From the IMG/VR virus record IMGVR_UViG_3300042924_008490, positions 61,584 through 125,583 of that record: a stretch of DNA of 64,000 bases; one strand, given 5' to 3'. The notes under the pieces were generated by a model. That model did no database searches. It was not told the DNA's origin and worked only from the letters and a program-made list of their open reading frames with translations. This document shows positions 1 to 64,000 of the stretch, one piece after another (positions within the stretch are counted from its first letter, which is position 1; every line of letters starts with the position of its first letter). Position numbers and translations under genes: made by a program. This stretch comes from a virus.

Positions 1-27
1 TTTATATCAAACGTATTTTCAACATTT

Positions 28-468
28 ATGAAAAAAAATGTTAATACACAAAATATAATTAGTACCATATTACCATATATAAAAATTAAAAAATCTGCAG
101 AAACCCCTGATTATATTAAAGGTGCAACAGATGCTACGAGTTCTTCAGAATTTAGAAGAGGTGGCGGTAGAAATCAAGGAAAATTAGGTGGTGATTATAA
201 ATCAAAATTTGGAAATGAGCCTGCAGAAGAACCTGTAACATCATCAGGAGGAAAAACTTATGCCAATTATAATGAATGGATTGGTAATGAAAGTGCAGAA
301 AATCAAAAAGCAATAGCGGTTCTTTATAGAATGGTGGAAAAAGGGAGAATGGAAGAAGATGAATTTGATTCGGAAATACAAGAATTACTAAATACTCCAT
401 TAAATGAAATTAGGAAACTTATTAAAAATGTTCTAAAAGAAACGAAGAAAAATAAATTTAAAAGATAA
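28..468 (+). CDS. Hypothetical phage protein with C-terminal LNEIRKLI tag
   Basis: The product is 146 residues, hydrophilic and glycine-rich near residues 40-65, so the first half is probably disordered. The last 25 residues contain LNEIRKLIKNVLKE, an amphipathic helix that matches the N-terminal segment of the proteins at 2954 and 16980 (SLNELKMLVKQVLREE and SLNELRLIIHNIIQE). Here the tag is at the C-terminus instead of the N-terminus. A strong hairpin terminator follows the stop. I do not recognise a family for the body of the protein. Confidence 0.75.
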   Translation: MKKNVNTQNIISTILPYIKIKKSAETPDYIKGATDATSSSEFRRGGGRNQGKLGGDYKSKFGNEPAEEPVTSSGGKTYANYNEWIGNESAENQKAIAVLYRMVEKGRMEEDEFDSEIQELLNTPLNEIRKLIKNVLKETKKNKFKR

Positions 469-485
469 AAAATATAAATCTTACA

Positions 486-519
486 AAAGAGCTTTAAAAT
501 TTAAAGCTCTTTTTTTTTG
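486..519 (+). terminator. Rho-independent terminator after the first gene
   Basis: The perfect inverted repeat AAAGAGCTTTA / TAAAGCTCTTT is followed by an uninterrupted T run, between the stop at 468 and the helicase gene. Confidence 0.85.
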
Positions 520-565
520 TTCATATGAAAACTTTTCATTACCTTTGAAAAAAAATATTTCTCAT

Positions 566-2533
566 ATGAAACTCATTCCTTCTTTTGAACCTTTCTTATT
601 TCAAAGTGATACCATAGCTAAACTATTAGAGATTGTAAAGTTTAATAATGGTGCTTGTATTTTTGATGAAACAGGTTTAGGTAAAACTATCACAGCTTCA
701 ACTACAGCCATCAATATCACTGAAGGAAAAATCAATGTGATTTCCCCAAAATCCAATCAAAAGAGTTGGAGAGATGTCCTATCAAAAACTCCAAATTTCT
801 ATGAGATTTCCACCTATGCAAAACCTTCACCTGAAAAATGTGAAGTGCTTATCATAGATGAAGCTCATAATTTAAGAAATGAAAAATCTAAATCTTTTGT
901 AAAGGTTTTTGAATTTATTAAAAGGCATAATCCTGTAGTCCTCTTGTTAACAGCAACCCCTTTTCAAAATAATATAAGAGAATTTAGAAATGTTATCTCA
1001 TTGATAAATTTCAAATCAGATACACCTGCATTGATAATGCTGCCTTCATTATTTCAAAAGGTAATAGAAGCTGAAAAGAAAATAAAAACTATCGAAAGAT
1101 ATTCAGATGATTCTTTTGAAGCAATCACTGAAACTTCTAAAATAAATTCAGTTCAAGATAAACATATAGATACTATTTCAAAAGTAGTAAATACTTTCTC
1201 CGTTAGGAATACAAGAAATTCTATTAATGAAAAATATCAATCTGATGTGAAATTGATGGGACATTTCCCAACTATTACCAAATCGAATATTGAAGCCTTT
1301 TTTAATCCTGATGAAATAATCAAAATTGGAAACATTATAGATATCTTAACCAAGATGAAATTTGCAATGCAAAACATCATCTATTATAGCAATCATCCAA
1401 GATATAAAAACCAAAACTTCTTTGGAGGATTGATGAAAACTTTCTTACTAAAACGCCTTGATAGTTCTTTGAATGCTTTCAAAAAATCAATAGAGAAAAT
1501 GTTGGTCAATGTTGAAACAGAATTACTCAAAGGAAACTATACAATTGATATAGAAGGCTCTACTTACCCTTTAAATGACCACTATGAGCTTGATTTACTA
1601 AAGGATAAAGAATACCTCCAAAAGATAAAAATTCTTTCTGAGGAGCTAAATGACAATAAAAAAGTAGAATTGTTATTTGAAATAATAAAGAATAAAAAGG
1701 CAGTTATTTTTACAGAGTATAAAGATACCCTTGAAGTAATCAATCAATATTTGGCAAAAATTTATAATAATTATATATGTTATTCATCAGAAAGCAATGA
1801 ATCTACTTTAGATTTAATAAATGAAAACTTTGATGCTAATAATGTAACCAAAAATAATATCCAAATTGTCGCTACAACAGATGTTCTTTCTGAAGGGGTA
1901 AATCTACATCAAGCAGATATACTTATTCATTTTGACCAAAAATGGAATCCAAGCAAGATTATACAACGTGAGGGTAGGGTCAATAGGATTATAAAAAATG
2001 GTGTCCATAGAGAAATTTCTATCTATCATTTTCAAGTAGATAATCTGATTGAAAGCATTATAGAATTGGATAAGAAGATTGTCACCAAACAGAATTTGGG
2101 ATATAAGTTTTTAAGAGAAGAAAAACTTGAACTCAAATGGATGAAAGATTTTAAAGCCAATGCAACCATTTTTTATCCAAATGAAAATGAAAAGGGTAAA
2201 TTCTATCAAGTATATGAAAGCTACATGGGGCATATATTTGCGGAAGAAATTGGATTGATAACAGAAAATCTTGAATTTGCAATAGATTCCTTTGAAATTC
2301 CTGATAGTTATTTTATGGAGGAGAAATATTATTCTCATTTCAATAGAAGCAATTATGTGTTAGGCAAAAGACATGAAGAATTTAATGCACTTTATAAAGA
2401 TGCTTGGTATGAAGTAGCAAAACAATATTCTACTAAAGGGTTTGAAGTTGATTTCTTTGATACTATTGAAAGACCTTTACCTGTATGTTGTGGTCTTTGG
2501 CTGAACAAAAGAAAATTTATGAGTATTAACTGA
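566..2533 (+). CDS. SNF2-like superfamily 2 DNA helicase/translocase
   Basis: The 655-residue product has the ordered motifs of a SNF2-type SF2 ATPase. Near residues 35-45 is the Walker A region DETGLGKT. Motif II is DEAH (in LIIDEAHNLRN), motif III is LTATPFQNN, and the C-terminal RecA lobe carries ATTDVLSEGVNLHQAD and the arginine-finger motif VI QREGRVNRI. Such enzymes translocate on duplex DNA; phage copies have been linked to replication, recombination or displacement of bound proteins. I chose the ATG at 566 over an in-frame TTG at 545 because ATG dominates here. The next gene starts 2 nt after the stop and is probably co-transcribed. The exact role is inference. Confidence 0.88.
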   Translation: MKLIPSFEPFLFQSDTIAKLLEIVKFNNGACIFDETGLGKTITASTTAINITEGKINVISPKSNQKSWRDVLSKTPNFYEISTYAKPSPEKCEVLIIDEAHNLRNEKSKSFVKVFEFIKRHNPVVLLLTATPFQNNIREFRNVISLINFKSDTPALIMLPSLFQKVIEAEKKIKTIERYSDDSFEAITETSKINSVQDKHIDTISKVVNTFSVRNTRNSINEKYQSDVKLMGHFPTITKSNIEAFFNPDEIIKIGNIIDILTKMKFAMQNIIYYSNHPRYKNQNFFGGLMKTFLLKRLDSSLNAFKKSIEKMLVNVETELLKGNYTIDIEGSTYPLNDHYELDLLKDKEYLQKIKILSEELNDNKKVELLFEIIKNKKAVIFTEYKDTLEVINQYLAKIYNNYICYSSESNESTLDLINENFDANNVTKNNIQIVATTDVLSEGVNLHQADILIHFDQKWNPSKIIQREGRVNRIIKNGVHREISIYHFQVDNLIESIIELDKKIVTKQNLGYKFLREEKLELKWMKDFKANATIFYPNENEKGKFYQVYESYMGHIFAEEIGLITENLEFAIDSFEIPDSYFMEEKYYSHFNRSNYVLGKRHEEFNALYKDAWYEVAKQYSTKGFEVDFFDTIERPLPVCCGLWLNKRKFMSIN

Positions 2534-2534
2534 T

Positions 2535-2891
2535 ATGGCAAAAAGAAAAAAATGGGAATCCAAAGGGGAACATAAAATAAGAAATTATTTGATTGAACAA
2601 AAGATAAAATATAACCTTCAAAAGAAGTTTGATGATTGCAAGAATGTCAGACCACTTCCTTTTGATTTTTATATTCCCAAATATAATATTTTGATTGAAT
2701 TCAATGGAATCCAACATTATGAACCTATAAATCATTTTGGTGGAGAAGAAAAATTGAAAATTCAAAAACAAAATGATGAAATCAAAAAGAAGTTTGCTAA
2801 AGAAAATGGTTATAATTTGATTGTTATAAGCTATGAAAAAGAAGATAGTATTTCTAAAATATTAGATAAGTGTTTTAAAGGTAAATCTTAA
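2535..2891 (+). CDS. Vsr/EDxHD-like PD-(D/E)XK endonuclease
   Basis: The 118-residue product begins with basic residues, then GEHKIRNYLIEQKIKY, a central PFDFYIP and IEFNGIQHY, and a late FAKENGYNLIVISYE. This is the layout of Vsr-like nucleases and related free-standing phage endonucleases, where the Glu of GE, the Asp of FDFYIP and the H of QHY contribute to the active site. The start lies directly behind the helicase stop. It could be a mobile homing-type nuclease or a DNA-processing partner of the helicase. Family assignment is by motif only. Confidence 0.72.
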   Translation: MAKRKKWESKGEHKIRNYLIEQKIKYNLQKKFDDCKNVRPLPFDFYIPKYNILIEFNGIQHYEPINHFGGEEKLKIQKQNDEIKKKFAKENGYNLIVISYEKEDSISKILDKCFKGKS

Positions 2892-2918
2892 TATTCGTAT
2901 TTTTTTATTATAATTTAT

Positions 2919-2933
2919 ATATTTATAATAAAA
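2919..2933 (+). promoter_or_regulatory. A/T-rich late-promoter-like motif
   Basis: ATATTTATAATAAAA lies 20 nt upstream of the ATG at 2954. The same or nearly the same motif precedes genes at 8177, 9996, 13237, 13367, 13426, 18639, 32036, 33173 and 47411, always in the sense orientation. It has no TAnnTTTG element beside it. The promoter role is inferred from recurrence and position. Confidence 0.6.
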
Positions 2934-2953
2934 TTAACTTAAATAGAAAAAAT

Positions 2954-3226
2954 ATGAATATTTCATTGAATGAATTAAAAATGCTTGTTAAACAAGTTTT
3001 GAGAGAAGAAAATTCTAAAGAAAATTCTAAAGAAAAATATCCCGATAAAAAACCTGAAATCTCGTTAAATATTACTGATTCTTTAAAAAGCCTATTAAAT
3101 AAATTTAGTACGTCTCAAATATTAGATGCTATGGCAAATCATTATAAATCTAAAAATGAAGATACTACTGCTTCTAAATTAAAAAAAGTTTCTAACCAAC
3201 TGAGAAAAGATATTTATGGTTATTAA
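2954..3226 (+). CDS. Small tagged hypothetical protein
   Basis: The product has 90 residues. It opens with MNISLNELKMLVKQVLREE, one of the two recurrent tags of this genome, followed by a Lys/Glu-rich linker and a helical domain (residues 35-85: LNITDSLKSLLNKFSTSQILDAMANHYKS). No family was recognised. It lies 9 nt upstream of the tagged zinc peptidase and probably shares its transcript. Confidence 0.75.
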   Translation: MNISLNELKMLVKQVLREENSKENSKEKYPDKKPEISLNITDSLKSLLNKFSTSQILDAMANHYKSKNEDTTASKLKKVSNQLRKDIYGY

Positions 3227-3235
3227 TAAAATCAA

Positions 3236-3652
3236 ATGAAATTACTTATCACTGAAGAACAATATAATTTAGTTTTCAAAAATAGCCCAATAGTTTCCAA
3301 TGATATCAATGAAAAACTCCCATTGATAAAAACATTTGTAGATTTTTGCAAAGAGAATCTATCTATAAATGATAAAATTAAAGTTCTTTTGACTGATAAA
3401 AAATCTAAAACAAAAACCTTTGCACATTTTTCTCCTGCTGAAAGTAGTTTGACAGTCTATATAAAGAATAGACATATTGGTGATGTGTTAAGAAGTATCG
3501 CTCATGAACTAAAACACCATCAACAAAACTTAAATGGTATATTAACATCTTCATCAGGAGAAGATGGTTCTCCTGAAGAAAATGAAGCAAATTCATTTGC
3601 AGGAGTTATGATGAGAAAATTTGGTAAACAGCATCCTGAAATTTTTGAATAA
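3236..3652 (+). CDS. Tagged small zinc metallopeptidase
   Basis: This 138-residue protein starts with the tag MKLLITEEQYNLVF. The zincin signature HELKH is at about residues 97-101 (IAHELKHHQQN), followed by EENEANSFAG, whose second Glu fits the third zinc ligand of gluzincin-type enzymes about 25 residues downstream. It is much shorter than a cellular protease, as is common for phage zincins. It could be a maturation protease or act on host proteins; the substrate is unknown. The same tag is found on an unrelated second zincin at 14543-15328. Confidence 0.8.
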   Translation: MKLLITEEQYNLVFKNSPIVSNDINEKLPLIKTFVDFCKENLSINDKIKVLLTDKKSKTKTFAHFSPAESSLTVYIKNRHIGDVLRSIAHELKHHQQNLNGILTSSSGEDGSPEENEANSFAGVMMRKFGKQHPEIFE

Positions 3653-3699
3653 ATTTTAAAAAAATATCATAAAAAATTTTTTATTTCAAAATAAAGTCC

Positions 3700-3707
3700 T
3701 ATCTTTA
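3700..3707 (+). promoter_or_regulatory. Bacteroidota -7 element (TATCTTTA)
   Basis: TATCTTTA lies about 50 nt upstream of the gene at 3759, in the non-coding gap after the peptidase. The leader contains ACTTAAATTTATTTACC just before the ATG. Confidence 0.6.
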
Positions 3708-3758
3708 CATTACGCTGTTAGCAACTTAATCATTTTTTACAACTTAAATTTATTTACC

Positions 3759-4163
3759 ATGAGAAACTTAATGCTGTCTTTTGCAATTATTTTTGCTACA
3801 ATTGTTAATGTGTCTGCTCAAGATACTCTTGTTACAAATGTTAGAAATGTCTTAGGTGAAAATTTCAAAGAATACACTGAAAGAATTGACTACAAAATCG
3901 TAATTGATAAAGATTACAAAAAGCTTTCTTTCATTGGAACGAAAAAGAATACAAGTTTTGAAGTCGAATTGGTTTCTTTGGAAGAAACAATTTCCGATGA
4001 ATTCGGAAAAATTATGACATTCAAAACTAAAGGTACTGAAAAAGTAAACATTTTCTTTGAAATGAACGAGCTTTCAGTTATTTCTATTGAAAAGTCTCCA
4101 ACGGATATTATTTATTTTCTTTTCTCTAAATTCCCTAACGATTTCCCTAAAGCTTCAAAATAA
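3759..4163 (+). CDS. Secreted hypothetical protein
   Basis: The 134-residue product begins with a signal peptide (MRNLMLSFAIIFATIVNVSAQ, likely cut after residue 20 or 21). The mature part is rich in beta-prone alternating residues (SFIGTKKNTSFEVELVSL) and has no cysteines. It has its own TATCTTTA promoter, like the early genes at 21938 and 31588, which also encode exported proteins. Function unknown; a cell-envelope location is inferred. Confidence 0.72.
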   Translation: MRNLMLSFAIIFATIVNVSAQDTLVTNVRNVLGENFKEYTERIDYKIVIDKDYKKLSFIGTKKNTSFEVELVSLEETISDEFGKIMTFKTKGTEKVNIFFEMNELSVISIEKSPTDIIYFLFSKFPNDFPKASK

Positions 4164-4167
4164 ATAT

Positions 4168-4287
4168 ATGAACTCAAATGAAACCGAAGAACTTTCTTTG
4201 GAAGAAATAGCCCAAGATGTAACAACGGATGGTGAAAGCTATTTCACCATTTCGTTTTGGAGTGAACTCTCAAAAGCCGAATTATGA
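4168..4287 (+). CDS. Small acidic protein upstream of DHFR
   Basis: This is a 39-residue acidic protein (MNSNETEELSLEEIAQDV...). Its stop overlaps the DHFR start as ATGA (4284-4287), which suggests translational coupling. It begins 5 nt after the preceding stop. No family was recognised. Confidence 0.55.
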   Translation: MNSNETEELSLEEIAQDVTTDGESYFTISFWSELSKAEL

Positions 4288-4775
4288 ACCTTTCGATAAT
4301 AGCTTGTATTGACCTCAATAGAGCTACCTCAGATAATAATACTTTGCCTCTTTGTAAAAAACATCAAAGAAAGTTAAAAAGGTTAACAAAATTCAATACA
4401 GTTTTGATGGGGAGAAAAGCACAAGATTTTTTCCAAAAACCTTTTGTTGCCACAAGAAATGTTATTTTCTCCAAGGATAAAAAATATTGTAAGCCAAATA
4501 CACATGTTATTTATAATTTTGAAAATGGCTTGAATATTCTTGAATTTTGGAAGAAAGAATTATTTTTCATTGGAGGCAACTCAACCTTCAAAAAAGCATT
4601 TCCATACTGTGATAAATTATATCTTACAGAATTACAAACTACTTTTGAAAATCCTGATAGCTTTCTTCCCGAAATCGACCCAAAAGAATGGAAACTTGTT
4701 TCTGAAGAATTTCACGAAAAAGACATTTGGAATGAATATGATTTCAAATTTAAAGTCTATGAGAGATTAGATTAA
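4284..4775 (+). CDS. folA: Dihydrofolate reductase
   Basis: DHFR reduces dihydrofolate to tetrahydrofolate with NADPH, supporting thymidylate and purine synthesis during phage replication. The 163-residue product matches the usual length. Recognisable blocks are SIIACIDLNRATSDNNTLPL (substrate and Met20-loop region), VLMGRKAQDFF (NADPH site), RNVIFSKD, LFFIGGNSTFKKAFPYCDKLYLTEL (the GG of the cofactor loop) and SFLPEIDPKEW. The usual LPW is LPL here. The gene overlaps the 39-residue gene upstream by 4 nt and is convergent with the minus-strand gene ending at 4772. Confidence 0.9.
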   Translation: MNLSIIACIDLNRATSDNNTLPLCKKHQRKLKRLTKFNTVLMGRKAQDFFQKPFVATRNVIFSKDKKYCKPNTHVIYNFENGLNILEFWKKELFFIGGNSTFKKAFPYCDKLYLTELQTTFENPDSFLPEIDPKEWKLVSEEFHEKDIWNEYDFKFKVYERLD

Positions 4776-5311
4776 ATACTAACCTTGTAATAAACTTTTA
4801 TTTTGAATGTGCCATTACCAATAATAACATTTCCTTGTGAATGAATATATAAACCTGTATTCCTTAGATAAGGAACATGATTCCAAGGAGTATATGAACA
4901 AGTTATAACGTCTTCAGTTGCAGCCATTAAATTATTTTTCATTTCATAAAAATTATAACTGTTTACATAAGGCATTGATACACTTGTTTTAAATTGAAAC
5001 CAAATAGCTTTACTCGGATTGTAAATTGTATTATGACTTAATTCTATTACAATACGATTTATTTCATAATATTCATTTGAAGCCAAATTAGCTTCATCTA
5101 AAACTTGAATAGGTGTAGTATCTATATTAAACAAATCTAACTCATCAACAAATACTGTTTTCAAATCCCATAAATCTATATTGTTTGTGATATAATTTGT
5201 AGCATTTGATAATAAAAATTTTTGATTAACTCCATTGTTTTGAGTGTAAACTTCTTCAGTACCATCTAAAACAGGTCTTACAGGAAAATCATTTGGTTTT
5301 ATCTGTGGCAT
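4772..5311 (-). CDS. Fibre-adaptor-like structural protein, paralogue 1
   Basis: The 179-residue product starts PQIKPNDFPVRPVLDGTEEVYTQNNGVNQKF. The pattern 'LDGxEExYTQxNGVxxKFxL' resembles the N-termini of many phage tail-fibre and baseplate-attached proteins. It is the third of three adjacent paralogues (with 5314-5859 and 5861-6418), which share this head and the stretch LNxNEYYEINRxVxE. It is last in the minus-strand transcript and meets DHFR tail to tail (4-nt overlap at 4772-4775). A virion role is inferred from family pattern and neighbours. Confidence 0.75.
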   Translation of the reverse strand: MPQIKPNDFPVRPVLDGTEEVYTQNNGVNQKFLLSNATNYITNNIDLWDLKTVFVDELDLFNIDTTPIQVLDEANLASNEYYEINRIVIELSHNTIYNPSKAIWFQFKTSVSMPYVNSYNFYEMKNNLMAATEDVITCSYTPWNHVPYLRNTGLYIHSQGNVIIGNGTFKIKVYYKVSI

Positions 5312-5313
5312 AA

Positions 5314-5859
5314 TTAACTTACGATTTTGTAATAAATTTTTATAGTATAATCTGTATCACCTTCTTCCATATTTCCTCCATCCATATCTAAATAAACTCC
5401 GTGATTTCTTCGGAAGACACTTGCAGTATAAGGTGAATAAAAACATAATACACTATCATAAGAAGTCTCAATAAAATTATCAGGAACTTTATAATAATAT
5501 TCAGTAGTATTTAATGCAGTATATCTCGTAGGCTTATATGAAATTAAAGCATCAAAATTACATATCATAGCAGCCCCATTAAATTTAGATTCTATAATAA
5601 CTCTATTTATTTCAAAATATTCATTTAATCCTAAATCTGCCTCATCTAATATAATTACAGGATTAGCTAAAATATCATATGCATCAATAGAATCTATAAA
5701 AATTTCTTTATACAACCATTCATCAGCATACTGTGTTACATATGAAGCCAAAGCTCCTAAAGTAAATTTTTCACTGACTCCATTAGTTTGCGTATAGATT
5801 TCTTCAGAACCATCCAAAACAGGTCTAACAGGAAATGTACTTGGTTTTCTTATGGACAT
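5314..5859 (-). CDS. Fibre-adaptor-like structural protein, paralogue 2
   Basis: The product has 181 residues and the same head (SIRKPSTFPVRPVLDGSEEIYTQTNGVSEKFTL) and tail (DYTIKIYYKIVS) as its two neighbours, with a divergent middle. It is separated by 2 nt from the gene downstream and 1 nt from the one upstream, so the three are one operon. The variable centre could be the receptor- or partner-binding part; this is inference. Confidence 0.75.
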   Translation of the reverse strand: MSIRKPSTFPVRPVLDGSEEIYTQTNGVSEKFTLGALASYVTQYADEWLYKEIFIDSIDAYDILANPVIILDEADLGLNEYFEINRVIIESKFNGAAMICNFDALISYKPTRYTALNTTEYYYKVPDNFIETSYDSVLCFYSPYTASVFRRNHGVYLDMDGGNMEEGDTDYTIKIYYKIVS

Positions 5860-5860
5860 C

Positions 5861-6418
5861 CTAAGATTTTATTTTGTAATAAATTTTTATTTTGAAGACC
5901 GTATCTCCACCGTTACTTGCAGTTAAAGAAGAATCTATATACAAGCCTGTTAATTTTACATAATGCTCAATTATGGCAGGAGAATATAAACAGTAAATTA
6001 TATTCTCGTTACATTCTATCAGAGTATTAGGAAGATTTATAAATATAGAATTGTCAGGGAATGCATTTCCTATAGGAATTGAATTAGATGTTTTAAAGAG
6101 CACATATATATCATCAAGTAGCTTATGTGCAGTACTATTATAATCTGCTTCAAATACTAATCTATTGACCTCATAATATTCATTAGTATTCAAATCATTC
6201 TCACTCAATAATTCAAATTTGGTTGTTGGCAAAGCATCCAAATCTGCACCTGTCATATAAACCTCCTTATATAACCAAGTGTCAATATTCTGAGTTATAT
6301 AAGTACTTACCTGATTCAATGTGAATTTCTCATTGATATCATTTGTTTGTGTATAAATTTCCTCTGAGCCATCCAAAGATAGCTTCAGAGGAAATGTATT
6401 TGGTTTTATGTTTGACAT
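5861..6418 (-). CDS. Fibre-adaptor-like structural protein, paralogue 3
   Basis: The product has 185 residues, beginning SNIKPNTFPLKLSLDGSEEIYTQTNDINEKFTL and ending KIKIYYKIKS. It is the first of the three tandem copies and follows the GP88-like gene by 4 nt. The copies look like products of gene duplication followed by divergence of the central 100 residues. Confidence 0.75.
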   Translation of the reverse strand: MSNIKPNTFPLKLSLDGSEEIYTQTNDINEKFTLNQVSTYITQNIDTWLYKEVYMTGADLDALPTTKFELLSENDLNTNEYYEVNRLVFEADYNSTAHKLLDDIYVLFKTSNSIPIGNAFPDNSIFINLPNTLIECNENIIYCLYSPAIIEHYVKLTGLYIDSSLTASNGGDTVFKIKIYYKIKS

Positions 6419-6422
6419 GTTG

Positions 6423-8177
6423 TTAATGCATTAAATTTATTACCATTTTTGTACTTGGATATATTGCAGCATCATCACCTGAACCTTTAGGTACAATTAC
6501 GTAATATTTCATTTCTTGCCCAATTCTTATCTCAAAACTTTTTCGCATTTCATCATAATAAATGATATCACTAATTTCAACATCCTTATCATGTATTCTT
6601 TTCAAATATGCTTGCATTTGTTCTTTGAAATCATTTTTGAAAAATGGCATCAATTCTTTTATTTTAGCTTTTATATCGCTTACTGTTGAAGGAGTCAAAT
6701 CTACATTTTTCATTCCCATGTAATTTTCACCAAAACTTCTTAATACTTCATTATTATTTGCACCCCCTTTATCAATATTAAATATATAATTTAAATCTTC
6801 AAATTTTTCATTATATGGTTTATCAGTGATAGGATTCATAAAATTAGTTCCATCAGGACTAATGGCATCTTTTACAGGTCTATTTGCAGCATCAGTTGCT
6901 TGAATTTCTTTATATTTTCTTACTTCTTTTTTACTTGCTCCTCCAACAGAATATATTGCAAAATCTTTTTTTGCATCCCATACCCCTCTGATATCTGCAC
7001 TTATTTGAGCAATTTTTGTGTAAGTAGTTGTAGTAATGTTAACTCCTTTTGCTCTTAATCTTCTTACTACATTCGAGCCAATTGTTACATATTCCTCACT
7101 AAACCAATCTCCTGAATCATTCCATCTTAAAACAATTTTATTACTATCATTCATGAATTTTATTAAGTATTTATCGTATTCTTCTTTTAACATCTCTATA
7201 GCATCTGAATCGCTAAAATCAGGATTCTTACGCTTAATATTGCTTATTGCATCTTTATGAATGGATATAAATTGGTTTATTGCAGAATTCATCTTTTTTT
7301 CTGTAATTATTGCTCCTTTCAATTCAGCTAATGAATATAATTCGTTAAAAAATTTATCTTCATAACCTTGAGGGTCATTAATCATGAAATTTAATCTTCT
7401 TATCATGATATCATAAGCTCCAAAAAAACGTGTATAATTACTTGATAATGCATAACAGAAGGTGGCACATGAGCCACGACCTGGGCATGTTTCAATCATC
7501 TCAAATCTATCCTCAGCTCTATTATAAATAATAGCACCAACAGCAGGAATACCTGTATTTACCACAAATTCATTTGCAGCTCCCGATTTCATCATTTTTG
7601 CATTTTTACCAATAATACTATTAGGTAAAACCATCAAATTCTTTTTAAAATTTTCTATGTCCACTGCCAAACCATCATGAACCTTTGAAAGATGTGCTAT
7701 TTTTGCCTTTATTATTTTTTCATAATTTTCAGCATCGCCATTATTTTTAGATTGCCTATATTTTTTATAAATTTCATCTAATTCTTTTTTTAATTGAGAA
7801 ATTATTTTATTTTCTTTTTCAGAAGCTCCTTCTTCATCTTTAAATAATTTTGATTTACTATGGATAAAAGGTTGTGCTATTGTAAATTTAATACCTTTTA
7901 ATTTAGAAAATTCGCTATCATTAATAAATCTTTTATATTTATCATCCAATTTAATTGCATTTTTTCTTATTGAATTTATGAATCCTGTAACATCTTGATG
8001 ATTCAAACAGACAGTGCCTTGACCTACTTTTAAATTTTCATCAATATTAACACTTTCAAACAAATTTTTTAATCTTGATTTTTCTTTGCAAGACCTGCAA
8101 TTAGCCCTTAGAAGTCTTAACTTTTTTTCATTTAAAAAATCAACATATTGCTCTTCAGTCAAAATTATTTTTCTCAT
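6423..8177 (-). CDS. Tagged GP88-like protein
   Basis: This 584-residue protein starts with the tag MRKIILTEEQYVDFL. A basic region with CRSCKEKSRLKNLF follows (a CxxC pair near residue 27). The centre carries ETCPGRGSCATFCYALSS (three cysteines) and RWNDSGDWFSEEY, the pattern of the phage GP88 family (named after mycobacteriophage gene product 88). The Cys-x6-Cys-x3-Cys spacing could bind metal or an Fe-S cluster, but the biochemical function is not established. A shorter relative is at 38374-39120. An A/T late-promoter-like motif lies 8 nt upstream. Confidence 0.72.
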   Translation of the reverse strand: MRKIILTEEQYVDFLNEKKLRLLRANCRSCKEKSRLKNLFESVNIDENLKVGQGTVCLNHQDVTGFINSIRKNAIKLDDKYKRFINDSEFSKLKGIKFTIAQPFIHSKSKLFKDEEGASEKENKIISQLKKELDEIYKKYRQSKNNGDAENYEKIIKAKIAHLSKVHDGLAVDIENFKKNLMVLPNSIIGKNAKMMKSGAANEFVVNTGIPAVGAIIYNRAEDRFEMIETCPGRGSCATFCYALSSNYTRFFGAYDIMIRRLNFMINDPQGYEDKFFNELYSLAELKGAIITEKKMNSAINQFISIHKDAISNIKRKNPDFSDSDAIEMLKEEYDKYLIKFMNDSNKIVLRWNDSGDWFSEEYVTIGSNVVRRLRAKGVNITTTTYTKIAQISADIRGVWDAKKDFAIYSVGGASKKEVRKYKEIQATDAANRPVKDAISPDGTNFMNPITDKPYNEKFEDLNYIFNIDKGGANNNEVLRSFGENYMGMKNVDLTPSTVSDIKAKIKELMPFFKNDFKEQMQAYLKRIHDKDVEISDIIYYDEMRKSFEIRIGQEMKYYVIVPKGSGDDAAIYPSTKMVINLMH

Positions 8178-8184
8178 TGTTATT

Positions 8185-8199
8185 TTTTATTATAAATAT
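8185..8199 (-). promoter_or_regulatory. A/T-rich late-promoter-like motif
   Basis: On the minus strand this reads ATATTTATAATAAAA, ending 7 nt upstream of the ATG at 8177. It is identical to the motif at 2919-2933. Confidence 0.6.
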
Positions 8200-8205
8200 T
8201 TTGTT

Positions 8206-9996
8206 TTATATATAAGTTACATTCTCTATCAAATAAACTGTTTTCTTTTTGGAATCCTCTATACAAACGAAATTTCCAACAGCATTCATTTGAGCCAACT
8301 GAACTGCTTTTGAACTTGTTCCAATTTTTCTGAAATTCTTTCCATCATATACTTTACCATAAAAAGCATCAGTGATACAATCTGCATACATCTCCCTTAT
8401 CACCTCATCAATCTTCTCAAATCCATCATAAAAATCTTTGCAATCTTTATCAATCTTATAAAAATTATATATGATATTCTGCAAAGTTCTTCGGAAAAAA
8501 GAAGCTTTCTCACATTCAATTTTAAAATCCTCAGAAAATTCTTCTATCAAAACATATCCTCTATTTTTCTCATTAACTCCACAATATTTCTTGATGAAAT
8601 ATTCAACAATCTTCACTTGTATTAATATATCAGAATGTTTGCATTTTTCATAAATTTCCCCAAGAATTTTAACTATATTCTCAGTGGAAGTATTCACTTC
8701 CCCATTTTTGCTCAAAAAAGGCTTATATTGAGAAACAAGCGCAACCTTTTTAGCCAAATTCTCAATACCATGCTTTCTTCCATGTATAACAGCTATTCCC
8801 CCTCGAACACCTTGCCCCTCAGAAACAACAGCCAATCCATAAGAATTTATATCTCCATTTGAATCTGCACATTTTAACTTTTTTAACATTTCAATCCCCA
8901 ACATAAGATGTGCTTTCGGTGGCTTGTTCAAAAGAACACATTCCTCAATCTTCAATCCAATATAAGCAAAAAACAAAATAGAATCCTCCAAAGAAGTTCT
9001 CAATATTTCAGGTGTTGGCATATCATCCCTCTCATCCAAATCAATGTCCTTTTGACTTGTAACAAATATCTCCCCATGACAAACCCTTCCAAGCCTTCCA
9101 TACCATTGCCTCATCTCACTTTTTGAAAGTTTGTATCTTACCAATTTGTTCTCACCTTTCTCCAAATGTATTCTTTTTCCATACCCATCAAAATACCCAT
9201 GTGTCAATCCCTTTATAGTTATTCCTGATTGAACCATATTGGTACATATATAAACACAAGAACCCTCATAATTCAAAGCTTCCTCTTGCTCATCAACTTC
9301 TACCTCCCCATGAATATGAAATATTTTCCCCTTGAAACCTTTTGCAACTTCATATGAAAATCTGTCAATCTCCTCTTTTCCTGAAAGTCCAACCAAAACC
9401 CTTCCACCATTCTTTGCAGCAATCATAACAGATTTCTCAGGAGAATCTATGATGGTATATTCAAGGTCAAACATTCTCTCATTATCCAACTTCACAACCC
9501 CTACACTTATACCCCTTTTTTCGTAATAACCTTTATATTTTGGAATATCCAAAGTGGCAGACATCAATACTATTTTCAAACCGTTTTTTGCATACTCAAT
9601 AGCAGCATATAACAATGTTTCTAATATCTTTCCCTGCTCATGGACTTCATCAAAACATACAATTGAACCATAACCTAATTTGGAAGCTACACCTCTCATA
9701 ATAAAAGACCCCTCTGTTATATAACAAACAGAAGAGTCAACATTTTCTTCGCCTTCACCATGAATATATCCTGCAAAACCATCTCCATGTATCGCATTAC
9801 AGCTTTTCATCCCCTCAGTAGCCAATATTCTTCTTGGAACAGTGCAATAAACTTGCTTACCTGAATACTCATTGGCATAATGCGGAACTAACATGGATTT
9901 ACCCGAACTCGTAGGCGTACTGATGATAGTTATTTGATTCTCTTGAAAACTTTGTATAATCTCAGATTTTACCTGCTCTATCGGGAAATTTCTCAT
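8206..9996 (-). CDS. DExH-box (HrpA-like) helicase
   Basis: The 596-residue product has the SF2 motifs of a DEAH/RHA-type NTP-dependent helicase: Walker A STPTSSGKSMLV (residues 25-36), motif Ia TVPRRILATEG, motif II DEVHEQGK (DEVH in place of DEAH), motif III LMSATLD, and a C-terminal motif VI region with MRQWYGRLGRVCHGE. These enzymes usually act on RNA or RNA-DNA hybrids. It could remodel host or phage transcripts; the target is unknown. It follows the fibre genes and has its own A/T late motif. Confidence 0.82.
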   Translation of the reverse strand: MRNFPIEQVKSEIIQSFQENQITIISTPTSSGKSMLVPHYANEYSGKQVYCTVPRRILATEGMKSCNAIHGDGFAGYIHGEGEENVDSSVCYITEGSFIMRGVASKLGYGSIVCFDEVHEQGKILETLLYAAIEYAKNGLKIVLMSATLDIPKYKGYYEKRGISVGVVKLDNERMFDLEYTIIDSPEKSVMIAAKNGGRVLVGLSGKEEIDRFSYEVAKGFKGKIFHIHGEVEVDEQEEALNYEGSCVYICTNMVQSGITIKGLTHGYFDGYGKRIHLEKGENKLVRYKLSKSEMRQWYGRLGRVCHGEIFVTSQKDIDLDERDDMPTPEILRTSLEDSILFFAYIGLKIEECVLLNKPPKAHLMLGIEMLKKLKCADSNGDINSYGLAVVSEGQGVRGGIAVIHGRKHGIENLAKKVALVSQYKPFLSKNGEVNTSTENIVKILGEIYEKCKHSDILIQVKIVEYFIKKYCGVNEKNRGYVLIEEFSEDFKIECEKASFFRRTLQNIIYNFYKIDKDCKDFYDGFEKIDEVIREMYADCITDAFYGKVYDGKNFRKIGTSSKAVQLAQMNAVGNFVCIEDSKKKTVYLIENVTYI

Positions 9997-10003
9997 CTAT
10001 AGT

Positions 10004-10018
10004 CTTTATTATAAATAT
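10004..10018 (-). promoter_or_regulatory. A/T-rich late-promoter-like motif
   Basis: On the minus strand this reads ATATTTATAATAAAG, 7 nt upstream of the helicase start at 9996. It lies in the 22-nt gap after the stop of the preceding gene. Confidence 0.55.
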
Positions 10019-10237
10019 CTACTCTTCAAATAAAGGAGGTGTAGGTTTTGCCACATACTCAATCAAAGGCAAATCTTTTACCCATTGAAATTCAGGTATT
10101 ACACATTGGTCAATTTCTTCAATACTGATAATCCAATTGTCTGAATTGTCTTGCAGGGGATTGAAATAGCTGTCGGGAGCATATAATTGCCCTACCAAAC
10201 TGTCTTTTTCAATTTCTGTTAAAAGTCCTACTTCCAT
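10019..10237 (-). CDS. Small fibre-associated protein (inferred)
   Basis: The 72-residue acidic product (MEVGLLTEIEKDSLVGQLYAP...) contains WIISIEEIDQCV and ends in a Pro-rich tail. It lies 13 nt after the large fibre gene in the same direction, the usual place for a fibre assembly or capping protein. No family was recognised. Confidence 0.6.
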   Translation of the reverse strand: MEVGLLTEIEKDSLVGQLYAPDSYFNPLQDNSDNWIISIEEIDQCVIPEFQWVKDLPLIEYVAKPTPPLFEE

Positions 10238-10250
10238 ATTTTTAATTATT

Positions 10251-11849
10251 TTATACTTGTCTTGCTAAAGTTGTGTTAAATGCCTGAACGGCTGTATAGA
10301 AATTACTTGCATCAGTATCTGTTAAGCCGTCACCGATACTCATAAAAGCATATTGTTTATTAGAATAAAGCCCAGGGTCAGGTCCTGAAAAAGGTTGACT
10401 ATAAGCATTAGCAATAAATATTTTTGTTGTAGCTCTTAAAGCTGCTGCATTAGTAAAACTTACACCTGTTACAAGGTTTCTAAATATTTTTTGTACACTT
10501 CCAACTCTTGTTGCTACATAAAAAGCTGCTGAGTTTGTATCTGTAAATGATATTACATTTGCATTATTTATCCAACCATAAGAACCTGTTGGGGATGCAC
10601 TTCTATCTAACCCAATACCTAATAATGAATTTGAGTTTCCATCATAAGTACCCATTTCTAAATCTGTTGGTGCAGCTTGGTCAGTTCTTGAATAAACACT
10701 TAAATGAACACTATCAGCAGCAGCAAGAGTAGTATTTGGAACTAAAAAAGTATCGGCATATCCATTAGTACCATTTGCTTGAACCCCATTAGAAGTATGT
10801 GTCCACCCTCCAAAAAAAACTAAGCGAAAAGCTGCATTTGTATCTTGAGGATTTACAAGATTCCATTTGTGAGTGCTTGCTGTCCCCCCAATGAACGGAT
10901 AAACTGCTTTCATCTTAGTCCATATTCCTGCTGTTTTTAAATCATTTACAAGACTATTAACTGCTGACTTTTGAGTAGTATTTGTTATTTCTGATGCATA
11001 TAAAAATGCATTTGTTTCATTGTTATATGCTGTATTATAATAATTTACATTTACAGCATTTATATTTCTACTTAATTCATATTGATATCCTTCAACTATC
11101 TGATTAAATACTAATGCTTCTGTATCAGTTAAACTATCACCAATGCTTGCTAATGCACATTCTCTATTTGCATAATATAAAGGACTTCCATTACTATTAA
11201 CAGCACCAATATAAATGTCAATGTTACTTGTAGAACTAGATACTGCTGTTCCAGATAAGACTGTAGAACCATTTTTATAAGTTTTAATAATATTTGAAGC
11301 AGTTCTACTTCCAATATAAAAACCCGTAGAATTGGCTGAAGCTACTGAATCATAAGCAACACCATTATTAAATCTAAAATATGTAAGATTTGAATTTGAT
11401 GAATTTAAGTCTGAGTAAGAATCAGGTGAAGGTCTTAATGCACCCATATCTATTCTTATTGCAGCAGTTGGTAAATTAGTTCTACTATAAAAAGAAAAAT
11501 GTCCACTATTTAAAGATAAATCATTTTGAGTATCAAGAAATGTGTTTGCATAAGCATTTGTACCATTTGGTAATGCTCCTGTTGCAGTATGTGTCCATCC
11601 ACCAATAAACGATAATCTAAAAGCTGCATTAGTATCAGCAGGATTTTTTAAATTGAACTTATGAGTCGCAGCAGTACCCCCTACAAAAGGATACACTGCC
11701 TTCATTTTGCTCCATATTCCTGCAGCTTTCAAATTTATCACAAGATTATTGATAGCGTTCTTTTGAGTGTTATCAGTTATAGCTGCAGCAGTAATAAATG
11801 CTTGAGCATCAGCATCAAATCCACCAAATATATAAGAATTTATTATCAT
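10251..11849 (-). CDS. Tail-fibre/adhesin with internally duplicated domain
   Basis: The 532-residue product consists of two homologous halves. Residues about 10-255 and 280-525 both contain TQKxAxNxLVxxLKxAGIWxKMKAVYPFxGGTAxTHK followed by NLxNPxDTNAAFRL and GGWTHT. The rest is Ser/Thr/Asn/Gly-rich and beta-prone, as in lectin-like (concanavalin-type) fibre domains. A surface adhesin or tail-fibre role fits, with the start overlapping the preceding fibre gene by 4 nt (ATGA). The duplication could give a trimer with two binding tiers. Confidence 0.75.
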   Translation of the reverse strand: MIINSYIFGGFDADAQAFITAAAITDNTQKNAINNLVINLKAAGIWSKMKAVYPFVGGTAATHKFNLKNPADTNAAFRLSFIGGWTHTATGALPNGTNAYANTFLDTQNDLSLNSGHFSFYSRTNLPTAAIRIDMGALRPSPDSYSDLNSSNSNLTYFRFNNGVAYDSVASANSTGFYIGSRTASNIIKTYKNGSTVLSGTAVSSSTSNIDIYIGAVNSNGSPLYYANRECALASIGDSLTDTEALVFNQIVEGYQYELSRNINAVNVNYYNTAYNNETNAFLYASEITNTTQKSAVNSLVNDLKTAGIWTKMKAVYPFIGGTASTHKWNLVNPQDTNAAFRLVFFGGWTHTSNGVQANGTNGYADTFLVPNTTLAAADSVHLSVYSRTDQAAPTDLEMGTYDGNSNSLLGIGLDRSASPTGSYGWINNANVISFTDTNSAAFYVATRVGSVQKIFRNLVTGVSFTNAAALRATTKIFIANAYSQPFSGPDPGLYSNKQYAFMSIGDGLTDTDASNFYTAVQAFNTTLARQV

Positions 11850-13237
11850 ACTCTTGTTCCTATTATTGTCACCTTTAATCCTGTAGCAGTTCCGTTCCCG
11901 ATTTGGTCTACATCTACCGTGATTTCCGCATCATCAGCCAATGCTGTATCAGATATAACAGGAGCTGTAGCAGCAGTTGTACTTGTTTTTTCAGTATTAT
12001 CTATTGTTAATTTTGTACTTAAAATAGATACTCCACCTTCATTTATATCCACAGTGAATATACTTCCCGAAGCCTGTGCAGTTGTTAATGAAGCCCTAAC
12101 AGATGTGACTGTCATCGCATGAGGCATCCTAAATGTTACCTTATTTGTTCCTGCAGTGATAGCAGTTGTTTCATCTGAACATGCAACTTGTATTTCTACA
12201 GGTAAAGGTGCTAACTTACTAATAGCAATAGCAGCACTTGCAGAAACATCTGCATTTACGATTGTACTTGCAGGACTTTGAAATACCCCATTTACAACTT
12301 TTGCAATTCCTGAACCTGCAACTGAAGGTAATGTTGTATGTACATGTGAAGGATGCAATGAATCAAAATAAAATCTTATTTGTCTTGATTGATTAACATT
12401 CTTTTGTGCCCACAATTCAATATAAATTCTATCAGTAGAAAGAATTGTCGTTTGTGGCATTGTAACATTGCCAATGTATTGTGCTATTGTTGTAGGGTCA
12501 TAAACATAAATATCATCAGAACTTGCTAATAATGTTGGTGCAGTTGCTCCATCATATTTATAAACTCTAATCTGAAATTGTGTTTGATTAGCATTACCTG
12601 TTCCACCTAAAATATCAACCCAAATGTTAAAATCCCAAAGACCTGCAGGAATATTTGTAACAGAAGGAGTTCCTACAATAGTAACAAACCCACACACTAA
12701 ACTATAAGAACCTTGAGATAGGTTTGCAGATGTAATAGAACCTGAACCAATGCTATAATTTATACCTAATTGACTTGGTGCAACAGGTGAAGTTGGCAGT
12801 CCTGTTGTCGGAGATATACTTGCTGTATTTTGATAATTGAAATAATAAAATATACCACCTCCGCCTGAACCCCCTGTGGGAACTGACTTAGGAGTCCACT
12901 CACTACCGCTCCATTGTAATGTCTGACCACTTATTGGAACTACATTGCTCACAGCATAGCCTTGCAATGCATCAACTTTAGGATTTGGATATGTTCCCGA
13001 TAAATCACCGCCTGCAGTAGTTCCTGAAATTGATGGAGGATATGCAGCTCCATTTATAGTATTTAAATCAATATTATCAACATTCAACAAATCTTTGTTG
13101 TTCATATCAATATCATTTGAACCTGCATTATTACCTGCAGTTAATACAGAATCTAAATCCTGTGAAACAGTACTTCCTGTGCCACCTGCCTCATAATAAT
13201 CAAAATTAGTAGTAAAAGGATTTATTTTATATGCCAT
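11846..13237 (-). CDS. Tail-fibre protein
   Basis: The 463-residue product begins MAYKINPFTTNFDYYEAGG, a start typical of phage fibre proteins in this group. It continues with SGTTAGGDLSGTYPNPKVDALQG, a fibre motif repeated in many tail proteins, and a Gly-rich hinge (GGSGGGG, near residue 125). The C-terminal part is Ala/Thr/Ser-rich and beta-prone, ending in TATGLKVTIIGTRV. It probably attaches to the tail through the N-terminus. It is first in a fibre operon. Confidence 0.82.
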   Translation of the reverse strand: MAYKINPFTTNFDYYEAGGTGSTVSQDLDSVLTAGNNAGSNDIDMNNKDLLNVDNIDLNTINGAAYPPSISGTTAGGDLSGTYPNPKVDALQGYAVSNVVPISGQTLQWSGSEWTPKSVPTGGSGGGGIFYYFNYQNTASISPTTGLPTSPVAPSQLGINYSIGSGSITSANLSQGSYSLVCGFVTIVGTPSVTNIPAGLWDFNIWVDILGGTGNANQTQFQIRVYKYDGATAPTLLASSDDIYVYDPTTIAQYIGNVTMPQTTILSTDRIYIELWAQKNVNQSRQIRFYFDSLHPSHVHTTLPSVAGSGIAKVVNGVFQSPASTIVNADVSASAAIAISKLAPLPVEIQVACSDETTAITAGTNKVTFRMPHAMTVTSVRASLTTAQASGSIFTVDINEGGVSILSTKLTIDNTEKTSTTAATAPVISDTALADDAEITVDVDQIGNGTATGLKVTIIGTRV

Positions 13238-13241
13238 TTTA

Positions 13242-13367
13242 TTATATTTTATTATAAATATTATAGGTTCTGCTTATTTTTATATTTATCCGAAAATAAT
13301 TACCTTTTAGTTTACTTAATTCATCTAAAATGGCATACATCGTAGCAGGATTTTTACTGTAAGGCAT
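13242..13367 (-). CDS. Very small ORF upstream of the fibre operon
   Basis: The 41-codon frame reads MPYSKNPATMYAILDELSKLKG and ends RTYNIYNKI. An A/T late-promoter-like motif ends 4 nt upstream of its start, and its last codons overlap the similar motif used by the fibre gene. No family was recognised. The start is plausible but not proven. Confidence 0.5.
   Translation of the reverse strand: MPYSKNPATMYAILDELSKLKGNYFRINIKISRTYNIYNKI
13247..13261 (-). promoter_or_regulatory. A/T-rich late-promoter-like motif
   Basis: On the minus strand this reads ATATTTATAATAAAA, 9 nt upstream of the fibre gene start at 13237. Confidence 0.6.
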
Positions 13368-13371
13368 ATTT

Positions 13372-13386
13372 TTTTATTATAAATAT
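13372..13386 (-). promoter_or_regulatory. A/T-rich late-promoter-like motif
   Basis: On the minus strand this reads ATATTTATAATAAAA and precedes the 41-codon frame starting at 13367. A diverging copy for the plus strand is 20 bases to the right. Confidence 0.55.
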
Positions 13387-13405
13387 TTCAATTTCTGTTA
13401 TTATC

Positions 13406-13420
13406 ATATTTATATTAAAA
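13406..13420 (+). promoter_or_regulatory. A/T-rich late-promoter-like motif
   Basis: ATATTTATATTAAAA ends 5 nt upstream of the ATG at 13426. With the minus-strand motif at 13372 it forms a divergent pair. Confidence 0.55.
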
Positions 13421-13425
13421 TTGTT

Positions 13426-13719
13426 ATGGCTGAATATTTCAAAAAGAAAATTATAGGAAAACTCTCAGAGAAACCTATAATCGTCAAAAAAATCACCCCT
13501 CAACCTAAAACCGAAACAATTAACCCAATTGTTGAAGAGGAATCTCCAAAAGAAGAAATTGAAATTTCTGTTGAAGAAATTCAAATCTCTATTGAACCTG
13601 AAACAATTTCAGAAGAACCTATTACAGTTCCGAATGAAACTGTAATTGTTTCCGAAGAACCCGAAGTTCCTCTTGAAGAATCAACACCAAAAAAATCAAG
13701 AAAGAAAAAAATACAATAA
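13426..13719 (+). CDS. Glu/Pro-rich low-complexity protein
   Basis: The 97-residue product has basic ends (FKKKIIGK and KKSRKKKIQ) and an acidic middle rich in Glu, Pro, Ile and Val (for example EEIEISVEEIQISIEPE). It is almost certainly disordered or extended. It is an isolated plus-strand gene inside the minus-strand late block, with its own motif and terminator. Function unknown; a scaffold or linker is possible. Confidence 0.7.
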   Translation: MAEYFKKKIIGKLSEKPIIVKKITPQPKTETINPIVEEESPKEEIEISVEEIQISIEPETISEEPITVPNETVIVSEEPEVPLEESTPKKSRKKKIQ

Positions 13720-13723
13720 AAAA

Positions 13724-13750
13724 AAGGGGCTGCTCAATTGAACAGCCCTT
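13724..13750. terminator. Hairpin terminator
   Basis: The stem GGGCTG / CAGCCC encloses CTCAATTGAA. The flanking A and T/A runs could let it serve both the plus gene ending at 13719 and the opposite strand. Confidence 0.7.
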
Positions 13751-13809
13751 ATATATTTCCCTTTGAAAATATCTCAACTCAATTTTGTAACAAAAATGGT
13801 AAATATTTG

Positions 13810-14145
13810 TTACATCTCATCTTCACATCCACAATCTTCAACCTCATTCATCATGAAATCAAAAACTTGGTCTAAATTGTTCTTTGCAACAGCCACGTGG
13901 TCTTCAGCCCAATCATGACCGTTCTGAAGAATACCTTCAATCTCCTCTCTATCCAATTCCATCAAAAGCTCAATCTGTCTTTTCATCTGTTGCAAATTGG
14001 AAAAAAACATATAATTTTCAGTCAATTCCCCTTGCTTGCTTTTGACTTTCATCATATTTCCCTTTGAAACCATACCCATTTCATTTGAACCCATCTCATC
14101 AGAAACCATTTCTCTGATAATTCTTTTAAAATCATTCATTCTCAT
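13810..14145 (-). CDS. Small protein with variant tag
   Basis: The 111-residue product starts MRMNDFKRIIREMVSDE, a likely variant of the SLNELRxLI tag seen elsewhere. The body is Met/Glu-rich and helical, and it ends in CGCEDEM. Its start overlaps the stop of the two-TM gene upstream by 4 nt. No function was recognised. Confidence 0.68.
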   Translation of the reverse strand: MRMNDFKRIIREMVSDEMGSNEMGMVSKGNMMKVKSKQGELTENYMFFSNLQQMKRQIELLMELDREEIEGILQNGHDWAEDHVAVAKNNLDQVFDFMMNEVEDCGCEDEM

Positions 14146-14477
14146 AACTCTTGTGGATTTTGTGGTAATTGTTCTGTTCCAATTGAAGGCATCTGCTCAA
14201 CTGCTTGTGGAATTTCCTTTGAAACCACTTTTCTCTCCCTTGATTTTCTGAATCCTAACAAACCTGCTCCAATACCAACAAATATGATGCTCTGCGTGAT
14301 AACATCAATATCCTTGTTCAAAAACATCTTGTCAACACATCCCATCAAAAAACAAAGCGTTCCAATGACACATATCAAAACTCCCATAGTTCCCGATGCA
14401 GATGTCTTACCATTCTCATTTGAAGTCATTTGCCCAAATGAAAATCTTTCAATCATACTCTTTAATACTTGTTTCAT
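14142..14477 (-). CDS. Two-TM membrane protein
   Basis: The 111-residue product has two hydrophobic segments, about residues 31-47 (MGVLICVIGTLCFLMG) and 60-76 (TQSIIFVGIGAGLLG), joined by a short polar loop. A basic patch (FRKSRERK) and a Pro/Gln-rich tail follow. The topology would suit a holin or another inner-membrane protein, but no lysis genes are adjacent. A copy of the 56-bp repeat, containing a promoter-like A/T motif, lies immediately upstream. Confidence 0.7.
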   Translation of the reverse strand: MKQVLKSMIERFSFGQMTSNENGKTSASGTMGVLICVIGTLCFLMGCVDKMFLNKDIDVITQSIIFVGIGAGLLGFRKSRERKVVSKEIPQAVEQMPSIGTEQLPQNPQEL

Positions 14478-14486
14478 AATTTTATC

Positions 14487-14542
14487 TTTTTACATATATA
14501 AATATAGGGCAATGGTCAGAAACTTTTCTCGTATCACTCAAA
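14487..14542 (-). repeat. 56-bp direct repeat, copy 1 (remnant of nuclease C-terminus)
   Basis: It matches 15367-15422 with one mismatch. On the minus strand it encodes LSDTRKVSDHCPIFIYVK, the last residues of the DNase I-like protein, but without the rest of the gene. It also contains CCTATATTTATATATG, which resembles the late-promoter motif, 15-20 nt upstream of the gene at 14477. Confidence 0.85.
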
Positions 14543-15328
14543 TTATTTTTTATGCAAATCCCAATACCCATATAATGCCTTCAATATTCTACGCTTGTCA
14601 CCATCCCTCAATGAATCAAACCTCATAATAACACTCTTCTTAAACTTATCAAGCAAATCCTCAAAACTCATCCCATCCCTAAATATATCCGCCATCGTCT
14701 GACTGAACCTCGCCCAATACTCATGTGGTAAACTTAAATATACTTGATACTCCTCATCACTCATATCATTTTCACCCCTTTTGTTATAAAAAGCAACACT
14801 CCTCTTGTCTGATACATACTTTCCACCACTCCTATAAGCATCATAAGCATGCTGCAACTCATGAATCAATGTACTTCTAAAGGAGATTCCCATAGCCTTC
14901 TTAAGAATCTGTTCAGCTTCCGATGAACTAATATCATCAGCCTTCTCGTAAAACCCAACCTGATATACCAAACTACCCTCAAAATCTTTATTATATTTTA
15001 TTTTAACATTCCCATCATAAACCCCCTTCATACGCTTGTTTTTATCTTCATAAAAAACTATATTAACTGAAGAATTCTTGATAAAATCACCTAACAAATC
15101 ATACAACCCCCCATCAGTAATTTCAACCAAACTGATATAGTCACTGTTAAAATAACCATCAACAGGAAGACCTGCATCTATCTGCTTCTTAACCCTCTTG
15201 ACAACAGATAAGTTTTCTTTTGAAAATTTAGCTATAACCTCTTCGGCTAACTTTCGAAGCTCCCCCTGCTCATTGATACCCTCAAAAAGAATTCTATACT
15301 GACCCTCTGTTAATATTAGCTTTTTCAT
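14543..15328 (-). CDS. Tagged zinc metallopeptidase
   Basis: The 261-residue product starts with the tag MKKLILTEGQYRILFEG. The zincin motif HELQHAYDAYRSGG is near residues 158-171, and PHEYWARFSQTMAD about 45 residues later may supply the third ligand (Glu). The middle contains GVYDGNVKIKYN. It is unrelated to the zincin at 3236 outside the tag and HExxH. It sits between two copies of a 56-bp repeat that comes from the end of the nuclease gene upstream, so it may be a later insertion. Confidence 0.8.
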   Translation of the reverse strand: MKKLILTEGQYRILFEGINEQGELRKLAEEVIAKFSKENLSVVKRVKKQIDAGLPVDGYFNSDYISLVEITDGGLYDLLGDFIKNSSVNIVFYEDKNKRMKGVYDGNVKIKYNKDFEGSLVYQVGFYEKADDISSSEAEQILKKAMGISFRSTLIHELQHAYDAYRSGGKYVSDKRSVAFYNKRGENDMSDEEYQVYLSLPHEYWARFSQTMADIFRDGMSFEDLLDKFKKSVIMRFDSLRDGDKRRILKALYGYWDLHKK

Positions 15329-15361
15329 CTTAATACCTAAATATAATTACTTTAGTAACTA

Positions 15362-16219
15362 TCATTTTTTTACATATATAAATATAGGGCAATGGTCAGA
15401 AACTTTTCTCGCATCACTCAAACGAACAAATTTTTTGTAAAAATGCAAAACCCCACTTGAACCAACCTTTACCTTTCTTGAAACAAAAAAATTGTCATAC
15501 TCCTCATTCAACCACTCTCCCCCCTCTTTCATCTTCAATGATGTCCTTTCACCTTTAAACCCAACATTGCACCATACCTTCATCCCATCAAAAGACCTAT
15601 CCCTCTCAGACAAATTAAAGTCACCCATCAATATGAATTTCTTATTCTTATATTTACCTCCAAGAGAACCCAATTCCTTAACCTCCAATGAAGGATTCTT
15701 TTCTTTCGGAACTAAATGAACATTCCCTAAGATATACTCATCAACACCATCAACCAAAAACTTTCCAATATATGGCTCTCTGTTCACAACAGAAGCCAAA
15801 GTAGCTTCCAATGAATGACTAACCAACTTCACCCTATCTTTCCTAAACAAATATGCATACCTCTCTGAACCACTTCCACTCGTGGGATTAGATATAACAT
15901 AATCCCATGAAGCCCCACTTCTATCCAATAAATCATCCAACTTCGCAACAGCCTGTGAACCAAATTCCGAAACAGATACCTCTTGAACTGCAACAATATC
16001 ATAAGAACTCATAATACCACTGATAAAAACCATAACAGAATCATTTGCCATCTTAGACTTTCCAAAATTCTGTATATTCCACGAAAGTATACGCAATTCC
16101 TTTGAATCACTTCTTCCCTTTGAAGCAAAGCTTTGCTGACCAAAGGCTTCAGCCTTTGAAACCAAATTTGCTCCTATGAATATAAAAACTAATACAATTA
16201 TGACAACTATTTTCTTCAT
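15362..16219 (-). CDS. Secreted DNase I-like (EEP family) nuclease
   Basis: The 285-residue product carries a signal peptide (KKIVVIIVLVFIFIGANLVSKAEA, cut near residue 25). It then has all blocks of the endonuclease/exonuclease/phosphatase fold: ILSWNIQNFG, VAVQEV (metal-binding Glu), LGNVHLVP, ILMGDFNLS (catalytic Asp/Asn) and KVSDHCPIFI (catalytic Asp/His). It should be a metal-dependent nuclease acting outside the cytoplasm, perhaps on extracellular or periplasmic DNA. An exported nuclease is unusual in a phage. The last 18 codons are duplicated at 14487. Confidence 0.87.
   Translation of the reverse strand: MKKIVVIIVLVFIFIGANLVSKAEAFGQQSFASKGRSDSKELRILSWNIQNFGKSKMANDSVMVFISGIMSSYDIVAVQEVSVSEFGSQAVAKLDDLLDRSGASWDYVISNPTSGSGSERYAYLFRKDRVKLVSHSLEATLASVVNREPYIGKFLVDGVDEYILGNVHLVPKEKNPSLEVKELGSLGGKYKNKKFILMGDFNLSERDRSFDGMKVWCNVGFKGERTSLKMKEGGEWLNEEYDNFFVSRKVKVGSSGVLHFYKKFVRLSDARKVSDHCPIFIYVKK
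15367..15422 (-). repeat. 56-bp direct repeat, copy 2 (inside the nuclease gene)
   Basis: This is the intact copy, encoding the C-terminus of the DNase I-like protein. It also places the A/T motif about 40-60 nt upstream of the peptidase gene starting at 15328. Confidence 0.85.
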
Positions 16220-16224
16220 TATCC

Positions 16225-16980
16225 TTAAACTTCTACTTGAATGTTTGTATGAGGTATTTCAGGCGCATTTTTCAACGATTTCCATATATACCATGTTGTA
16301 GCTTGAAGTGCTTGCAATCCCACTCCCAATTTATTCGCAGCAGTTCTATAATCATCCATGATTTTCATCCGCATTTTAGTGGAAATTGTTGGAGTCATTT
16401 TTATATTTCTCTTGATACCATACCAAATGTTTATAGCATGAGAATCTAATACCAATGCATCTTTTGTGTAATCAGGGTCAATGAGAGATTTTAAAAATAC
16501 GGATACCTTCGGCCCTCGCACATATCCAATATCTCCACTCTCTAAAATTTTAATAGCCTTCTCTACATTTTTACCATATGCATTAATATTTTTTCGAATC
16601 TCAGGATTTTTAAACATCTGAATGACATTATCTGCAGCTACGAGATTTGCCTTCCATTTATTCCCAGGAGAAAGTACCGCCACAACCGCAGCAGTCACCA
16701 CAAAATCAATATCATGTCTCTGTGCCAAATTTTGAACATTTTCTTTTGAATTATAATACCATCTCCCCCAAAAATCTTTTTCCTCCTCCTCAGCTTCATT
16801 ATACACCGCCATTATATTGGCAACTCCACGACCCTCATCCTGAGAAATACCTATATCCGAAATATTCCTATTATTCTTTCTCTTAGGCTCAACATAATCC
16901 TCATATTCAGTAATATCCTCAAAATTCTCTTGAATAATATTATGGATAATCAACCTTAATTCATTTAAACTTATTTTCAT
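16225..16980 (-). CDS. DUF7178-like phage protein with LNELR tag
   Basis: The 251-residue product starts at the ATG at 16980 with KISLNELRLIIHNIIQENFED, one of the two tags. The body contains VAVLSPGNKWKANLVAADNVI, VSVFLKSL, ALVLDSHAINIWYG and LQATTWYIWK. These blocks recur in a phage protein family that I recall as DUF7178, of unknown function. The fold may be related to helix-hairpin-helix DNA glycosylases, but that is a guess. An upstream in-frame ATG at 17013 is less likely because it would put the tag inside the protein. Confidence 0.72.
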   Translation of the reverse strand: MKISLNELRLIIHNIIQENFEDITEYEDYVEPKRKNNRNISDIGISQDEGRGVANIMAVYNEAEEEEKDFWGRWYYNSKENVQNLAQRHDIDFVVTAAVVAVLSPGNKWKANLVAADNVIQMFKNPEIRKNINAYGKNVEKAIKILESGDIGYVRGPKVSVFLKSLIDPDYTKDALVLDSHAINIWYGIKRNIKMTPTISTKMRMKIMDDYRTAANKLGVGLQALQATTWYIWKSLKNAPEIPHTNIQVEV

Positions 16981-16985
16981 ACGAC

Positions 16986-17783
16986 TTATTTCATTTTTAT
17001 AATTGTAAAACATGTTATCGACTTAGGTGAATATGCCTTCAACGCCAAACATACCTCATCAAGCGTTGCCCCCGATGTCAAATAATCATCAAAAAGAATT
17101 ATATCCTTGTCCATAATGGACTTTATATATGCAGAATTAACCTCTATCCACCCCTTGAAAAATTTTCTGTACTGTGGCTGTATCTTCTTTATCTCAAACT
17201 CACCACGCTGCTTTGCCTTCTCAACCTCTTTCCTCAAACTACCCAATATGTCCGAACCAAAACGCTCTATATCCTCATCAGGAATAACCAACTCAAGCAT
17301 ATCAATATTTTTCTTAATCGAATCAGGCAAAAATTTCAAAGAAATATTCGATACTTTTCCCACAGTCCTCTCAGCTATATCCCTGACCAATGAAGATGAT
17401 GACCCCATGCAAAACACAGAATCAACTTTCATACGATTCATCTCCTTCGCAAAAAATATCGCACTCCTGTTGATAAACCTATCATACTCCTCATCTGAAA
17501 TACTATATGAACTGCTCTTACGCTTCAATCCCTTTAATACATCTGTTAGACTCTTATCCTCAACAGAACCCTTCTTATATACCGATATAACCTTGACCCC
17601 CGATTGTGGTAATGTTGTAACCCTCGCTTCAAATTTAACATTCTTTGATGACTTCCCCAAAGATGTATCAATATATTTTTGATTTCCCTTGTCAGTCACA
17701 TCCAACTTCATCTGACCATCATCCCCAATCTCAATCCCCTCAATGAACCCATATTGAGCCTCCGTAATAATTATTCTTCTCAT
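16986..17783 (-). CDS. Tagged phosphoribosyltransferase-like protein
   Basis: The 265-residue product starts with the tag MRRIIITEAQYGFIEG. Near its C-terminus is DIILFDDYLTSGATLDEV, the type I phosphoribosyltransferase PRPP loop. The upstream VFCMGSSSSLVRDIAER fits the hood/diphosphate region. It probably binds PRPP; ComF-like or nucleotide-salvage roles are possible. The tag-coding DNA is nearly identical to that of the next gene at 18550, although the proteins are unrelated. Confidence 0.8.
   Translation of the reverse strand: MRRIIITEAQYGFIEGIEIGDDGQMKLDVTDKGNQKYIDTSLGKSSKNVKFEARVTTLPQSGVKVISVYKKGSVEDKSLTDVLKGLKRKSSSYSISDEEYDRFINRSAIFFAKEMNRMKVDSVFCMGSSSSLVRDIAERTVGKVSNISLKFLPDSIKKNIDMLELVIPDEDIERFGSDILGSLRKEVEKAKQRGEFEIKKIQPQYRKFFKGWIEVNSAYIKSIMDKDIILFDDYLTSGATLDEVCLALKAYSPKSITCFTIIKMK
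17742..17783 (-). repeat. Near-identical tag-coding DNA, copy 1
   Basis: The minus-strand segment encodes RIIITEAQYGF and is the same at the base level as 18509-18550 except for a three-base insertion near the start codon. Confidence 0.75.
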
Positions 17784-17791
17784 ATATTAAT

Positions 17792-18550
17792 TTATTTTAA
17801 ATCTTCATAAGTTATATTTTCAAAATCTGATATGTCTTTATACTCATTATTCATCAATCCATTTAATACCTGTGCCATTATATAAGGATTCGTTAGAACC
17901 ACATGCTTTTTAACAAGCATATCTCTAAATATCATCGAAATAACAAGATTATCATTTGAATATGCCCCCAATTTATCTAACATATCTTTTAAATCATCTG
18001 TTACAGTAAAAACTATATTGTCATACTTAATTAATTCCTTTATTATCTCAATACCCTCTCTTATACTCTTAGGTGCAAAATGTGATGGTTTAAAAAATCC
18101 ATTTGAATATTTACCAATAATGTAACTTTCATTATTTTCAAATAATAATAACGTACCTGAATTTAAATAATTCGCAAACCTATCTAACGATAACGCAGAA
18201 TCAGGTCTGTTACGCTCCATAGCATTTTTATAATTAAACCACATCTTATATACAATGTTATCTTTTAATTTAGAAAATAACTCAGATTGACCTTGTTTAT
18301 AATCAAAATCATCATCATAGTTATAAGCATCTTCTAAATCATAATATAATTCAATAATTGTATTTATTTCGTCTTCATATTTATTTGGATTTTCTAAATC
18401 AGATTCCTCCAATTTACCTAAAATACCAACACCCTTTTTCTTTATTAAAGATTCATATCTCCTAACAACATTTTTTAATAAAGTATTTTCAGTAATATTT
18501 TTATATGAAGTTATAAACCCATATTGAGCCTCCGTAATAATTATTCTCAT
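17792..18550 (-). CDS. Tagged hypothetical protein
   Basis: The 252-residue product starts with MRIIITEAQYGFITS and is otherwise Asn/Asp/Tyr-rich and mostly helical, with LLFENNESYIIGKYSNGFFKPSHFAP in the middle. No family was recognised. It is the first gene of the minus-strand late block. The gap upstream holds AATAAATATTCC, an imperfect A/T late motif. Confidence 0.7.
   Translation of the reverse strand: MRIIITEAQYGFITSYKNITENTLLKNVVRRYESLIKKKGVGILGKLEESDLENPNKYEDEINTIIELYYDLEDAYNYDDDFDYKQGQSELFSKLKDNIVYKMWFNYKNAMERNRPDSALSLDRFANYLNSGTLLLFENNESYIIGKYSNGFFKPSHFAPKSIREGIEIIKELIKYDNIVFTVTDDLKDMLDKLGAYSNDNLVISMIFRDMLVKKHVVLTNPYIMAQVLNGLMNNEYKDISDFENITYEDLK
18509..18550 (-). repeat. Near-identical tag-coding DNA, copy 2
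   Basis: This is the partner of 17742-17783. The identity covers the tag codons only and stops in the body of each gene. Confidence 0.75.
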
Positions 18551-18616
18551 ATAAATTTAGTTTTTTAAAATTATATCATTACCTTTGTAACAATAAATAT
18601 TCCTCCTAAAACAAAT

Positions 18617-18631
18617 ATATTTATAATTAAA
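18617..18631 (+). promoter_or_regulatory. A/T-rich late-promoter-like motif
   Basis: ATATTTATAATTAAA ends 7 nt upstream of the ATG at 18639. Confidence 0.55.
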
Positions 18632-18638
18632 TTTTCAA

Positions 18639-19748
18639 ATGAAAAAAATAATTATCTCAGAAAGCCAATATAAACTCCTTTTTGAAAATCTGAACTACGA
18701 AGAACTTAACAACCTCAAAAGATTTTTAGACTCTGAAAACGAATCTAACGTGCAAATAGGTATCCAAATACTCGATGCCAACGAATATCCTATCATAAAT
18801 TTTATAAAGAAGTTTTATTCTAAATACGAAAAATTTTCCAACGAATTACTAAATAATCTTCCAAATGAAACCATTTTAGAACTTCTGAAAAATGGATTTT
18901 CTTTGGAACAATTCCCAATCAAAAGATTTTTAGACTCCGAAGAAGAATCTAAAGTGCAATTAGGTATCCAAATACTCGATGCTAACGAATATCCTATCGC
19001 AGATTTTATAGAGGAGTTTTATTCTAAAACCATCCATAGACCATTCTCTAATACACTACAAAATAATCTTCCAAATGAAACCATTTTGGAACTTCTGAAA
19101 AACGGATTCCATTTGGAACAATTCCCAAAAATAAAACCAAATACACAAAGGGAATATATCCAATATTGTATAGAAGAAGGTGTCAAACTTCCTGAAAATA
19201 CCGTAGATTATCTTGAAGACTCTCTAAAAGATTCTTATATAAATTCAAGAATCCAAAAAGCAATCCAACTGAAAGAAGAAAATCCTCGATATGACTTCTA
19301 CCAATTCTTCAACGGTGTAGAATATGCCTATATCTCCAACGAACAAATGTTCTCCCTCGGAGAAGTTGGAATCATCATAGATACCTTTACCATAGAATTT
19401 ATCAACAAAACCTATCCCAAAAAATTGGAAAATTATATCAATGGCTATATAAACAATATCACCAATGAAGATTATCATACCGTAGATGAAACCCTGTTAG
19501 ATTTCTTCAATGAAAATAACCTTAAACTTTATGTAAACTCCACCGATACCTTAGAATCAAATGTATTATACCAAATGAGCAAAGTATCCAAACCACTGCT
19601 CTCAAAATATCTCAAAAATAAAATCCAACAAGCTATAGAAAATGACGAATTCCTTGGAAATAATGAAGATGATTATTTTGAAGATGTCGATGACCAAAAT
19701 CTCGTAAATCAATACTACGAAAAATTTAAAGAATATTATGAAGATTGA
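18639..19748 (+). CDS. Tagged protein with two internal repeats
   Basis: The 369-residue product starts with the tag MKKIIISESQYKLLFEN. Two direct repeats of about 70 residues follow (about 27-95 and 96-167), each with RFLDSExESxVQxGIQILDANEYPI and NNLPNETILELLKNGFxLEQFP. The rest is acidic and helical, ending in a Glu/Tyr/Asp cluster. The repeats look like helical solenoid (HEAT- or ankyrin-like) units. Function unknown; protein binding is likely. Confidence 0.75.
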   Translation: MKKIIISESQYKLLFENLNYEELNNLKRFLDSENESNVQIGIQILDANEYPIINFIKKFYSKYEKFSNELLNNLPNETILELLKNGFSLEQFPIKRFLDSEEESKVQLGIQILDANEYPIADFIEEFYSKTIHRPFSNTLQNNLPNETILELLKNGFHLEQFPKIKPNTQREYIQYCIEEGVKLPENTVDYLEDSLKDSYINSRIQKAIQLKEENPRYDFYQFFNGVEYAYISNEQMFSLGEVGIIIDTFTIEFINKTYPKKLENYINGYINNITNEDYHTVDETLLDFFNENNLKLYVNSTDTLESNVLYQMSKVSKPLLSKYLKNKIQQAIENDEFLGNNEDDYFEDVDDQNLVNQYYEKFKEYYED

Positions 19749-19749
19749 T

Positions 19750-20262
19750 TATATCCCTTTAACTTTTTTTTTACCCTTTGCAAAATATCGTTCATTCCAA
19801 CGATATTCCAAAATATCATCTATCCCAACGATATGATTGCTTCCTTTGAAGATTAAAATTGTTTCCTTTGTAACCTGCAATTGCTCCCTTTGAAGCCTTT
19901 GAAAAAACAAAAAATTCTAAAAAAAAATTTTTGACCCTGCCCCGATTTTCCCTTTGGAGATTAAAATTGTTTCCTTTGAAAGGCTATGCTTCCTTTGAAG
20001 ATTAAAATTGTTTCCTTTGAAAGGCTATGCAGACCAAAGGCTTTAGCCTTTGAAACCTATAATTGTTTCCTTTGGAGATTAAAATTGTTTTCTTTGAAAC
20101 CTATAATTGTTTCCTTTGGAAAAGTTCACTTTTGGAAAAATGAAAATTTGAAAAAAATTTTTTTAGGAGGTTGGGGGAATTGATTTTTCTTTGGAGAATA
20201 AAATTGCTTCCTTTGGAAAAGTTCACTTTTGGAAAAATGAAAAATTGAAAAAAATTTTTTTA
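19750..20262. repeat. Non-coding degenerate repeats (TTTCCTTTGAAAGATTAAAATTG)
   Basis: Variants of 'TTTCCTTTGA(A/G)...ATTAAAATTG' recur about ten times, and 'GGAAAAGTTCACTTTTGGAAAAATGAAAA' occurs twice (20118 and 20216). A related short repeat run is found at 52280-52350. No convincing gene was seen. Confidence 0.7.
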
Positions 20263-20264
20263 GA

Positions 20265-20363
20265 GGGTCGGGGGGCGTGTACGACATATACGAAATAGGG
20301 GGTGGGGAGAGGGGTTTAGGATAGGGGGGGGGCGTATATGTCGTATATAGTGGGGTAGGGGGG
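20265..20363 (+). repeat. G-rich tract with quadruplex potential
   Basis: Many runs of 4-8 G lie within 100 bases on the plus strand (GGGGGG, GGGGG, GGGG, GGGG, GGGGGGGG, GGGG, GGGGGG). This is striking in DNA otherwise about 70 percent A+T. Confidence 0.75.
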
Positions 20364-20369
20364 TATTTT

Positions 20370-20880
20370 GTATATACTACCTACCCCCATTTGCGTATAT
20401 TACGTATATGTCGTATATACTACCTACCCCCATTTGCGTATATTACGTATATGTCGTATATACTACCTACCCCCAATTTGTGTATATTGCGTATATACTA
20501 CCTACCGCTCATTTTACGTATATACAGTATACCTCCTACCTACTTTCGTATATTTGTATATGTCGTATACCTCCCACATACTTTCGTATATGTTGTATAT
20601 TGCGTATATACTACCTACCGCTTATTTGCGTATATGTCGTATATCATAAGAAACTCGTATATCATTTTTTAGTATACCATAAAAAATACTTTCGTATATT
20701 GCGGAGCGATTGCCACAAATTTTTCGTATATTATTTTTCCTTCAAAAGAAGCAAAGATTTTTTTTCGTATATTGCAAGCAATTGCCACGAACAAAGTTCG
20801 TATATTAAAAATAAATTGACAAAAATATTTCGTATACCTTTCAAAAGTAACAATTTATTTTTTCGTATATAAAAAATTTT
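20370..20880. repeat. CGTATAT-rich repeat region with 41-bp tandem units
   Basis: The heptamer CGTATAT occurs every 8-20 bases. Between 20376 and 20470 it is organised in 41-bp tandem units containing CTACCTACCCCCATTTG. All three plus frames are open and translate to Tyr/Ile-rich strings, which is a by-product of the repeat and not evidence of genes. Confidence 0.8.
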
Positions 20881-20902
20881 CTTAAAATTCAGTTTTTAAA
20901 AT

Positions 20903-21045
20903 TTTCGATTTAAGGCATTCAATTTTTCAATAAAGTAAATATATTACTTCAATAGTAAAATTCCCTTAGAAGCCGAAATTTTGACAAATAAGGCTATATT
21001 ATAAATTCCTTTGAACCTAAACTTTGACCTTTGAAAATTTCGTTT
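20903..21045. repeat. Dispersed non-coding repeat, copy 1
   Basis: It contains GATTTAAGGCATTC and TTTTGACAAATAAGGCTATAT, shared in the same order with copies at 22832, 23612 and 25815. Each copy ends in a TTTGAAAATT(A)TTTTAAAA stretch that leads into a promoter. Confidence 0.7.
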
Positions 21046-21120
21046 ATTCCTTTGAAAAAATATTTTAAAATTATTTTAAAAATAATTGCCAAAAAACTTG
21101 CGTAAGAAAATAATTCGTCT

Positions 21121-21224
21121 TATATTTGCATATGCTTTTGAGGGAACGAATTAAGGGCTACAAAAAAAAGTTTTAAAAAATCTTAAAAAAAGTTTTGTAG
21201 TACCAATTATTATACTTACCTTTG
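21121..21224 (+). promoter_or_regulatory. Tandem promoters with intervening leader RNA
   Basis: The first -7 element TATATTTG is at 21121-21128 and the second, TACCTTTG, at 21217-21224. Between them lies a leader with GAGGGAACGAATTAAGGGCTACAAAA. The same plan recurs upstream of 24931, 26315, 28033, 37356 and 38374. Confidence 0.6.
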
Positions 21225-21262
21225 TGTATCAAATTGATTATTCACTTTTTAACTACCTTATT

Positions 21263-21799
21263 ATGATTTCAGTTAATGATTTAAAGAATTTTTTGAATGA
21301 TGGTGGTTCTGCCACATTCGCAAATATTTCCGCTCAACTTGAGCAAAAAATGCTCAAAACAGGCAATCCGCTTCGTGATGCCAATATTACAAAATTGGTG
21401 ACGTACAATGTACGTCTGAATTGTAACTACCAAAACGCTGTTAATAACCAACGTGTACGTGAGGGCAAAGAAGCGGATTTTGTTTCAAAAGAGGCTTGGC
21501 ATAGCCCATTATATGATTGCTTCAATGGCTCGATTGCGCAACACAAAGCTGATGCTGCAATTGAAAATGACGAAGAAAAAAGGACTTACGTCAAAATGAT
21601 TTTGAACAGCATAACCACACACAATTACTTTGTAAATGGTGTGTTGGCAAATGAAGAGCAGGTTGAAATAATTAAAAAGTTCAAACAAAAGTCTAATTCC
21701 TATGTTGGACAAAACTTGGACAACCCGATACAAGTAATCACGGTCAAACGTGAGAACATTCTCGAAGTGAAAGCAGGCGGTAAAATATTAACCGCCTAA
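21263..21799 (+). CDS. Conserved phage protein of unknown function
   Basis: The 178-residue product contains TKLVTYNVRLNCNYQNAVNNQRVREGKEADFVSKE, a block I recognise from hypothetical proteins of several large phages. The C-terminal part is beta-rich (IQVITVKRENILEVKAGG). The ATG at 21263 was chosen because it follows the ACTACCTTATT spacing seen in other early genes; an in-frame start upstream (21224) overlaps the promoter. A GGACAGCC terminator hairpin follows. Confidence 0.78.
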   Translation: MISVNDLKNFLNDGGSATFANISAQLEQKMLKTGNPLRDANITKLVTYNVRLNCNYQNAVNNQRVREGKEADFVSKEAWHSPLYDCFNGSIAQHKADAAIENDEEKRTYVKMILNSITTHNYFVNGVLANEEQVEIIKKFKQKSNSYVGQNLDNPIQVITVKRENILEVKAGGKILTA

Positions 21800-21812
21800 T
21801 ATACTGAAACTT

Positions 21813-21832
21813 GGACAGCCTTCGGGCTGTCC
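21813..21832 (+). terminator. Hairpin (GGACAGCC-TTCG-GGCTGTCC)
   Basis: A perfect 8-bp stem with a stable TTCG tetraloop lies 14 nt after the stop at 21799. No long T run follows. Confidence 0.7.
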
Positions 21833-21852
21833 ATATCTTGGACAAATTATTT

Positions 21853-21904
21853 CAAAAGAAATTTTAAAAAACGTTTGAAAATTAGAATTTCTTTTGTATC
21901 TTTA
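21853..21904 (+). promoter_or_regulatory. Hairpin-promoter cassette
   Basis: CAAAAGAAATT... pairs with ...AATTTCTTTTG, with GTTTG in the loop, followed directly by TATCTTTA. This is the 52-nt form of the cassette that precedes most early genes. The downstream gene starts at 21938. Confidence 0.7.
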
Positions 21905-21937
21905 CACTATCAAATTAACAATTAAAAATTTACTACC

Positions 21938-22366
21938 ATGAAAAATTTATTTGTACTTTTCGCAGTTGTTCTTTTCTCAAATGTAACTTTCGGACAGTTA
22001 GCTTCTGTAAAAGCTGATAGTTCAAATTATGTGAGCAGTTTTGAGCAATTTTTCCAAAAAAATGATACACTAATTTTGACAGGCATTCAGCCAAAAGAAG
22101 TAAAAGTTGAATTGGTCGAATATGCTTCAAATGTAGGTATACGAACAGAGATGGTTTTGGTAAACCAAAAAGCTTTCACAGACGAAGAACAAGTCTTCGT
22201 ATACAAAGTTGCTTTGTCAGAAGCAATTGAAGAAAAGTGTAAAATTATTTCAAAATTGGACAAATTTCGAGAAAAAAACATTCAATTAAATGGTAAAACT
22301 CCTATAATTGAAAGACAAGTTACAGTATACGTAAAACAAAATACAACAGTCATATACGCAAACTAA
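21938..22366 (+). CDS. Secreted hypothetical protein
   Basis: The 142-residue product has a signal peptide (MKNLFVLFAVVLFSNVTFGQ). The mature part is mixed alpha/beta with KEVKVELVEYAS and RQVTVYVKQNTTVIYA, and a single Cys. It is an early-type gene with a standard cassette promoter. An envelope location is inferred; no family was recognised. Confidence 0.75.
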   Translation: MKNLFVLFAVVLFSNVTFGQLASVKADSSNYVSSFEQFFQKNDTLILTGIQPKEVKVELVEYASNVGIRTEMVLVNQKAFTDEEQVFVYKVALSEAIEEKCKIISKLDKFREKNIQLNGKTPIIERQVTVYVKQNTTVIYAN

Positions 22367-22422
22367 AAATGCCCTTCGGGGCTTATCTTTAAAATTATTT
22401 TACTAATTTAATTTTTACTACT

Positions 22423-22665
22423 ATGTTAAGCAAATTAAGTACATTAGAAAAAAATTACATTGCTTCAGCAATGGAAGTTCCAAATGGATATACTAAAATT
22501 TTGAATATGGTTAAGCAGGATAACCTTGACATATACGAAGTTTGGTATGAGGTATGCGATGCAGTTTGTTTTATGAAATTTCCTTCATTTAACGCAAAAT
22601 TCGCTTCGGTTCAAATGCAAAATAAATTGGCATTAAATAATAGATTTTTTGAAGAGCTGTCATAA
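22423..22665 (+). CDS. Small hypothetical protein
   Basis: The 80-residue product (MLSKLSTLEKNYIASAMEVPNGYTKILNMVKQ...) is helical with no obvious motif. It is followed by a perfect AGCTGTC terminator and the first parS-like palindrome. It may be co-transcribed with the secreted protein upstream. Confidence 0.7.
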   Translation: MLSKLSTLEKNYIASAMEVPNGYTKILNMVKQDNLDIYEVWYEVCDAVCFMKFPSFNAKFASVQMQNKLALNNRFFEELS

Positions 22666-22680
22666 GACAGCTTTTTTTTT
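22655..22680 (+). terminator. Rho-independent terminator
   Basis: AGCTGTC-ATAA-GACAGCT is followed by nine T and overlaps the end of the gene at 22423. Confidence 0.85.
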
Positions 22681-22695
22681 GTTCCACGTGGAACA
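22680..22695. promoter_or_regulatory. parS-like site 1
   Basis: The perfect 16-bp palindrome TGTTCCACGTGGAACA matches the parS consensus TGTTnCACGTGnAACA bound by chromosomal-type ParB proteins. It is the first of five identical copies in 3 kb. Confidence 0.75.
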
Positions 22696-22831
22696 TTTTT
22701 TTTTTCTTTTGAAATTTCGTATATGCTTTAGATGTCGTATATTATAAATCTGTCGTATATGCTTAGGATGTCGTATATTGCATAATATACGAAAATTTTT
22801 CGTATATGTTGTATATTATTGATAGTCATTT

Positions 22832-22985
22832 CCTTAGAAGCAAAAATCTTTGATTTAAGGCATTCAAAATTCCGATTGGGGTTATGCCTTACTTCAGGGG
22901 TAAAAGTGGCTCAGAGGGCAAAATTTTGACAAATAAGGCTATATTATAAATTCTTTTGAACCTAAACTTTTACCCTTGAAAATTA
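22832..22985. repeat. Dispersed non-coding repeat, copy 2
   Basis: It shares TTAGAAGCAAAAATCTT, GATTTAAGGCATTC and TTTTGACAAATAAGGCTATAT with the other copies. It leads into the promoter of the gene at 23091. The preceding 22700-22830 holds scattered CGTATAT motifs only. Confidence 0.7.
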
Positions 22986-23090
22986 TTTTAAAATTATTTT
23001 GAAAATAATTGATAAAATGTTTGGATATTAAAATAACTTGTCATATCTTTGCAGAGTCTTAATGATTATTCAATATTAAAACTTAATAAG

Positions 23091-23246
23091 ATGAAAGTTG
23101 GAATTTTTAAAAATGGTGTTCTCTTTTCTACAATAGCTTGTGGCGAACACAAATTGAATTATGTAATTAGTTATATGACAGATGTTATAAACGAATTAAA
23201 AGAAAAATGCCCAAATGAAAATTGGGAATTGAATGTAAGTTTATAA
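23091..23246 (+). CDS. Small hypothetical protein
   Basis: The product has 51 residues (MKVGIFKNGVLFSTIACGEHKLNYVISYM...). The start at 23091 is supported by the leader: the 38 bases before it are nearly identical to those before the gene at 24373. The stop is immediately followed by parS-like site 2 and a terminator. No family was recognised. Confidence 0.65.
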   Translation: MKVGIFKNGVLFSTIACGEHKLNYVISYMTDVINELKEKCPNENWELNVSL

Positions 23247-23262
23247 TGTTCCACGTGGAACA
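23247..23262. promoter_or_regulatory. parS-like site 2
   Basis: TGTTCCACGTGGAACA begins directly at the base after the stop codon of the preceding gene. Confidence 0.75.
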
Positions 23263-23263
23263 A

Positions 23264-23289
23264 AGGCTCTCTAATGAGAGCCTTTTTTT
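23264..23289 (+). terminator. Rho-independent terminator
   Basis: AGGCTCTC-TAAT-GAGAGCCT is followed by a T run. Confidence 0.85.
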
Positions 23290-23427
23290 ATGCCTATATC
23301 AACCTGTCGTATATTGCGGAGCAATTGCCACGAACTATGTTCGTATATGTCGTATATTACTTTTGAAAATTATTTTAAAATAATTACTAAAATATTTTGT
23401 AATACTAATTGTATTGCATATCTTTGT

Positions 23428-23524
23428 AACAGCTAATTGATAGAGCATATCCCTGAGAGTAAATTTGAAGGTAGGAGTGCGCAAGCAGAAAACGCTTGCG
23501 TTTGTAATCCGACCCTACTTTAAA
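23428..23524 (+). ncRNA. tRNA-like small RNA, copy A
   Basis: It follows a TATCTTTG promoter element (23420-23427) and contains CAGCTAATTGATAGAGCA, very like a tRNA D-arm. It ends in a long hairpin whose outer stem pairs AAGGTAGG with CCCTACTTT. This copy alone has an extra inner hairpin, CGCAAGC / GCTTGCG. There is no ORF. Family members B-F share the sequence and the arm. Confidence 0.6.
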
Positions 23525-23556
23525 ATAAAAAAAACGTATATCATATAAGCTGTCGT

Positions 23557-23597
23557 ATATTGCGGAGCAATTGCCACGAACTATGTTCGTATATGTT
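23557..23597. repeat. CGTATAT palindromic element
   Basis: It reads CGTATATTGCGGAGCAATTG then CCACGAACTATGTTCGTATAT, with the inverted repeat ACGAAC / GTTCGT. The same element is at 23310-23355 and many other places. Confidence 0.65.
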
Positions 23598-23611
23598 GTA
23601 TATTATTGATA

Positions 23612-23772
23612 GTCATTTCTTTAGAAGCAAAAATCTTCGATTTAAGGCATTCAAAATTTCAATCGGGGTTATGCCTTACTTCAAGGGTAAAAGTGTCTCA
23701 GATGGCAAAATTTTGACAAATAGAACTATGTTAGTGTTCCTTTGAAACAAAGATTTTACCTTTGAAAATTAT
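23612..23772. repeat. Dispersed non-coding repeat, copy 3
   Basis: It shares TTTAGAAGCAAAAATCTT, GATTTAAGGCATTCAAAAT, GGGGTTATGCCTTACTTC and TTTTGACAAATA with copy 2. Confidence 0.7.
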
Positions 23773-23875
23773 TTTAAAAATAATTTGAAAATAATTGCCA
23801 AAAAACTTGCACAGCAAAATAATTATGCTTACCTTTGTAAGGTCATTAAATTATTACACTTTAAAAATTCTACCT

Positions 23876-24073
23876 ATGAATGCACCTCAAATGAACCACG
23901 CAGCTTATATGCAGAAGGTTAAAAAACTTTCAATTGAAAGTTTAAGATTTATAATTCAAGATTGCAGAGAGGCAATTGAGGCTATGCCTAATAACCCAAA
24001 AAATGGGTATTACATGGATGAAATTCACTACTGCTCGATGGAATTAACATCGAGAAAAAACAAGGGCAAATAG
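23876..24073 (+). CDS. Small hypothetical protein
   Basis: The 65-residue product (MNAPQMNHAAYMQKVKKLSIESLRF...) contains a helical block IQDCREAIEAMPNNPKNGYYMDEIHYC. The promoter TACCTTTG is at 23831-23838. The ATG at 23876 follows TTCTACCT as in other early genes. Confidence 0.7.
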   Translation: MNAPQMNHAAYMQKVKKLSIESLRFIIQDCREAIEAMPNNPKNGYYMDEIHYCSMELTSRKNKGK

Positions 24074-24084
24074 CCCTTTTTTTT
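24062..24084 (+). terminator. Rho-independent terminator
   Basis: AAGGGC-AAATA-GCCCTT is followed by seven or more T. It overlaps the stop of the preceding gene. Confidence 0.8.
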
Positions 24085-24106
24085 ATGCCTATATCTATCT
24101 GTCGTA

Positions 24107-24250
24107 TATTGCGGAGCAATTGCCACGAACCATGTTCGTATATTGTGGAACAATTGCCACGAACCATGTTCGTATATTGTGGAACAATTGCCACGAACCA
24201 TGTTCGTATATTGTGGAACAATTGCCACGAACCATGTTCGTATATGTCGT
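24107..24250. repeat. 34-bp tandem repeat array with internal palindromes
   Basis: There are four units of 34 bp. Each contains CGTATATTGTGGAACAATTG and CCACGAACCATGTT (the first unit reads GCGGAGC in place of GTGGAAC). Units carry the inverted repeats ACGAAC / GTTCGT and GGAACAATTG. No spacers intervene, so this is not a CRISPR array. Confidence 0.85.
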
Positions 24251-24372
24251 ATATACTTTTGAAAATTATTTTAAAATTATTTTAAAAATAATTGATAAAA
24301 TGTTTGGATATTAAAAAAATAGCCGTATCTTTGTAGAGTCTTAATGATTATTCAATATTAAAACTTAATAAA

Positions 24373-24594
24373 ATGCAAAAGCAAAAATTGATTATTGGGT
24401 ACTATATCAGTGGAATGCACACTGAAAACGGCACTCAATACGGCATAGTTTTGAGCGAGGGCAATTTACTCAAGGCTGCAAAGATAGCAGTGGAATTAGA
24501 ATGCAATGGTCATTTTTTCCCTGCACAGTATTTCAAACCAATATCCGAAAAAGATTTTTCGGAACTAAAATACGAAAAAATTGATGTGTTTTAA
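24373..24594 (+). CDS. Small hypothetical protein
   Basis: The 73-residue product (MQKQKLIIGYYISGMHTENGTQYGIVLSEG...) is mixed alpha/beta. Promoter TATCTTTG is at 24328-24335, with a leader shared with the gene at 23091. The transcript ends at the terminator 24606-24632. Confidence 0.7.
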   Translation: MQKQKLIIGYYISGMHTENGTQYGIVLSEGNLLKAAKIAVELECNGHFFPAQYFKPISEKDFSELKYEKIDVF

Positions 24595-24605
24595 TATACA
24601 AAAAA

Positions 24606-24632
24606 AGCGGTTCTTTTGAACTGCTTTTTTTT
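24606..24632 (+). terminator. Rho-independent terminator
   Basis: AGCGGTTC-TTTT-GAACTGCT, with one G-T pair, is followed by a T run that abuts parS-like site 3. Confidence 0.8.
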
Positions 24633-24648
24633 TGTTCCACGTGGAACA
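24633..24648. promoter_or_regulatory. parS-like site 3
   Basis: TGTTCCACGTGGAACA lies directly after the terminator T run. Confidence 0.75.
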
Positions 24649-24867
24649 ATTGCCACGAAATCTTTTCGTATATCGCAAAGCGATTGCAACGAACTTTTTT
24701 CGTATATGTCGTATATTGTTTTGAAAATTTTTTCGTATATTGCGTATATAATTCCAACGAAAAATTTTTCGTATATTATAAAATATTTGTATATTACTTT
24801 TGAAAATTATTTTAAAATTATTTTGAAAATAATTGATAAAATGTTTGGATATTAAAATAACTTGTCA

Positions 24868-24875
24868 TATCTTTG
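24868..24875 (+). promoter_or_regulatory. Bacteroidota -7 element
   Basis: TATCTTTG is preceded by TTTGG near -33. The leader has CTTTTGAGGGAATAAAGCTA, like that at 21135. The gap from 24649 holds CGTATAT palindromes only. Confidence 0.65.
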
Positions 24876-24930
24876 CATAGGCTTTTGAGGGAATAAAGCT
24901 ATATTTTTTAACATTCTAATTTTTTTTCTT

Positions 24931-25176
24931 ATGGATAACTTTATTGCAAATTACAAAGCGTTTATTAAAAAAACAACCAATATGGTTGCAGGCGTTGAAG
25001 CAGATTCGCTTCAAGCAGTAGAAGCAAAAATATACGAATATTTAAAAACTACTTCGCTGCCTCGTGCAAAAGCTGAAATATACCTATACAAAGGTATGAA
25101 AATTAAACGTGACAGAAGCGGTAACAAAACTTGCGTTTTTGATAGAGAATTAGTAAAAACAATACAACTGCCTTAA
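24931..25176 (+). CDS. Small hypothetical protein
   Basis: The 81-residue product (MDNFIANYKAFIKKTTNMVAG...) ends with KIKRDRSGNKTCVFDRELVKTIQLP, probably a beta hairpin. The terminator overlaps its stop. No family was recognised. Confidence 0.7.
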   Translation: MDNFIANYKAFIKKTTNMVAGVEADSLQAVEAKIYEYLKTTSLPRAKAEIYLYKGMKIKRDRSGNKTCVFDRELVKTIQLP

Positions 25177-25192
25177 TAGGCAGTTTTTTTTA
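25166..25192 (+). terminator. Rho-independent terminator
   Basis: AACTGCCT-TAAT-AGGCAGTT is followed by a T run. Confidence 0.85.
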
Positions 25193-25222
25193 TTCGGTAT
25201 TAAAATTTTCGTATATTATAAA

Positions 25223-25238
25223 TGTTCCACGTGGAACA
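25223..25238. promoter_or_regulatory. parS-like site 4
   Basis: TGTTCCACGTGGAACA, between a terminator and the promoter of tRNA-like RNA B. Confidence 0.75.
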
Positions 25239-25334
25239 TTTTTTTTTCGTATATTACTTTGAAAATTATTTTAAAATTATTTTTAAAATTTAACTAAAAA
25301 TATTTTGTAATACCAATTGTATTGCATATCTTTG

Positions 25335-25420
25335 TGACAGCTAATTGATAGAGCATATCTCTAAGACGAAGTTCGAAGGTAGGATTAATCCGACCCAACC
25401 CCAAATTGAAATCTTCGTAT
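25335..25420 (+). ncRNA. tRNA-like small RNA, copy B
   Basis: It follows TATCTTTG (25327-25334). It contains CAGCTAATTGATAGAGCA, GTTCGAAGGTAGGATTAATCC and ACCCAACCCCAAATTGAAATC. The 10-bp palindrome GGATTAATCC is in the place of a T-arm. It leads into the 18-bp iteron array. Confidence 0.6.
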
Positions 25421-25443
25421 ATTTTAAATATCCTAAAGAACAA

Positions 25444-25620
25444 ATGTCGTATATCCTAAGAAGTTCGTATATCCTAAGAAGTTCGTATATCATAAGAAGT
25501 TCGTATATCATAAGAAGTTCGTATATCCTAAGAAGTTCGTATATCATAAGAAGTTCGTATATCATAAGAAGTTCGTATATCATAAGAAGTTCGTATATCA
25601 TAAGAAGTTCGTATATCATT
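25444..25620. repeat. 18-bp iteron array (10 units)
   Basis: Ten consecutive near-identical 18-bp units, AAGAAGTTCGTATATCAT or ...TCCT, are arranged head to tail without spacers. Both strands stay open only because 18 is a multiple of three. The arrangement resembles replication or partition iterons. Confidence 0.9.
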
Positions 25621-25635
25621 CAAAAGTAATATTTT

Positions 25636-25651
25636 TGTTCCACGTGGAACA
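25636..25651. promoter_or_regulatory. parS-like site 5
   Basis: TGTTCCACGTGGAACA lies 16 bp after the iteron array. Confidence 0.75.
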
Positions 25652-25679
25652 TTTTTTCTCATAAGGAATTTTTTTGTAT

Positions 25680-26016
25680 ATTATGCAATACCTAAAAATT
25701 TGCAAATTTTCGTATATAATAATACATTCGTATATTGTATAAAAATTGCCACAAAAAAATTCGTATATTGCGAAGCAATTGCAACGAACTTTGTTCGTAT
25801 ATCATTTATTTTCAAAAATTTATCTTTGAAAAATCTTTGATTTAAGGCATTCAATTTTTCAATAAGGGTAATACCTTACTCAGTAGGTAAAAGTGTCTTA
25901 GAAGCTAAAATTTAAGCCAATAGAAGCAAATAGATTTACCTTTGAATTACAGATTTTTTTACCTTTGAAGTTTTCGTATATTGCGAAGCAATTGCAACGA
26001 ACAAAGTTCGTATATT
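25680..26016. repeat. CGTATAT palindromes and dispersed repeat, copy 4
   Basis: This 340-bp gene-free stretch holds CGTATAT palindromic elements at 25755-25803 and 25976-26016 (GCAATTGCAACGAAC / GTTCGTATAT). Copy 4 of the dispersed repeat is between them (about 25815-25975, with GATTTAAGGCATTC). Confidence 0.7.
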
Positions 26017-26076
26017 CCTTTGAAAAATATTTTAAAAATACTTTGAAAAAAATTTGGATAATAAAATAACTTGTCA

Positions 26077-26280
26077 TATCTTTGCATTAAGATAGTTGAA
26101 AGGCAAACAACTAAGGTAAAAAAAAGCTTCAAAAAAAAGTTTTAAAAAATCTTAAAAAAAGTTTTGCGGTTTCAAAAATTTGTTTTATCTTTGCATCAGA
26201 TTAGTTGAAAGGGCGCAAAAAAAAACTTTTAAAATAATTGATAAAAAGTTTTGCGGTTTCAAAAATTAGTCTTATCTTTG
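26077..26280 (+). promoter_or_regulatory. Three tandem promoters upstream of ardC
   Basis: TATCTTTG occurs at 26077, 26186 and 26273. Each of the first two is followed by a similar leader (TTAAGATAGTTGAAAGGCAAACAA and CAGATTAGTTGAAAGGGCGCAA), then by a repeated AGTTTTGCGGTTTCAAAAATT that supplies the next -33 region. This suggests strong early expression. Confidence 0.65.
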
Positions 26281-26314
26281 TCTTATTAAATTATTCATTA
26301 AAAAACTTACTACC

Positions 26315-27271
26315 ATGAGTGCAGAAAAAATTAGCATTGAACAAAAAATTACAGACCTTTTTGTTAGCGGTCTTGAAAGCGGAATTGTAGCTTGGCAGAA
26401 ACCTTGGATAACTACCACTATTGGTAACGTTGCAACAGGTAACAGTTACACAGGTAGCAACAAATTTTGGGCAACTTTACACGCCAAAATGTATGGTGTG
26501 CAGCCACACTACACTACCATACTTGCAGCAGCCACAAAGCTTGGCTACAAGTCAAAGGGTAGCGGTTGGGTAGATAGCAAAGGCAATGCAGTTGCATTCC
26601 CAATTAAGAAAGGTGCTAAAGGGCTACATTTGATTAGAGTGGTGCAAATTACAAAAGAAAGCAAAGATGCCGATGGAAATGTGGTTTTGGACAGCGAGGG
26701 CAAACCAAAAAAGTTTAGCTTTCCAAGTATTACAGGGTTTTGTGTATTTAGCGTAGACCACATAGTTTGGGACTTGTCTAAATACATTCCAAAAGAAAAT
26801 GATAACCAAGTTTTGATAGAGGGCGAAACAATAGTAGCTAATTACGAAAAATGTCCTAAAATACAAAATTCGGACAGTGCGTTTTACAGCCCAAGTATGG
26901 ACTACATAGGAATGCCAACGCTTAACCAATTCAAGGAAAGCGCAGGTTACTACCGCACACTATTCCACGAATTAGTGCATTCCACAGGTAGCAGTGACAG
27001 ATTAAATAGAGCAGGGGTAGCGAACTTTGACCGCTTTGGCTCACACCAATATTCCTTTGAGGAATTGGTTGCCGAAATAGGTAGCGGTATGCTTTGCGAA
27101 ATAAGCGGTGTACCAATGGATATTGAAAATAGCGTTTCTTATTTGAACGGTTGGATAAAAGTCCTAAAAAGTGAACCTAAATGGATTGTGAAAGCTGCTC
27201 AAGAAGCTAAGAAGGCTGTTGAGTTTATTCTTGGACACAAACTCGAAGCTGAAAAAGTTGAAGCTGAATAG
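26315..27271 (+). CDS. ardC: ArdC-family antirestriction protein
   Basis: The 318-residue product has the N-terminal ssDNA-binding domain of ArdC (IVAWQKPWITT, NVATGNSYTGSNKFWATL, WVDSKGNAVAFPIKKGAKG). The C-terminal zincin domain has the motif FHELVHSTGSSDRLNR and a later FEELVAEIGSGMLCE, whose Glu is the likely third ligand. ArdC proteins protect incoming DNA from type I/II restriction, and homologues occur on plasmids and phages. Three stacked promoters upstream fit immediate-early use. Confidence 0.9.
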   Translation: MSAEKISIEQKITDLFVSGLESGIVAWQKPWITTTIGNVATGNSYTGSNKFWATLHAKMYGVQPHYTTILAAATKLGYKSKGSGWVDSKGNAVAFPIKKGAKGLHLIRVVQITKESKDADGNVVLDSEGKPKKFSFPSITGFCVFSVDHIVWDLSKYIPKENDNQVLIEGETIVANYEKCPKIQNSDSAFYSPSMDYIGMPTLNQFKESAGYYRTLFHELVHSTGSSDRLNRAGVANFDRFGSHQYSFEELVAEIGSGMLCEISGVPMDIENSVSYLNGWIKVLKSEPKWIVKAAQEAKKAVEFILGHKLEAEKVEAE

Positions 27272-27278
27272 ATAACAC

Positions 27279-27305
27279 AGGGGCATCCGAAAAGATGCCC
27301 CTTTT
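27279..27305 (+). terminator. Rho-independent terminator
   Basis: AGGGGCATC-CGAAAA-GATGCCCCT is followed by TTTT, just after the ardC stop. Confidence 0.85.
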
Positions 27306-27319
27306 AACATTTGTACACT

Positions 27320-27493
27320 ATGCATATACTAAAATTGGTTATTTTGATTAACTTGGTTAATCTTATATTCTATTATCTTTTGGACAAACGTAGCCGAAAG
27401 GAATTCGGTATATCAATAGTACTAATCAATTTCATTTGGAGTTTGACCATTACCTTAATATGGATAATATATAACATAAACGAAATTTTTTGA
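27320..27493 (+). CDS. Small membrane protein
   Basis: The 57-residue product has two hydrophobic helices, about residues 4-20 and 32-50, with a basic LDKRSRKEF turn between them. It follows the ardC terminator by 15 nt. A role at the inner membrane is inferred from topology only. Confidence 0.6.
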   Translation: MHILKLVILINLVNLIFYYLLDKRSRKEFGISIVLINFIWSLTITLIWIIYNINEIF

Positions 27494-27545
27494 TTTGTCG
27501 CATATTCGCAATTTGACCATCTGAGGCACTTTTTTCCTTTGAATG

Positions 27546-27655
27546 TATCTTTGCCTCTGAAGGAATATATAATGCCTTAGAATGGATTCAGGACAGCCAA
27601 AACTGATGTTTTATTGGTGCATTTGGCTCGGATTAAATCCTGATGCATATAGTCT
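27546..27655 (+). ncRNA. Candidate structured RNA
   Basis: The promoter element TATCTTTG (27546-27553) is followed by about 100 nt without an ORF. They contain nested stems GGATT / AATCC and AGCCAAA / TTTGGCT (27584-27640). It might be a stand-alone small RNA or the structured leader of the next unit. Confidence 0.45.
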
Positions 27656-27747
27656 AATTATATGTAATTAGATATAATTCCTTTGAAAATATTTTCAAAA
27701 TTCTTTTGAAATAATTTGGTAGTGTCAGATATTATGCTTACCTTTGT

Positions 27748-27805
27748 ACCTATCGGAGGCTAAGGCGTAAAGCTTGGGGGTTTGTAATCCAATCCTGCAA
27801 TAAAT
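27748..27805 (+). ncRNA. tRNA-like small RNA, copy C (divergent)
   Basis: It follows TACCTTTG (27740-27747). It contains GGAGGCTAAGGCGTAAAGC and TTTGTAATCCAATCCTGC; the latter parallels TTTGTAATCCGACCCTAC of copy A. It lacks the D-arm-like block of the other copies, so family membership is tentative. Confidence 0.4.
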
Positions 27806-27897
27806 TGAACTTTTTTAAAAATTTAACTAAAAATATTTGGAAATTAAAAAAGTTTATTTTGAGTGAAAATAAATTTGGATAATTAAAAAACTTATTG

Positions 27898-28008
27898 TAT
27901 CTTTGTGTTAAGATAATTGATAAGGGAATCAGTTAAAAATTCTTTTGAAAATATTTTTAAAATAATTGATAAAAAATTTTGTAGTACCAATTATTATTCT
28001 TATCTTTG
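27898..28008 (+). promoter_or_regulatory. Tandem promoters with leader RNA
   Basis: TATCTTTG at 27898 and again at 28001, with the leader GTTAAGATAATTGATAAGGGAATCAG between. It is the same plan as 26077 and 38230. Confidence 0.6.
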
Positions 28009-28032
28009 TATCAAGTTAATAACAAATAAATA

Positions 28033-28260
28033 ATGACTATGACAGCAGTACAAATTAGAACAGCAACCGAAAACATGACTTTTGAACAGGCTTGTTTTTT
28101 CATTGAAAATTTAAACCTTAAATTGGTTCTTTCTGAGAACTACCCCTTCTTAAAAAGTTGGGAGGTAGAAAACCATAAGGAATTTAGTCGAATTTCTAAC
28201 TATATGGATAGTTTAGAAAACAAAAAAGCAGAGGTGTTATTTGGGTTTTACGAATATTAA
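28033..28260 (+). CDS. Small hypothetical protein
   Basis: The 75-residue product (MTMTAVQIRTATENMTFEQACFFIENLNLK...) is helical, with no motif recognised. The start could also be the second Met at 28039. It is the first gene of the long early block. Confidence 0.65.
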   Translation: MTMTAVQIRTATENMTFEQACFFIENLNLKLVLSENYPFLKSWEVENHKEFSRISNYMDSLENKKAEVLFGFYEY

Positions 28261-28389
28261 AATTTCAAGGGGAGCAGCATCCTACACTGCAAAAAATATT
28301 TTTAAAAATCTTTTGAAATAATTTGGTAGTGTCAGATATTATGCTTACCTTTGCACTACATTCAATTCACTAATTAAATTCTACCTATT

Positions 28390-28572
28390 ATGAAAACGAC
28401 AGTAATTCTTTCAGCACTTTTGGTACTTATTTGTTGTACAATTTCGCTTACAAGTGTAATGCTTTGTGCGATTACATTTGGGACATTTTATTCATTGATT
28501 TTATTTGTTTCGGCTGTTACTTTTGGGGTTTTAGCTTCTGCATTTTCAGAATTTATTGTTAAAAATAAATAA
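28390..28572 (+). CDS. Small membrane protein
   Basis: The 60-residue product consists of two hydrophobic helices (about residues 4-28 and 33-53) and a short basic C-terminus. Promoter TACCTTTG is at 28346-28353. It is probably an inner-membrane peptide; function unknown. Confidence 0.68.
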   Translation: MKTTVILSALLVLICCTISLTSVMLCAITFGTFYSLILFVSAVTFGVLASAFSEFIVKNK

Positions 28573-28581
28573 TTTTTTTTT

Positions 28582-28634
28582 CAAAAGAAAGTTCAAATTA
28601 AATTTGGACATTTGAACTTTCTTTTGTATCTTTG
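28582..28634 (+). promoter_or_regulatory. 53-nt hairpin-promoter cassette
   Basis: A CAAAAGAAAGTTCAAA / TTTGAACTTTCTTTTG stem has ATTTGGA in the loop and TATCTTTG directly after. The hairpin probably terminates the gene upstream, while the loop TTTG and the TATCTTTG form the promoter of the next gene. Confidence 0.75.
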
Positions 28635-28672
28635 TCTTATTAAATTATTATTCACAATTTAAATTATATACC

Positions 28673-29011
28673 ATGAGCAGAATTGAAGCTTCATTAGAAT
28701 TGCCAAACATTGGCGAAGTAGTTTTCTTTGCAGACCTTTCTGATTTCTCTAAAGAGAATGATGGCATTGGTGCTTACGAATATTGGGGACAGAAGTGCTA
28801 TGACAGTGGGACAGATTACCTACATTTGGAGGAACTTAATTGGGACAATTCCCTATACACTGAGGAACAAAATAAACTCATTTGGGATTGGGTTTGCGAG
28901 GTTGCAGGCGGAGAGGGTTGTCCGTACCAAGCACTCTGTGACAATGCAGAAGAGGTTTATGCTGATGATTTAGAAAGCCAAAGAGAAAATTATGCCCTAA
29001 GAAACCTTTAG
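28673..29011 (+). CDS. Acidic hypothetical phage protein
   Basis: The 112-residue acidic product contains SLELPNIGEVVFFADLSDF and EEQNKLIWDWVCEVAGGEGCPY. The acidity suggests a binding mimic or inhibitor, but no family was recognised. It uses a cassette promoter. Confidence 0.72.
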   Translation: MSRIEASLELPNIGEVVFFADLSDFSKENDGIGAYEYWGQKCYDSGTDYLHLEELNWDNSLYTEEQNKLIWDWVCEVAGGEGCPYQALCDNAEEVYADDLESQRENYALRNL

Positions 29012-29127
29012 GACATTCGGGGAGCAGCATCCGACCAACTGCAAAAAATATTTTGAAAATTCTTTTGAAATAATTTGGATTATTCAGAACTAATCACTAT
29101 TGTTGGACAATAAAATTGATAAATATT

Positions 29128-29334
29128 ATGAAAGCAGCAGATTTAAAAAAGGGTTCAATTGTACAAATTAGACAAAACCTATCAACAGACAGAATGAATC
29201 AAGAAGTATTCGTAACAGTTGACAGGGTTACAGAAAAATTTATTTGGTTCAAAGGAAATTCCTTACAAAGAATGGGAAGAAATACTTTTGATACTTATGT
29301 TCAGCATTTCGGATATAAAATAATTTCTATATAA
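29128..29334 (+). CDS. Small basic protein
   Basis: The 68-residue product (MKAADLKKGSIVQIRQNLSTDRMNQ...) is beta-rich and resembles a small barrel (KGSIVQIR, VFVTVDRVTEKFIWFKG). The ATG at 29128 follows TAAATATT; the earlier in-frame start is not an ATG. Confidence 0.68.
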   Translation: MKAADLKKGSIVQIRQNLSTDRMNQEVFVTVDRVTEKFIWFKGNSLQRMGRNTFDTYVQHFGYKIISI

Positions 29335-29396
29335 TATAACAAGGGGTGCAGCATTATACCAACTGTAATTTTATAAACAATTAAAATTTAATTACT

Positions 29397-29600
29397 ATGA
29401 CAAAGTTTATACTAACAATAGCACCATTGAATTGGTGTGGTTCTAATGATGAGGATTTATTCCAATTCATTGGGTCAAAAGAAGAGTGTCTTACTAAAGC
29501 AGCTTCTTTAGGACTAAATATGGAATTCATTGGAGGTAATTGGACTGCTTCTAATGGGACACAAGAAGCAGGTTTAACCCTTGCTTCTGATTGGGAATAA
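29397..29600 (+). CDS. Small hypothetical protein
   Basis: The 67-residue product (MTKFILTIAPLNWCGSNDEDLF...) contains IGSKEECLTKAASLGLNMEFIGGNW. It lies 62 nt after the preceding gene without an obvious promoter, so it is probably co-transcribed. Confidence 0.68.
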   Translation: MTKFILTIAPLNWCGSNDEDLFQFIGSKEECLTKAASLGLNMEFIGGNWTASNGTQEAGLTLASDWE

Positions 29601-29617
29601 AAAAAGTTATATTATTT

Positions 29618-29670
29618 CAAAAGAAACTTTAAATTTTATTTGGATTATTGAAGTTTCTTTTGTATCTTTA
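29618..29670 (+). promoter_or_regulatory. 53-nt hairpin-promoter cassette
   Basis: Arms CAAAAGAAACTTTAA / TTGAAGTTTCTTTTG, loop ATTTGGA, then TATCTTTA. The downstream gene starts at 29711. Confidence 0.75.
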
Positions 29671-29710
29671 CACTATCAAATTATTCACTCACTATTAAAA
29701 GTTTAAAACT

Positions 29711-29950
29711 ATGTCACCATTAGAAAAAAAAGAAGTATTCATTACTGAACTACAGAACAGAATTGAAGGTTGGTTAAGCGGTAATAGTTTAACCACTACA
29801 TTCATGACGTGTAAAGATGCACCCTCATTTGGGTGGTCTTTAGAGGAATATATGTATATGCCTATCGTAGCTGATAGGCTTAGAAAGAAAGGCTATTCGG
29901 TTTCAAGTTCAGTAAATTGGGGTGTTACTGATTGGCTTATTGCAGTCTAA
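29711..29950 (+). CDS. Small hypothetical protein
   Basis: The 79-residue product (MSPLEKKEVFITELQNRIEGWLSG...) ends in YSVSSSVNWGVTDWLIAV. No family was recognised. Standard early cassette on both sides. Confidence 0.7.
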   Translation: MSPLEKKEVFITELQNRIEGWLSGNSLTTTFMTCKDAPSFGWSLEEYMYMPIVADRLRKKGYSVSSSVNWGVTDWLIAV

Positions 29951-29960
29951 TTTTTTTTTT

Positions 29961-30013
29961 CAAAAGAAACTTGAAAATAAATTTGGAAGTTTCAAGTTTC
30001 TTTTGTATCTTTG
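29961..30013 (+). promoter_or_regulatory. 53-nt hairpin-promoter cassette
   Basis: Arms CAAAAGAAACTTGAAA / TTTCAAGTTTCTTTTG form a perfect 16-bp stem, then TATCTTTG. A second small hairpin, CCAATC / GATTGG, with its own TATCTTTA, follows at 30029-30051. Confidence 0.78.
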
Positions 30014-30028
30014 TAACACAAAGGCAGA

Positions 30029-30051
30029 CCAATCTGTGATTGGTATCTTTA
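30029..30051 (+). promoter_or_regulatory. Second promoter with CCAATC/GATTGG hairpin
   Basis: CCAATC-TGT-GATTGG is followed directly by TATCTTTA. A near copy (with CATCTTTA) is at 36131-36153 in the same position after a cassette. Confidence 0.6.
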
Positions 30052-30113
30052 CACTATCAAATTAATCGCTTACGCTCTTATTTCATTTCACTCACAACTT
30101 AATACTTACTACC

Positions 30114-30467
30114 ATGTTAAACGATTTCAGAGAACTTAAAAAATTACTTACCTCTTCAAGCAAAGAGGTACTTGCCCAACTAATGGTATTGGAAATTAGA
30201 TTGGAACAGATTGAACATCTGTATGGGAATTTGTCCACGATACCTCCAATTGAACTAAAGAATATTTCAAGGGAAGATTATGTCTTATGGGATACAAAAA
30301 ACAATTGTCCTAAAGAGGACTTAGATATTGTATACCATTTCACTTCGGTGATAGAATTCTTAAATGATGGGATGAAAATTGAGGAAGGTGAACAATTTTG
30401 GTGTATAAAAAGCATTCCTTTGAGATGGCAAGTTCTGTATGATGCAGAACTTGAAAGATGCAAATAA
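30114..30467 (+). CDS. Hypothetical phage protein
   Basis: The 117-residue product has an N-terminal helical part (FRELKKLLTSSSKEVLAQLMVLEIRLEQIEHL) and a C-terminal part ending QFWCIKSIPLRWQVLYDAELERCK. No family was recognised. Confidence 0.72.
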   Translation: MLNDFRELKKLLTSSSKEVLAQLMVLEIRLEQIEHLYGNLSTIPPIELKNISREDYVLWDTKNNCPKEDLDIVYHFTSVIEFLNDGMKIEEGEQFWCIKSIPLRWQVLYDAELERCK

Positions 30468-30498
30468 ATTATTTCAAAATAAAAATTTTGGGTTTACA

Positions 30499-30551
30499 CA
30501 AAAGAAACTCTGAATTTTATTTGGAAGTTTGGAGTTTCTTTTGTATCTTTA
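30499..30551 (+). promoter_or_regulatory. 53-nt hairpin-promoter cassette
   Basis: Arms CAAAAGAAACTCTGAA / TTGGAGTTTCTTTTG, then TATCTTTA. The downstream gene starts at 30615. Confidence 0.72.
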
Positions 30552-30614
30552 CACTACAATATTAAATCGCTTACGCTCTTATTTCATTATTCACTACTTA
30601 ATACTTAAAAGATT

Positions 30615-31220
30615 ATGGCTACACGTTCTTGCATTAAAATTGAAGGAGTTACCTTTGCAAAAGTTTACAAACATTGGGATGGTTATCCTAATGCAATGTT
30701 AGGTTGGCTTGAAACTTTCAACAAAAGCTTTGCAGAAAACAGAGGTGATGACCCTCAATATAAATTTGCACAACTGCTAAGGAGTTCTACCAATCCAATA
30801 TTTGAATTGGATACAAATGAGTTCACAGGTTATGGGGTTGTTCCCTTTGAAGCTAATTGTGGAGAAGAGTTTGAATATACTCTTATGCCAAATGGAGAAG
30901 TGGTTGTAAAAGAAATAGGGGTTGAAGATAATTGTGGAGAAGAGGTTGTAAAAAAAAAATTTAAAACTATGAATTCTATTGTTAAGTTTTTAAGAAATAC
31001 TTTCACTAAAAGTAATTGGGAAACTGTTTTTTCAGGTGATGTTAAAAGCAGAAGTGGTGGAGGTAAACTAATGTTACAAGTTGAAAGAAAAAAGAATTTA
31101 TATAGAGCCATAGCTTATTCAGGTGCATGGGGTGAACATTTAGAAATTTCTTTAAGTCAATTGGTACATACATTCCCTGAAGCGATGACAGTTTTACATA
31201 GAGAAAATATTAAGTGGTAA
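30615..31220 (+). CDS. Conserved phage/plasmid protein (MATRSCIK...KVYKHWDGYP)
   Basis: The 201-residue product starts ATRSCIKIEGVTFAKVYKHWDGYPNAML, a start I recognise from a widespread family of phage and plasmid hypothetical proteins. Later blocks are VVPFEANCGEEFEYTLMPNGEVVVKEI and an Arg/Lys-rich C-terminal domain. Function unknown. Confidence 0.78.
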   Translation: MATRSCIKIEGVTFAKVYKHWDGYPNAMLGWLETFNKSFAENRGDDPQYKFAQLLRSSTNPIFELDTNEFTGYGVVPFEANCGEEFEYTLMPNGEVVVKEIGVEDNCGEEVVKKKFKTMNSIVKFLRNTFTKSNWETVFSGDVKSRSGGGKLMLQVERKKNLYRAIAYSGAWGEHLEISLSQLVHTFPEAMTVLHRENIKW

Positions 31221-31229
31221 AAATTATTT

Positions 31230-31282
31230 CAAAAGAAATTCTGAATTTTATTTGGAAGTTTGGAGTTTCTTTTGTATCTTTG
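31230..31282 (+). promoter_or_regulatory. 53-nt hairpin-promoter cassette
   Basis: Arms CAAAAGAAATTCTGAA / TTGGAGTTTCTTTTG, then TATCTTTG. The downstream gene starts at 31318. Confidence 0.72.
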
Positions 31283-31317
31283 TCTTACTAAATTGTTCAC
31301 TACTAAAAATACTACCA

Positions 31318-31503
31318 ATGAAAACTTCAATTTTTTTCGACCTTATAATTATAGGGGTTCTAATGTATATAATTGCATTCATGCTTTCTAATACTGAAAG
31401 TTCTTCTGTTGCTTCTACTGAACCAACTTATTGGAGTGGGGATGATACTTTGAAAGTGATGTTTGTAAAAGATAGTGCTTATATTGTTAACGTTAAAAAA
31501 TAA
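31318..31503 (+). CDS. Small membrane-anchored protein
   Basis: The 61-residue product has one N-terminal hydrophobic segment (residues 6-24, FFDLIIIGVLMYIIAFML) and a polar C-terminal tail (EPTYWSGDDTLKVMFVKDSAYIV). It is probably anchored with the tail outside the cytoplasm. Confidence 0.66.
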   Translation: MKTSIFFDLIIIGVLMYIIAFMLSNTESSSVASTEPTYWSGDDTLKVMFVKDSAYIVNVKK

Positions 31504-31511
31504 TTTTTTTT

Positions 31512-31564
31512 CAAAAGAAATTTTAAAAAACATTTGGATAATTGAAATTTCTTTTGTATCTTTG
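31512..31564 (+). promoter_or_regulatory. 53-nt hairpin-promoter cassette
   Basis: Arms CAAAAGAAATTTTAA / TTGAAATTTCTTTTG, then TATCTTTG. The downstream gene starts at 31588. Confidence 0.72.
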
Positions 31565-31587
31565 TAACACAATTAAAAATAACAGCT

Positions 31588-31920
31588 ATGAAAAAGATAT
31601 TTCTCTTTGTACTACTATTAGGTTCTTTGAATTTGTTTGCTCAAGAAATTGAAGCAGTTGAAGAAGATACTTTGTATTATATTCAATTGTTCACTACACA
31701 GAATCCCGAATTAGTGAGGGCAGAACATTTGGCAATGGCACAAGATGAAATTGTATATGAAAAAGAGAATGGTAACTATAACTTCCTTGTTTTCTATGGA
31801 GATTTAGAAACCGCAGAAGTGATGCTTTATACTTGGCAAAGGGCACACAAAAAAGCCTTTATAACCATAAGAAATACAAAACAAGCAAAAGGATTATATC
31901 CTTTCTATACAGAAAATTAA
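31588..31920 (+). CDS. Secreted small protein, SPOR-like
   Basis: The 110-residue product has a signal peptide (MKKIFLFVLLLGSLNLFAQ). The mature part, YYIQLFTTQNPEL, then FLVFYGDLETAEVMLYTWQRAHKKAFITIR, resembles the beta-alpha-beta repeat of SPOR peptidoglycan-binding domains. A related secreted protein is at 34453. Envelope targeting is inferred. Confidence 0.72.
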   Translation: MKKIFLFVLLLGSLNLFAQEIEAVEEDTLYYIQLFTTQNPELVRAEHLAMAQDEIVYEKENGNYNFLVFYGDLETAEVMLYTWQRAHKKAFITIRNTKQAKGLYPFYTEN

Positions 31921-31927
31921 ATTATTT

Positions 31928-31980
31928 CAAAAGAAATTTAGAGTTTTATTAGGATAATTCAAATTTCTTTTGTATCTTTG
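31928..31980 (+). promoter_or_regulatory. 53-nt hairpin-promoter cassette
   Basis: CAAAAGAAATTTAGA... / ...TTCAAATTTCTTTTG with TAGGA in the loop in place of TTTGG, then TATCTTTG. The weakened -33 may matter. The next gene is the HNH endonuclease, which has its own A/T motif. Confidence 0.62.
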
Positions 31981-32013
31981 TAGGGCAATATTGGAGTTTA
32001 ACACTATTGGCAT

Positions 32014-32028
32014 ATATTTATATTAAAT
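32014..32028 (+). promoter_or_regulatory. A/T-rich late-promoter-like motif
   Basis: ATATTTATATTAAAT ends 7 nt upstream of the HNH gene ATG. This is one of the few late-type motifs in the early block. Confidence 0.55.
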
Positions 32029-32035
32029 ATAATAT

Positions 32036-32602
32036 ATGTCAAAAAAAAGAACAATACCTAATACTACTAAAGAATGCAGTAAATGTAATATTGCCAAGCC
32101 TTTAGAAGATTTTTATTATCATAGAAATCGAAAACATTATATGTCTTCTTGTAAAGAATGTAATAATAAACAAAGTACAACATATCAAAAAAGCTCAAAA
32201 TACAGAGAAACTGAAAACTATATATTTTACCAAAGAGCTTACGAGATAAATAGAACTTCTAAAAATAGAAAAGGAGGATTAGAAGTAATGGAAAATTTAA
32301 AAGAATATTTAATAGAATTATGGGAAACCCAAAATTGTAAATGTTATTATACAGGTGTTGAAATGTCTTTAACAGGCTGTCATAAAGGAAATAAAAATGC
32401 TTTTTCTGTAGATAGGATTGATTCTAATAAAGGTTATATAAGAGGTAACATAGTATTGTGTACTTTCATAGTTAATAAAATGAAGCAAGATTTATCATTG
32501 AATGAATTATATTATATGTGTGATTTAATTCAAAAAAAATTAAAAAATATTTGGAATTCTGAAAAAAGTTTCTTATCTTTGTTAGGCGATATTGCAAAGT
32601 GA
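32036..32602 (+). CDS. HNH homing-type endonuclease
   Basis: The 188-residue product has an N-terminal zinc ribbon (CSKCNIAKPLEDF...CKECNNK) and a later HNH-type core (CKCYYTGVEM...FSVDRIDSNKGYIRGNIVLCTFIVNKMK). This layout is typical of free-standing HNH endonucleases in phages. Its C-terminal codons contain the promoter of the next gene (TATCTTTG at 32574-32581), and it has its own late-type motif, both signs of insertion as a cassette. Confidence 0.85.
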   Translation: MSKKRTIPNTTKECSKCNIAKPLEDFYYHRNRKHYMSSCKECNNKQSTTYQKSSKYRETENYIFYQRAYEINRTSKNRKGGLEVMENLKEYLIELWETQNCKCYYTGVEMSLTGCHKGNKNAFSVDRIDSNKGYIRGNIVLCTFIVNKMKQDLSLNELYYMCDLIQKKLKNIWNSEKSFLSLLGDIAK

Positions 32603-32675
32603 TTAAAACTGAGGGCGCATCTAAAAGAGCGTTAAGATTATCGGATACACTCATTATTGGAAGTTAAACCACAAG

Positions 32676-33080
32676 GTGACAAAAAGAGGTTTCAACAAAA
32701 TTGTTGAAGATGTCAAAAAAATTGAAGCTTTTCTTCTTGAGAAAAAAGATTTAAAACTTTTTGATTTACATGGAGATGAAGAGGGTATTTTGTATACCAA
32801 TGAATTCTTCGGGTTCAATGGAGATGCTTCAAAAGGTGAAGAGCATGAAACCTTTGCATTCGAAATAGGGCAAAGCAAATCTTACTTTTGTAAGACAGCT
32901 CGAAAGCCTTATGACATAGCAGTTTGCTTATGTTTATTAACAATAAAGTTTCACTTGAAGGAAACAGAAATTTCTTCTGATGGTGACAAAGAATGGATGC
33001 CAATCTTTGAAACCTACAAAGAGATTTTCCCTGACAGAGTAAACTTTAGATTCAACCGTGACCATTTGACGTTTTCATAA
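32676..33080 (+). CDS. Hypothetical phage protein (GTG start)
   Basis: The 134-residue product (VTKRGFNKIVEDVKKIEAFLLEKK...) is acidic, with GFNGDASKGEEHETFAFEIGQSKSYF in the middle. The GTG start at 32676 is unusual for this region, but no in-frame ATG is near. Its promoter lies in the end of the HNH gene. Confidence 0.65.
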   Translation: MTKRGFNKIVEDVKKIEAFLLEKKDLKLFDLHGDEEGILYTNEFFGFNGDASKGEEHETFAFEIGQSKSYFCKTARKPYDIAVCLCLLTIKFHLKETEISSDGDKEWMPIFETYKEIFPDRVNFRFNRDHLTFS

Positions 33081-33114
33081 TAAATGGTGTTTTTTTAGTG
33101 AATAATTTTTATTG

Positions 33115-33147
33115 CCCCCTGAATTGTGGTAGGTTCAGGGGGTTTTT
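33115..33147 (+). terminator. Rho-independent terminator
   Basis: CCCCCTGAA / TTCAGGGGG is followed by TTTTT, between the hypothetical gene and the muramidase-like gene. Confidence 0.85.
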
Positions 33148-33149
33148 GT

Positions 33150-33164
33150 ATATTTATATAAAAT
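33150..33164 (+). promoter_or_regulatory. A/T-rich late-promoter-like motif
   Basis: ATATTTATATAAAAT ends 8 nt upstream of the gene at 33173, immediately after a terminator, so the gene is an independent late-type unit. Confidence 0.55.
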
Positions 33165-33172
33165 ATAAAACT

Positions 33173-33829
33173 ATGATTAAGAATTTTTTATGTATTATGA
33201 TTATCATTTTTCTTTCAATAGGAACAAAAAATGTTAAAAAAGAAAAACAAGATATCTCAACTTTATGTGTGGTATCTATAACGAAAGTTGATACGCTTAT
33301 AGAAGAATATCCCGAAGTTAAAGAACTTTTAGATAGAGTTCCAAAGGAGCAAAGGAATGATTTTGTGGGAGTTCTAAAAAGTTTTGCAGATGAAAGGGGG
33401 TTTGATTGGAGATTTTGTTTGTTACTTATGTGGGGTGAATCAGGGGTAAGTACGACAACTGTATCAGGGGGTTTTGTTGGGCTTATACAGTTTGGTTATC
33501 ATGCAAGATTATTATTAAAATTATCTGTAGAAGAATTGCTTCAAAAGAACTTTGTAGAACAGGCGAAATTAGCGATTATCATTTGGAAAGAAACTGAAAG
33601 AGTTACTAATACAAAAATAAATGATTTTCAAAAATTACAAATAGCTACATTTTTACCTGCATTTATAAACCATCATGGGAATCCTTATCCTGCTTCAGAA
33701 ATTGTCAAAGCACAGAATTACCCATTATGCGATGCCAATGGGCAAATGACAAAACAAAGTATATTGAATATCTATAGAAAAAAAACGTATATGTATGAAG
33801 AACTAAAATACTTCAGAGATAAATTTTAA
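33173..33829 (+). CDS. Transglycosylase/lysozyme-like exported protein
   Basis: The 218-residue product starts with a hydrophobic export segment (MIKNFLCIMIIIFLSIG). The motif LLMWGESGVSTTTVSGGFVGLIQF, with a catalytic-type Glu followed by a GGFVGLIQF block, resembles the ES...GxxGLxQ core of lytic transglycosylases. It may cleave peptidoglycan at entry or lysis. It has a late-type motif instead of an early promoter, which suits a lysis or virion role. Confidence 0.72.
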   Translation: MIKNFLCIMIIIFLSIGTKNVKKEKQDISTLCVVSITKVDTLIEEYPEVKELLDRVPKEQRNDFVGVLKSFADERGFDWRFCLLLMWGESGVSTTTVSGGFVGLIQFGYHARLLLKLSVEELLQKNFVEQAKLAIIIWKETERVTNTKINDFQKLQIATFLPAFINHHGNPYPASEIVKAQNYPLCDANGQMTKQSILNIYRKKTYMYEELKYFRDKF

Positions 33830-33918
33830 AAATAATAAGGAAAATATTTTTTATTTCAAAAGAAAATGTTTACCTTTGTAAGGTCAAATTATTATTCACT
33901 GATAAAAATATTTTCCTT

Positions 33919-34158
33919 ATGTTTATTTTCAATATCCTTACAGTCCTTTTTTGGATTCCTATTAGCTTCGGATTTTCCAATTGGATGTTAACCCAAGTTC
34001 CAACAGAAGTTCAGTTTATGGTTTACTTTTTCTGTCATGGATTTTCCTTTTTCCATATTTTCACTATTTTATTTGCAAATGGTGCAAGACCTAAATGGAT
34101 TCAGTTAGGAGCCTTTTTTGTTATTTTTGTAATAAGTTGCAAAATGGGATTGATATAA
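33919..34158 (+). CDS. Small multi-spanning membrane protein
   Basis: The 79-residue product has about three hydrophobic segments (residues 2-22, 31-54 and 60-78). Promoter TACCTTTG is at 33871-33878. It could be holin-like given the preceding gene, but the early-type promoter argues against this. Confidence 0.66.
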   Translation: MFIFNILTVLFWIPISFGFSNWMLTQVPTEVQFMVYFFCHGFSFFHIFTILFANGARPKWIQLGAFFVIFVISCKMGLI

Positions 34159-34164
34159 TTATTT

Positions 34165-34217
34165 CAAAAGAAAATTCGGATTTCATTTGGAAGTTCGAGA
34201 TTTCTTTTGTATCTTTG
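34165..34217 (+). promoter_or_regulatory. 53-nt hairpin-promoter cassette
   Basis: CAAAAGAAAATTCGGA... / ...TTCGAGATTTCTTTTG, loop ATTTGGA, then TATCTTTG. The downstream gene starts at 34257. Confidence 0.72.
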
Positions 34218-34256
34218 TATAGTCATTAAATATTTCACTATTCAATACCAAAGATT

Positions 34257-34424
34257 ATGAAAGCTAAAGAAAAAATTTCCGCTATTAAAGAACTTACAGC
34301 TAATGCTATTAAGGAAGCCAATGAAGCTGCAAAGAAGTATTCAAATGACCCTCAGAGCCAATTAGCTTTTGAAGTCGGCTACCTTAATAGTATAATAAAA
34401 AACATAACTGCATTATTAGACTAA
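34257..34424 (+). CDS. Very small helical protein
   Basis: This 55-codon gene (MKAKEKISAIKELTANAIKE...) ends FEVGYLNSIIKNITALLD and is probably one long helix pair. It sits on a cassette promoter with the usual leader. No family was recognised. Confidence 0.68.
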   Translation: MKAKEKISAIKELTANAIKEANEAAKKYSNDPQSQLAFEVGYLNSIIKNITALLD

Positions 34425-34452
34425 TTTTTCAACTTTTTAAATTTTTAAGACC

Positions 34453-34755
34453 ATGAGATTCCTATTACTATTATTGTTACCAATTATGACTTTTGCTCAA
34501 GAATGCAAAGAGAAAAAAGTTACTTACAGCCTGCAATTGTTTTCAACAAAAACAATTGAACTTTTCGATGGAAGCCACATTGCTCCAAATGACAGTATGA
34601 GTGTTGAAGCAGTCTGTGTCAAAGGAGAAAAGTATTATAGGATACTTATACCTCAAGAGAGTCAAATGTTGGCTTATGAGGCAAAAGAACGTTATTCAAA
34701 GTATTATAAAGATTGCTTCATAGTGAAGTATATTGATGGCAAAAGATATAACTAA
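34453..34755 (+). CDS. Secreted small protein, SPOR-like
   Basis: The 100-residue product has a signal peptide (MRFLLLLLLPIMTFAQ). The mature part has two Cys, TYSLQLFSTKTIEL and YYRILIPQESQMLAYEAKERYSKYYKDCFIVKY, resembling the protein at 31588 and SPOR domains. Peptidoglycan binding is an inference. Confidence 0.7.
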   Translation: MRFLLLLLLPIMTFAQECKEKKVTYSLQLFSTKTIELFDGSHIAPNDSMSVEAVCVKGEKYYRILIPQESQMLAYEAKERYSKYYKDCFIVKYIDGKRYN

Positions 34756-34773
34756 TATTATTTAAAATTATTT

Positions 34774-34826
34774 TAAAAGAAAATTCGGATTTCATTTGGA
34801 AGTTCGGATTTTCTTTTGTATCTTTA
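34774..34826 (+). promoter_or_regulatory. 53-nt hairpin-promoter cassette
   Basis: TAAAAGAAAATTCGGA... / ...TTCGGATTTTCTTTTG pairs including G-T pairs, then TATCTTTA. The downstream gene starts at 34862. Confidence 0.72.
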
Positions 34827-34861
34827 CACTATCAAATTATTCACTTAAATACTTACTACCA

Positions 34862-35089
34862 ATGAAACAAGAAACAATTCAAACAGAAAAATATATACTT
34901 ATTGTTGATGATAGTGAAATTAAGGAAGGGGGTTGGCATACTTGCACTTACCCCGAATATCCATTGGAAGCAAGATATACAGATAAGTTCAGTAAATATG
35001 ATACTTGTAAAGGATGTAAAAAAATTATTGCACATTTGCCAATTGGGGATTCACCTATTCTTGATGGCGTTCCTTTGATTAACAATTAA
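34862..35089 (+). CDS. Small phage protein with Cys pair
   Basis: The 75-residue product (MKQETIQTEKYILIVDDSEIKEGGW...) has CKGCKK and a conserved-looking YILIVDDSEI, also found at 62549 (YLLIVDDSQI). This start is common in Bacteroidota phage hypothetical proteins. A small metal-binding site is possible. Confidence 0.7.
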   Translation: MKQETIQTEKYILIVDDSEIKEGGWHTCTYPEYPLEARYTDKFSKYDTCKGCKKIIAHLPIGDSPILDGVPLINN

Positions 35090-35103
35090 AATTCAATACC
35101 ACT

Positions 35104-35268
35104 ATGAGCAAGCTAAAAGAACTTAAAGAAAATGGCGTTAAAATTGTTGTTCTAAATGGCTTCAGAGAAAGTTTAGATTATGTGATGTCACTTTCAAATG
35201 TTGAATTCACAGGAATGACAATGAAAAGTTACGATGGTTATGACGAATATTATTGCTTTGAAAATTAA
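35104..35268 (+). CDS. Very small hypothetical protein
   Basis: This is a 54-codon gene (MSKLKELKENGVKIVVLNGF...MKSYDGYDEYYCFEN) starting 14 nt after the preceding stop, so it shares its transcript. No family was recognised. Confidence 0.66.
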   Translation: MSKLKELKENGVKIVVLNGFRESLDYVMSLSNVEFTGMTMKSYDGYDEYYCFEN

Positions 35269-35276
35269 AATTATTT

Positions 35277-35329
35277 CAAAAGAAATCTTGAATTTTATTT
35301 GGAAGTTCGAGATTTCTTTTGTATCTTTA
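35277..35329 (+). promoter_or_regulatory. 53-nt hairpin-promoter cassette
   Basis: CAAAAGAAATCTTGAA / TTCGAGATTTCTTTTG, then TATCTTTA. The downstream gene starts at 35362. Confidence 0.75.
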
Positions 35330-35361
35330 CACTATCAAAATAATTATTAAAAACTACCACT

Positions 35362-35520
35362 ATGAAAAAGGATAAAAAACAACTTATGATTGATGCTTTA
35401 GGCAATGGAGCAAGAGAGGTTTATTTGGAGAAGAACCCTCATGGGTTTTCTTCTGTGAACAAAGTTCATAAGAGCAAAAAAGCTTATGACAGAAAAGTGA
35501 AAGTCAATTATTTTGATTGA
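35362..35520 (+). CDS. Very small basic protein
   Basis: This is a 52-codon gene (MKKDKKQLMIDALGNGAREVYLEKN...), strongly basic (Lys-rich at both ends). Nucleic-acid binding is possible but unproven. It has the standard cassette and leader. Confidence 0.66.
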   Translation: MKKDKKQLMIDALGNGAREVYLEKNPHGFSSVNKVHKSKKAYDRKVKVNYFD

Positions 35521-35537
35521 CTTTCATAAAATTATTT

Positions 35538-35590
35538 CAAAAGAAATCTTGAATTTTATTTGGAAGTTCGAGATTTCTTTTGTATCTTTA
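35538..35590 (+). promoter_or_regulatory. 53-nt hairpin-promoter cassette
   Basis: CAAAAGAAATCTTGAA / TTCGAGATTTCTTTTG, then TATCTTTA. Almost identical to the previous cassette. The downstream gene starts at 35625. Confidence 0.75.
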
Positions 35591-35624
35591 CACTATCTTT
35601 AATTCACTATTAAAATTCACTATT

Positions 35625-35759
35625 ATGAAATTCAAAAATGAAGAAGAACTTTTAATCTTCCTTAGTGGAATGCTTGTAGAGGTTCTATTCCTAACTGAAA
35701 CTGCACAGATTGCTCATCAAGCACCAAGCTTGTCAAATGAGGTGGCAACTCAAAGGTAA
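35625..35759 (+). CDS. Very small hypothetical protein
   Basis: This is a 44-codon gene (MKFKNEEELLIFLSGMLVEVLFLTE...) with an amphipathic helix. It is likely co-transcribed with the gene at 35792. No family was recognised. Confidence 0.6.
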   Translation: MKFKNEEELLIFLSGMLVEVLFLTETAQIAHQAPSLSNEVATQR

Positions 35760-35791
35760 AAAATTATTTCACTAATTAAATACTATTACCA

Positions 35792-36052
35792 ATGGAAAAA
35801 CAAGAAAGTTTATTGCTACTAACAAAAGCAATGTGGAATTTAGATAAAACTAATTTGATTGACAAAGATATGTCTTCAAAAATATTGATAGGTGTTGAGT
35901 CTATTATTGATGTTGCAGAAGTAATAATGAAAAATTCAAATAATAGGAATAGTGCAGTAGCTACAAAAATACAAAGCAGAGGTGCAATGGTAGAAACAAA
36001 TTATGTATTAGAGAGTGTTGAGGAAATATACAAAATGTATAAATGTAAATAA
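35792..36052 (+). CDS. Small hypothetical protein
   Basis: The 86-residue product (MEKQESLLLLTKAMWNLDKTNLIDK...) is helical. No motif was recognised. It follows the 44-codon gene by 32 nt. Confidence 0.7.
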   Translation: MEKQESLLLLTKAMWNLDKTNLIDKDMSSKILIGVESIIDVAEVIMKNSNNRNSAVATKIQSRGAMVETNYVLESVEEIYKMYKCK

Positions 36053-36060
36053 AATTATTT

Positions 36061-36113
36061 CAAAAGAAAATCTGAAATTTCTTTGGAGGTTTCAGATTTC
36101 TTTTGTATCTTTA
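36061..36113 (+). promoter_or_regulatory. 53-nt hairpin-promoter cassette
   Basis: CAAAAGAAAATCTGAAA / TTTCAGATTTCTTTTG, loop CTTTGGAG, then TATCTTTA. A second CCAATC/GATTGG hairpin follows at 36131-36145. Confidence 0.75.
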
Positions 36114-36130
36114 CTAAAGTAAAGGCAAGA

Positions 36131-36153
36131 CCAATCTTTGATTGGCATCTTTA
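36131..36153 (+). promoter_or_regulatory. Second promoter with CCAATC/GATTGG hairpin
   Basis: CCAATC-TTT-GATTGG is followed by CATCTTTA, a near copy of 30029-30051. Confidence 0.55.
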
Positions 36154-36187
36154 CACTATCTTTAATTCACTATTAAAATTTCATATT

Positions 36188-36436
36188 ATGCAAAAGTTAA
36201 AAATGTATGCATTTTCTACTGATGAGATAAACTCAGAATTGCTTAATGCCCTTAACAATGTCAAACCAATTTTTGAAAACAAAAGTGGTGATGTTATTTA
36301 TGAGGGTACTATTTTTGATGACATACACCCCGAAAATAACCCTAAAGCAGATTTTTCAAAGGAAGCTTTAAATTTACTTGAAACACTGATTGCTCTCTGT
36401 GAAGATGCAGATAATATTCAAATTTGGGTAGCGTAA
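36188..36436 (+). CDS. Small acidic protein
   Basis: The 82-residue product (MQKLKMYAFSTDEINSELLNALNN...) contains YEGTIFDDIHPENNPKADF and ends in DADNIQIWVA. No family was recognised. Confidence 0.7.
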   Translation: MQKLKMYAFSTDEINSELLNALNNVKPIFENKSGDVIYEGTIFDDIHPENNPKADFSKEALNLLETLIALCEDADNIQIWVA

Positions 36437-36467
36437 TTATTTCACTAATTAAAACTCTTATACAATT

Positions 36468-36920
36468 ATGGAAAACTTATTTCTTGAAGCAATGTTGGAT
36501 TCTGAAAGAACCGAAATTGATAACGTTAAAAGAAACAAAGCATTTGCAAAAACATTAGCAAATGACCTCTCAAATGTATTTAGAATAAATGTTGAAGTAC
36601 ACGATTACAATTCCTATTGCACTATTTATGTAGGCAAAATAGGGCAAAAATATGAAGTGCCTTCATTTTACGCTACAAAGGATTCTGTTAAGTTTAAAAT
36701 GAAAGTATTAGGTTACAGAGAAAGCACTCAATTTATTAGCTTAGGAGAGTTATATGAAAAGTATAAAGAAACCTCAAAAGCAGATAAAAACTTTTTAGGG
36801 GATGGTAGTGGGCATGGTTACGTTGAATTTAGTATAAACATTCCTCTTGAGAATTATACAGATGTATTGAGAGATATTGTAAAACTCTTTAACAAAGAAG
36901 ATTACTCAAAAGTATTTTAA
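36468..36920 (+). CDS. Hypothetical phage protein
   Basis: The 150-residue product (MENLFLEAMLDSERTEIDNVKRNK...) has a helical N-terminus and a beta-rich middle (NVEVHDYNSYCTIYVGKIGQ). No family was recognised. It is co-transcribed with the gene at 36188. Confidence 0.72.
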   Translation: MENLFLEAMLDSERTEIDNVKRNKAFAKTLANDLSNVFRINVEVHDYNSYCTIYVGKIGQKYEVPSFYATKDSVKFKMKVLGYRESTQFISLGELYEKYKETSKADKNFLGDGSGHGYVEFSINIPLENYTDVLRDIVKLFNKEDYSKVF

Positions 36921-36927
36921 ATTATTT

Positions 36928-36980
36928 CAAAAGAAATCTTGAATTTTATTTGGAAGTTCAAGATTTCTTTTGTATCTTTG
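36928..36980 (+). promoter_or_regulatory. 53-nt hairpin-promoter cassette driving tRNA-like RNA D
   Basis: CAAAAGAAATCTTGAA / TTCAAGATTTCTTTTG, a near-perfect stem, then TATCTTTG. No ORF follows; the transcript is tRNA-like RNA D. Confidence 0.75.
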
Positions 36981-37062
36981 TATCAGCTTAGTAGCTTATC
37001 CGATAGCACACCAATATCGTAGGAATAATCCAACCCAACCCCAAATTGAAATCTTCGTATAT
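36981..37062 (+). ncRNA. tRNA-like small RNA, copy D
   Basis: It contains ATCAGCTTAGTAGCTTATCC, ATATCGTAGGAATAATCCAACC and CAACCCCAAATTGAAATCTTC. The second half matches copies B, E and F; the first half differs. CGTATAT repeats follow. Confidence 0.5.
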
Positions 37063-37201
37063 TATATAAAGTTCGTATATTTTGTATATTTCCCTTAATA
37101 ATTGCAATACCTAAAATTTTTGAATTTTTCGTTTATCATATTCTTTAAAAAATATTTTTAAAATAATTGATAAAAAGTTTTGCAGTACCAACTATTATGC
37201 T

Positions 37202-37314
37202 TATCTTTGTATCAAGATAATTGAAAGGGGAACAAGCTACAAAATTCTTTCAAAAAATATTTTTAAAATTCTTTTGAAATTATTTGGAAATACCAATAAG
37301 ATTATCTATCTTTA
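37202..37314 (+). promoter_or_regulatory. Tandem promoters with leader RNA
   Basis: TATCTTTG at 37202 and TATCTTTA at 37307. Between them is TCAAGATAATTGAAAGGGGAACAAGCTACAAAATTC, nearly the leader at 38238. Confidence 0.6.
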
Positions 37315-37355
37315 CACTATCAAATTATTTACTAATACACAAAACTTCCACAATT

Positions 37356-37805
37356 ATGAAATTAGTTGCAATTATGAACAGCATCACTGCTGAACAATTG
37401 GTAGAAATTGGCTATAATGCTTTTGCTTATTCCAAGCACGAATGGTTAAGATTAGCAGAGCGTTACAAGGATGCTAAATTTTTTATTCGTAAGGCAGGGC
37501 AAAATAGCTACCCTGAGTTCTATGCTCAATACAAGACTTCTGAGGGGATGCATATATTTGCAGGTATTTCAGTTTCAAGTATGCTTCACAACGGTGGTTT
37601 TTCACATTGTATGATATTCCGCCTGACAGAACCTGAAAGAGAGTTTCTGAAAGAGTTTCACAGCTATGAATTTGCCCCTGAAGACGAATGGGCAGCCTAC
37701 ATCAAAGATTTTAACGTAGGTGGCAAATTAGGTCGTGTAGAGAACACTGCTACTGCAAGGAAATATTTTGCTGATAATGATATATTAGTGACAAACGATT
37801 TCTAA
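37356..37805 (+). CDS. Hypothetical phage protein
   Basis: The 149-residue product (MKLVAIMNSITAEQLVEIGYNAFAYS...) contains KHEWLRLAERYKDAKFFIRKAGQNSYPEFYAQY and HSYEFAPEDEWAAYI. No family was recognised. The start at 37356 follows the usual leader spacing. Confidence 0.72.
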   Translation: MKLVAIMNSITAEQLVEIGYNAFAYSKHEWLRLAERYKDAKFFIRKAGQNSYPEFYAQYKTSEGMHIFAGISVSSMLHNGGFSHCMIFRLTEPEREFLKEFHSYEFAPEDEWAAYIKDFNVGGKLGRVENTATARKYFADNDILVTNDF

Positions 37806-37812
37806 ATTATTT

Positions 37813-37865
37813 TGAAAGAAAATCTGAAATTTCTTTGGAAGTTTCAGATTTTCTTTGTATCTTTG
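37813..37865 (+). promoter_or_regulatory. 53-nt hairpin-promoter cassette driving tRNA-like RNA E
   Basis: TGAAAGAAAATCTGAAA / TTTCAGATTTTCTTTG, then TATCTTTG. Both ends differ from other copies but still pair. Confidence 0.68.
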
Positions 37866-37958
37866 TAACAGCTAATTGATAGAGCATATCCCTGAAAGTA
37901 AATTTGAAGGTAGGATTAATCCAAACCTACCTTAGATTGAAATCTTCGTATATTTTAT
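37866..37958 (+). ncRNA. tRNA-like small RNA, copy E
   Basis: It contains CAGCTAATTGATAGAGCATA, TGAAGGTAGGATTAATCC and a perfect 8-bp stem AAGGTAGG / CCTACCTT. It ends in GATTGAAATCTTCGTATAT like the other copies. Confidence 0.6.
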
Positions 37959-38037
37959 GTATTACCCCAAAATATTTTCGTATATTTCGTATATTCCCTA
38001 TGATAATTGCAATACCTAAAATTTTTGAATTTTTCGT

Positions 38038-38128
38038 ATATTGCATAAAGTTCGTATATTGTGCAACAATTGCCACGAACAAAGTTCGTATATTTCGTAG
38101 AAATATCGCAACGAACAAAGTTCGTATA
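38038..38128. repeat. CGTATAT palindromic elements
   Basis: Two copies of (G)AACAAAGTTCGTATAT with inverted repeats CGAAC / GTTCG lie in a gene-free stretch of about 270 bases. They match elements at 20775, 25976 and 24107. Confidence 0.7.
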
Positions 38129-38229
38129 TTACTTTAAAAAAAAATTTTTAAATTTTAACTAAAAATATTTGGAAATTAAAAAAGTTTGTTTTGAGTAAAA
38201 ATAAATTTGGATAATTAAAAAACTTGTTG

Positions 38230-38341
38230 TATCTTTGTGTTAAGATAATTGAAAGGCAAACAAGCTACAAAATTCTTTCAAAAATATTTTTAAAATAATT
38301 GATAAAAAGTTTTGTAGTTTCAATTATTATTCTTATCTTTG
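38230..38341 (+). promoter_or_regulatory. Tandem promoters with leader RNA
   Basis: TATCTTTG at 38230 and 38334, with the leader GTTAAGATAATTGAAAGGCAAACAAGC between. Confidence 0.6.
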
Positions 38342-38373
38342 TATTACATTATTCACCGCATAAAACTACCACT

Positions 38374-39120
38374 ATGCAAAAGCAAAATTGGCGTTCTAAG
38401 TACCAAAGATTTTCTTCTACAAATGAGAATTTTGAGTTCCTTTGTAGTCTATTAGACAATTGCCGAACATTGGCAATTGCAATTGAAACTTTGAAAGGTT
38501 TCAATGGGGGGTTAAGTAATCCTTCAAAAATGCCTTGTTTTTCTTACAATATTCCTGCATGGGAATGTAAAACAGGCAAAAAGCTTATGAAAGTCAAAGG
38601 TAGCACTTGTAACAAGTGTTATGCTATGAGAGGTCGCTATGTTTTCAGCACTACAAAAAATGCTCTTTATAGACGTTTTTTCACAATTGACAAGCAAATG
38701 TGGGTTGAAGCAATGACAATAAATATTGCTTTGCTTGAAAATTCAGGTTTTTTCAGGTGGCATGATTCAGGCGATGTTCAAGATAATGAGCATTTGGACA
38801 GAATTGCCCAAATAGCCAAAAATTTACCTGAACTAAAGTTTTGGTTGCCTACAAGGGAATATGGTTTTGTCAAAAATTACCAAAAAGAATTGCCCAAAAA
38901 TTTGACTGTTAGACAGTCTGCTCACATGGTCGATTCTGTGAAAGAAGTTAGAAACAAAATTGCTTCAATTACAGTTTCTAATGAGCAAAAGCTTAAAGAA
39001 ATGGAATTGGACAATGTTGCTATATGCCATGCCACAAGACCTGAAAGTTCCCACAAATGTGAAGATTGTAGAGCTTGTTGGGACAAAGATGTAGAAGTAG
39101 TTGCATACATTATGCACTAA
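38374..39120 (+). CDS. GP88-like protein (early copy)
   Basis: The 248-residue product contains MPCFSYNIPAWECKTGKKL, GSTCNKCYAMRGRYVF, FFRWHDSGDVQDNEHL and KFWLPTREYGFVKNY, the blocks of the phage GP88 family. The C-terminal part has SHKCEDCRACWD. The seven or more Cys residues may bind metal or an Fe-S cluster. The late relative at 6423-8177 shares the CYA and RWxDSGD blocks but is more than twice as long. Function unknown. Confidence 0.78.
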   Translation: MQKQNWRSKYQRFSSTNENFEFLCSLLDNCRTLAIAIETLKGFNGGLSNPSKMPCFSYNIPAWECKTGKKLMKVKGSTCNKCYAMRGRYVFSTTKNALYRRFFTIDKQMWVEAMTINIALLENSGFFRWHDSGDVQDNEHLDRIAQIAKNLPELKFWLPTREYGFVKNYQKELPKNLTVRQSAHMVDSVKEVRNKIASITVSNEQKLKEMELDNVAICHATRPESSHKCEDCRACWDKDVEVVAYIMH

Positions 39121-39128
39121 AATTATTT

Positions 39129-39181
39129 CAAAAGAAAGTTCAAATTAAATTTGGACATTTGAACTTTCTTTTTTATCTTTG
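39129..39181 (+). promoter_or_regulatory. 53-nt hairpin-promoter cassette
   Basis: CAAAAGAAAGTTCAAA / TTTGAACTTTCTTTTT, then TATCTTTG. The downstream gene starts at 39236. Confidence 0.75.
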
Positions 39182-39235
39182 CTTAACATTAGTTCGTTAA
39201 CACTCACATTTCAGTTCACAAATAAAACTTATATT

Positions 39236-39478
39236 ATGAAAAATTTTATTTCTTTTGAAACAGTTCAAACCTTAATTGAAAATTACTTGGACAAAGGCGG
39301 AGAAATTTCTCAAATTGAAGAGGGCTGCTTAGGTTATGGGACAATGGTATTGTCCGCTAATGGGTATAAGTATGCTATTATAAAAGAAGTATTTGTAAAT
39401 TCTTGGGTTTCAACACACTCAATTAGGTTCTATAACAAGTTACCTAAGAAATTTGAAAACATTATTATAAACAATTAA
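39236..39478 (+). CDS. Small hypothetical protein
   Basis: The 80-residue product (MKNFISFETVQTLIENYLDKGGEI...) contains YGTMVLSANGYKYAIIKEVFVNSW. No family was recognised. Confidence 0.7.
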   Translation: MKNFISFETVQTLIENYLDKGGEISQIEEGCLGYGTMVLSANGYKYAIIKEVFVNSWVSTHSIRFYNKLPKKFENIIINN

Positions 39479-39488
39479 AAATTATATT

Positions 39489-39641
39489 ATGAAAACTTAC
39501 AAAGCTTGGACACGCAAAGCAAATTCAAACGACCAATTTTGTACTCAAGAAATTAAAGCAAAAAACATTAAAGAAGCAAAAGCTTTGATTATTGAAAGTG
39601 GAAGAGAAATTCTGCGAGGAACTAAAGTTTATTTGTACTAA
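39489..39641 (+). CDS. Very small basic protein
   Basis: This 50-codon gene (MKTYKAWTRKANSNDQFCTQEIKAKN...) starts 10 nt after the previous stop. It is probably a beta-alpha-beta mini-domain. No family was recognised. Confidence 0.64.
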   Translation: MKTYKAWTRKANSNDQFCTQEIKAKNIKEAKALIIESGREILRGTKVYLY

Positions 39642-39651
39642 AAAATTATTT

Positions 39652-39704
39652 CAAAAGAAACTTGAAAATAAATTTGGAAGTTTCAAGTTTCTTTTTTATT
39701 TTTG
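39652..39704 (+). promoter_or_regulatory. 53-nt hairpin-promoter cassette
   Basis: CAAAAGAAACTTGAAA / TTTCAAGTTTCTTTTT, then TATTTTTG. The downstream gene starts at 39743. Confidence 0.72.
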
Positions 39705-39742
39705 TTGGACAATTATTTCACTAATAAAATACTTAAAAGATT

Positions 39743-39973
39743 ATGGTATACTTTATTAAAAGAGAATGTTGGAATTCTAAAACCTTTAATGGGTATGTGG
39801 ACAATCCTTATTGGAGGATAGATTTCCGAGGTTTATCTTTCGGACTTAAAGATGATGGAGAACTATGGTCAATTGGAAATGTAATTATTTCTGATGTGGA
39901 CATTTCAGATATCAAAAAAATAATTGCCGAGTGTAAATTGCAAATTGTTATTTCAAAAGAAAGTTCAAATTGA
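39743..39973 (+). CDS. Small hypothetical protein
   Basis: The 76-residue product (MVYFIKRECWNSKTFNGYVDNPYW...) ends QIVISKESSN. The last 20 bases of its coding sequence are the left arm of the next hairpin-promoter cassette, so the C-terminus and the regulatory stem are dual-use DNA. Confidence 0.68.
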   Translation: MVYFIKRECWNSKTFNGYVDNPYWRIDFRGLSFGLKDDGELWSIGNVIISDVDISDIKKIIAECKLQIVISKESSN

Positions 39974-40005
39974 ATTTGGACATTTGAACTTTTTTTTTAT
40001 TTTTG
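39954..40005 (+). promoter_or_regulatory. Hairpin-promoter cassette (52 nt) overlapping a gene end
   Basis: CAAAAGAAAGTTCAAA / TTTGAACTTTTTTTTT, then TATTTTTG. The left arm overlaps the last codons of the gene at 39743. The downstream gene starts at 40041. Confidence 0.7.
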
Positions 40006-40040
40006 TTGGACATTTTCTCACTAATAAAACTTATATTCTT

Positions 40041-40313
40041 ATGAAGCCGTATGTAACAATTAAAATCAGCGATAAGTACATTGCTGAAAGACTTGGACTG
40101 ATACCTTATTTTACTGCTGATGGATATTATATAGCTCAAGGCTATGTTAATACCTATGAAAAGGTAAAACAAAACTTGCAAAGATACTTGGACAATGCAA
40201 CAGATAATACTGTTGAAATTACACGCTCACGCAGGGGTGAATGGGGGGAATGGTTTGAACGTTGGGAAAAAGTAAATGGAAAGAAAAAAATAACAAAACA
40301 AACTTGGTTATAA
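40041..40313 (+). CDS. Small basic protein
   Basis: The 90-residue product (MKPYVTIKISDKYIAERLGLIPYFTA...) ends in a basic, Trp-rich tail (RRGEWGEWFERWEKVNGKKK). Nucleic-acid binding is possible. Confidence 0.7.
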   Translation: MKPYVTIKISDKYIAERLGLIPYFTADGYYIAQGYVNTYEKVKQNLQRYLDNATDNTVEITRSRRGEWGEWFERWEKVNGKKKITKQTWL

Positions 40314-40320
40314 ATTATTT

Positions 40321-40373
40321 CAAAAGAAACTTGAAAATAAATTTGGAAGTTTGAAGTTTCTTTTGTATCTTTG
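40321..40373 (+). promoter_or_regulatory. 53-nt hairpin-promoter cassette
   Basis: CAAAAGAAACTTGAAA / TTTGAAGTTTCTTTTG, then TATCTTTG. The downstream gene starts at 40437. Confidence 0.75.
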
Positions 40374-40436
40374 TTGGACATTATTTTATTCACTACAAAA
40401 TATTCAAAGTTAAAACACTATTAAACATTAACAGCT

Positions 40437-40736
40437 ATGGTAAAAGAATTTGAAATTCTAAAAGATGTAGACAATGACAGATATGTATTCTTACATATTG
40501 ACAAAAGCAAGTCTAAGTATGCTGATGGTATATGCGGTATCAATTTTCATCAAGATGTAACAGAGATTGTATGGTCATATGCAGCAGAACCAAATGTGTA
40601 TCTCACAGAGATTTGGAGAAGGATAACACTGAACTACCCTAATGTAGAAAGGTCATTCTTAATAGAGAAAGCAATTGATTTATACATAGATGCATTCATT
40701 ATACAACCACTAAAACTTTTATATGAAAATAAGTAG
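40437..40736 (+). CDS. Hypothetical phage protein
   Basis: The 99-residue product (MVKEFEILKDVDNDRYVFLHIDKSK...) contains EPNVYLTEIWRRITLNYPNVERSF. Its end overlaps the start of the next gene by 14 nt. Confidence 0.72.
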   Translation: MVKEFEILKDVDNDRYVFLHIDKSKSKYADGICGINFHQDVTEIVWSYAAEPNVYLTEIWRRITLNYPNVERSFLIEKAIDLYIDAFIIQPLKLLYENK

Positions 40737-40917
40737 AAAAACAAAAGTTGCAATTCTGAAATACGGAATTGAAAAATGCCGAGAGGCATATAATAAATAC
40801 GAAAAAACAGGCAATGGTGCAAAAACCATCGCTTGGGAAATGGGGTACACAACAAGGCAAATAGACAGTATGATTAATGCTTTCAGGGAAATTGAAGATT
40901 GGTGCGGAGATGTTTAA
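40723..40917 (+). CDS. Small HTH-like protein
   Basis: The 64-residue product contains NKYEKTGNGAKTIAWEMGYTTRQIDSMINAFREI. The segment GAKTIAWEMGYTTRQIDSMI fits a helix-turn-helix, and similar proteins recur in Bacteroidota phages. It could be a transcription regulator or a DNA-binding accessory. Translation is likely coupled to the upstream gene. Confidence 0.72.
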   Translation: MKISRKTKVAILKYGIEKCREAYNKYEKTGNGAKTIAWEMGYTTRQIDSMINAFREIEDWCGDV

Positions 40918-40961
40918 AACGCATTTGGACATTTCATTTCACTATTAAATTACTTAAAACT

Positions 40962-41222
40962 ATGTTACACAAAAAAGTCCAAAAGTTCTTGGACAAACAT
41001 TATAAGCGAGTTGTACAAAGGTCTTCAGCCAATTGGGGAGGAAACAATGTATGGTCTGTAAAAAGCGATGGCATTACAGAGGGAACTTTCATCTATCAAG
41101 ATGATGATAACAATTTCATTCTCTTGAATAGGACAGAAGAAAACGAAGAAACTGTTGTTGAAGATTTGTTTACCTATGTTATTGGAAGTGGGACTATAAA
41201 AAATTTAATTATTTCAAAATAA
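40962..41222 (+). CDS. Small hypothetical protein
   Basis: The 86-residue product (MLHKKVQKFLDKHYKRVVQRSSANW...) is beta-rich in the middle (VWSVKSDGITEGTFIYQDDDNNFILLNR). The stop overlaps a degenerate cassette (41211-41270: TTTCAAAATAAAG..., then TATTTTTG). Confidence 0.68.
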   Translation: MLHKKVQKFLDKHYKRVVQRSSANWGGNNVWSVKSDGITEGTFIYQDDDNNFILLNRTEENEETVVEDLFTYVIGSGTIKNLIISK

Positions 41223-41306
41223 AGTTGGAAATAAATTTTGAAATGTCAAAAGTATTTTCTATTTTTGTTGGACATTATTTTATTCACTAATAAAACTTTA
41301 AAAATT

Positions 41307-41543
41307 ATGACAAAAGTAACAAAAAGACAATTAGTTGAAAAACAAATTGAACTATCGAAAAGAGTTATAGCGTTAGCGAATGTTAACATTGTAACGTGTG
41401 GGAATTGTGGGGAGGTTCTATTACACGATGTAATGGACAATGAAATTGAGTGTGCGTATTGCAAACACACATTAGAAATATCTGATTGTCCCGACCTTTT
41501 TTATGCGGATTGTGAGCATAATGCAGAGTTTAACGAAGAATAA
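41307..41543 (+). CDS. Small zinc-ribbon protein
   Basis: The 78-residue product has CGNCGE and, 16 residues later, CAYCKH, a classic zinc-ribbon knuckle pair. Further Cys and His follow at the C-terminus (DCPDLFYADCEH). It could bind nucleic acid or act as a protein adaptor. Confidence 0.76.
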   Translation: MTKVTKRQLVEKQIELSKRVIALANVNIVTCGNCGEVLLHDVMDNEIECAYCKHTLEISDCPDLFYADCEHNAEFNEE

Positions 41544-41576
41544 ATATTATTTCACTCACTAATAAAATTTTACATT

Positions 41577-41750
41577 ATGGACATAAATTTTGAAACACTC
41601 AAAGCTATTCTTGATGACATTCAGCAGGACTTAGCAGATTACCAAAACCAAAAAGGTATCGGCATGATGGATGATAACCAATGGGCAGATTTATTTATAG
41701 AAAGAGTAACTGCTTCAATAACCACCTATGAAGATTTGAAAGAAAAATAA
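41577..41750 (+). CDS. Very small helical protein
   Basis: This is a 57-codon gene (MDINFETLKAILDDIQQDLADYQNQK...) likely in the zinc-ribbon transcript. No family was recognised. Confidence 0.66.
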   Translation: MDINFETLKAILDDIQQDLADYQNQKGIGMMDDNQWADLFIERVTASITTYEDLKEK

Positions 41751-41757
41751 ATTATTT

Positions 41758-41810
41758 CAAAAGAAACTTGAAAATAAATTTGGAAGTTTCAAGTTTCTTT
41801 TGTATCTTTG
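41758..41810 (+). promoter_or_regulatory. 53-nt hairpin-promoter cassette
   Basis: CAAAAGAAACTTGAAA / TTTCAAGTTTCTTTTG, a perfect stem, then TATCTTTG. The downstream gene starts at 41848. Confidence 0.78.
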
Positions 41811-41847
41811 TTGGACATTAAATTATTCACTATTAAACATCATACTT

Positions 41848-42054
41848 ATGGAATTTTACACAGATGAATTGACACTTGATTTCACAAGCTATGCCCAGCT
41901 GTCTTACTTGGATGAGAACAATGAAGATATTATATTGTTTCTCAATGGAACACCAATTGGATATATAGTAGTGTACACAGATACTGAAAATGATAACAGA
42001 GAATATATTTGTGTCAACAATGAAATGATTTACTTAGATACCATAAACAATTAA
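41848..42054 (+). CDS. Small acidic protein
   Basis: The 68-residue product (MEFYTDELTLDFTSYAQLSYLDENNED...) is acidic and beta-prone. No family was recognised. Confidence 0.68.
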   Translation: MEFYTDELTLDFTSYAQLSYLDENNEDIILFLNGTPIGYIVVYTDTENDNREYICVNNEMIYLDTINN

Positions 42055-42062
42055 AATTATTT

Positions 42063-42115
42063 CAAAAGAAATCTTGGATTTCATTTGGAAGTTCGAGATT
42101 TCTTTTGTAATTTTG
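42063..42115 (+). promoter_or_regulatory. 53-nt hairpin-promoter cassette
   Basis: CAAAAGAAATCTTGGA / TTCGAGATTTCTTTTG with a G-T pair, then TAATTTTG, a weaker -7. The downstream gene starts at 42149. Confidence 0.7.
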
Positions 42116-42148
42116 TTGGACATTTATTTCACTAATTAAATTAAACCT

Positions 42149-42421
42149 ATGAATAGGACAATTTTCAATTATGTTTTGGTTCATGTTGCAAGAACATGGG
42201 AAAGAATTAGGGTTACAAGACCTCTTCAAGAGATGCCCTTAGACAACATTGCTTCAGTTGAAGCAATTGAACAGATTGCCACAGAAATTTATAACCAAGA
42301 TATAGTGCAAGGCTTTCTCACAACAGATGATGATGACTATTGGTACAATACAACAGATACAATGAGCGACATTTACATAGAAGAAACTGCTGCCAATTTG
42401 ATTACTGAATATTATTTGTAA
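42149..42421 (+). CDS. Small acidic protein
   Basis: The 90-residue product (MNRTIFNYVLVHVARTWERIRVTRPL...) has an acidic C-terminus (TTDDDDYWYNTTDTMSDIYIEETAA). No family was recognised. Confidence 0.7.
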   Translation: MNRTIFNYVLVHVARTWERIRVTRPLQEMPLDNIASVEAIEQIATEIYNQDIVQGFLTTDDDDYWYNTTDTMSDIYIEETAANLITEYYL

Positions 42422-42427
42422 TTCTTT

Positions 42428-42480
42428 CAAAAGAAATTTTGAATTTTCTTTGGAAATTAGAAATTTCTTTTGTATCTTTG
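42428..42480 (+). promoter_or_regulatory. 53-nt hairpin-promoter cassette
   Basis: CAAAAGAAATTTTGAA / TTAGAAATTTCTTTTG, then TATCTTTG. The downstream gene starts at 42514. Confidence 0.72.
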
Positions 42481-42513
42481 TTAAACATTAGTTCACTAAT
42501 AAAACATACCACT

Positions 42514-42810
42514 ATGGCTCTCACTCAAAAACAAAAAAAAATTACAGACTTTTTAGAATCTTTGGTTGGTCAAAGATTTAATATGAAAACATTGACAGAA
42601 AATTTGTCAAAAGTCTTTGATGAAAACATTGAAGCGGAAATCGTCAATGAGGATGACGAAACAAATACTATAACTGATTGGAACATAATGTTCAACAGCG
42701 AAAAAGAAGATACCTTTGGCTACTTTGACATATATATGTTAAAGATGAGAAATGACAACCTCGATGGTTCTAATTTTTATGTAACCGAAGTTGGTTACGA
42801 GTTTCAATAA
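42514..42810 (+). CDS. Hypothetical phage protein
   Basis: The 98-residue product (MALTQKQKKITDFLESLVGQRFNM...) contains NLSKVFDENIEAEIVNEDDETNTITDW. The cassette on either side and the protein length suggest kinship with the gene at 36468 (both have a short helical start then acidic beta segments), but this is weak. Confidence 0.7.
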   Translation: MALTQKQKKITDFLESLVGQRFNMKTLTENLSKVFDENIEAEIVNEDDETNTITDWNIMFNSEKEDTFGYFDIYMLKMRNDNLDGSNFYVTEVGYEFQ

Positions 42811-42817
42811 ATTTTTT

Positions 42818-42870
42818 CAAAAGAAATTTTGAATTTTCTTTGGAAATTAGAAATTTCTTTTGTATCTTTA
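42818..42870 (+). promoter_or_regulatory. 53-nt hairpin-promoter cassette
   Basis: CAAAAGAAATTTTGAA / TTAGAAATTTCTTTTG, then TATCTTTA. The same arm sequence as 42428. The downstream gene starts at 42913. Confidence 0.72.
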
Positions 42871-42912
42871 CATTATAATTATTTCACTCACTATTTTAAA
42901 ACTTTAAAGATT

Positions 42913-43215
42913 ATGGGTTACTACACATCGCATCAATTAGAAATTGTAAAGGGTAACGATGGTGTTACTGATTACAAAAAACAAATCAGCGAGTTATCGG
43001 GATATAACGATTGTTTTGATGAGTCAATCAAATGGTATGAACACGAAACCGATATGCGTTCATACTCTTTGGAACATCCAAACACACTCTTCAAGTTGAG
43101 TGGAGAAGGAGAGGAAAGTGGTGATATATGGGCTGAATATTACCTTAATGGTAAAATGCAAAGAGTAATAGCTATTATAGTATTTGAGGATTTCGATGAG
43201 TCTAAACTAAGTTGA
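42913..43215 (+). CDS. Hypothetical phage protein
   Basis: The 100-residue product (MGYYTSHQLEIVKGNDGVTDYKKQI...) contains NDCFDESIKWYEHETDMRSYSLEHPNTLFKLSGEGEESGDIWAEYYLNGK, which I recall as a recurrent phage hypothetical pattern. Function unknown. Confidence 0.74.
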   Translation: MGYYTSHQLEIVKGNDGVTDYKKQISELSGYNDCFDESIKWYEHETDMRSYSLEHPNTLFKLSGEGEESGDIWAEYYLNGKMQRVIAIIVFEDFDESKLS

Positions 43216-43233
43216 AATTATTTTTAATTTTTT

Positions 43234-43286
43234 CAAAAGAAATTTTAAAAAACATTTGGATAATTAAAATTTCTTTTGTATCTTTG
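43234..43286 (+). promoter_or_regulatory. 53-nt hairpin-promoter cassette
   Basis: CAAAAGAAATTTTAA / TTAAAATTTCTTTTG, then TATCTTTG. The downstream gene starts at 43350. Confidence 0.72.
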
Positions 43287-43349
43287 TTAAACATTAGTTC
43301 GCTAATGCTCACATTATAATTATTTCACTATTTTAAAACTTTAAAGATT

Positions 43350-43820
43350 ATGGGACTTGATATGTATCTGACAAAGAAGATTTACATTGGTGCGCATTAT
43401 GACTACCGTAATGTTGAAGCTTCTGTTGAAATCAAAGTTAATGGCAATGTCATTAACATTAAACCAAAAATGATTTCGGAAATTCATGAACGTGCTGCAT
43501 ACTGGCGCAAAGCAAACCATATCCACAAATGGTTCGTAGATAACATTCAAGATGGAGAAGATGATTGTGGAGATTACGAAGTAACCATTACCCAACTAAA
43601 AAAACTTATTGCTCTTTGTGAGCAAGTATTAGAGAAGAAAGATAATGCTTTCAGTGAGGCAAATTTGCCCACACAAGCAGGGTTCTTTTTCGGTGACACA
43701 GAATATAGTGAGTACTATTACAAAGATGTTGCAGACACAATACAGATGCTCAATGAAGCTATGGAAGGTGTCTTTGAAAATGACTATGAAGTTTCTTTTG
43801 AATACTATTCCTCTTGGTAG
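43350..43820 (+). CDS. Conserved phage protein (MGLDMYL family)
   Basis: The 156-residue product starts MGLDMYLTKKIYIG and has YWRKANHIHKWFVDNIQDGEDDCGDYEV. I recognise this as a widespread hypothetical protein of phages and some bacteria. It may have a regulatory or nucleic-acid role, but no function is established. Confidence 0.8.
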   Translation: MGLDMYLTKKIYIGAHYDYRNVEASVEIKVNGNVINIKPKMISEIHERAAYWRKANHIHKWFVDNIQDGEDDCGDYEVTITQLKKLIALCEQVLEKKDNAFSEANLPTQAGFFFGDTEYSEYYYKDVADTIQMLNEAMEGVFENDYEVSFEYYSSW

Positions 43821-43839
43821 TTTTTAATTAGTGAATTTT

Positions 43840-43880
43840 GGAGCAGGGATTATTCCCTTTGGACATTCTCTGCTCCTTTT
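43840..43880 (+). terminator. Hairpin terminator
   Basis: GGAGCAG / CTGCTCC flank a 23-nt loop that can fold further (GGGA / TCCC), followed by TTTT. Confidence 0.7.
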
Positions 43881-43962
43881 ATCTTCTTGTCCATTTTATA
43901 CTAAACCCATTGCAGGCAAAGCAGCATTGAAATATTTTATTAACAATTTAAATTAAATTACT

Positions 43963-44283
43963 ATGACTGCTACAACTTTTATTAACTGCACTCCGCATGA
44001 CATTATTTTCAATGATGGGACAGTTTTTTCAAAATCGGGAACTGTTGCAAGAGTTTCTGCGACATTCTCTGAAATTGCCAATGGGATGTGTGACCAAGTG
44101 TTTGGGACAGTTCAAGACTTACCTGAACCTTCCAATGGGACATTCTTTATAGTTTCTGCGGTTGTCCTAACGGCTGCAAAACTTCAAGGAAGATTGGACT
44201 GTGTTGCACCTGCTACAGGTCATCCTGCGGTCGTTAGAAACGAAGCAGGACACATTGTAAGCGTTCCATGTTTTGTACGTTAG
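43963..44283 (+). CDS. Conserved phage protein (CTPHDI...SG..AR)
   Basis: The 106-residue product has NCTPHDIIFNDGTVFSKSGTVARVS and GTFFIVSAVVLTAAKLQGRLDCVAPATGHPAVVRNEAGHIVSV. I recognise this as a common small phage protein, of unknown function, often in early regions. It has no cassette; it lies after a terminator with an A/T-rich leader. Confidence 0.8.
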   Translation: MTATTFINCTPHDIIFNDGTVFSKSGTVARVSATFSEIANGMCDQVFGTVQDLPEPSNGTFFIVSAVVLTAAKLQGRLDCVAPATGHPAVVRNEAGHIVSVPCFVR

Positions 44284-44302
44284 TGTTTTAATTGTGAATA
44301 AT

Positions 44303-44352
44303 GGGGGTTCTTTTGGGACAAAAAAAAATCTTCAATTGAACCCTCTTTTTTT
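44303..44352 (+). terminator. Hairpin terminator
   Basis: GGGTTC / GAACCC with a large A-rich loop, followed by a T run. Confidence 0.65.
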
Positions 44353-44396
44353 CAAAAGAAAATTTGGAATATTCAAAAACAATTCTTACCTTTGCT

Positions 44397-44567
44397 ATGA
44401 ACAAATACTTATTGGTTTGGAAGAACTTTTCCACTAAAGAAACTGTAAGGCAAACCTTAGCCTTATCAAGAGAAGAAGTTGAACTGTACTTTAAAATGCT
44501 GTTGGACAAATCTGAACTTCCTTTGAAGTTGATTGATATTAAATTTGTTGAAATTATAAAACTTTAA
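44397..44567 (+). CDS. Very small protein
   Basis: The 56-residue product (MNKYLLVWKNFSTKETVRQTLALSREE...) follows TACCTTTG (44388-44395) by one base, an almost leaderless start. No family was recognised. Confidence 0.64.
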   Translation: MNKYLLVWKNFSTKETVRQTLALSREEVELYFKMLLDKSELPLKLIDIKFVEIIKL

Positions 44568-44572
44568 AGACT

Positions 44573-44764
44573 ATGAAAAATTTCAAATTGACTGAGGAAC
44601 AATTCATTCTCCTAACTGCAAACAGCTTGACTCTAAAGAATAATTATATTCGTGAGATGGACAAAGCTGAACACCAAGAGCTAAAAGATTTCTACCAAAA
44701 AGAAATCGATAGGATAAATGAACTTTTTGATAGCCTTAATTTTAAATTTAAAACTGATTTCTGA
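44573..44764 (+). CDS. Small helical protein
   Basis: The 63-residue product starts MKNFKLTEEQFILLTAN, which is like the TEEQY tag of the late proteins, then is charged and helical (REMDKAEHQELKDFYQKEIDRINEL). The resemblance to the tag may be chance. Confidence 0.68.
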   Translation: MKNFKLTEEQFILLTANSLTLKNNYIREMDKAEHQELKDFYQKEIDRINELFDSLNFKFKTDF

Positions 44765-45231
44765 TGGAAAACTACATAGATTTATTGGACAGACTCACAA
44801 AAGAAAAAGAGCAAAACGACCAATTGGAAAAAGAAATTGGTTCTGCTGAACTGAACTTCCTTTGGACATCAGTTGTACCTCTGTTGGACTTCATTTGCTT
44901 TATAAACTATGAAAGAAAGTATAAGATAAACCACTTGGGAACTTATTATTCTTTCATTAGAGGAGATATTCCTGAAAGCTATTTCAGAGAAGCTGTAAGG
45001 TATAACGTTTTCAACAAAGGACAATTCAGTGAAATGTTCCATTGTGACCCTGAAATAATTGATATCAGGGTTGAACGTTCAAACAATTTTTTCAAGTTGA
45101 AAATTACAGGGACAAATTGGATTTCAACTGAACAAGGTCTGAAAGAAGTCAAAAGAAACTTCAATTCAATTGATGAACTTGTCTTAGATATAACAAAGTT
45201 CTTAGTTGATAAAGCTGAAATTCTTGAATAA
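44764..45231 (+). CDS. Hypothetical phage protein
   Basis: The 155-residue product starts 1 nt inside the previous stop codon (TGATGG), so the two are coupled. It contains INYERKYKINHLGTYYSFIRGDIPESYF and ERSNNFFKLKITGTNWISTEQ. No family was recognised. Confidence 0.72.
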   Translation: MENYIDLLDRLTKEKEQNDQLEKEIGSAELNFLWTSVVPLLDFICFINYERKYKINHLGTYYSFIRGDIPESYFREAVRYNVFNKGQFSEMFHCDPEIIDIRVERSNNFFKLKITGTNWISTEQGLKEVKRNFNSIDELVLDITKFLVDKAEILE

Positions 45232-45266
45232 ACTTGATTGATTTATTGTGCAAAAATAACTTTACT

Positions 45267-45527
45267 ATGGAAAAATATTATGAATTAGCAGAAAAAGCTT
45301 TTGGGCAATTTTATAATGGCATACCTGCGCCAATTGGAGAAGATAAATACCATGTTTGTCATATTGCTGCAACCATTATGATGACAAGAGATAAAGTTCT
45401 GTTAGGTGGAAGCTTTGTTCAAGCTGTTGTAGATAATAACCTTGAACAAGCTGTCAACAGAGCTGATTCAGTATGTATAGGGAACTTGGTTTTTTTCGTT
45501 TATTGCAGGAATTTTATTTACCTTTAA
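45267..45527 (+). CDS. Small hypothetical protein
   Basis: The 86-residue product (MEKYYELAEKAFGQFYNGIPAPIG...) contains HVCHIAATIMMTRDKVLLGGSFVQAVVDNNLEQAV. A phage pattern, but no named family was recognised. It starts 36 nt after the previous stop. Confidence 0.72.
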   Translation: MEKYYELAEKAFGQFYNGIPAPIGEDKYHVCHIAATIMMTRDKVLLGGSFVQAVVDNNLEQAVNRADSVCIGNLVFFVYCRNFIYL

Positions 45528-45545
45528 AAATAAATTTAATTTTTT

Positions 45546-45598
45546 CAAAAGAAATTTTAAAATTTATTTGGAAATTAGAATTCTTTTCACTACTTTTG
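45546..45598 (+). promoter_or_regulatory. 53-nt hairpin-promoter cassette (degenerate)
   Basis: CAAAAGAAATTTTAAAA..., ATTTGGAAATTAGAATTCTTTTC, then TACTTTTG. The right arm lost one base of register. The downstream gene starts at 45649. Confidence 0.6.
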
Positions 45599-45648
45599 TA
45601 GGACATTAGTTTTATAACATTTCATTTCACTATTTAAAACTTACTATC

Positions 45649-46479
45649 ATGAGCTACACTATTCTTTATGCAAAGCAATTCATCAAGATTGATGAAAACA
45701 GAGTAATTCCGTTTATACTTCAAGGAGACAATAACGTCTATGAAAGCAACAATAAACGTGCAAGAGATTGGAGCAATTCTCGTATGTTCAATAGAACCAT
45801 TATAACTTCCAAGGAAGATTTGCTTCAAGGTATTGAAAGATTCAAACAGGACACCGTTGAACGCTGTAATGAATATGTAAAACGATATGACGAAACTTGG
45901 GCTTATGACGAAAAAAGATTCGGCTACCATACAGGTATTGCTATTGGAGGAAGTCATACAACTAAGACCACCTTCAGTATGTTCAAAAACTTCTTTGTTA
46001 GCGGAATTAACAATGCTAAAACCATTGAACAATTAAGAAACTTAGGTTGTTCTTTAGGAATAAGAATTAGCACCTACGATAACAAAAATATTACAGGAGC
46101 AGGACTCGAAATTAAACCTACTGTAAACTTCACTTCAACTGAACAAGCTATTGCCACCATTGAAGAATATGAAGCTTACTACAAAGGACATAATGTTTAC
46201 TTGTACATTTATGCCTACGGAATGGACAGAGTAGTTGAAAAAATGAAAAAACGTAAAGCTCCTAAGCAAAAAGAGAAGGTTGACCAATACTTTCAAATAA
46301 ATACTCCCTTTGGACTGTTCGTCAAAAATACTTCAAGAACATTCCAATACAGCGGAATTTATAATGCTAAAGCCTTTAGGACAGAAAAAGCTGCCAACAA
46401 GAGCTTGGACATTCTGAAGAATAAATTCCCTCAGTATAACTTCTCTGTTGAACTTGTACAAAAGGAAGCTTACGTTTAA
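45649..46479 (+). CDS. Conserved large-phage hypothetical protein
   Basis: The 276-residue product contains IPFILQGDNNVYESNNKRARDWSNS, GGSHTTKTTFSMFKNFF, and late YFQINTPFGLFVKNTSRTF. I recall similar GDNNVYE proteins from other phages with large genomes; no function is established. It is the largest protein of the early block apart from ardC. Confidence 0.75.
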   Translation: MSYTILYAKQFIKIDENRVIPFILQGDNNVYESNNKRARDWSNSRMFNRTIITSKEDLLQGIERFKQDTVERCNEYVKRYDETWAYDEKRFGYHTGIAIGGSHTTKTTFSMFKNFFVSGINNAKTIEQLRNLGCSLGIRISTYDNKNITGAGLEIKPTVNFTSTEQAIATIEEYEAYYKGHNVYLYIYAYGMDRVVEKMKKRKAPKQKEKVDQYFQINTPFGLFVKNTSRTFQYSGIYNAKAFRTEKAANKSLDILKNKFPQYNFSVELVQKEAYV

Positions 46480-46493
46480 TTTTTAGGACACTT

Positions 46494-46532
46494 CAAGGGA
46501 AACATATTTCAAATGAATCCTTGTTTCCCTTG
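46494..46532 (+). terminator. Long hairpin after the early gene block
   Basis: CAAGGGAAACA / TGTTTCCCTTG is a perfect 11-bp stem with a 17-nt loop. No T run follows. Confidence 0.6.
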
Positions 46533-46564
46533 GAAATTTATTAACTTATAACTATATTCACACC

Positions 46565-46789
46565 ATGAAAGCAAGAAAAACAATTGAAGTTGGACTGATA
46601 AAGGAATTTGCTAATAACAAATTAGCAAACCCTAACAATACCTTTGAGGAAAAGCTTGGCATCATCTCCATGATTGAACATGTCCTCCTTAAAGCAAATG
46701 CTTATAATGGATTTATGTTCATTAAATTACCCAATGGGACAGCACCTGCTCTTGGGACTGAAGAATGGTGTAACAGAAAGTACCTTTGA
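46565..46789 (+). CDS. Small hypothetical protein
   Basis: The 74-residue product (MKARKTIEVGLIKEFANNKLANPNNTF...) ends FIKLPNGTAPALGTEEWCNRKYL. I recall similar small phage proteins; no function known. Confidence 0.72.
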   Translation: MKARKTIEVGLIKEFANNKLANPNNTFEEKLGIISMIEHVLLKANAYNGFMFIKLPNGTAPALGTEEWCNRKYL

Positions 46790-46810
46790 CCGCCTTTTTT
46801 ACCCTTTTTT

Positions 46811-47116
46811 GCCACAGTTGAGAAATAAGTGATATATGATTGATTATAAAGAGGAATTTTACCTCAAAAGTTGGTCATAATTGCTTAAAAATGAGTGATT
46901 TGTACAGTAAAAATGCCATATTTTTTTGTACTTTTGACATCTTCTTTATTCTATATATAAGAGAAACTCAAAAGTATAGTTTTTTAGCTTAAAAATTGGA
47001 CATAAAAGCTTATAAATTAACGAGTTGTACAGCAATTTTGACTAAATATTTGGTACTTTTGAGGTGAAATTTGGACAAAATACTATCACTTATAAACCAA
47101 AAATGTCAACTGTAGC
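46811..47116. other. Gene-free stretch with long-range inverted repeats
   Basis: Outer arms GCCACAGTTGA (46811) and TCAACTGTAGC (47106) and inner arms AAGTGATA (46827) and TATCACTT (47084) can pair across about 280 bases. Inside are two, and just beyond a third, copies of a 50-bp degenerate direct repeat (GTTGGTCATAAT...TGATTTGTACAG at about 46868, 46988, 47127). It could be a structured RNA or a protein-binding DNA site. Confidence 0.5.
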
Positions 47117-47219
47117 AAAAAAGTTGGTCATAATAGTCTAAAAATCAATGATTTGGACATAAAATAACATAAAATTGCCTTAATAGTTTTCCATTGTCTG
47201 TCTTTTTGTTAGTGTCAGA

Positions 47220-47252
47220 CCCCTGTAGCAACCCAAAGCACAGGGGTTTTTT
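47220..47252 (+). terminator. Rho-independent terminator
   Basis: CCCCTGT / ACAGGGG followed by TTTTTT. It ends the gene-free stretch. Confidence 0.8.
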
Positions 47253-47387
47253 ATTTTGAGGCTATAGGTTATAATAAATAAGCAGGTCATCTTTATAATA
47301 AACTGTTACAAGTTGGACTTCAAAAGAAAGTTGGACTTCATTTGGACTAAAAATTATTCAGATGGGACATTTTTCTAAAGAAGCTAT

Positions 47388-47402
47388 ATATTTATATTAA
47401 AA
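47388..47402 (+). promoter_or_regulatory. A/T-rich late-promoter-like motif
   Basis: ATATTTATATTAAAA ends 8 nt upstream of the ATG at 47411. Confidence 0.55.
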
Positions 47403-47410
47403 ATATAATT

Positions 47411-47788
47411 ATGGACACTACTTTAAACCCACTAAGTGAACTTGACCTTTTCCAATGCTTGGAACATGCACATATTCAATTCAAATTTTGGCATCACGAA
47501 ACTACATCATATGCTGAACATAATGCAACAGGTGGCTTCTATGATAGCCTTGCAGATATGTCCGATGCACTTATCGAAACTTACATTGGATGCTATGGTC
47601 GTACTAATGAAGATTTCGGTATGAAATTCAGAGCTTATACAGAAGGTTGTACAACCAAGTACTTAGAATTTTTCATGGAGAAAATGAAACAACATCAAGA
47701 GGAAATTAAAGAATCTGCAATCAATAACATTATTGATGAAATTGTAGCGTTGGCTAAAAAAACCAAATACCTTCTTACTCTGAAATAA
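47411..47788 (+). CDS. DUF5856/Dps-like phage protein
   Basis: The 125-residue product contains EHAHIQFKFWHHETTSYAEHNATGGFYDSLADMSDALIETYIG. This H...HWxTxSYAEHxAxxxFYD pattern resembles DUF5856, a T4-type phage family with a ferritin/Dps-like look. It may bind metal through the His/Glu residues. Late-type motif upstream. Confidence 0.74.
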   Translation: MDTTLNPLSELDLFQCLEHAHIQFKFWHHETTSYAEHNATGGFYDSLADMSDALIETYIGCYGRTNEDFGMKFRAYTEGCTTKYLEFFMEKMKQHQEEIKESAINNIIDEIVALAKKTKYLLTLK

Positions 47789-47808
47789 TATTATTCCTCT
47801 TGGAAAAT

Positions 47809-47842
47809 AAAAAGGTTCTATTGAAAAATAGAACCTTTTTTT
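47809..47842. terminator. Bidirectional terminator
   Basis: AAAAGGTTCTAT / ATAGAACCTTTT with T runs on both strands, between the plus gene ending 47788 and the minus gene ending 47920. Confidence 0.8.
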
Positions 47843-47862
47843 ATTAGAGATGTGATTATAAA

Positions 47863-47898
47863 TAAAAAACGTTTTGCTGATGTCAACAAAACGTTTTT
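47863..47898 (-). terminator. Terminator of the lipoprotein gene
   Basis: AAAAACGTTTTG / CAAAACGTTTTT, a perfect stem, with A/T runs on both sides. Confidence 0.75.
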
Positions 47899-47919
47899 CT
47901 AAATTAGAAATACTATTTC

Positions 47920-48087
47920 TTATTTCGCAGAATCAACTGCAACTGTATCAACAGATACTTTAACTGAATCAGCTTTCAAAGAATCACAGTTTTCTTTGCA
48001 ATCTTTTTTATCGCAAGCTTTTTTAGTTTCACAAGAAGTAAAAGCAACAGAAGCCAATACTGCAAAAATCAAAATCAAATTTTTCAT
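47920..48087 (-). CDS. Small lipoprotein
   Basis: The 55-codon gene encodes MKNLILIFAVLASVAFTSC followed by ETKKACDKKDCKENCD and an acidic tail. The FTSC lipobox puts the lipidated Cys at residue 19. It is the clearest phage lipoprotein in the window. Envelope proteins of this kind in other phages often block superinfection, but that role is an inference here. Confidence 0.8.
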   Translation of the reverse strand: MKNLILIFAVLASVAFTSCETKKACDKKDCKENCDSLKADSVKVSVDTVAVDSAK

Positions 48088-48176
48088 TAGAGGTTTTTTA
48101 AAAATAAATGTTTAATAATTGTTTACTTAATTAAATATATAACTCTCAAAAGAAAATTAAACTTCCAAAAAGAATT

Positions 48177-48383
48177 TTATTTCCTCTGAGATGCCATATC
48201 AGTTTCATTGGAAATTGAACTTGGTTCTTCAGGAACACTCATATCAATTTCTAATCCTTCAAAGTCATCTGTTATGCAAATCATGTACTGAGCATCAGTA
48301 TTAAATTCCTCGAATTCAATAACGTTTTTTAGCATTTCTTCAATCTCTTCCATAGAGTAATTGTCAAGTATGTTATACTTCAT
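48177..48383 (-). CDS. Small acidic protein
   Basis: The 68-residue product is very acidic (MKYNILDNYSMEEIEEMLKNVIEFEEF...). TATATTTG on the minus strand (48433-48440) is its likely -7 element. A mimic or inhibitor role is possible; no family was recognised. Confidence 0.68.
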   Translation of the reverse strand: MKYNILDNYSMEEIEEMLKNVIEFEEFNTDAQYMICITDDFEGLEIDMSVPEEPSSISNETDMASQRK

Positions 48384-48432
48384 AATAAATAATTTTTAAA
48401 GCAGGGAATATTTTCCCCTTGTAAGTGTAATG

Positions 48433-48440
48433 CAAATATA
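48433..48440 (-). promoter_or_regulatory. Bacteroidota -7 element
   Basis: TATATTTG on the minus strand, 50 nt upstream of the gene starting at 48383, overlapping the end of the parB terminator region. Confidence 0.5.
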
Positions 48441-48446
48441 AAAAAA

Positions 48447-48470
48447 ATTTCCCATATAAATATGGGAAAT
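48447..48470 (-). terminator. Terminator of parB
   Basis: ATTTCCCATA-TAAA-TATGGGAAAT, a perfect 10-bp stem. On the minus strand it is followed by a long T run. Confidence 0.85.
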
Positions 48471-48481
48471 TGCTATTTTAA

Positions 48482-49402
48482 TTAAAATTTTTTGTAAGTC
48501 ACATCTCTGAAGAATTTTTTAATCTCCTCCACTTGAACATCGTTGTTCCTTAGTAATTTCAAAAGGTCATCAAGAACTGCAGTGTCAGCTGAACTGTCTG
48601 AAGCAAACATCTCATCAGAAGCAAATTCTAACTTCTCAATCAAACTATACTTCTTTGAAACAACCACTTCATCTGAAACCTCTTTATCCTTCTTGAAAAT
48701 ATCTCTCGTCTTTACCTTCTTTACCTCTTTAGCTCCCATCTCATTGGTAATTGTATTTGCTTCAATGGCAGACTCCACAACCTCCACAGTCTTCTCATAG
48801 TCTCCATCGTTGGTCTCTATAATTCTTATGACTGTGTCATGGGAAATCTCCCCTCTCAAACAACGCTGCTTAATCGCTTCAGGAGCTTCCGCAAGCTTCA
48901 GGTATCTATATACCAAGTTGAGCCTCACCTTTCCATCTCCGCTCTCTCCAAGCATGGATGCAATCTTCTTAACATCCCATCCGTAGTTCTTCAATCTCAA
49001 GAAAGCCTCAGCCTGCTCCACAGGATGCAAGTTCTGCTTCTGAACCCCTGTTATAATCATCTCAGCCAATCTTGTCTCAGGATTGCTGCTGACAACAACC
49101 GCCTTTACTCTTGAAATTGGAACTCCTGCTTCCAATAGACTGCTTATGGCTTTATATCTTCTGTGACCATCAACCAATATATAACGCTCTTCTCCCTTCA
49201 CCTTTGAAACCTTCAAAGGGTCTTTGAGCCCATGCTCCTTAATAGACTCTGCCAAGGCATCAATGCCATTATAGTTTCTTCTGACGTTATCATCCCAATT
49301 GACATCAATGGTTCTTATATCAATCGTAACCATGTCTGAACGTGAAGACTTCTCAATAGCTCCAAGCAAATCGTTGTACTGTTCCAAATTTTGTGGATTC
49401 AT
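48482..49402 (-). CDS. parB: ParB/Spo0J-like DNA-binding protein
   Basis: The 306-residue product has the ParB N-terminal (CTPase-type) domain: LAESIKEHGLKDPLKVSKVKGEERYILVDGHRRYKAI, then AEMIITGVQKQNLHPVEQAEAFLRL (box III). The HTH domain follows (WDVKKIASMLGESGDGKVRLNLVYRYLKLAEAPEAI). The classical GERR box is DGHRR here. The C-terminal third is acidic and may dimerise. ParB proteins bind parS, and five perfect parS-like palindromes lie 23-26 kb to the left. No ParA gene is in the window. Confidence 0.85.
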   Translation of the reverse strand: MNPQNLEQYNDLLGAIEKSSRSDMVTIDIRTIDVNWDDNVRRNYNGIDALAESIKEHGLKDPLKVSKVKGEERYILVDGHRRYKAISSLLEAGVPISRVKAVVVSSNPETRLAEMIITGVQKQNLHPVEQAEAFLRLKNYGWDVKKIASMLGESGDGKVRLNLVYRYLKLAEAPEAIKQRCLRGEISHDTVIRIIETNDGDYEKTVEVVESAIEANTITNEMGAKEVKKVKTRDIFKKDKEVSDEVVVSKKYSLIEKLEFASDEMFASDSSADTAVLDDLLKLLRNNDVQVEEIKKFFRDVTYKKF

Positions 49403-49604
49403 AATACTAAGTTTTAAAAGTTAAATAATGAAGGTTTTAGTTATCCGCCTACAACTTAGACTATGCTTGTCTGCTCAGAAGCTCGTCACACTTCATTACA
49501 TACCCCAATTTGACTATCCTGATGTGTAAGATTTATGGGGATTAACACATCATTAAGTTTCTTACCATGTTTCGAAGAAGCTAAGAAATTGTAATACAAA
49601 GATA
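49403..49604 (-). promoter_or_regulatory. parB promoter and structured 5-prime leader
   Basis: On the minus strand TATCTTTG (49597-49604) with TTTGG upstream forms the promoter. The 190-nt leader has stems GATGTGT / ACACATC (49521-49551) and TTTCTTA / TAAGAAA. The long leader suggests control of expression. Confidence 0.6.
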
Positions 49605-49671
49605 GGAAACCTTTTTCTGAATTCCAAATTTTTTCAAAAGAAATTTTAAATTTTTTTCTGAAGAAATAAAA

Positions 49672-49755
49672 TTAATTCTCTTTATCATGTAAAATCCAAA
49701 GGCGTAAACTAATCATAAACCAAATTTGAAAAAATAATAACCAAAACCAAGTCAT
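49672..49755 (-). CDS. Possible 27-residue membrane peptide
   Basis: The frame MTWFWLLFFQIWFMISLRLW... is nearly all hydrophobic. It follows the gene starting at 49964 by 35 nt. Existence is doubtful; it lacks its own promoter. Confidence 0.3.
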   Translation of the reverse strand: MTWFWLLFFQIWFMISLRLWILHDKEN

Positions 49756-49790
49756 TAAATCTCGGTCATATTCTATATCGTAGGCAAAAA

Positions 49791-49964
49791 TTATTTTACA
49801 TCAAGAATTTTAACAATTTCGTGTATAATATCTCGCATATTACTAACTGCATATCCCAATTCATCAATTTGATTAGTAATACTAAACATTTCCATATTAG
49901 AATCCATAGCATCAACTAATTCAGATACTCTTTTACCTGCTTCTTCAAGTGTTTCTTGTTTCAT
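49791..49964 (-). CDS. Very small helical protein
   Basis: The 57-codon gene starts MKQETLEEAGKRVSELVDAMDSN, like the protein at 62072 (MKQETLEEAAEKY). It is wholly helical (QIDELGYAVSNMRDIIHEIVKIL). This opening is common in Bacteroidota phage hypothetical proteins. Confidence 0.68.
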   Translation of the reverse strand: MKQETLEEAGKRVSELVDAMDSNMEMFSITNQIDELGYAVSNMRDIIHEIVKILDVK

Positions 49965-49983
49965 ATTATTTTATTTAAAAAAT

Positions 49984-50091
49984 AGTCCTGACAGGATTCT
50001 AACCTGTATGTAATATAGAGCTTAATTCAGCATACTTACCTTTTGTCTTTCAACTATTCAGTAATGCGTCTACCAATTCCGCCACAGGACT
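49984..50091 (-). tRNA. tRNA-like gene, Leu/Ser class, atypical
   Basis: The minus strand reads AGTCCTG ... CAGGACT (7-bp acceptor stem), then TGGCGGAATTGGTAGACGCA (a canonical class II D-arm, GCG/CGC stem and GG) and ACAGGTTAGAATCCTGT (T-arm, with A for C in the usual TTCGAAT). The whole is 108 nt, about 20 longer than a normal class II tRNA. The anticodon stem is TTACT / GGTAA with a 19-nt loop, so no anticodon can be read. No CCA is encoded. It could contain a short insertion or be a non-decoding tRNA-like RNA. The 5-prime end overlaps the stop of the gene upstream. Confidence 0.6.
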
Positions 50092-50413
50092 ATTTTATAT
50101 CTTTTAGCTTTCTTAATTCTTCAATCTCGTTTTTAAGCTTATCATTTTCCAAAAAAAGCTTTTCTATTTCTATAGCATTCTGTATGGCAAGTTTTTTATA
50201 TCTTTCAACTTCTTCATTACAGCTCTCAAAATCTTCTAAAGCAACCATCAAAGAACTCTTCAGTGAATTATAGTCCCCTAAGAATTCTAATGATTCCCTT
50301 TGAGAGATAACTATCTGCTCATTGGCAGATGACATAGTTATCCTTTGAAGTTTCTCTACTCCTTGTGAATATCCTGCTATAGGAAACAGTATTAATAATA
50401 GTATCTTTTTCAT
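50090..50413 (-). CDS. Exported coiled-coil protein
   Basis: The 107-residue product has a signal peptide (MKKILLLILFPIAGYSQ) and a long charged helix (ESCNEEVERYKKLAIQNAIEIEKLFLENDKLKNEIEELRKL), a coiled coil. It could be a spanin-like or periplasmic spacer protein. Promoter TATCTTTG on the minus strand at 50432-50439. Confidence 0.72.
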   Translation of the reverse strand: MKKILLLILFPIAGYSQGVEKLQRITMSSANEQIVISQRESLEFLGDYNSLKSSLMVALEDFESCNEEVERYKKLAIQNAIEIEKLFLENDKLKNEIEELRKLKDIK

Positions 50414-50431
50414 TATCCTTATTTGTTAAAA

Positions 50432-50439
50432 CAAAGATA
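50432..50439 (-). promoter_or_regulatory. Bacteroidota -7 element
   Basis: TATCTTTG on the minus strand, with TTTTG about 25 nt upstream, 18 nt before the gene start at 50413. Confidence 0.65.
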
Positions 50440-50450
50440 ACACTATTTTC

Positions 50451-50636
50451 TTAAAAAACAAAATTTTCTTCAAAAGAATTTTTATGTTCCTCTATAAATT
50501 TTACATCCCTCACATTCTTATCAGGAAATATCTCCTTCATCTGTATTGTTATATCCTCTATCACCTCAAAGGTTGAATTCGATATAACTGTACATGGAAC
50601 ACCATGCTCATCTATCAAAAATTTTATTAATCTCAT
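50451..50636 (-). CDS. Small hypothetical protein
   Basis: The 61-residue product (MRLIKFLIDEHGVPCTVISNSTFEVIED...) is mixed alpha/beta. Promoter TACCTTTG on the minus strand at 50661-50668 with TTTGG upstream. No family was recognised. Confidence 0.68.
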   Translation of the reverse strand: MRLIKFLIDEHGVPCTVISNSTFEVIEDITIQMKEIFPDKNVRDVKFIEEHKNSFEENFVF

Positions 50637-50660
50637 AAGTGTAATCTCGTTTAGTTTCTA

Positions 50661-50668
50661 CAAAGGTA
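50661..50668 (-). promoter_or_regulatory. Bacteroidota -7 element
   Basis: TACCTTTG on the minus strand, 25 nt upstream of the gene at 50636, with ATTTGG at about -33. Confidence 0.65.
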
Positions 50669-50760
50669 AAAACAATTTCTCAAAGAACCAAATTTTTTTT
50701 AAAAATTAAAAAAAATCCTTCTGAAAATTTGGTAGTCTCAAAAGAAAGTCGTACCTTTAT

Positions 50761-50850
50761 ATCAGCCAATTGAAATAAGGCATATCCCTGAGACTAAGGT
50801 TCGAAGGTAGGAATAATCCGACCCAACCCTAAATCGAAATCTTCGTATAT
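50761..50850 (+). ncRNA. tRNA-like small RNA, copy F
   Basis: It follows TACCTTTA (50753-50760). It contains CAGCCAATTGAAATAAGGCATA, CCTGAGACTAAGGTTCGAAGGTAGG and ACCCAACCCTAAATCGAAATC. It is 13 kb from the nearest relative, yet keeps both halves of the element. Confidence 0.55.
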
Positions 50851-51381
50851 TTCGTAATATTTTTTTTCGTATATTAGACAGTTGTTATTTATAACAACAA
50901 TTTCATATGAACCAAAAATATTTTAAAAAAAACTTCGAAAAAATTTTGGTTTTCCGATAATTCTTTTTCACCTTTGTTCGACCCAAGGAAGCATGCATTA
51001 CTCCTGAAGGAAACCAATACTTCTAATATACCAAATATACTCCAAATGGAACTCAACATTATACGAAAATTGGATTTTTTCGTTTATATTATGTATTACT
51101 TTCCAAAAAACCCAAACCAAATTTTATTTGGAATTTACCCCCTACCCAAAAGTATAACCCCCGAGAATTTCGACACCACCCCCAAAGGAAATTCTGTTTT
51201 CATATGAAATAAGACTGTTTTACCAAATAAAATTAATTTGACTTCTAAGGGAATTTAGAGGTTTCAAAAGAAATTTTTTGCGTAAGGTATCATTTTTTGG
51301 TACTTTGTGTGAAAAATTTCTTTTTTCTTTTGAAAATTTGAATTTTTTATGAATTTCAGATATATTATAATAAAAACTATT
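50851..51381. other. Gene-free stretch
   Basis: It has CGTATAT motifs at the left edge, a TACCTTTG-like element (CACCTTTG) at about 50969, and a degenerate cassette (TTTCAAAAGAAATTTTTTG) at 51263. A 77-codon frame from 50974 begins with TTG and has the composition of non-coding DNA, so I do not call it. An A/T motif, ATATATTATAATAAAA, is at 51360, just before the next gene. Confidence 0.5.
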
Positions 51382-51603
51382 ATGATTAGACTATTTGAAA
51401 TTCAGAACTACGCAAACAATCAGGTATTTGATTTGTACGAAATAAATGAAGTTGGTCAAAAGTATAAACGATTTCGTATTCAAAAGCACGAACTAAAAGC
51501 AATTATGAAACCTGCAGATGCCCAAGCATTCGAGTTTGGACAATTGAAGGTTGTACATTTGGAAGAAAGAAAGGTAGAGAATGCTTCTTCTATAATCTAC
51601 TAA
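51382..51603 (+). CDS. Small hypothetical protein
   Basis: The 73-residue product (MIRLFEIQNYANNQVFDLYEINEVG...) is alpha/beta (RFRIQKHELKAIMKPADAQAFEFGQLKVVHLE). Preceded by an A/T motif, so it may be a late-type gene with the endolysin candidate. Confidence 0.7.
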   Translation: MIRLFEIQNYANNQVFDLYEINEVGQKYKRFRIQKHELKAIMKPADAQAFEFGQLKVVHLEERKVENASSIIY

Positions 51604-51653
51604 AATTCCAATTGGGACAGACAACACTTAAATTTAAATATGGACATTAAAAA

Positions 51654-52280
51654 ATGAAAAACTTTCAAACAATCCTGAAGGAAAAAGGATATTATCAAGG
51701 GGAAATCGATGGAATCATTGGACAGATGAGCTTAAAAGCGACAACTGCATTTGTTTCTGATGAAATTAAGAAACGTAATTGGGTGCAGCCTACAACAGAA
51801 TTCGTATGGATTAGAACCGACCAAACATTGGATAATAAGTTTGCTGATGTATGTGTGAGGTTCAATGGAGGTGTGGCTGATATGGTGATGGCGTGTAGTA
51901 CAGTGCCAGGGGATTACTCCATCTTCAATCCCCTCACAGTAGGTGGAATCACAGGTGCAGCCATTGCATGCGAACAGCAGCAAATTCAATCACATACCTA
52001 CGTAAGCAGCCCTAATTGGAAATCCCTTTGGCTTGGAGCACCTTATTTCATGCAAACAGGTGCTGTTGAAATATTCCGTGATGGAAATAAGAACCGTATA
52101 ATTGATAAAAATATCAGAACCAAAGGATGGTATGGAATAAACTTCCATAGAGCAGGTTTAGGTTCTTTTGTAGATACTTGGTCTGCAGGATGTCAAGTGG
52201 TCGCTGATAACAGTTGGTTTCAAGCGATTAAAATCTTCCAAAATGGACAAAAGATAAACTATACCTTGATTGAACTATAA
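51654..52280 (+). CDS. Endolysin candidate: peptidoglycan-binding plus hydrolase domain
   Basis: The 208-residue product starts with one peptidoglycan-binding repeat (FQTILKEKGYYQGEIDGIIGQMSLKATTAF, residues 3-33). The catalytic part ends GWYGINFHRAGLGSFVDTWSAGCQVVAD. The His of NFHRA and the SAGCQV Cys resemble the catalytic pair of YkuD-like or related lysin domains (HxxG...SxGCxR/Q). It should degrade cell wall. It lacks a signal peptide, so a holin is expected elsewhere. Confidence 0.78.
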   Translation: MKNFQTILKEKGYYQGEIDGIIGQMSLKATTAFVSDEIKKRNWVQPTTEFVWIRTDQTLDNKFADVCVRFNGGVADMVMACSTVPGDYSIFNPLTVGGITGAAIACEQQQIQSHTYVSSPNWKSLWLGAPYFMQTGAVEIFRDGNKNRIIDKNIRTKGWYGINFHRAGLGSFVDTWSAGCQVVADNSWFQAIKIFQNGQKINYTLIEL

Positions 52281-52659
52281 TCTTCCAAAGGAAACAAATA
52301 AACTTTCTTTAGAAACAAAAAGGTTTCCTTTGAAACAAATAAAATTTCTTTGGACAAAAATACGGTAAAAGAAAATGTTTACAGTAGAAACAAATAAAAC
52401 TTCTTTTGAAGCTATAAACCGCCAAAAGTAACAAAAAATACTACTTTTGGCGAAATATAATTTCAAAAGAAGTTTTTGTTTTTTCAAAAGAAAAAAAATA
52501 TTTTCAAAAGAAAAAAATATAATTTCAAAAAACTATATATAAAAAAATAGTATAAAACATTGATAGAATGGGGCTTTCATAAAAAACACCTAATTTTCAT
52601 AAGTTAAAAATTTCTTAATCTGAAAATATATTTCCTTCTTAGTCTGCAAAATAAAATTT
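52281..52659. other. Gene-free stretch with repeats and a hairpin
   Basis: It has several TTTCCTTTGAAACAAATAAA-like repeats related to 19.8-20.2 kb. A perfect 11-bp hairpin, CGCCAAAAGTA / TACTTTTGGCG, is at 52420-52452. Several TTTCAAAAGAA strings follow without a promoter. Confidence 0.6.
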
Positions 52660-53145
52660 TCAAATTGAAAGCCTGATGATTTGAACATATTTATCGGGAT
52701 TGAATACAGTATATTGGGATAGGTTATCAATCATAGATATATATCCATTGAAGCCTAAATCTTTTATATAGCGTTTTAAATTTCCTTCATTGAACAGTTC
52801 ATTGGTAGAAATATTTTCTTCAAAGGGAACTGAATCATCGTCTTTAATCCATTTACCCATAAGGGATAATATAAGAACTTCTTTATTATATTTGGTATAG
52901 TGGTAATCTACATACTTTGGTAATATGGTAAGTAGTTCTTTTCTATGTATTGGATTGTGTATATTAAACAGCTTATCTTTTATTTCTACTTTAGCTATAT
53001 AGAAGAACTCATTATCTTCTTTGAAGTCTTCTATTTCTTCTTTTGCTGTAACAGGATTGTCATAGAAGTTATATTCCTCACAATTGAATCTATAATCTCC
53101 TACTACTATTTGTTCTATTGAAGTATAAGCTATAATCTTCTTCAT
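52660..53145 (-). CDS. Hypothetical protein, ADP-ribosyltransferase-like C-terminus (weak)
   Basis: The 161-residue product ends IKDLGFNGYISMIDNLSQYTVFNPDKYVQII. This 'GFxGYI...YTVFNPDxxV' ending resembles the C-termini of some ADP-ribosyltransferase-fold proteins (GYDG...YVVFDPxxI). No catalytic residues are clear, so this is a weak analogy. Confidence 0.6.
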   Translation of the reverse strand: MKKIIAYTSIEQIVVGDYRFNCEEYNFYDNPVTAKEEIEDFKEDNEFFYIAKVEIKDKLFNIHNPIHRKELLTILPKYVDYHYTKYNKEVLILSLMGKWIKDDDSVPFEENISTNELFNEGNLKRYIKDLGFNGYISMIDNLSQYTVFNPDKYVQIIRLSI

Positions 53146-53298
53146 GGTAATTTGGGTTATGGTAATTTGAATCAGTTATGTTAGGTGGGTATTTTGAATA
53201 TTTTTTATTTAAGGCTTTTTTTTATAAATAGATTTCGAAATTTTTAAATTGAGAACAAAAATATTTTGGATTTTTTTTGTTTTTATGGATTTTAATCT

Positions 53299-53306
53299 TA
53301 CCTTTG
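53299..53306 (+). promoter_or_regulatory. Outer promoter of the repeat-gene array
   Basis: TACCTTTG with TTTTGG upstream, about 175 nt before the first array gene. It may serve a leader RNA. Confidence 0.55.
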
Positions 53307-53445
53307 TTGGGTAGGAGCATATTTTGGAAAATTTAGAAATAAGCTCAAATCTCAAAATGTTTTCAAATTCCAATTTCTTCAGGAAACAAACATACCTCTA
53401 TTTAGCACAAAAACAGCCCTTCTTTGAATTTAACCACAAAAGTGG

Positions 53446-53453
53446 TATCTTTA
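53446..53453 (+). promoter_or_regulatory. Inner promoter of the repeat-gene array
   Basis: TATCTTTA with CTTTGAA about 22 nt upstream, 29 nt before the ATG at 53482. The likely promoter for the 8-kb polycistronic array. Confidence 0.65.
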
Positions 53454-53481
53454 TATTCCAAAAGAAATAAAATGTCTTACA

Positions 53482-53694
53482 ATGGAAAATCTCGGTAAAA
53501 AAATTAATAGTCAACTTCATAGTCAACTTAATAGTGAAATTACTAATCAACTTGATAGGCAATTTGAAAGTCAACTTCGAAATCAAATTATTTATCAACT
53601 TCATAGTAGACTTAATAGACAACTTTTTTGGCAACTTGATAGTGAACTTTATGAGCAACTTAAAAAACAAATGAAGGATGGAAAATTTAAATGA
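53482..53694 (+). CDS. xxQL-repeat array protein 1
   Basis: The 70-residue product begins MENLGKKINSQLHSQLNSEI. Q-L pairs recur every four residues to the end KKQMKDGKFK. It is the first gene of the array and the nearest to the promoter at 53446. It overlaps the next by 17 nt. Confidence 0.7.
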   Translation: MENLGKKINSQLHSQLNSEITNQLDRQFESQLRNQIIYQLHSRLNRQLFWQLDSELYEQLKKQMKDGKFK

Positions 53695-53884
53695 ACAAAT
53701 TGATAGCGGTTTTAGGAGTCAAATTGATTTTGAACTCTGTAGGGAACTTGAATATCGGCTCGATAGGTATCTCAAAATTAAACTTCATAATAAATCTCAA
53801 CTTCTTAGTCCGTTTTATAGTGAAATTAATAGACAAATTCATATACAACTTCAAAATCAAATGGAGCATGAAAAATTTAAATAA
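53678..53884 (+). CDS. xxQL-repeat array protein 2
   Basis: The product is 68 residues (MENLNEQIDSGFRSQID..., ending QLQNQMEHEKFK). The middle is divergent, with LDRYLKIKLHNKS and few Q-L pairs. It overlaps both neighbours by 17 nt. Confidence 0.65.
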   Translation: MENLNEQIDSGFRSQIDFELCRELEYRLDRYLKIKLHNKSQLLSPFYSEINRQIHIQLQNQMEHEKFK

Positions 53885-54068
53885 AGAAGAATGCAGTGGT
53901 CTTAATGAGCCATTGCTTAACAGGCTTGAATGGGAGTTCAATAGAAAGCTTGAAGTTCAGCTTGAACGTAAGCTTTATAATGAAATTCATAGGGAAGTCA
54001 AATGGGGGCTTTACGGTCAAATTCAAAGGCAACTTGAAAAATTAAAGGAAGATGAAAAATCTCAATGA
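53868..54068 (+). CDS. xxQL-repeat array protein 3
   Basis: The product is 66 residues (MKNLNKEECSGLNEPLLNRLEWEF..., ending KEDEKSQ). It has Glu in place of Gln in several repeat positions. Overlaps both neighbours by 17 nt. Confidence 0.65.
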   Translation: MKNLNKEECSGLNEPLLNRLEWEFNRKLEVQLERKLYNEIHREVKWGLYGQIQRQLEKLKEDEKSQ

Positions 54069-54204
54069 TAAAATATGTAATCAACTTCGTAACCAACTTC
54101 GAAATCAAATTCGTAATCAACTTGAAAGTCAACTTGAAAGTCAACTTTATTGGCAACTTAATAGGCAACTTCAAAATCAAATGGAACATGAAAAATTTAA
54201 ATAA
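54052..54204 (+). CDS. xxQL-repeat array protein 4 (short, regular)
   Basis: The product is 50 residues and almost pure repeat: MKNLNDKICNQLRNQLRNQI then NQLESQLESQLYWQLNRQLQ. The regular 4-residue spacing is unbroken from residue 10 to 44. Confidence 0.65.
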   Translation: MKNLNDKICNQLRNQLRNQIRNQLESQLESQLYWQLNRQLQNQMEHEKFK

Positions 54205-54403
54205 AGAGCTTGATAATGGTCTTAATAATAAAGTTAGTCCGCTTTATAGTGAGGTTGTTAGTTACCTTCAAATTGACAATAAACTTTATTGGGAACTTGA
54301 ACGTCTGCTTGATAGGGATGTCAGAGAGTTACTTTATAGTGGACTTAATAGTCAACTTTATAATCAGCTTTATTTACAAATGGAACATGGAAAATTTAAA
54401 TAA
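54188..54403 (+). CDS. xxQL-repeat array protein 5
   Basis: The product is 71 residues (MKNLNKELDNGLNNKVSPLYSEVV...), with a repeat-poor N-half and LYSGLNSQLYNQLYLQMEHGKFK at the end. Confidence 0.65.
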   Translation: MKNLNKELDNGLNNKVSPLYSEVVSYLQIDNKLYWELERLLDRDVRELLYSGLNSQLYNQLYLQMEHGKFK

Positions 54404-54527
54404 GAAAATCTTTAATAGTATTGATAGTAAACTTCATAGTCAACTGAGTAGTAAATTTCATTGGAGGCTTTACAGTGAGATTAAAAGTGGGGTTAAAACT
54501 CAAATGGAACATGGAAAATTTAAATAA
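54387..54527 (+). CDS. xxQL-repeat array protein 6 (short)
   Basis: The product is 46 residues (MENLNKKIFNSIDSKLHSQLSSKFHW..., ending QMEHGKFK). Overlaps both neighbours by 17 nt. Confidence 0.62.
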   Translation: MENLNKKIFNSIDSKLHSQLSSKFHWRLYSEIKSGVKTQMEHGKFK

Positions 54528-54702
54528 GAAAATCAGTAATGGAATAGCAGGGGAGTTCATTAAGCTCAGTCTTATGCAACATTTAAATTTAGAATGGGGA
54601 TTGAGTAGTATGCTTATTGGTAAATTGGATGGGGTAACTGTTGGTTTTAACATGCAACTTGGTAGTCAACTTAAAAAAAATATAACAGATGGAAAATTTT
54701 AA
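54511..54702 (+). CDS. xxQL-repeat array protein 7 (divergent)
   Basis: The product is 63 residues. After MENLNKKISNGIAGEFIKLS the repeat is almost lost, and the end is LKKNITDGKF with a TAA, so the last junction codon is changed. The overlap with gene 8 is 14 nt. Confidence 0.6.
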   Translation: MENLNKKISNGIAGEFIKLSLMQHLNLEWGLSSMLIGKLDGVTVGFNMQLGSQLKKNITDGKF

Positions 54703-54961
54703 TCTTATATTGACTAAAAAAATTAGGAGTCAACTTTATAGGCAAATTAATAGACAATTTTATAGTCAACTTGATAGGCAACTTCGTAGTCAATTTAATA
54801 TTCAACTTAGTAGTCAACTTGATTGGCAACTTCATTGGGAGCTTAATAGTCAACTCCATAGTAAAATTAATAGTCAAATTAATAATCAACTTTATTGGCA
54901 ACTTCATTGGGAGCTTAATGAACAACTTAAAACTCAAATGAAAGATGGAAAATTTAAATAA
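54689..54961 (+). CDS. xxQL-repeat array protein 8 (longest repeat member)
   Basis: At 90 residues this is the longest repeat member. MENFNLILTKKIRSQLYRQI is followed by an unbroken xxQL/xxQI run to LKTQMKDGKFK, with two copies of YWQLHWELN or DWQLHWELN. Confidence 0.7.
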   Translation: MENFNLILTKKIRSQLYRQINRQFYSQLDRQLRSQFNIQLSSQLDWQLHWELNSQLHSKINSQINNQLYWQLHWELNEQLKTQMKDGKFK

Positions 54962-55061
54962 GAAAATGTATAGGGGTTTTCATATTAAACTTGATAGTGA
55001 ACTTGATTACCAAATTTGCAGGCAACTTAAAAAACAAATGAAGGATGGAAAATCTCAGTAA
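54945..55061 (+). CDS. xxQL-repeat array protein 9 (short)
   Basis: The product is 38 residues (MENLNKKMYRGFHIKLDSEL..., ending KKQMKDGKSQ). Short members such as this keep both the head and the tail of the family and lose the middle. Confidence 0.6.
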   Translation: MENLNKKMYRGFHIKLDSELDYQICRQLKKQMKDGKSQ

Positions 55062-55257
55062 AAAAATTAATAGTCAACTTCACAGTCAACTTTATGATAA
55101 ACTTTATGGGCAACTTTATAGTCCACTTGATAGACAACTTCATAATCAACTTCATAATAAACTTGATAGACAACTTGAAAGTCAAATTTATGAGCAACTT
55201 TATGGGCAACAACGTGTTCAACTTAGAAGGCAACTTAAAAAAACTAAAGGAATATGA
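55045..55257 (+). CDS. xxQL-repeat array protein 10
   Basis: The product is 70 residues (MENLSKKINSQLHSQLYDKLYG...), ending RRQLKKTKGI, a different tail. It overlaps the next gene by 4 nt (ATGA) in place of the usual 17. Confidence 0.66.
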   Translation: MENLSKKINSQLHSQLYDKLYGQLYSPLDRQLHNQLHNKLDRQLESQIYEQLYGQQRVQLRRQLKKTKGI

Positions 55258-55502
55258 AAAATCTCAATAATAAAATCTGTAATCAACTTAGTGAAAATAT
55301 TAATTTTCAACTTAATAAAAAAAAATTAGATTGGCAGCTTAGTGTAGAGGTTTATGATAAATTGAATGCCCCACTTTACATTAATTTACGCAGTCAGCTT
55401 AACGGTCGCATTGGTACACAACTTTACAGGGAGATTAATTTACTTCATTGGGAATTTAATGAACAATTTATAAAACAAATGGAAGATGGAAAATTTAAAT
55501 GA
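55254..55502 (+). CDS. xxQL-repeat array protein 11
   Basis: The product is 82 residues (MKNLNNKICNQLSENINFQL...), with a less regular middle (KLNAPLYINLRSQLNGRIG) and the tail QMEDGKFK. Confidence 0.66.
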   Translation: MKNLNNKICNQLSENINFQLNKKKLDWQLSVEVYDKLNAPLYINLRSQLNGRIGTQLYREINLLHWEFNEQFIKQMEDGKFK

Positions 55503-55695
55503 TAAAATCCGTAGTGGTCTTAATTTGCAACTTGATATTCAACTTGATTGGCAAAGTTATTGGGGCTATAGGGACTATAGAAACCTAATTCGTAATCAAC
55601 TTGAAAGTCGACTTTATTGGCAACTTGATAGTGGACTTGATAATCTACTTAGTAATCAACTTAAAACTCAAATGAAGAATGGAAAATTTAAATAA
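55486..55695 (+). CDS. xxQL-repeat array protein 12
   Basis: The product is 69 residues (MENLNDKIRSGLNLQLDIQL...), with SYWGYRDYRNLIRNQLES, closely similar to the next gene, so these two are a recent duplication. Confidence 0.67.
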   Translation: MENLNDKIRSGLNLQLDIQLDWQSYWGYRDYRNLIRNQLESRLYWQLDSGLDNLLSNQLKTQMKNGKFK

Positions 55696-55891
55696 GAAAA
55701 TCCGTAGGGGTTTTAATATTAAACTTGATAGTGAACTTAACAACGAACTTGATAGGCGAAGTTATTGGGACTATAAAACCCTAATTCGTAATCAACTTCG
55801 TAATCAACTTGAAAGTCAACTTTTTTGGATACTTGATGAACGACTTGGTGAACAACTTAAAACTCAAATGGAACATGGAAAATCTCAGTAA
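55679..55891 (+). CDS. xxQL-repeat array protein 13
   Basis: The product is 70 residues (MENLNKKIRRGFNIKLDSEL...), with SYWDYKTLIRNQLRNQLES, the partner of gene 12. Tail QMEHGKSQ. Confidence 0.67.
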   Translation: MENLNKKIRRGFNIKLDSELNNELDRRSYWDYKTLIRNQLRNQLESQLFWILDERLGEQLKTQMEHGKSQ

Positions 55892-55988
55892 AAAAATATG
55901 TAATCAACTTTGTAGTCAACTTGATAGTCAACTTGAAAATCAAATTAATAATCAACTTAAAACTCAAATGGAGAATGAAAAATTTTAA
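55875..55988 (+). CDS. xxQL-repeat array protein 14 (short)
   Basis: At 37 residues this is the shortest member: MENLSKKICNQLCSQLDSQL, then ENQINNQLKTQMENEKF. Overlap with the next gene is 14 nt. Confidence 0.6.
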   Translation: MENLSKKICNQLCSQLDSQLENQINNQLKTQMENEKF

Positions 55989-56151
55989 TGAGAAAATCCG
56001 TAATCAACTTCGTAGTGAACTTCATAATAAACTTTATAAGCAAATTGATAGAAAACTTGCTATAGCTGTTCATTTGGAACTTGACAGTCAAATAGGTATT
56101 CAACCCTGTTTTGAAATTAATAAGCAGCTTAAACGATTAAATGGAAGATGA
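55975..56151 (+). CDS. xxQL-repeat array protein 15
   Basis: The product is 58 residues (MKNFNEKIRNQLRSELHNKLYKQID...), ending KQLKRLNGR. It overlaps gene 16 by 4 nt (ATGA). Confidence 0.64.
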   Translation: MKNFNEKIRNQLRSELHNKLYKQIDRKLAIAVHLELDSQIGIQPCFEINKQLKRLNGR

Positions 56152-56336
56152 AAAATCTCAATAGGAAAATATATAGTCAACTTGGTAATCAACTTGATAG
56201 GCTAATTTTTTGGCAATTTGAAAGGCAACTTCGTAGTGAACTCGGTAAAAAAATTCGTAGTCCGCTTCGTAGACAATTCTATTGGCAGATTAATGAACAA
56301 ATTAAAACTCAAATGAAAGATGGAAAATCTCAGTAA
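56148..56336 (+). CDS. xxQL-repeat array protein 16
   Basis: The product is 62 residues (MKNLNRKIYSQLGNQLDRLI, then FWQFERQLRSELGKKI...), tail QMKDGKSQ. Confidence 0.66.
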   Translation: MKNLNRKIYSQLGNQLDRLIFWQFERQLRSELGKKIRSPLRRQFYWQINEQIKTQMKDGKSQ

Positions 56337-56496
56337 AAAAATATGTAATCAACTTCTTAGTACACTTTACAGTCAACTTGGTAGAAAACTTCAAAATCAA
56401 CTTATTAATAAACTTAATAGACAACTTTATTGGCAATTTGATAGTCAACTTAGTAATCAACTTGAAACTCAAATGAAAGATGGAAAATTTAAATGA
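56320..56496 (+). CDS. xxQL-repeat array protein 17
   Basis: The product is 58 residues (MENLSKKICNQLLSTLYSQL...), with RQLYWQFDSQLSNQLETQMKDGKFK. A regular repeat member. Confidence 0.66.
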   Translation: MENLSKKICNQLLSTLYSQLGRKLQNQLINKLNRQLYWQFDSQLSNQLETQMKDGKFK

Positions 56497-56683
56497 AGAG
56501 CTAAATAATAATAATCAACTTAGTAGTCAACTAAATAATCAAATCGATAGACAACTTGAAAGTCAAGTTTATGAGCACCTTTTTTGGCAAATCCGTATCC
56601 AACTTAATAGGCAATTGTATTCACCATTATATAATCCACTTTTTAATAGAATTTATAATCAAATGGAGCATGGAAAATCTTAG
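56480..56683 (+). CDS. xxQL-repeat array protein 18
   Basis: The product is 67 residues (MENLNEELNNNNQLSSQLNN...), with an Asn-rich start and QMEHGKS end. Overlap with the next gene is 14 nt. Confidence 0.65.
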   Translation: MENLNEELNNNNQLSSQLNNQIDRQLESQVYEHLFWQIRIQLNRQLYSPLYNPLFNRIYNQMEHGKS

Positions 56684-56876
56684 TGATAAAATTTATTGGG
56701 AGATATATAGAAGTTTTCATAATACGATTTGTTCTGAAACTTATAGTGGAATAGAATTTAAACTTCGAAAGAAGCTTGAGGAGAGTCTTTGTGAGGATAT
56801 TGAGGTTAAATGTCGTTGGCAGCTTTGTGGTGAAATTAATTTTCAACTTGAAAAAAATATTAAAAATGAAGAATAA
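56670..56876 (+). CDS. xxQL-repeat array protein 19 (divergent)
   Basis: The product is 68 residues. MENLSDKIYWEIYRSFHNTI keeps the head only; the middle has Cys/Glu-rich RKKLEESLCEDIEVKCRWQLCGE and the end KNIKNEE differs. Confidence 0.62.
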   Translation: MENLSDKIYWEIYRSFHNTICSETYSGIEFKLRKKLEESLCEDIEVKCRWQLCGEINFQLEKNIKNEE

Positions 56877-57078
56877 GAATGATGAAATAACTGAAGGATT
56901 TGATTCTTTTAATAAAAATCTTCAATTGGAGATTATGAGTCAATTACAGCCATATGGTATTCATGCAAGGCTTGGTAATTTGCTTTCTGAGAAAATTAAC
57001 AGGAGTCTTAGATGGCAATTAAGAACTCAATTGGATATGTGCTTGATTGACTTTAAGATTAAAAAAAGTTATGTTTGA
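56866..57078 (+). CDS. xxQL-repeat array protein 20 (divergent)
   Basis: The product is 70 residues (MKNKNDEITEGFDSFNKNLQLE...). It keeps only SRxLRWQLRTQLD. It is a globular-looking relative with no repeat run. It ends 3 nt before the next ATG. Confidence 0.6.
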   Translation: MKNKNDEITEGFDSFNKNLQLEIMSQLQPYGIHARLGNLLSEKINRSLRWQLRTQLDMCLIDFKIKKSYV

Positions 57079-57081
57079 AAT

Positions 57082-57261
57082 ATGGAAAATCTTAGTAAAG
57101 ATATTAATAATGAAATTTATAGTCAATTAACTAATCAACTCCGTAGTCTACTCGGTAGTCAAATTGATTGGCAACTTCGTAGTAAACTTCATAGTCAAAT
57201 TGATAATCAACTTCATTGGGAATTTAATGAACAAATTAAAATTCAAATGGAACATGAATAA
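57082..57261 (+). CDS. xxQL-repeat array protein 21
   Basis: The product is 59 residues (MENLSKDINNEIYSQLTNQL...), with SQIDWQLRSKLHSQIDNQLHWEF and a truncated tail QMEHE. Overlap with the next gene is 8 nt. Confidence 0.65.
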   Translation: MENLSKDINNEIYSQLTNQLRSLLGSQIDWQLRSKLHSQIDNQLHWEFNEQIKIQMEHE

Positions 57262-57466
57262 TTTAAATGATAAAATTTGTGAAGATATAGATTTACTTCG
57301 CAGGAATCTCAATATTGATTTAAGAAAGCCACTTGATATCTATCTTTATAGAAGTTTGTATAGAGGGGTTATGGATGAGCAGATTGATGGGATTTTTTGG
57401 CAAATGTCTTTAATGGTTATGAACAAAATAAAAAATATTAAGAAAGATGAAGAATTTGAATTCTAA
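57254..57466 (+). CDS. xxQL-repeat array protein 22 (divergent)
   Basis: The product is 70 residues (MNNLNDKICEDIDLLRRNLN...). Few repeats remain; it ends IKKDEEFEF. A helical, charged protein. Confidence 0.6.
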   Translation: MNNLNDKICEDIDLLRRNLNIDLRKPLDIYLYRSLYRGVMDEQIDGIFWQMSLMVMNKIKNIKKDEEFEF

Positions 57467-57662
57467 GATACACAGAGATATATATATCGATTTCATTCAT
57501 GAAATTGGTGAAGAGTTGACTGAAGGGAAGATAGATGGGGATTTTCTTTTTGAGCTTGACAGATTGATTTTGTCAAATGTGCTTTTTGATGCAAGGCGTA
57601 GTTTTAGATTGATTAATTCTCAAGTGAAACATAAAATTTCTAATGAAAAATCTGAACAATAA
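57447..57662 (+). CDS. xxQL-repeat array protein 23 (divergent)
   Basis: The product is 71 residues (MKNLNSKIHRDIYIDFIHEI...), with almost no repeat left but the conserved head. Tail ISNEKSEQ. Overlap 20 nt with its left neighbour. Confidence 0.6.
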   Translation: MKNLNSKIHRDIYIDFIHEIGEELTEGKIDGDFLFELDRLILSNVLFDARRSFRLINSQVKHKISNEKSEQ

Positions 57663-57870
57663 GCTTGAAAATAGGCTTAATAGAAAAATTGTGGACAAGC
57701 TCTATGTTCAAATCACTAAAAACCAAGATAGTGAGCTTCGTAGTCAACTTGATTGGCAACTTCATAGGAAAATTCGATTAAAAATTTTTAGGGGAATCGT
57801 TTGGAAGATGAGTGATAAACTACTAATTAAGCAACTTAAAAATAAATTGAAGGATGGAAAATCTAAATAA
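57643..57870 (+). CDS. xxQL-repeat array protein 24
   Basis: The product is 75 residues (MKNLNNKLENRLNRKIVDKL...), basic, with SELRSQLDWQLHRKI in the middle and KLKDGKSK at the end. Confidence 0.64.
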   Translation: MKNLNNKLENRLNRKIVDKLYVQITKNQDSELRSQLDWQLHRKIRLKIFRGIVWKMSDKLLIKQLKNKLKDGKSK

Positions 57871-58078
57871 AAAACTTTGTAGTCAAATTGATAGGAAACT
57901 TGATGGGAAACTTAATAGTCAAATCTATAGTCAACTTCGTAGGCAACTTGAGAATCAACTTGAAAGGCAACTTGATTGGCAACTTGATTGGCAACTTCGC
58001 AGTCAACTTTATTGGGAACTTGAAAGTCAACTTGGTAATCAACTTAAAACTCAATTGAAGGATGGAAAATCTAAATAA
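57854..58078 (+). CDS. xxQL-repeat array protein 25 (most regular)
   Basis: The product is 74 residues with an unbroken repeat from residue 9 to 66: SQIDRKLDGKLNSQIYSQL, then LERQLDWQLDWQLRSQLYW. It is the model member for the family. Confidence 0.7.
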   Translation: MENLNKKLCSQIDRKLDGKLNSQIYSQLRRQLENQLERQLDWQLDWQLRSQLYWELESQLGNQLKTQLKDGKSK

Positions 58079-58262
58079 CAGGATGATGGTTTGTCTATAT
58101 TCTAATTTAGGAGGAGAGCTTCATAGGGAGGTTAGATGTAGTCTGAATAAAAAGGTTAGCAGTTTGATTGAGAGGCAGCTTCTAAGGAAATTTTGGAAAG
58201 ATATAGATTTAGAATTTAATAGATTAATAACAAATCAATTGAAACATGGAAAATATCAGTAA
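58062..58262 (+). CDS. xxQL-repeat array protein 26 (divergent)
   Basis: The product is 66 residues (MENLNNRMMVCLYSNLGGEL...), with few Q-L pairs and the tail QLKHGKYQ. Confidence 0.62.
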   Translation: MENLNNRMMVCLYSNLGGELHREVRCSLNKKVSSLIERQLLRKFWKDIDLEFNRLITNQLKHGKYQ

Positions 58263-58446
58263 AGATATTAATAGTGAACTTAATAGCCAAATTCATATAC
58301 GACTCCGTAGTCAACTCGGTAGTCAACTTAAAGTTGCTCGTGAAATGCAACTTCTTAGTCCACTTTACAGTCAACTCGGTAATCAACTTGATAGGCAACT
58401 TTATAACCAATTTAGTACTCAAATGAAACATGGAAAATCTCAGTAA
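58246..58446 (+). CDS. xxQL-repeat array protein 27
   Basis: The product is 66 residues (MENISKDINSELNSQIHIRL, then RSQLGSQLKVAREMQLLSP...). Shares GSQLKVAxEM with gene 28, so these two are recent duplicates. Confidence 0.67.
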   Translation: MENISKDINSELNSQIHIRLRSQLGSQLKVAREMQLLSPLYSQLGNQLDRQLYNQFSTQMKHGKSQ

Positions 58447-58642
58447 AGATATTAATAGTGAAATTTATAGTCAATTAACTAAACAACTCCATAGTCAACT
58501 CGGTAGTCAACTTAAAGTTGCTAATGAAATGCTACTTGGTCGTCAACTTATTAGTCAACTCACTCTTCAATTTAATATGGGACTTTGTAGTCTACTTGAT
58601 AGGCAACTTAAAAATCAAATGAAAAATGGAAAATCTCAGTAA
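58430..58642 (+). CDS. xxQL-repeat array protein 28
   Basis: The product is 70 residues (MENLSKDINSEIYSQLTKQL, then HSQLGSQLKVANEMLLGRQ...). The partner of gene 27; its head is also close to gene 21. Confidence 0.67.
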   Translation: MENLSKDINSEIYSQLTKQLHSQLGSQLKVANEMLLGRQLISQLTLQFNMGLCSLLDRQLKNQMKNGKSQ

Positions 58643-58847
58643 TAAAGTAAATATAAATATTCAAATGAAAATTTATAATATTCTCCACAGGCAAATTGAT
58701 AAAAAGGTTGGTATGAAAGTTCGTCTATTGATAGATAGACAACTTGGTAGTCGAATTGATAGTCAACTTCGTAATCAACTTGATAGGCAACTTGATAATC
58801 GACTTGAAAGGCTAATTTTTTGGCAAATTGATAATCAACTCAAATAA
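58626..58847 (+). CDS. xxQL-repeat array protein 29
   Basis: The product is 73 residues (MENLSNKVNINIQMKIYNIL...). The C-half is regular (RQLDNRLERLIFWQIDNQLK) and the tail is missing, as the stop comes early. An 87-nt remnant follows. Confidence 0.65.
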   Translation: MENLSNKVNINIQMKIYNILHRQIDKKVGMKVRLLIDRQLGSRIDSQLRNQLDRQLDNRLERLIFWQIDNQLK

Positions 58848-58934
58848 CTGATTGCGTTGATAGCAAACTTGACTGGCAACTGAGTGAAGGTATTAATAGA
58901 TTACTTGAATTACATGTTAATAATTTAAAATAAT
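58848..58934 (+). pseudogene. Remnant of an array gene
   Basis: Directly after the stop of gene 29 a frame without a start reads TDCVDSKLDWQLSEGINRLL and ends LHVNNLK. It is the only gap of this size in the array and looks like a decayed C-terminus. Confidence 0.55.
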
Positions 58935-59135
58935 ATGAAAAATCTCAATAGAAAGATATATAGTCAACTTTATAGTCAATTGGATAGTCAAATTGAAAGT
59001 CAATGTAATGAACAAATTTATTGGCAAATATATTGGCAACTTCGTACTAAAATTGATATGCTACTTCATAATCAACTTAAAAGTAGAATTAAAAGTCAAC
59101 TTAAAAATCAAATGAAAAATGGAAAATCTCAATAG
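58935..59135 (+). CDS. xxQL-repeat array protein 30
   Basis: The product is 66 residues (MKNLNRKIYSQLYSQLDSQI...), with IYWQIYWQLRTKID and the tail QMKNGKSQ. Confidence 0.66.
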   Translation: MKNLNRKIYSQLYSQLDSQIESQCNEQIYWQIYWQLRTKIDMLLHNQLKSRIKSQLKNQMKNGKSQ

Positions 59136-59322
59136 AAAAATTTATATTAAATTTGCGGATAGGTTTCATGGGGAATTTCGTAATGAGACTGAAAGGGAGC
59201 TTGATAGTTATCTTGTGGATGATGTTTTGTCTCGATTGAAGGTTAGGATATTTGTAGACTTAAATGTAGGAATCAATTTACAACTTCAGGAATTTAATAA
59301 TAATTCAAAAGAAATAATATGA
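59119..59322 (+). CDS. xxQL-repeat array protein 31 (divergent)
   Basis: The product is 67 residues (MENLNRKIYIKFADRFHGEF...). It is acidic and repeat-poor, ends in NNNSKEII, and overlaps the membrane-protein gene by 4 nt (ATGA), so the two are translated together. Confidence 0.62.
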   Translation: MENLNRKIYIKFADRFHGEFRNETERELDSYLVDDVLSRLKVRIFVDLNVGINLQLQEFNNNSKEII

Positions 59323-60152
59323 AATATATAATAGGAATTTTTTGGAAGTACAGATGGTCATTGGCATTGATATATTTTTTGATAGTGGTATGTGAGCTTT
59401 TGTATTTATTTTTTTGGCAGATATTAGGTTTGGCTATTGATGGGTTATTGGTTGGTGACTATTTTTATTTGGTTATATTGTTATTGGTAAATTTCTTTGG
59501 GAATTTATTACATTACCGTAGGATGATATATGATACGAGGGTATATATGCGGATAAACAATGACATTGTATATTCTTATTTAGGAGGATGTAAATTAGAT
59601 GTATCTGCTAAATCTGCTCGTACTGAGATGGCGAGTAACGTGGTTAATTTTTTTGAGAATGATGTGACTTATTACATAGGTTCTTTTATTCATATATTTG
59701 GCAGTTTATATTTCATATTTTATTTGAAGTATGAGGTTGGGTTGATTGTGATATGCAGTATAGTCTTCATAGGGTTTATTGTATATAAATTTTATTCTAA
59801 GATAGGTCAGATAACTTTGTTGATACATAATCATATGGAGGGTAAGGTTAAGGTTCTTGAATTTGGTGGGGATATTGGCATTCGTAATTTTTATGAGAGG
59901 CGGAAATTTTTGTTGGAGAAGAATTCTGAGATACAAGCGAAGCATTGGTTTTCTTTGAATATGGTTAGGTTGTTATTTTTGTTAGGATGTATAGTTGTGT
60001 TTACAAATGGGAATTATGGTTTGACACAGGGGCAGACGATATCGATGTATATGTATATAAATCAATTTTTGATTTCTTTGATGGTTATTCCTATAGCTGT
60101 GGAGACGTTTATGAGGATTAAGGATGTTATAAAAAGGTTGGGTAAATTTTAA
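59319..60152 (+). CDS. Orphan ABC-exporter-like transmembrane domain
   Basis: The 277-residue product has six hydrophobic segments (about residues 14-36, 46-62, 120-137, 140-160, 220-235 and 245-262). The layout, with VCELLYLFFWQILGLAIDGLLVG at the start and TEMASNVVNFFENDVTYYIGSF after the second helix, matches the membrane half of ABC exporters. There is no nucleotide-binding domain in the protein or nearby. It lies between array genes and is coupled to gene 31. It could use a host ATPase or not be a transporter at all. Confidence 0.72.
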   Translation: MKYIIGIFWKYRWSLALIYFLIVVCELLYLFFWQILGLAIDGLLVGDYFYLVILLLVNFFGNLLHYRRMIYDTRVYMRINNDIVYSYLGGCKLDVSAKSARTEMASNVVNFFENDVTYYIGSFIHIFGSLYFIFYLKYEVGLIVICSIVFIGFIVYKFYSKIGQITLLIHNHMEGKVKVLEFGGDIGIRNFYERRKFLLEKNSEIQAKHWFSLNMVRLLFLLGCIVVFTNGNYGLTQGQTISMYMYINQFLISLMVIPIAVETFMRIKDVIKRLGKF

Positions 60153-60164
60153 CTCAAAAGAAAC

Positions 60165-60362
60165 ATGAAAAATCTCAATAAAGAAATTTGTAATCAATTT
60201 GAAGTGAAATTTCGCCATAAGTTACTACATCAGCTTTACAATCAATGTGACATTCAAACGAAAGATATGGTGCTTAGTCATGTTAAGATTGAGCTTTTTC
60301 AGCAGTTATACAGAAATCTTAAAACTCAAATAGATTGGTTGCTGAAGAAAAATTTGAAATAA
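60165..60362 (+). CDS. xxQL-repeat array protein 32 (divergent)
   Basis: The product is 65 residues (MKNLNKEICNQFEVKFRHKLLHQLYNQ...), repeat-poor, ending in KTQIDWLLKKNLK. It is the first array gene after the membrane protein. Confidence 0.62.
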   Translation: MKNLNKEICNQFEVKFRHKLLHQLYNQCDIQTKDMVLSHVKIELFQQLYRNLKTQIDWLLKKNLK

Positions 60363-60387
60363 ATTTCTTTTTTTGAAATATTATTTT

Positions 60388-60395
60388 TACCTTTG
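60388..60395 (+). promoter_or_regulatory. Internal promoter in the array
   Basis: TACCTTTG with TTTTTTTGAAATATT upstream lies in a 60-nt gap between array genes, 27 nt before the ATG at 60423. It would drive the last seven genes separately. Confidence 0.65.
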
Positions 60396-60422
60396 AGGGA
60401 AATAATTTAATTCTGATGGAAC

Positions 60423-60671
60423 ATGGAAAATTTAAAGGATAAAATTCATAGTCAACTTGGTACTCAAATTGATTGGAAACTTCATAGTCAACTTGGTACT
60501 CAAATTGATTGGAAACTTCATAGTCAACTTGGTACTCAAATTGATGGGAAACTTTATAATGAACTTGATAGTCAACTTAATAGGCAAGTCAATAATCAAC
60601 TTGATAGGCTAATTTTTTGGCAAATTGACAATCAACTTAAAACTCAAATGGTGCATGGAAAATCTCAGTAG
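60423..60671 (+). CDS. xxQL-repeat array protein 33 (internal expansion)
   Basis: The product is 82 residues. Three tandem copies of a 12-residue unit HSQLGTQIDWKL, each coded by a near-identical 36-bp repeat (60447-60554), follow the head MENLKDKI. This is direct evidence that members grow by slippage in whole repeat units. Confidence 0.7.
   Translation: MENLKDKIHSQLGTQIDWKLHSQLGTQIDWKLHSQLGTQIDGKLYNELDSQLNRQVNNQLDRLIFWQIDNQLKTQMVHGKSQ
60447..60554 (+). repeat. Three 36-bp tandem repeats inside an array gene
   Basis: The units start at 60447, 60483 and 60519 and differ at one base (T to G in the third). Each is three xxQL-type tetrapeptides. Confidence 0.9.
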
Positions 60672-60858
60672 AAAGATACATAGTTCCCAATTTGTTAAAA
60701 TTCATAGGGAGCTTAATGGAGAACTTGATTGGAGATTTAGTCTTAAAGTGCAGAATTATATCACCGATGAATTACAAATGAGAGCTGTCAAAATTATATT
60801 TGGTTTATTGAATATACAACTTTTGAAGGAACTTAAAAAGAAAAATGGAAAATTTTAA
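60655..60858 (+). CDS. xxQL-repeat array protein 34 (divergent)
   Basis: The product is 67 residues (MENLSRKIHSSQFVKIHREL...), with few Q-L pairs and the tail KKKNGKF. Overlap with the next gene is 14 nt. Confidence 0.62.
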   Translation: MENLSRKIHSSQFVKIHRELNGELDWRFSLKVQNYITDELQMRAVKIIFGLLNIQLLKELKKKNGKF

Positions 60859-61057
60859 TCGTGAAATCAGTAATAGAGTTCATGAAGAACTTTGCAATAA
60901 AGCCTATATTGAACTTTCTAAGCAATTATATTGGGAGCTCTATAGAACACTTCATACTCAATTGATGAATCCAATTGAAAAGCAATGTAGTGAGCAATTT
61001 TTTTGGCAACTTTATGGGCAACTTCAAAATCAAATGGAACATGAAAAATCTCAATAG
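60845..61057 (+). CDS. xxQL-repeat array protein 35
   Basis: The product is 70 residues (MENFNREISNRVHEELCNKA...), with FFWQLYGQLQNQMEHEKSQ at the end. Confidence 0.65.
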   Translation: MENFNREISNRVHEELCNKAYIELSKQLYWELYRTLHTQLMNPIEKQCSEQFFWQLYGQLQNQMEHEKSQ

Positions 61058-61265
61058 AAAAATATGTAGTAAACTTAATAGTCAACTTGATAGTGGACTG
61101 CATAGACAAATTCGTGAGCAACTTCATTCGGAATTAGGTATGCAACTTGATAGGCAACTTTATGAGCAACTTCTTAATAAACTTGAAAATCAAATTTATG
61201 TGCAACTTTATGGGCGAATCAATAGGCAACTTAGAACTCAAATGGAAGATGGAAAATCTCAATAG
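61041..61265 (+). CDS. xxQL-repeat array protein 36
   Basis: The product is 74 residues (MKNLNRKICSKLNSQLDSGL...), with a regular repeat to RQLRTQMEDGKSQ. Confidence 0.67.
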   Translation: MKNLNRKICSKLNSQLDSGLHRQIREQLHSELGMQLDRQLYEQLLNKLENQIYVQLYGRINRQLRTQMEDGKSQ

Positions 61266-61449
61266 AAAAATTCGTAATAGTATTCATTTGAAATTTAATA
61301 ATAGTGTTGAGAGGGTAAATTATCAATTCGATAGTAAATTACATAGTGAACTCCGTATGGAATTTAACAATCCAATTTACAATCAAATCAATTGGGAGCT
61401 TCATAGCAAACTAAATAATCAAATTCAAATGGAACATGGAAAATCTTAA
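61249..61449 (+). CDS. xxQL-repeat array protein 37
   Basis: The product is 66 residues (MENLNRKIRNSIHLKFNNSV...), Asn-rich, ending QIQMEHGKS. It overlaps the next gene by 14 nt. Confidence 0.65.
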   Translation: MENLNRKIRNSIHLKFNNSVERVNYQFDSKLHSELRMEFNNPIYNQINWELHSKLNNQIQMEHGKS

Positions 61450-61648
61450 TTATGAAATTCTTCATCAATCTATGTGGAATATGTATGATGAAATAAAAAA
61501 ATCAAATTTTCAAATGGATGGTATGGAGGATTCAAAAAGAGTTGAAATTTTAGAATTTTATCTGCTTCCTTACTTTGTAAAATATGAAGAATATGAAATA
61601 GCTAATGAATTAAAAAAGCAAATTTTAGCGATTAGAAAATCTCATTAA
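61436..61648 (+). CDS. Array-terminal protein with family head, different body
   Basis: The product is 70 residues. It keeps MENLNYEI and the 14-nt overlap, but the rest (MEDSKRVEILEFYLLPYFVKYEEYEIANELKKQIL) is an ordinary two-helix fold. It may be the ancestor-like single-copy neighbour from which the junction spread, or a fusion. It is member 38 of the count. Confidence 0.65.
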   Translation: MENLNYEILHQSMWNMYDEIKKSNFQMDGMEDSKRVEILEFYLLPYFVKYEEYEIANELKKQILAIRKSH

Positions 61649-61672
61649 TAAAACTTTTAAAATAAAATAATT

Positions 61673-61867
61673 ATGACAGCAGTAGAATGGTTTAAAGAAA
61701 ATATTTCTCACATGATACACTCTTACGATGAAACAGAACTTGAAGATTTATTTCAACAAGCTAAAGAAATGGAAAAGGAGCAGATAATTGATGCTTGTAA
61801 TTATGGAGATTTTGAAGAATTAGGAGAAAAATATTACAATGAAACCTACAAAAAAGATAAATTATGA
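61673..61867 (+). CDS. Small conserved Bacteroidota phage protein
   Basis: The 64-residue product (MTAVEWFKENISHMIHSYDETELEDLF...) has QAKEMEKEQIIDACNYGDF and YYNETYK. This pattern is common in Bacteroidota phage and prophage proteins of unknown role. It overlaps the next gene by 4 nt. Confidence 0.78.
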   Translation: MTAVEWFKENISHMIHSYDETELEDLFQQAKEMEKEQIIDACNYGDFEELGEKYYNETYKKDKL

Positions 61868-62070
61868 AACAGACAGCAGTAGAATTCTTAGCAAAACAAT
61901 CATTAAATTATTTAAATGATGAACAAGAAAATAATTTAATAAAAGTAATTCAACAAGCCTTAGAAATGGAAAAGCAGCAGATAATAGATGCATTTCAATA
62001 TAAGTTTTTTCATCCTTATGCGGAAAATGAACCCGAAACTTATTACAATGAAACCTACAAAATAAAATAA
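61864..62070 (+). CDS. Small conserved Bacteroidota phage protein, paralogue
   Basis: The 68-residue product (MKQTAVEFLAKQSLNYLNDEQEN...) shares QALEMEKQQIIDAFQY and YYNETYK with the preceding gene. Tandem duplication. Confidence 0.78.
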   Translation: MKQTAVEFLAKQSLNYLNDEQENNLIKVIQQALEMEKQQIIDAFQYKFFHPYAENEPETYYNETYKIK

Positions 62071-62071
62071 T

Positions 62072-62311
62072 ATGAAACAAGAAACACTTGAAGAAGCTGC
62101 TGAAAAATATCATAATAAAATATCTAAAAAAAGAAATACTCAATTAGGTGTACCTTCAGAAGATTTTATTGCAGGTGTTAAATGGCAACAACAAAGAATG
62201 TATAGTGAGGAAGATATTCATAAAATAGTTGAAAGTTATCAAAATACTATGGAAAATAATCCTACTTATATAACTTATAACCAATGGTTTGAACAATTTA
62301 AAAAGAAATGA
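62072..62311 (+). CDS. Small conserved Bacteroidota phage protein
   Basis: The 79-residue product starts MKQETLEEAAEKYHNKIS and contains SEDFIAGVKWQQQRMYSEEDI, a common phage pattern. It starts 1 nt after the preceding stop. Confidence 0.78.
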   Translation: MKQETLEEAAEKYHNKISKKRNTQLGVPSEDFIAGVKWQQQRMYSEEDIHKIVESYQNTMENNPTYITYNQWFEQFKKK

Positions 62312-62353
62312 CAGCTGGAAAGACAGCATTTTTTTAACTTCAAAACAAACACA

Positions 62354-62491
62354 ATGAAAACTTTAATTGAAAAAATAAAAGCATTGCGTACTTTTATATG
62401 TAGTTTATCTTTCAATCATTGGGTTGTTATATGGATAGTGGTTAGTTGTTTGTTTTGGTGGATTTATATGGGAACGTTTCTTCTTAGATAA
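62354..62491 (+). CDS. Very small membrane protein
   Basis: The 45-codon gene has one hydrophobic helix (HWVVIWIVVSCLFWWIYMG, residues 22-40) after a basic start (MKTLIEKIKALR). Confidence 0.66.
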   Translation: MKTLIEKIKALRTFICSLSFNHWVVIWIVVSCLFWWIYMGTFLLR

Positions 62492-62548
62492 ATTATACAT
62501 AACACACAGATATCAAATCCTGTCAGGACAACAAAAAATTAATAGACT

Positions 62549-62674
62549 ATGACACACAAAATAATTTCAACAGAAAATTATCTGCTTATTGTAGATGATA
62601 GTCAGATTACGGAATTGCGCAAGTTCTTCAAAGAAACTTATTTTATTTCAAAATTAATAAACCCTTATAAATAA
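62549..62674 (+). CDS. Very small protein (YLLIVDDSQI), possibly truncated
   Basis: This is a 41-codon gene. The start ISTENYLLIVDDSQI matches the protein at 34862 and common phage proteins, but the rest is shorter and different, so it may be a truncated copy. Confidence 0.6.
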   Translation: MTHKIISTENYLLIVDDSQITELRKFFKETYFISKLINPYK

Positions 62675-62675
62675 T

Positions 62676-62846
62676 ATGAAAAATGTGATATCTATCGAAG
62701 ATTATAAAATGAAAGTAGCCATTGCTTATATTGCTGATAAATATGGATATGAGAAGGGTGAGCAATTTAAAAACGGTGAGTTTTATCCAAATGATGATAA
62801 ACAATTGGAGAATATTTTAAATTTTTTTAATCAACTTAAAAAATAA
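62676..62846 (+). CDS. Very small protein
   Basis: The 56-residue product (MKNVISIEDYKMKVAIAYIADKYGY...) starts 1 nt after the previous stop. No family was recognised. Confidence 0.66.
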   Translation: MKNVISIEDYKMKVAIAYIADKYGYEKGEQFKNGEFYPNDDKQLENILNFFNQLKK

Positions 62847-62850
62847 AAAT

Positions 62851-63030
62851 ATGAAATACGAAGCACTTAAAAAAGAATATTATGCGGTTTATGAAAAAGA
62901 ACCAAGACACCAAAATGAAAAGAATGGAGTGATACTTGCACCATATAAAACGAAAGAAGAAGCTGAACAAGCGAGAGTTAAATATGGTTATGGTGATGAC
63001 AACTACTATGTAGATAAACTCATAAATTAA
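62851..63030 (+). CDS. Very small protein
   Basis: The 59-residue product (MKYEALKKEYYAVYEKEPRHQNEK...) contains APYKTKEEAEQARVKYGYGDDNYYVDKL, a small alpha/beta module seen in other phage proteins. Confidence 0.7.
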   Translation: MKYEALKKEYYAVYEKEPRHQNEKNGVILAPYKTKEEAEQARVKYGYGDDNYYVDKLIN

Positions 63031-63050
63031 TTTTTTAAAATAAATCTTAT

Positions 63051-63464
63051 ATGGAGTTTATAAAGTGGTTTAATGAAATCTGTAAAGCACACAAATACAA
63101 GTGTGAAATTACGGAAAATTGTATTGAAAAAGATGGTTCTCGTTTATATTCTTGTATCAGAGGTGAAGTTAAATTTGAATATTACGTTGAATTTTCTGAA
63201 GGTAAGCCAATTTCTATACAATACAATGTTATTGATTTTAATGAAGACCATGAGTATAAGTACTATGAAAACGAGTCATGTTCAGAATTGACTGAAGATG
63301 ACATCAAAGAATGTATAGAATGGTTATTAGAGGAAGTTGACAATGTATATCGAGTTGACTGTAAGATTAGGAAAAAATTGGGTATTATTTTTGATTCAAT
63401 TGAAACTGAAGATGAATTGAAAATATTAAGGAATATTTTTGAGGAATTTGCTTCAGGGTGGTAA
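63051..63464 (+). CDS. Hypothetical phage protein
   Basis: The 137-residue product (MEFIKWFNEICKAHKYKCEITENC...) is acidic and alpha/beta (FEYYVEFSEGKPISIQYNVIDF). No family was recognised. Confidence 0.72.
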   Translation: MEFIKWFNEICKAHKYKCEITENCIEKDGSRLYSCIRGEVKFEYYVEFSEGKPISIQYNVIDFNEDHEYKYYENESCSELTEDDIKECIEWLLEEVDNVYRVDCKIRKKLGIIFDSIETEDELKILRNIFEEFASGW

Positions 63465-63486
63465 AAAATACATTACAAAAAATAAT

Positions 63487-63840
63487 ATGATAAATAAAAC
63501 AACAAAAAGATTGTTGAGCGCATCTCGACTTGGGATAAATTTTGATTATGGTAATGGACATAGATGGATTACCTTTTATGAAGATGAAGTAACCGACCAT
63601 GAAACTATGTATCAAAAACTTCAACGAAATAATATCGACCCGAATACAAAAGTTTATGGTAATGTTATTGACTGCTTAAATTTTATTGATTTCCTGCTCA
63701 AAAAGATGAACGAACCAATATTGGAAGAAAGGTTTGATGGATTTAATGACTGGGGATTTGATGATGAATTTGTAGGAAATCATACACCTTGGGAAGATAG
63801 CGGAACTGAAACGGATGAATATTTTGAGGAACGAACATAA
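63487..63840 (+). CDS. Hypothetical phage protein
   Basis: The 117-residue product (MINKTTKRLLSASRLGINFDYGN...) ends acidic (FNDWGFDDEFVGNHTPWEDSGTETDEYFEE). The ATG at 63487 was preferred to an upstream in-frame start inside the previous gene. Confidence 0.7.
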   Translation: MINKTTKRLLSASRLGINFDYGNGHRWITFYEDEVTDHETMYQKLQRNNIDPNTKVYGNVIDCLNFIDFLLKKMNEPILEERFDGFNDWGFDDEFVGNHTPWEDSGTETDEYFEERT

Positions 63841-63870
63841 AACTCATAAATTTTTTAAAATAAATCTTAT

Positions 63871-64000
63871 ATGGAAAACAACAAACCAACAATTTTTTGC
63901 GGTGTCTATCATGAAATGAAAGAAGTAGAAAAGAACAACTTTATTAAGATGATGTCTGAGGATGGAAAATATAATGTGGTTTTTGATGGTGGTAACACTA
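63871..64000 (+). CDS. Hypothetical protein, cut by the window end
   Basis: The visible 43 codons read MENNKPTIFCGVYHEMKEVE and MMSEDGKYNVVFDGGN. The leader AATTTTTTAAAATAAATCTTAT is repeated from 63029, so the start is well supported. The gene continues past 64000. Confidence 0.65.
   Translation, partial: MENNKPTIFCGVYHEMKEVEKNNFIKMMSEDGKYNVVFDGGNT

Follow-up and report, generated by a model that had tools for sequence, protein, structure and literature searches.

Why should proteins with otherwise unrelated bodies carry the same short peptide at one end? The question is raised by a window of 64,000 nucleotides that spans positions 61584-125583, the right half, of a virus record of 125,583 bases, and in which an earlier note had described two peptide tags on unrelated phage proteins. 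We fetched the left half, listed the open reading frames (ORFs) across the entire record, and computed the tags, protease gene, site enrichment, modularity, linker sites and shared upstream motif described below. On comparative evidence, we consider it highly probable that the tags are capsid-targeting sequences (CTSs) of a T4-type head assembly, and that their carriers are packaged and cut. Coordinates refer to the window unless preceded by "record".

Table 1. Tags of the window and genes of the head cluster
Feature	Gene	Position	Strand	Remarks
C-terminal tag 2 LNEIRKLIKNVLKE	291-aa protein	400..441	+	
N-terminal tag 2 MNISLNELKMLVKQVLRE	2954-3226, 90-aa protein	2954..3007	+	predicted cut after LRE
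N-terminal tag 1 MKLLITEEQYNLVF	3236-3652, zincin-like metallopeptidase (HELKH)	3236..3277	+	phrog_87
N-terminal tag 1 MRKIILTEEQYVDFLNE	6423-8177, GP88-family protein	8127..8177	-	PF17338; predicted cut after LNE
N-terminal tag-2-like MRMNDFKRIIREMVSDE	13810-14145, 111-aa three-helix protein	14095..14145	-	relatives have other tags
N-terminal tag 1 MKKLILTEGQYRILFE	14543-15328, zincin-like protein (HELQH)	15281..15328	-	
N-terminal tag 2 MKISLNELRLIIHNIIQE	probably 16225-16980, DUF7178 protein	16927..16980	-	predicted cut after IQE
N-terminal tag 1 MRRIIITEAQYGFIE	16986-17783, phosphoribosyltransferase-like protein	17739..17783	-	
N-terminal tag 1 MRIIITEAQYGFITSYKNITE	17792-18550, hypothetical 252-aa protein	18488..18550	-	
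N-terminal tag 1 MKKIIISESQYKLLFE	18639-19748, 369-aa repeat protein	18639..18686	+	predicted cut after LFE
Head-cluster 479-aa protein		record 33552-34991		zincin motif 127, DUF5872 201-280, phrog_27331 303-343, phrog_7595 385-464
gp23-family shell protein		record 35100-36923		E 2e-71
Acidic scaffold candidate		record 36960-38336		
gp21-family prohead protease		record 38390-40246		PF03420, E 1e-13; intein-interrupted
gp20-family portal		record 42294-44813		E 1e-62; intein also present
Terminase		record 44841-46619		

We defined tag 1 as φφφ[T/S]ExQ[Y/F] and tag 2 as [S/T]LNELR..[IV]..[IV][LI].E, and obtained chance expectations by shuffling every protein 500 times. The proteome-wide search that the earlier note had proposed, run on the record, found strict tag 1 in eight ORFs (seven N-terminal and one C-terminal) and tag 2 at four sites in three ORFs, against 0.012 expected for each in shuffled proteins. 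Beyond the window, tag 1 is also found at the N-terminus of the record's first ORF (complement of <1-180, truncated by the record end) and forms the C-terminus of the ORF at record 2545-3030. The conserved tag residues are encoded by differing synonymous codons among the copies, and the similarity is therefore kept at the protein level.

Every tag listed by the earlier note was present at the gene it named, with some adjustments. The protein at 28 does end with tag 2, but this position marks only its C-terminal half; the full protein (record 61176-62051) starts 408 bases 5' of the window and bears tag 2 at both ends. The gene at 16225 carries tag 2 as described, though its start is most likely 16980, which makes the tag N-terminal and removes the overlap with the preceding gene. 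The protein at 13810 fits tag 2 only loosely as a variant; its family does bear tags. That the bodies are unrelated was borne out by Pfam and PHROG matches, which differ among them and begin after the tag; a short N-terminal head common to unrelated bodies is also a feature of CTSs. The PF23802 match of the DUF7178 protein (16225) spans only residues 63-245, and the PF00156 match of the phosphoribosyltransferase-like protein lies slightly under the cut-off. Relatives of the zincins were few, none of the GP88-family protein were found among annotated phages, and a fold search with the 13810 body returned a single weak match, to an uncharacterised phage protein. Heads of the IITExQY and LTExDLxRIVKRV kinds occur on many unexplained genes of large environmental phages; among open-access papers, we found no literature on these heads in phages of this kind.

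The T4-type head cluster sits in the record's left half, where gp20, gp21, gp23 and terminase genes lie together as in a T4-like head assembly module. The closest isolate shell proteins are those of Microcystis phage Mel-JY01 and Flavobacterium phage immuto_2-6A. A 184.5-kb IMG/VR relative (G001), whose shell protein is 77% identical, was fetched with further relatives as a comparison set. Heads in immuto_2-6A begin MENFDLKKFLVENKLT.., MKKSQLRQIIKEAL.. and MKKQILSEQFRRMQKLAGIITE...

The T4 protease gp21 cuts C-terminal to glutamate, with the consensus L/I-X-E (PMC9026906; consensus and CTS background also from PMC3012670 and PMC5694885). In the window, an L/I-x-E at the head's end, as in CTSs, is clear in the proteins at 6423, 14543, 18639, 2954 and 16225 and less clear in those at 3236 and 16986; in several tag-1 proteins the nearest φxE is oddly placed, 16 residues downstream in the case of 3236. 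We then considered 63 non-redundant proteins with a tag-1-class core, collected from the record itself, its relatives and a set of 44 IMG/VR contigs retrieved with a degenerate DNA pattern. [LIVMF]xE occurred no more than 13 residues past the core in 54 of them. When the post-core residues were shuffled, 24.2 ± 3.5 of the 63 had a site (maximum 38 over 2000 shuffles), and 20% of internal windows of the same proteins contained one. The 44 contigs were matched by a loosened tag-1 pattern, compared with 5 for a control pattern in which E and Q were replaced; the initial, stricter pattern had matched one. Tag ends read LFE|N, LNE|K, INE|Q, LKE|N and IQE|N. The shell propeptides of this record and most relatives have L[FY]E|N and usually [LIV][NV]E|[QSTA] directly before the mature shell domain, and these propeptide ends resemble T4's IFE|N and LTE|A. 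In T4 the motif lies at LTE65|A in gp23, IAE10|A in IPII and IPIII, ITE19|A in IPI, LRE10|S in gp24 and ITE6|L in Alt, the positions at which these substrates are cleaved.

In a proteome-wide, tag-blind test, we compared how often ORFs of a phage have [LI]xE at residues 8-27 with the frequency in internal windows of the same ORFs. The ratio was 1.23-2.19 in eleven protease-bearing phages, with one exception at 0.91; in five phages without the protease it was 0.77-1.36, with no significant rise (Mann-Whitney p = 0.007 between the groups). The protease-bearing contig that showed no N-terminal excess is G068. Among tag-positive contigs of 100 kb or more, 16 of 20 carried the protease, versus 5 of 9 background contigs, a difference that is not significant (p = 0.18) because the protease is common in large contigs generally; its presence or absence was therefore dropped as proof. 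Tag classes A-C showed no excess in T4, and no clear tag-class excess was seen in crAss001 and phi14:2, Bacteroidota phages with other heads. A contig drawn via a random 15-mer (G066) turned out to bear the same tags. The idea that tags mimic the scaffold C-terminus reached significance only in immuto (top of 217 C-termini) and not in six other phages, and is thus not claimed as general.

The heads are exchanged between phages. The 13810-14145 body has 410 IMG/VR relatives, of which 80, representing 45 distinct sequences, were kept. The conserved body is preceded mostly by unrelated short heads of at least six tag types, among them LTESxL-, MDNLEGIIKNQL-, MDNIKKLIKKHLN- and MKVIKLKENDLRKYI-type heads and, further, MINPTIKRIIETAIKE- and MRNIDNIIRKVIKE-type heads; [LIVMF]xE lies inside the head in 28 of 38 short-headed members. 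A homologous body carries an LTEEDI head in the relative G046, where some 40 ORFs are tagged as judged by eye, and an IITEEQL head in L014. Heads on GP88 and zincin bodies also differ from phage to phage. A model of the 13810 protein built from 32 sequences has a separate helix (residues 3-19) and a three-helix body (45-104; block means 75-92), with pLDDT below 50 in the linker (17-40). Tags belonging to a folded domain in each protein had been named as evidence against a tag function; in this sole usable model, the helix stands apart from the body. The single-sequence structure of the zincin at 14543-15328 (pLDDT 37) was unusable.

Most 13810-family members have a second domain, phrog_27331. 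The linker is unconserved except for [ILMV]xE, present in all 29 relatives (29/29) and followed by G, A or S at P1' in 28 of the 29. In the 479-aa protein of the head cluster, such sites fall at or between domain borders (LNE202|S, INE301|T, IKE361|S, LNE378|S and LQE386|A). Given φxE linkers between domains, the cargo seems to include precursors cut by the protease into separate domains.

In the 60 bp upstream of each gene, the motif ATATTTAT is present for 7 of 8 tagged genes, for 10 of 22 genes of the head cluster and for 2 of 85 genes in the right arm (Fisher 3e-8), which upholds the earlier placement of nearly all tagged genes in the late-type part; its enrichment in other phages is weak. 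A reading as the T4 late promoter was rejected: ATATTTAT is the reverse complement of T4's TATAAATA, and we therefore refer to it only as a shared motif. In 11 of 13 large contigs, no more than 4 kb separates the swapped-tag gene of the 13810 family from the gp23 gene.

The T4-like Synechococcus phage S-CREM2 encodes a gp21-type protease, and its virion proteome has been published (PMC10665884). The pattern [FYL]..F[LIMF]xE occurs among the first 30 residues of seven S-CREM2 ORFs (for example, the head MKNFSSFLTE|A), and six of the seven are virion proteins, versus 50 of 210 ORFs overall (p = 8e-4); as this motif was picked with the virion list in view, in a distant phage with a different tag, we take the result as support and not as proof. 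The six are a SAM hydrolase, a kinase, a Cas9-like nuclease, a cytidylyltransferase and two hypothetical proteins. Targeting and N-termini are unmentioned in that paper.

Among the roles proposed in the earlier note, sorting into the capsid by protease-cleaved packaging tags is supported by the gp21-type protease in the record and by L/I-x-E sites, which follow the tags and are also seen in the shell propeptide; the exchange of tags between phages, co-regulation with head genes and the S-CREM2 virion proteins point the same way. The tags could instead bring proteins to the prohead or its core and stay uncut. The φxE would then merely end an amphipathic helix, as part of which it can be read, and in T4 targeting and processing are separable, with Asp at CTS position 10 stopping cutting but not packaging (PMC9026906). 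We regard uncut tags as unlikely: 28 of 29 interdomain linkers, which are outside any tag, keep φxE|[G/A/S], shell propeptides hold the same motif, and the N-terminal [LI]xE excess appears only where the protease is present.

It is very unlikely that the tags sort proteins elsewhere, whether to a phage compartment, the membrane or the tail. Some cargo bodies would be plausible at several sites, but the tags are short and, read directly, charged, with no hydrophobic run of signal-peptide length, unlike the record's real signal peptide (15362-16219). One tagged family adjoins gp23, the record's tail fibres use a different N-terminal module, and the compartment raised in the earlier note found no support here. 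Least probable of all, and very improbable, is that the heads have no targeting role and are left over from duplicated gene starts or assist translation initiation. Most copies do directly follow the start codon, and A-rich gene starts help translation. Against this stand the C-terminal copies (record 2545-3030 and record 61176-62051), the synonymous codon divergence between copies, and the swapping of unrelated tag sequences on one body.

Our preferred reading, packaging by cleaved tags, suggests the following course. Tagged proteins would be made late in infection alongside head proteins. As a short strand-plus-helix or an amphipathic helix, the tag would bind the assembling prohead core, with the scaffold as its likely receptor, and take the attached enzyme into the prohead. 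The gp21-family protease would cut after φ-x-E at the tag end and, in some cargo, at φ-x-E|[G/A/S] interdomain linkers, while the shell propeptide would be cut by the same enzyme. The freed zincins, GP88 proteins, phosphoribosyltransferase-like proteins and others would stay in the virion and, as we infer from T4, would probably be ejected into the host with the DNA. By analogy with T4 internal proteins and Alt, we lean towards the view that these proteins enter the host by injection and act on it. With about the same reserve, we favor the idea that many T4-type phages, especially of this kind, run a general cargo-loading code, in which several families of swappable terminal tags, together with φxE|[G/A/S] linkers, would serve to load dozens of enzymes per phage into the head and cut them for delivery; if so, the injected proteome is predictable from sequence. 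Were the tags packaging signals, virion-carried and probably first-injected proteins, where counter-defence and takeover functions are expected, could be listed from sequence, and the tags could be used to load chosen proteins into phages of non-E. coli hosts.

The principle of cleaved packaging tags is already known from T4. Its internal proteins bear an N-terminal CTS of 10-19 residues that directs them into the prohead core and is then removed; the first ten residues of IPIII are sufficient, targeting and cutting rely on distinct residues, and processing affects both ends of Alt (PMC9026906). T-even internal proteins diverge widely, and the CTS alone is conserved (PMC3012670). Like the CTSs of IPI, IPII, IPIII and Alt, the tags here are short N-terminal heads on unrelated bodies with L/I-x-E at the head's end, in a genome with a gp21-type protease, gp23 shell and gp20 portal, and the protein at record 61176-62051 would be cut at both ends as Alt is. 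Comparison with MKTYQEFIAE revealed no sequence homology. What the two share is architecture and a cleavage motif, and we therefore read the tags as working like a T4 CTS, with homology not claimed. Unlike T4, this phage and its relatives have different tag sequences, at least two families per phage, swapping between phages, C-terminal copies, zincin, GP88 and phosphoribosyltransferase-like cargo, and multidomain cargo whose linkers hold sites; what is new here is the tag families, their swapping, the copies at C-termini, the cleavable cargo and the scale.

Phages phiKZ and SPN3US, whose ejection proteins are processed, have a diverged gp21-type protease, which cuts after x-x-E, and in SPN3US the N-terminal 15 residues of two paralogues are identical (PMC5694885), much like the shared tags here; several SPN3US propeptides exceed 100 residues, however, and there is no family of swappable 15-20-residue heads. 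In phage P1, the N-terminal 30 residues of DarB are enough to package a reporter, but for the Dar proteins the authors found no consensus head (PMC9024508), in contrast to the tags here. Polyvalent proteins, zincin-rich, multidomain and predicted to be packaged and injected (PMC5512222), resemble the cargo described here. For their zincins self-processing has been proposed, whereas the linkers described here fit the prohead protease, and targeting heads are present on the cargo.

The module KPNNFPxRPxLDGTEExYTQT..KFTL, carried N-terminally by six tail-fibre-like ORFs and also found in G001 (a 184.5-kb IMG/VR relative), is distinct from tags 1 and 2, the short terminal tags read as capsid-targeting sequences. 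It is probably a fibre attachment domain rather than a packaging tag. The gene at 15362-16219, whose neighbours are tagged, encodes an endonuclease/exonuclease/phosphatase-family protein that lacks a tag and has a start resembling a signal peptide.

Features of the tail-fibre and head genes ("record", numbering of the whole virus record, outside the window except where noted)
Feature	Coordinates	Characteristics
Tail-fibre-like ORFs (n=6)	4772-6418 (window); record 24966-32277	common N-terminal module, bodies differing
Head-cluster polyprotein	record 33552-34991	zincin motif, DUF5872, two small phage domains
Prohead protease gene, intein-bearing	record 38390-40246	Pfam Intein_splicing + LAGLIDADG
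Portal gene, intein-bearing	record 42294-44813	Pfam Intein_splicing

The domains of the polyprotein are separated by L/I-x-E sites, the cleavage consensus of the gp21-family prohead protease, and its small domains reappear in relatives, combined differently. Of the two inteins, that of the protease gene gave the LAGLIDADG match (Pfam search). The protease ORF of G001 is shorter (about 256 aa), a length consistent with absence of the intein there.

An expanded family of ~20 short ORFs (type MENLNxKIxxQLxxQLDxQL..QLKTQMKDGK) lies in tandem at about 53700-61060. Short repeats at 20368-20872, which yield overlapping low-complexity ORFs (YTTYPHLRI / RIYVVY), are probably non-coding.

Upstream of late genes throughout the record, for example before 2954, 8177 and 18639, lies the motif ATATTTAT. 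Head genes have it in common with the tagged ones, and few genes of the right arm (an 85-gene comparison set) carry it; it is likely a late promoter element. T4's TATAAATA, reverse-complemented, reads TATTTATA.

What the first reader, a model, noticed from the sequence alone, without database searches (positions are those of the whole stretch)
53482..61648. Tandem array of 38 small xxQL-repeat genes, possibly an undescribed system
Thirty-eight small genes on one strand share a head M(E/K)NL(N/S)xKI and usually a tail QMxxGK(F/S), with a middle built from a four-residue repeat (Q-L at every fourth position). Members range from 37 to 90 codons and from almost perfect repeat (54052, 57854) to almost none (57447, 56866). 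The series looks like ongoing duplication and diversification of one mini-gene, similar in logic to antigen or toxin/immunity repertoires. Period 4 does not fit a heptad coiled coil; a helix with a slowly rotating Leu/Gln stripe or a solenoid-like stack is possible. I recall xxQ(V/L) tetrapeptide repeats in a few larger proteins (some annotated DUF6745), but not an array like this. Function is unknown.
Basis: partly seen in the sequence, partly recalled or inferred. Interest (0 to 1): 0.93.

Follow-up and report, generated by a model that had tools for sequence, protein, structure and literature searches.

The report
Phage array of helical tetrad-repeat mini-genes
A bacterial virus carries 38 tiny, chained genes that each encode a helical protein built from a four-residue repeat; relatives of this arrangement sit in about two dozen other viruses, often next to a gene of unknown function (DUF6745) that elsewhere carries the same repeat inside it, so this looks like a widespread and undescribed phage system.

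Summary
There are 38 plus-strand ORFs at 53482-61648, all starting with ATG, mostly overlapping by 17 nt, with one host-type promoter just upstream. A hydrophobic residue every fourth position is far beyond chance (lag 4, z = 24.6; 34 of 38 genes individually) and is kept by protein-level selection. The shared 'tail' is a by-product of the overlap: 27 of 27 genes overlapping by 17/14 nt have it, 0 of 11 others.

The array is not unique. About 28 other viral contigs carry mini-genes with head MKSVxxQ(V/I) and xxQV repeats, usually tandem with 4-, 14- or 17-nt overlaps. In 18 of 28 a repeat-less DUF6745 gene is present (controls 0 of 29), adjoining the mini-genes on the same strand. DUF6745 proteins elsewhere carry xxQ(V/L) repeats as an internal insert at the same point.

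Best reading: the arrays are a split form of the DUF6745 repeat helix, expanded into a repertoire of small helical binding proteins, probably for host conflict. Coding, operon and DUF6745 linkage are supported; helix is predicted; target and counter-defence role are inference. The window phage has no DUF6745 in the 125.6 kb held, and its homology to the MKSV arrays is probable, not proven.

The parts
53276..53306 (+). Bacteroidota-type promoter TTTG-N19-TACCTTTG, 175 nt upstream of the first mini-gene; the only consensus match near the array apart from one inside the ABC gene (59399-59432)
   Evidence: 47 matches in the window, 7.8 expected
53482..58847 (+). Mini-genes 1-29 (starts 53482, 53678, 53868, 54052, 54188, 54387, 54511, 54689, 54945, 55045, 55254, 55486, 55679, 55875, 55975, 56148, 56320, 56480, 56670, 56866, 57082, 57254, 57447, 57643, 57854, 58062, 58246, 58430, 58626), almost all overlapping the next by 4-20 nt
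58935..59322 (+). Mini-genes 30-31 (starts 58935, 59119); the second overlaps the ABC gene start by 4 nt (ATGA)
59319..60152 (+). ABC transporter transmembrane region protein without ATPase domain, 277 aa, inserted in the array
   Evidence: PF13748 E 4.7e-21; no phage homologue in INPHARED
60165..60362 (+). Mini-gene 32
60423..61648 (+). Mini-genes 33-38 (starts 60423, 60655, 60845, 61041, 61249, 61436); the last (61436) has lost the period-4 pattern

Best explanation
The array is one transcription unit of 38 translationally coupled mini-genes. Each encodes a small, mostly single-helix protein of the tetrad form x1-x2-Q-(L/I/F/V). The hydrophobic fourth position is a structural constraint; x1 and x2 are free to vary. 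It belongs to a wider, undescribed kind of phage gene array whose best-sampled branch (head MKSVxxQ(V/I), xxQV repeats) is usually built around a repeat-less DUF6745 gene. DUF6745 proteins of bacteria and other phages carry the same tetrad repeat as an internal insert, so the arrays are most simply the repeat helix of DUF6745 moved into separate genes and multiplied. Proposed mechanism: the mini-proteins are variable helical binding modules that pair with DUF6745-like partners and with each other through the winding hydrophobic stripe, while the variable x1/x2 faces bind a target. In the window phage the partner would be elsewhere or would be other array members. Shown: coding, period, overlap geometry, promoter match, family distribution, DUF6745 adjacency. 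Predicted: helix. Inferred: single transcript, coupling, binding, partner and conflict role.
For: Protein-level selection: at in-register position 4, CTT has moved to ATT/TTT/GTT 56 times and to CCT/CAT/CGT once. Helix 2-73, mean pLDDT 93. Promoter match at 53276-53306. ATG kept in all 38 genes and overlaps in nearly all. MKSV arrays in other phages with the same overlap geometry. DUF6745 in 18 of 28 array contigs against 0 of 29 controls, Fisher p 4e-8, on the same strand, within 181 nt in 14 of 15 loci measured, sometimes overlapping. These DUF6745 proteins (288-317 aa) lack the insert, whereas bacterial and other phage DUF6745 proteins have xxQV, xxQL, xxNL or xSSL repeats at that point. 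Profile comparison of window and MKSV families: probability 75% over the first 25 columns.
Against: No DUF6745 in the window phage contig (125.6 kb held) nor in one 102.6-kb array phage. Window-type heads (MENL) were found in no other contig, and 78 endolysin relatives show no array in the flanks held. Profile similarity between repeat proteins is inflated by low complexity: even the reverse strand of the window array scores E 5e-8 with the MKSV profile. AlphaFold2 readily predicts helices for such sequences. Several array contigs are close relatives, so the 18 of 28 are not all independent, and the controls are other phage groups.
Confidence: 0.55

Rival explanations
1. Counter-defence or decoy repertoire: each mini-protein is a variant inhibitor or decoy for host defence proteins, amplified accordion-like under selection; DUF6745 is only a frequent neighbour.
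For: Copy number 38 in one phage and 23 or more in another; in-frame unit indels between close relatives; high diversity at x1/x2 (10 and 8.5 effective amino acids); MKSV heads found only in phages.
Against: No convincing match to known defence families. Variation at x1/x2 is only modestly above that of the synonymous Gln third base, so diversifying selection is not demonstrated.
Confidence: 0.2
2. Neutral or selfish expansion: slippage and recombination of a 12-bp unit produce open frames without function.
For: 12-bp tandem units keep several frames open on both strands; strong codon homogeneity (CTT 63% of Leu against 18% elsewhere).
Against: Hydrophobic period kept in members with almost no Q-L left (54387, 58062, 59119), and mutations at position 4 almost never non-hydrophobic; ATG and overlaps kept; about 28 other contigs and the DUF6745 linkage.
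Confidence: 0.1
3. Nucleotide-level role: the 12-nt unit itself (TCARGTC core in MKSV arrays, TCAACTT in the window) is a repeated binding or recombination site that happens to be translated.
For: Third base of x2 is T in 663 of 672 NNY codons although other genes of the same contigs use C 40% of the time (p 1e-127); GTC in most of 866 units.
Against: Does not explain hydrophobic-only replacements at position 4, ATG overlaps or the same tetrads inside DUF6745 proteins. The window array tolerates G and A at the same base.
Confidence: 0.1
4. Secreted peptides: the embedded ABC_membrane_3 protein exports the mini-proteins.
For: The gene lies in the array and overlaps its upstream mini-gene by 4 nt.
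Against: No ATPase domain, no leader or Gly-Gly motif seen by eye in the mini-proteins, no homologue in INPHARED phages; no ABC gene was noticed among the ORFs read in other array loci (not searched for systematically).
Confidence: 0.05

Closest known systems
DUF6745 (PF20530) proteins with internal xxQ(V/L) repeats
   Same: Same tetrad with a polar third and aliphatic fourth residue; MKSV arrays adjoin a DUF6745 gene whose insert point is empty
   Different: The window genes contain no DUF6745 domain; the repeats are 38 separate proteins; no DUF6745 found in this phage
Mycobacteriophage Tweety gp54 tetrapeptide repeats (PMC2884959)
   Same: 12-nt unit, variable first and second codon bases and invariant third bases, number varying between related phages
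   Different: AAxx repeat inside one long protein, no gene array, no overlaps
Fungal NLR repeats with high internal conservation (PMC4986451)
   Same: Homogeneous repeats with variable positions and changing copy number; a model for recognition modules
   Different: Eukaryotic WD/ANK/TPR repeats in receptors; positive selection shown there, not here

Membership tests
DUF6745 (PF20530) | DUF6745 domain above the Pfam cut-off | tested here: not met
   No hit in mini-genes or in G000
DUF6745 (PF20530) | xx(polar)(aliphatic) tetrad repeats as in the inserts of long forms (accessory, not domain-defining) | tested here: met
MKSV-type xxQV phage arrays (defined here) | Tandem small ORFs with shared head and 4/14/17-nt overlaps | tested here: met
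MKSV-type xxQV phage arrays (defined here) | Homologous head sequence | tested here: inconclusive
   MKNLNKKI against MKSVHKQI; hhalign probability 75% over 25 columns
MKSV-type xxQV phage arrays (defined here) | Adjoining DUF6745 gene (present in 18 of 28) | tested here: not met
   Absent from the 125.6 kb held; the contig may be incomplete
Diversity-generating retroelement target | Reverse transcriptase in the same genome | tested here: not met
   PF00078 absent from G000
Known anti-phage defence proteins (PADLOC) | Profile match | tested here: not met
   No match for the window mini-protein or DUF6745; only weak matches (E >= 0.005) for one MKSV protein

The most novel reading that the evidence does not exclude
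A widespread, undescribed two-part phage system: a DUF6745 core protein (confident model, no PDB fold match) served by a rapidly varying repertoire of separately encoded tetrad-repeat helices that set its specificity, used against hosts or rival phages.
Probability: 0.3. Interest if true: 0.92.

Novelty: categorically new. Interest (0 to 1): 0.8.

Why it matters
An 8-kb stretch given to one class of mini-gene is a large investment for a phage. A gene array that recurs in many phages, beside a core protein that elsewhere contains the same repeat, is a testable lead to a new variable-binding system. It also gives DUF6745, a domain for which no paper was found in the library searched, a concrete genetic partner.

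Tried and rejected
Exact junction pattern and window-head search in IMG/VR: no relatives. ABC protein in IMG/VR and INPHARED: none. INPHARED hits of one MKSV protein to Staphylococcus podophage terminal ORFs: the annotated gene there is an acidic EST-repeat protein, unrelated. MKSV heads in genomes of 84,980 prokaryote species: none confirmed. DGR: no reverse transcriptase. Glutamine side-chain-stabilised single helices (PMC9674830): that rule favours a bulky residue four before each Gln; here it is another Gln, so rejected as the explanation. pN/pS of paralogues (about 3) set aside, because unit shuffling and ungapped pairing bias it. Most of the hits of the first CAAMTY scan were chance frames or DUF6745-like single proteins. 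PDB search for DUF6745: nothing by sequence or fold; among viral structures only DUF6745 proteins and unnamed fragments.

Full report
The window is the right half (61584-125583) of a 125.6-kb viral contig. The terminase is T4-like, nearest named relatives Flavobacterium phages vB_FspM_immuto at 29%, and the window holds 47 copies of the Bacteroidota promoter TTTG-N17-23-TAnnTTTG where 7.8 are expected. The phage therefore most likely infects a Bacteroidota host (inference).

The observation. From 53482 to 61648 there are 38 plus-strand ORFs, all starting with ATG, 98% of the stretch coding when the embedded ABC gene is counted. Twenty-two of 37 junctions overlap by 17 nt and five by 14 nt; in these overlaps each gene lies in the next reading frame, so the array cycles through the three frames. 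The 17-nt overlap makes the tail of one gene and the head of the next the same DNA (for example GATGGAAAATTTAAATGA, DGKFK* in one frame and MENLN in the next). The tail is present in 27 of 27 genes with such an overlap and in 0 of 11 without, so it is a by-product of the overlap. One promoter match lies 175 nt upstream of the first gene.

More than chance, and coding. Hydrophobic residues recur at lag 4 with z 24.6, and 34 of 38 genes are significant alone, including several with almost no Q-L pairs left. At in-register fourth positions, one-step changes from CTT go to hydrophobic codons 56 times (ATT 34, TTT 16, GTT 6) and to CCT, CAT or CGT once, although CTT to CCT is a transition. That is selection on the protein. 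AlphaFold2 gives one helix over residues 2-73 of member 57854, mean pLDDT 93; confidence in lone helices should be read with care.

Elsewhere. A 12-nt-period pattern scan led to L152, a 16.9-kb phage fragment with about 18 mini-genes of head MKSVHKQI and xxQV repeats on both strands, overlapping by 17, 14 or 4 nt. Further scans gave 28 contigs with at least one MKSVxxQ-type gene or gene start, about twenty of them with two or more in tandem, one with 23 or more. A third type, two xxQL genes sharing a tail, lies in L127/L153. MKSV heads were not confirmed in any of the prokaryote genomes scanned.

DUF6745. L152 carries, among its mini-genes, a DUF6745 protein (PF20530, 126 bits). Of 28 array contigs 18 carry one, against 0 of 29 control viral records (Fisher 4e-8), in nearly all loci measured directly beside mini-genes on the same strand, in two or three cases touching or overlapping. 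All are short forms without repeats. DUF6745 proteins of Alphaproteobacteria and other bacteria, and of other phages, have long runs of xxQV, xxQL, xxNL or xSSL at the point where the short forms have a linker. This fused-in-one, split-in-another pattern is the main functional clue. The DUF6745 model is confident (pLDDT 90) and matches no PDB fold. No paper in the library names DUF6745.

Limits. The window phage itself shows no DUF6745 in the part held, its heads occur in no other contig found, and its homology with the MKSV arrays rests on head similarity, overlap geometry and the tetrad rather than on a decisive score; the tetrad alone is misleading, since the reverse strand of this array also scores against the MKSV profile. 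Array contigs include closely related sets (L251, L254, L260, L267, L277), and the controls are not matched by phage lineage. The literature library holds openly licensed papers only.

Evolution. Whole-gene and in-gene duplications are visible. In MKSV arrays x1 and x2 take 10 and 8.5 effective amino acids, but the third base of x2 is almost always T and the valine codon almost always GTC, far from the codon usage of neighbouring genes. Because the third base of the Gln codon does vary, simple recent homogenisation does not easily explain this, and neither diversifying selection nor a nucleotide-level constraint is established.

Verdict. Real, coding, and part of a recurrent phage gene-array type with no described counterpart that I could find. 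Split DUF6745-type helix modules is the best explanation; a role in host conflict is plausible but not shown.

Noticed in passing
L152, L234, L237, L238, L240, L241, L256, L263, L267, L269, L274, L276: In MKSV arrays the third base of the x2 codon is T in 663 of 672 NNY codons and Val is nearly always GTC, while the Gln third base varies. Unexplained synonymous constraint.
   Followed up: partly
window 59319-60152: Stand-alone ABC transporter membrane domain (PF13748) without ATPase in the middle of the array; no INPHARED phage relative.
   Followed up: partly
window 20370-20608, 24102-24245, 25447-25619: Tandem repeats of 43/38, 34 and 18 bp sharing a CGTATAT core in a region of short ORFs; possibly regulatory or origin-related.
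   Followed up: no
L006:4966-12277: Three successive genes starting MKPNNFPxRP with long NTIGNxF repeats, tail-fibre-like beta-solenoid candidates; the shorter genes at window 4772-6418 (minus strand) share a similar start.
   Followed up: no
L007:2294-4813 and L006:18390-19814: Portal-like and protease-like ORFs appear to contain intein-like insertions (by eye).
   Followed up: no
L152:10578-11329: A second small tandem family, three genes starting MTD(I/V)VERL.
   Followed up: no
window 53482-61648, minus strand: The reverse strand reads as xxQV-like repeats in short open frames because the unit is nearly palindromic (CTTG/CAAG); it gives false profile hits (E 5e-8).
   Followed up: yes
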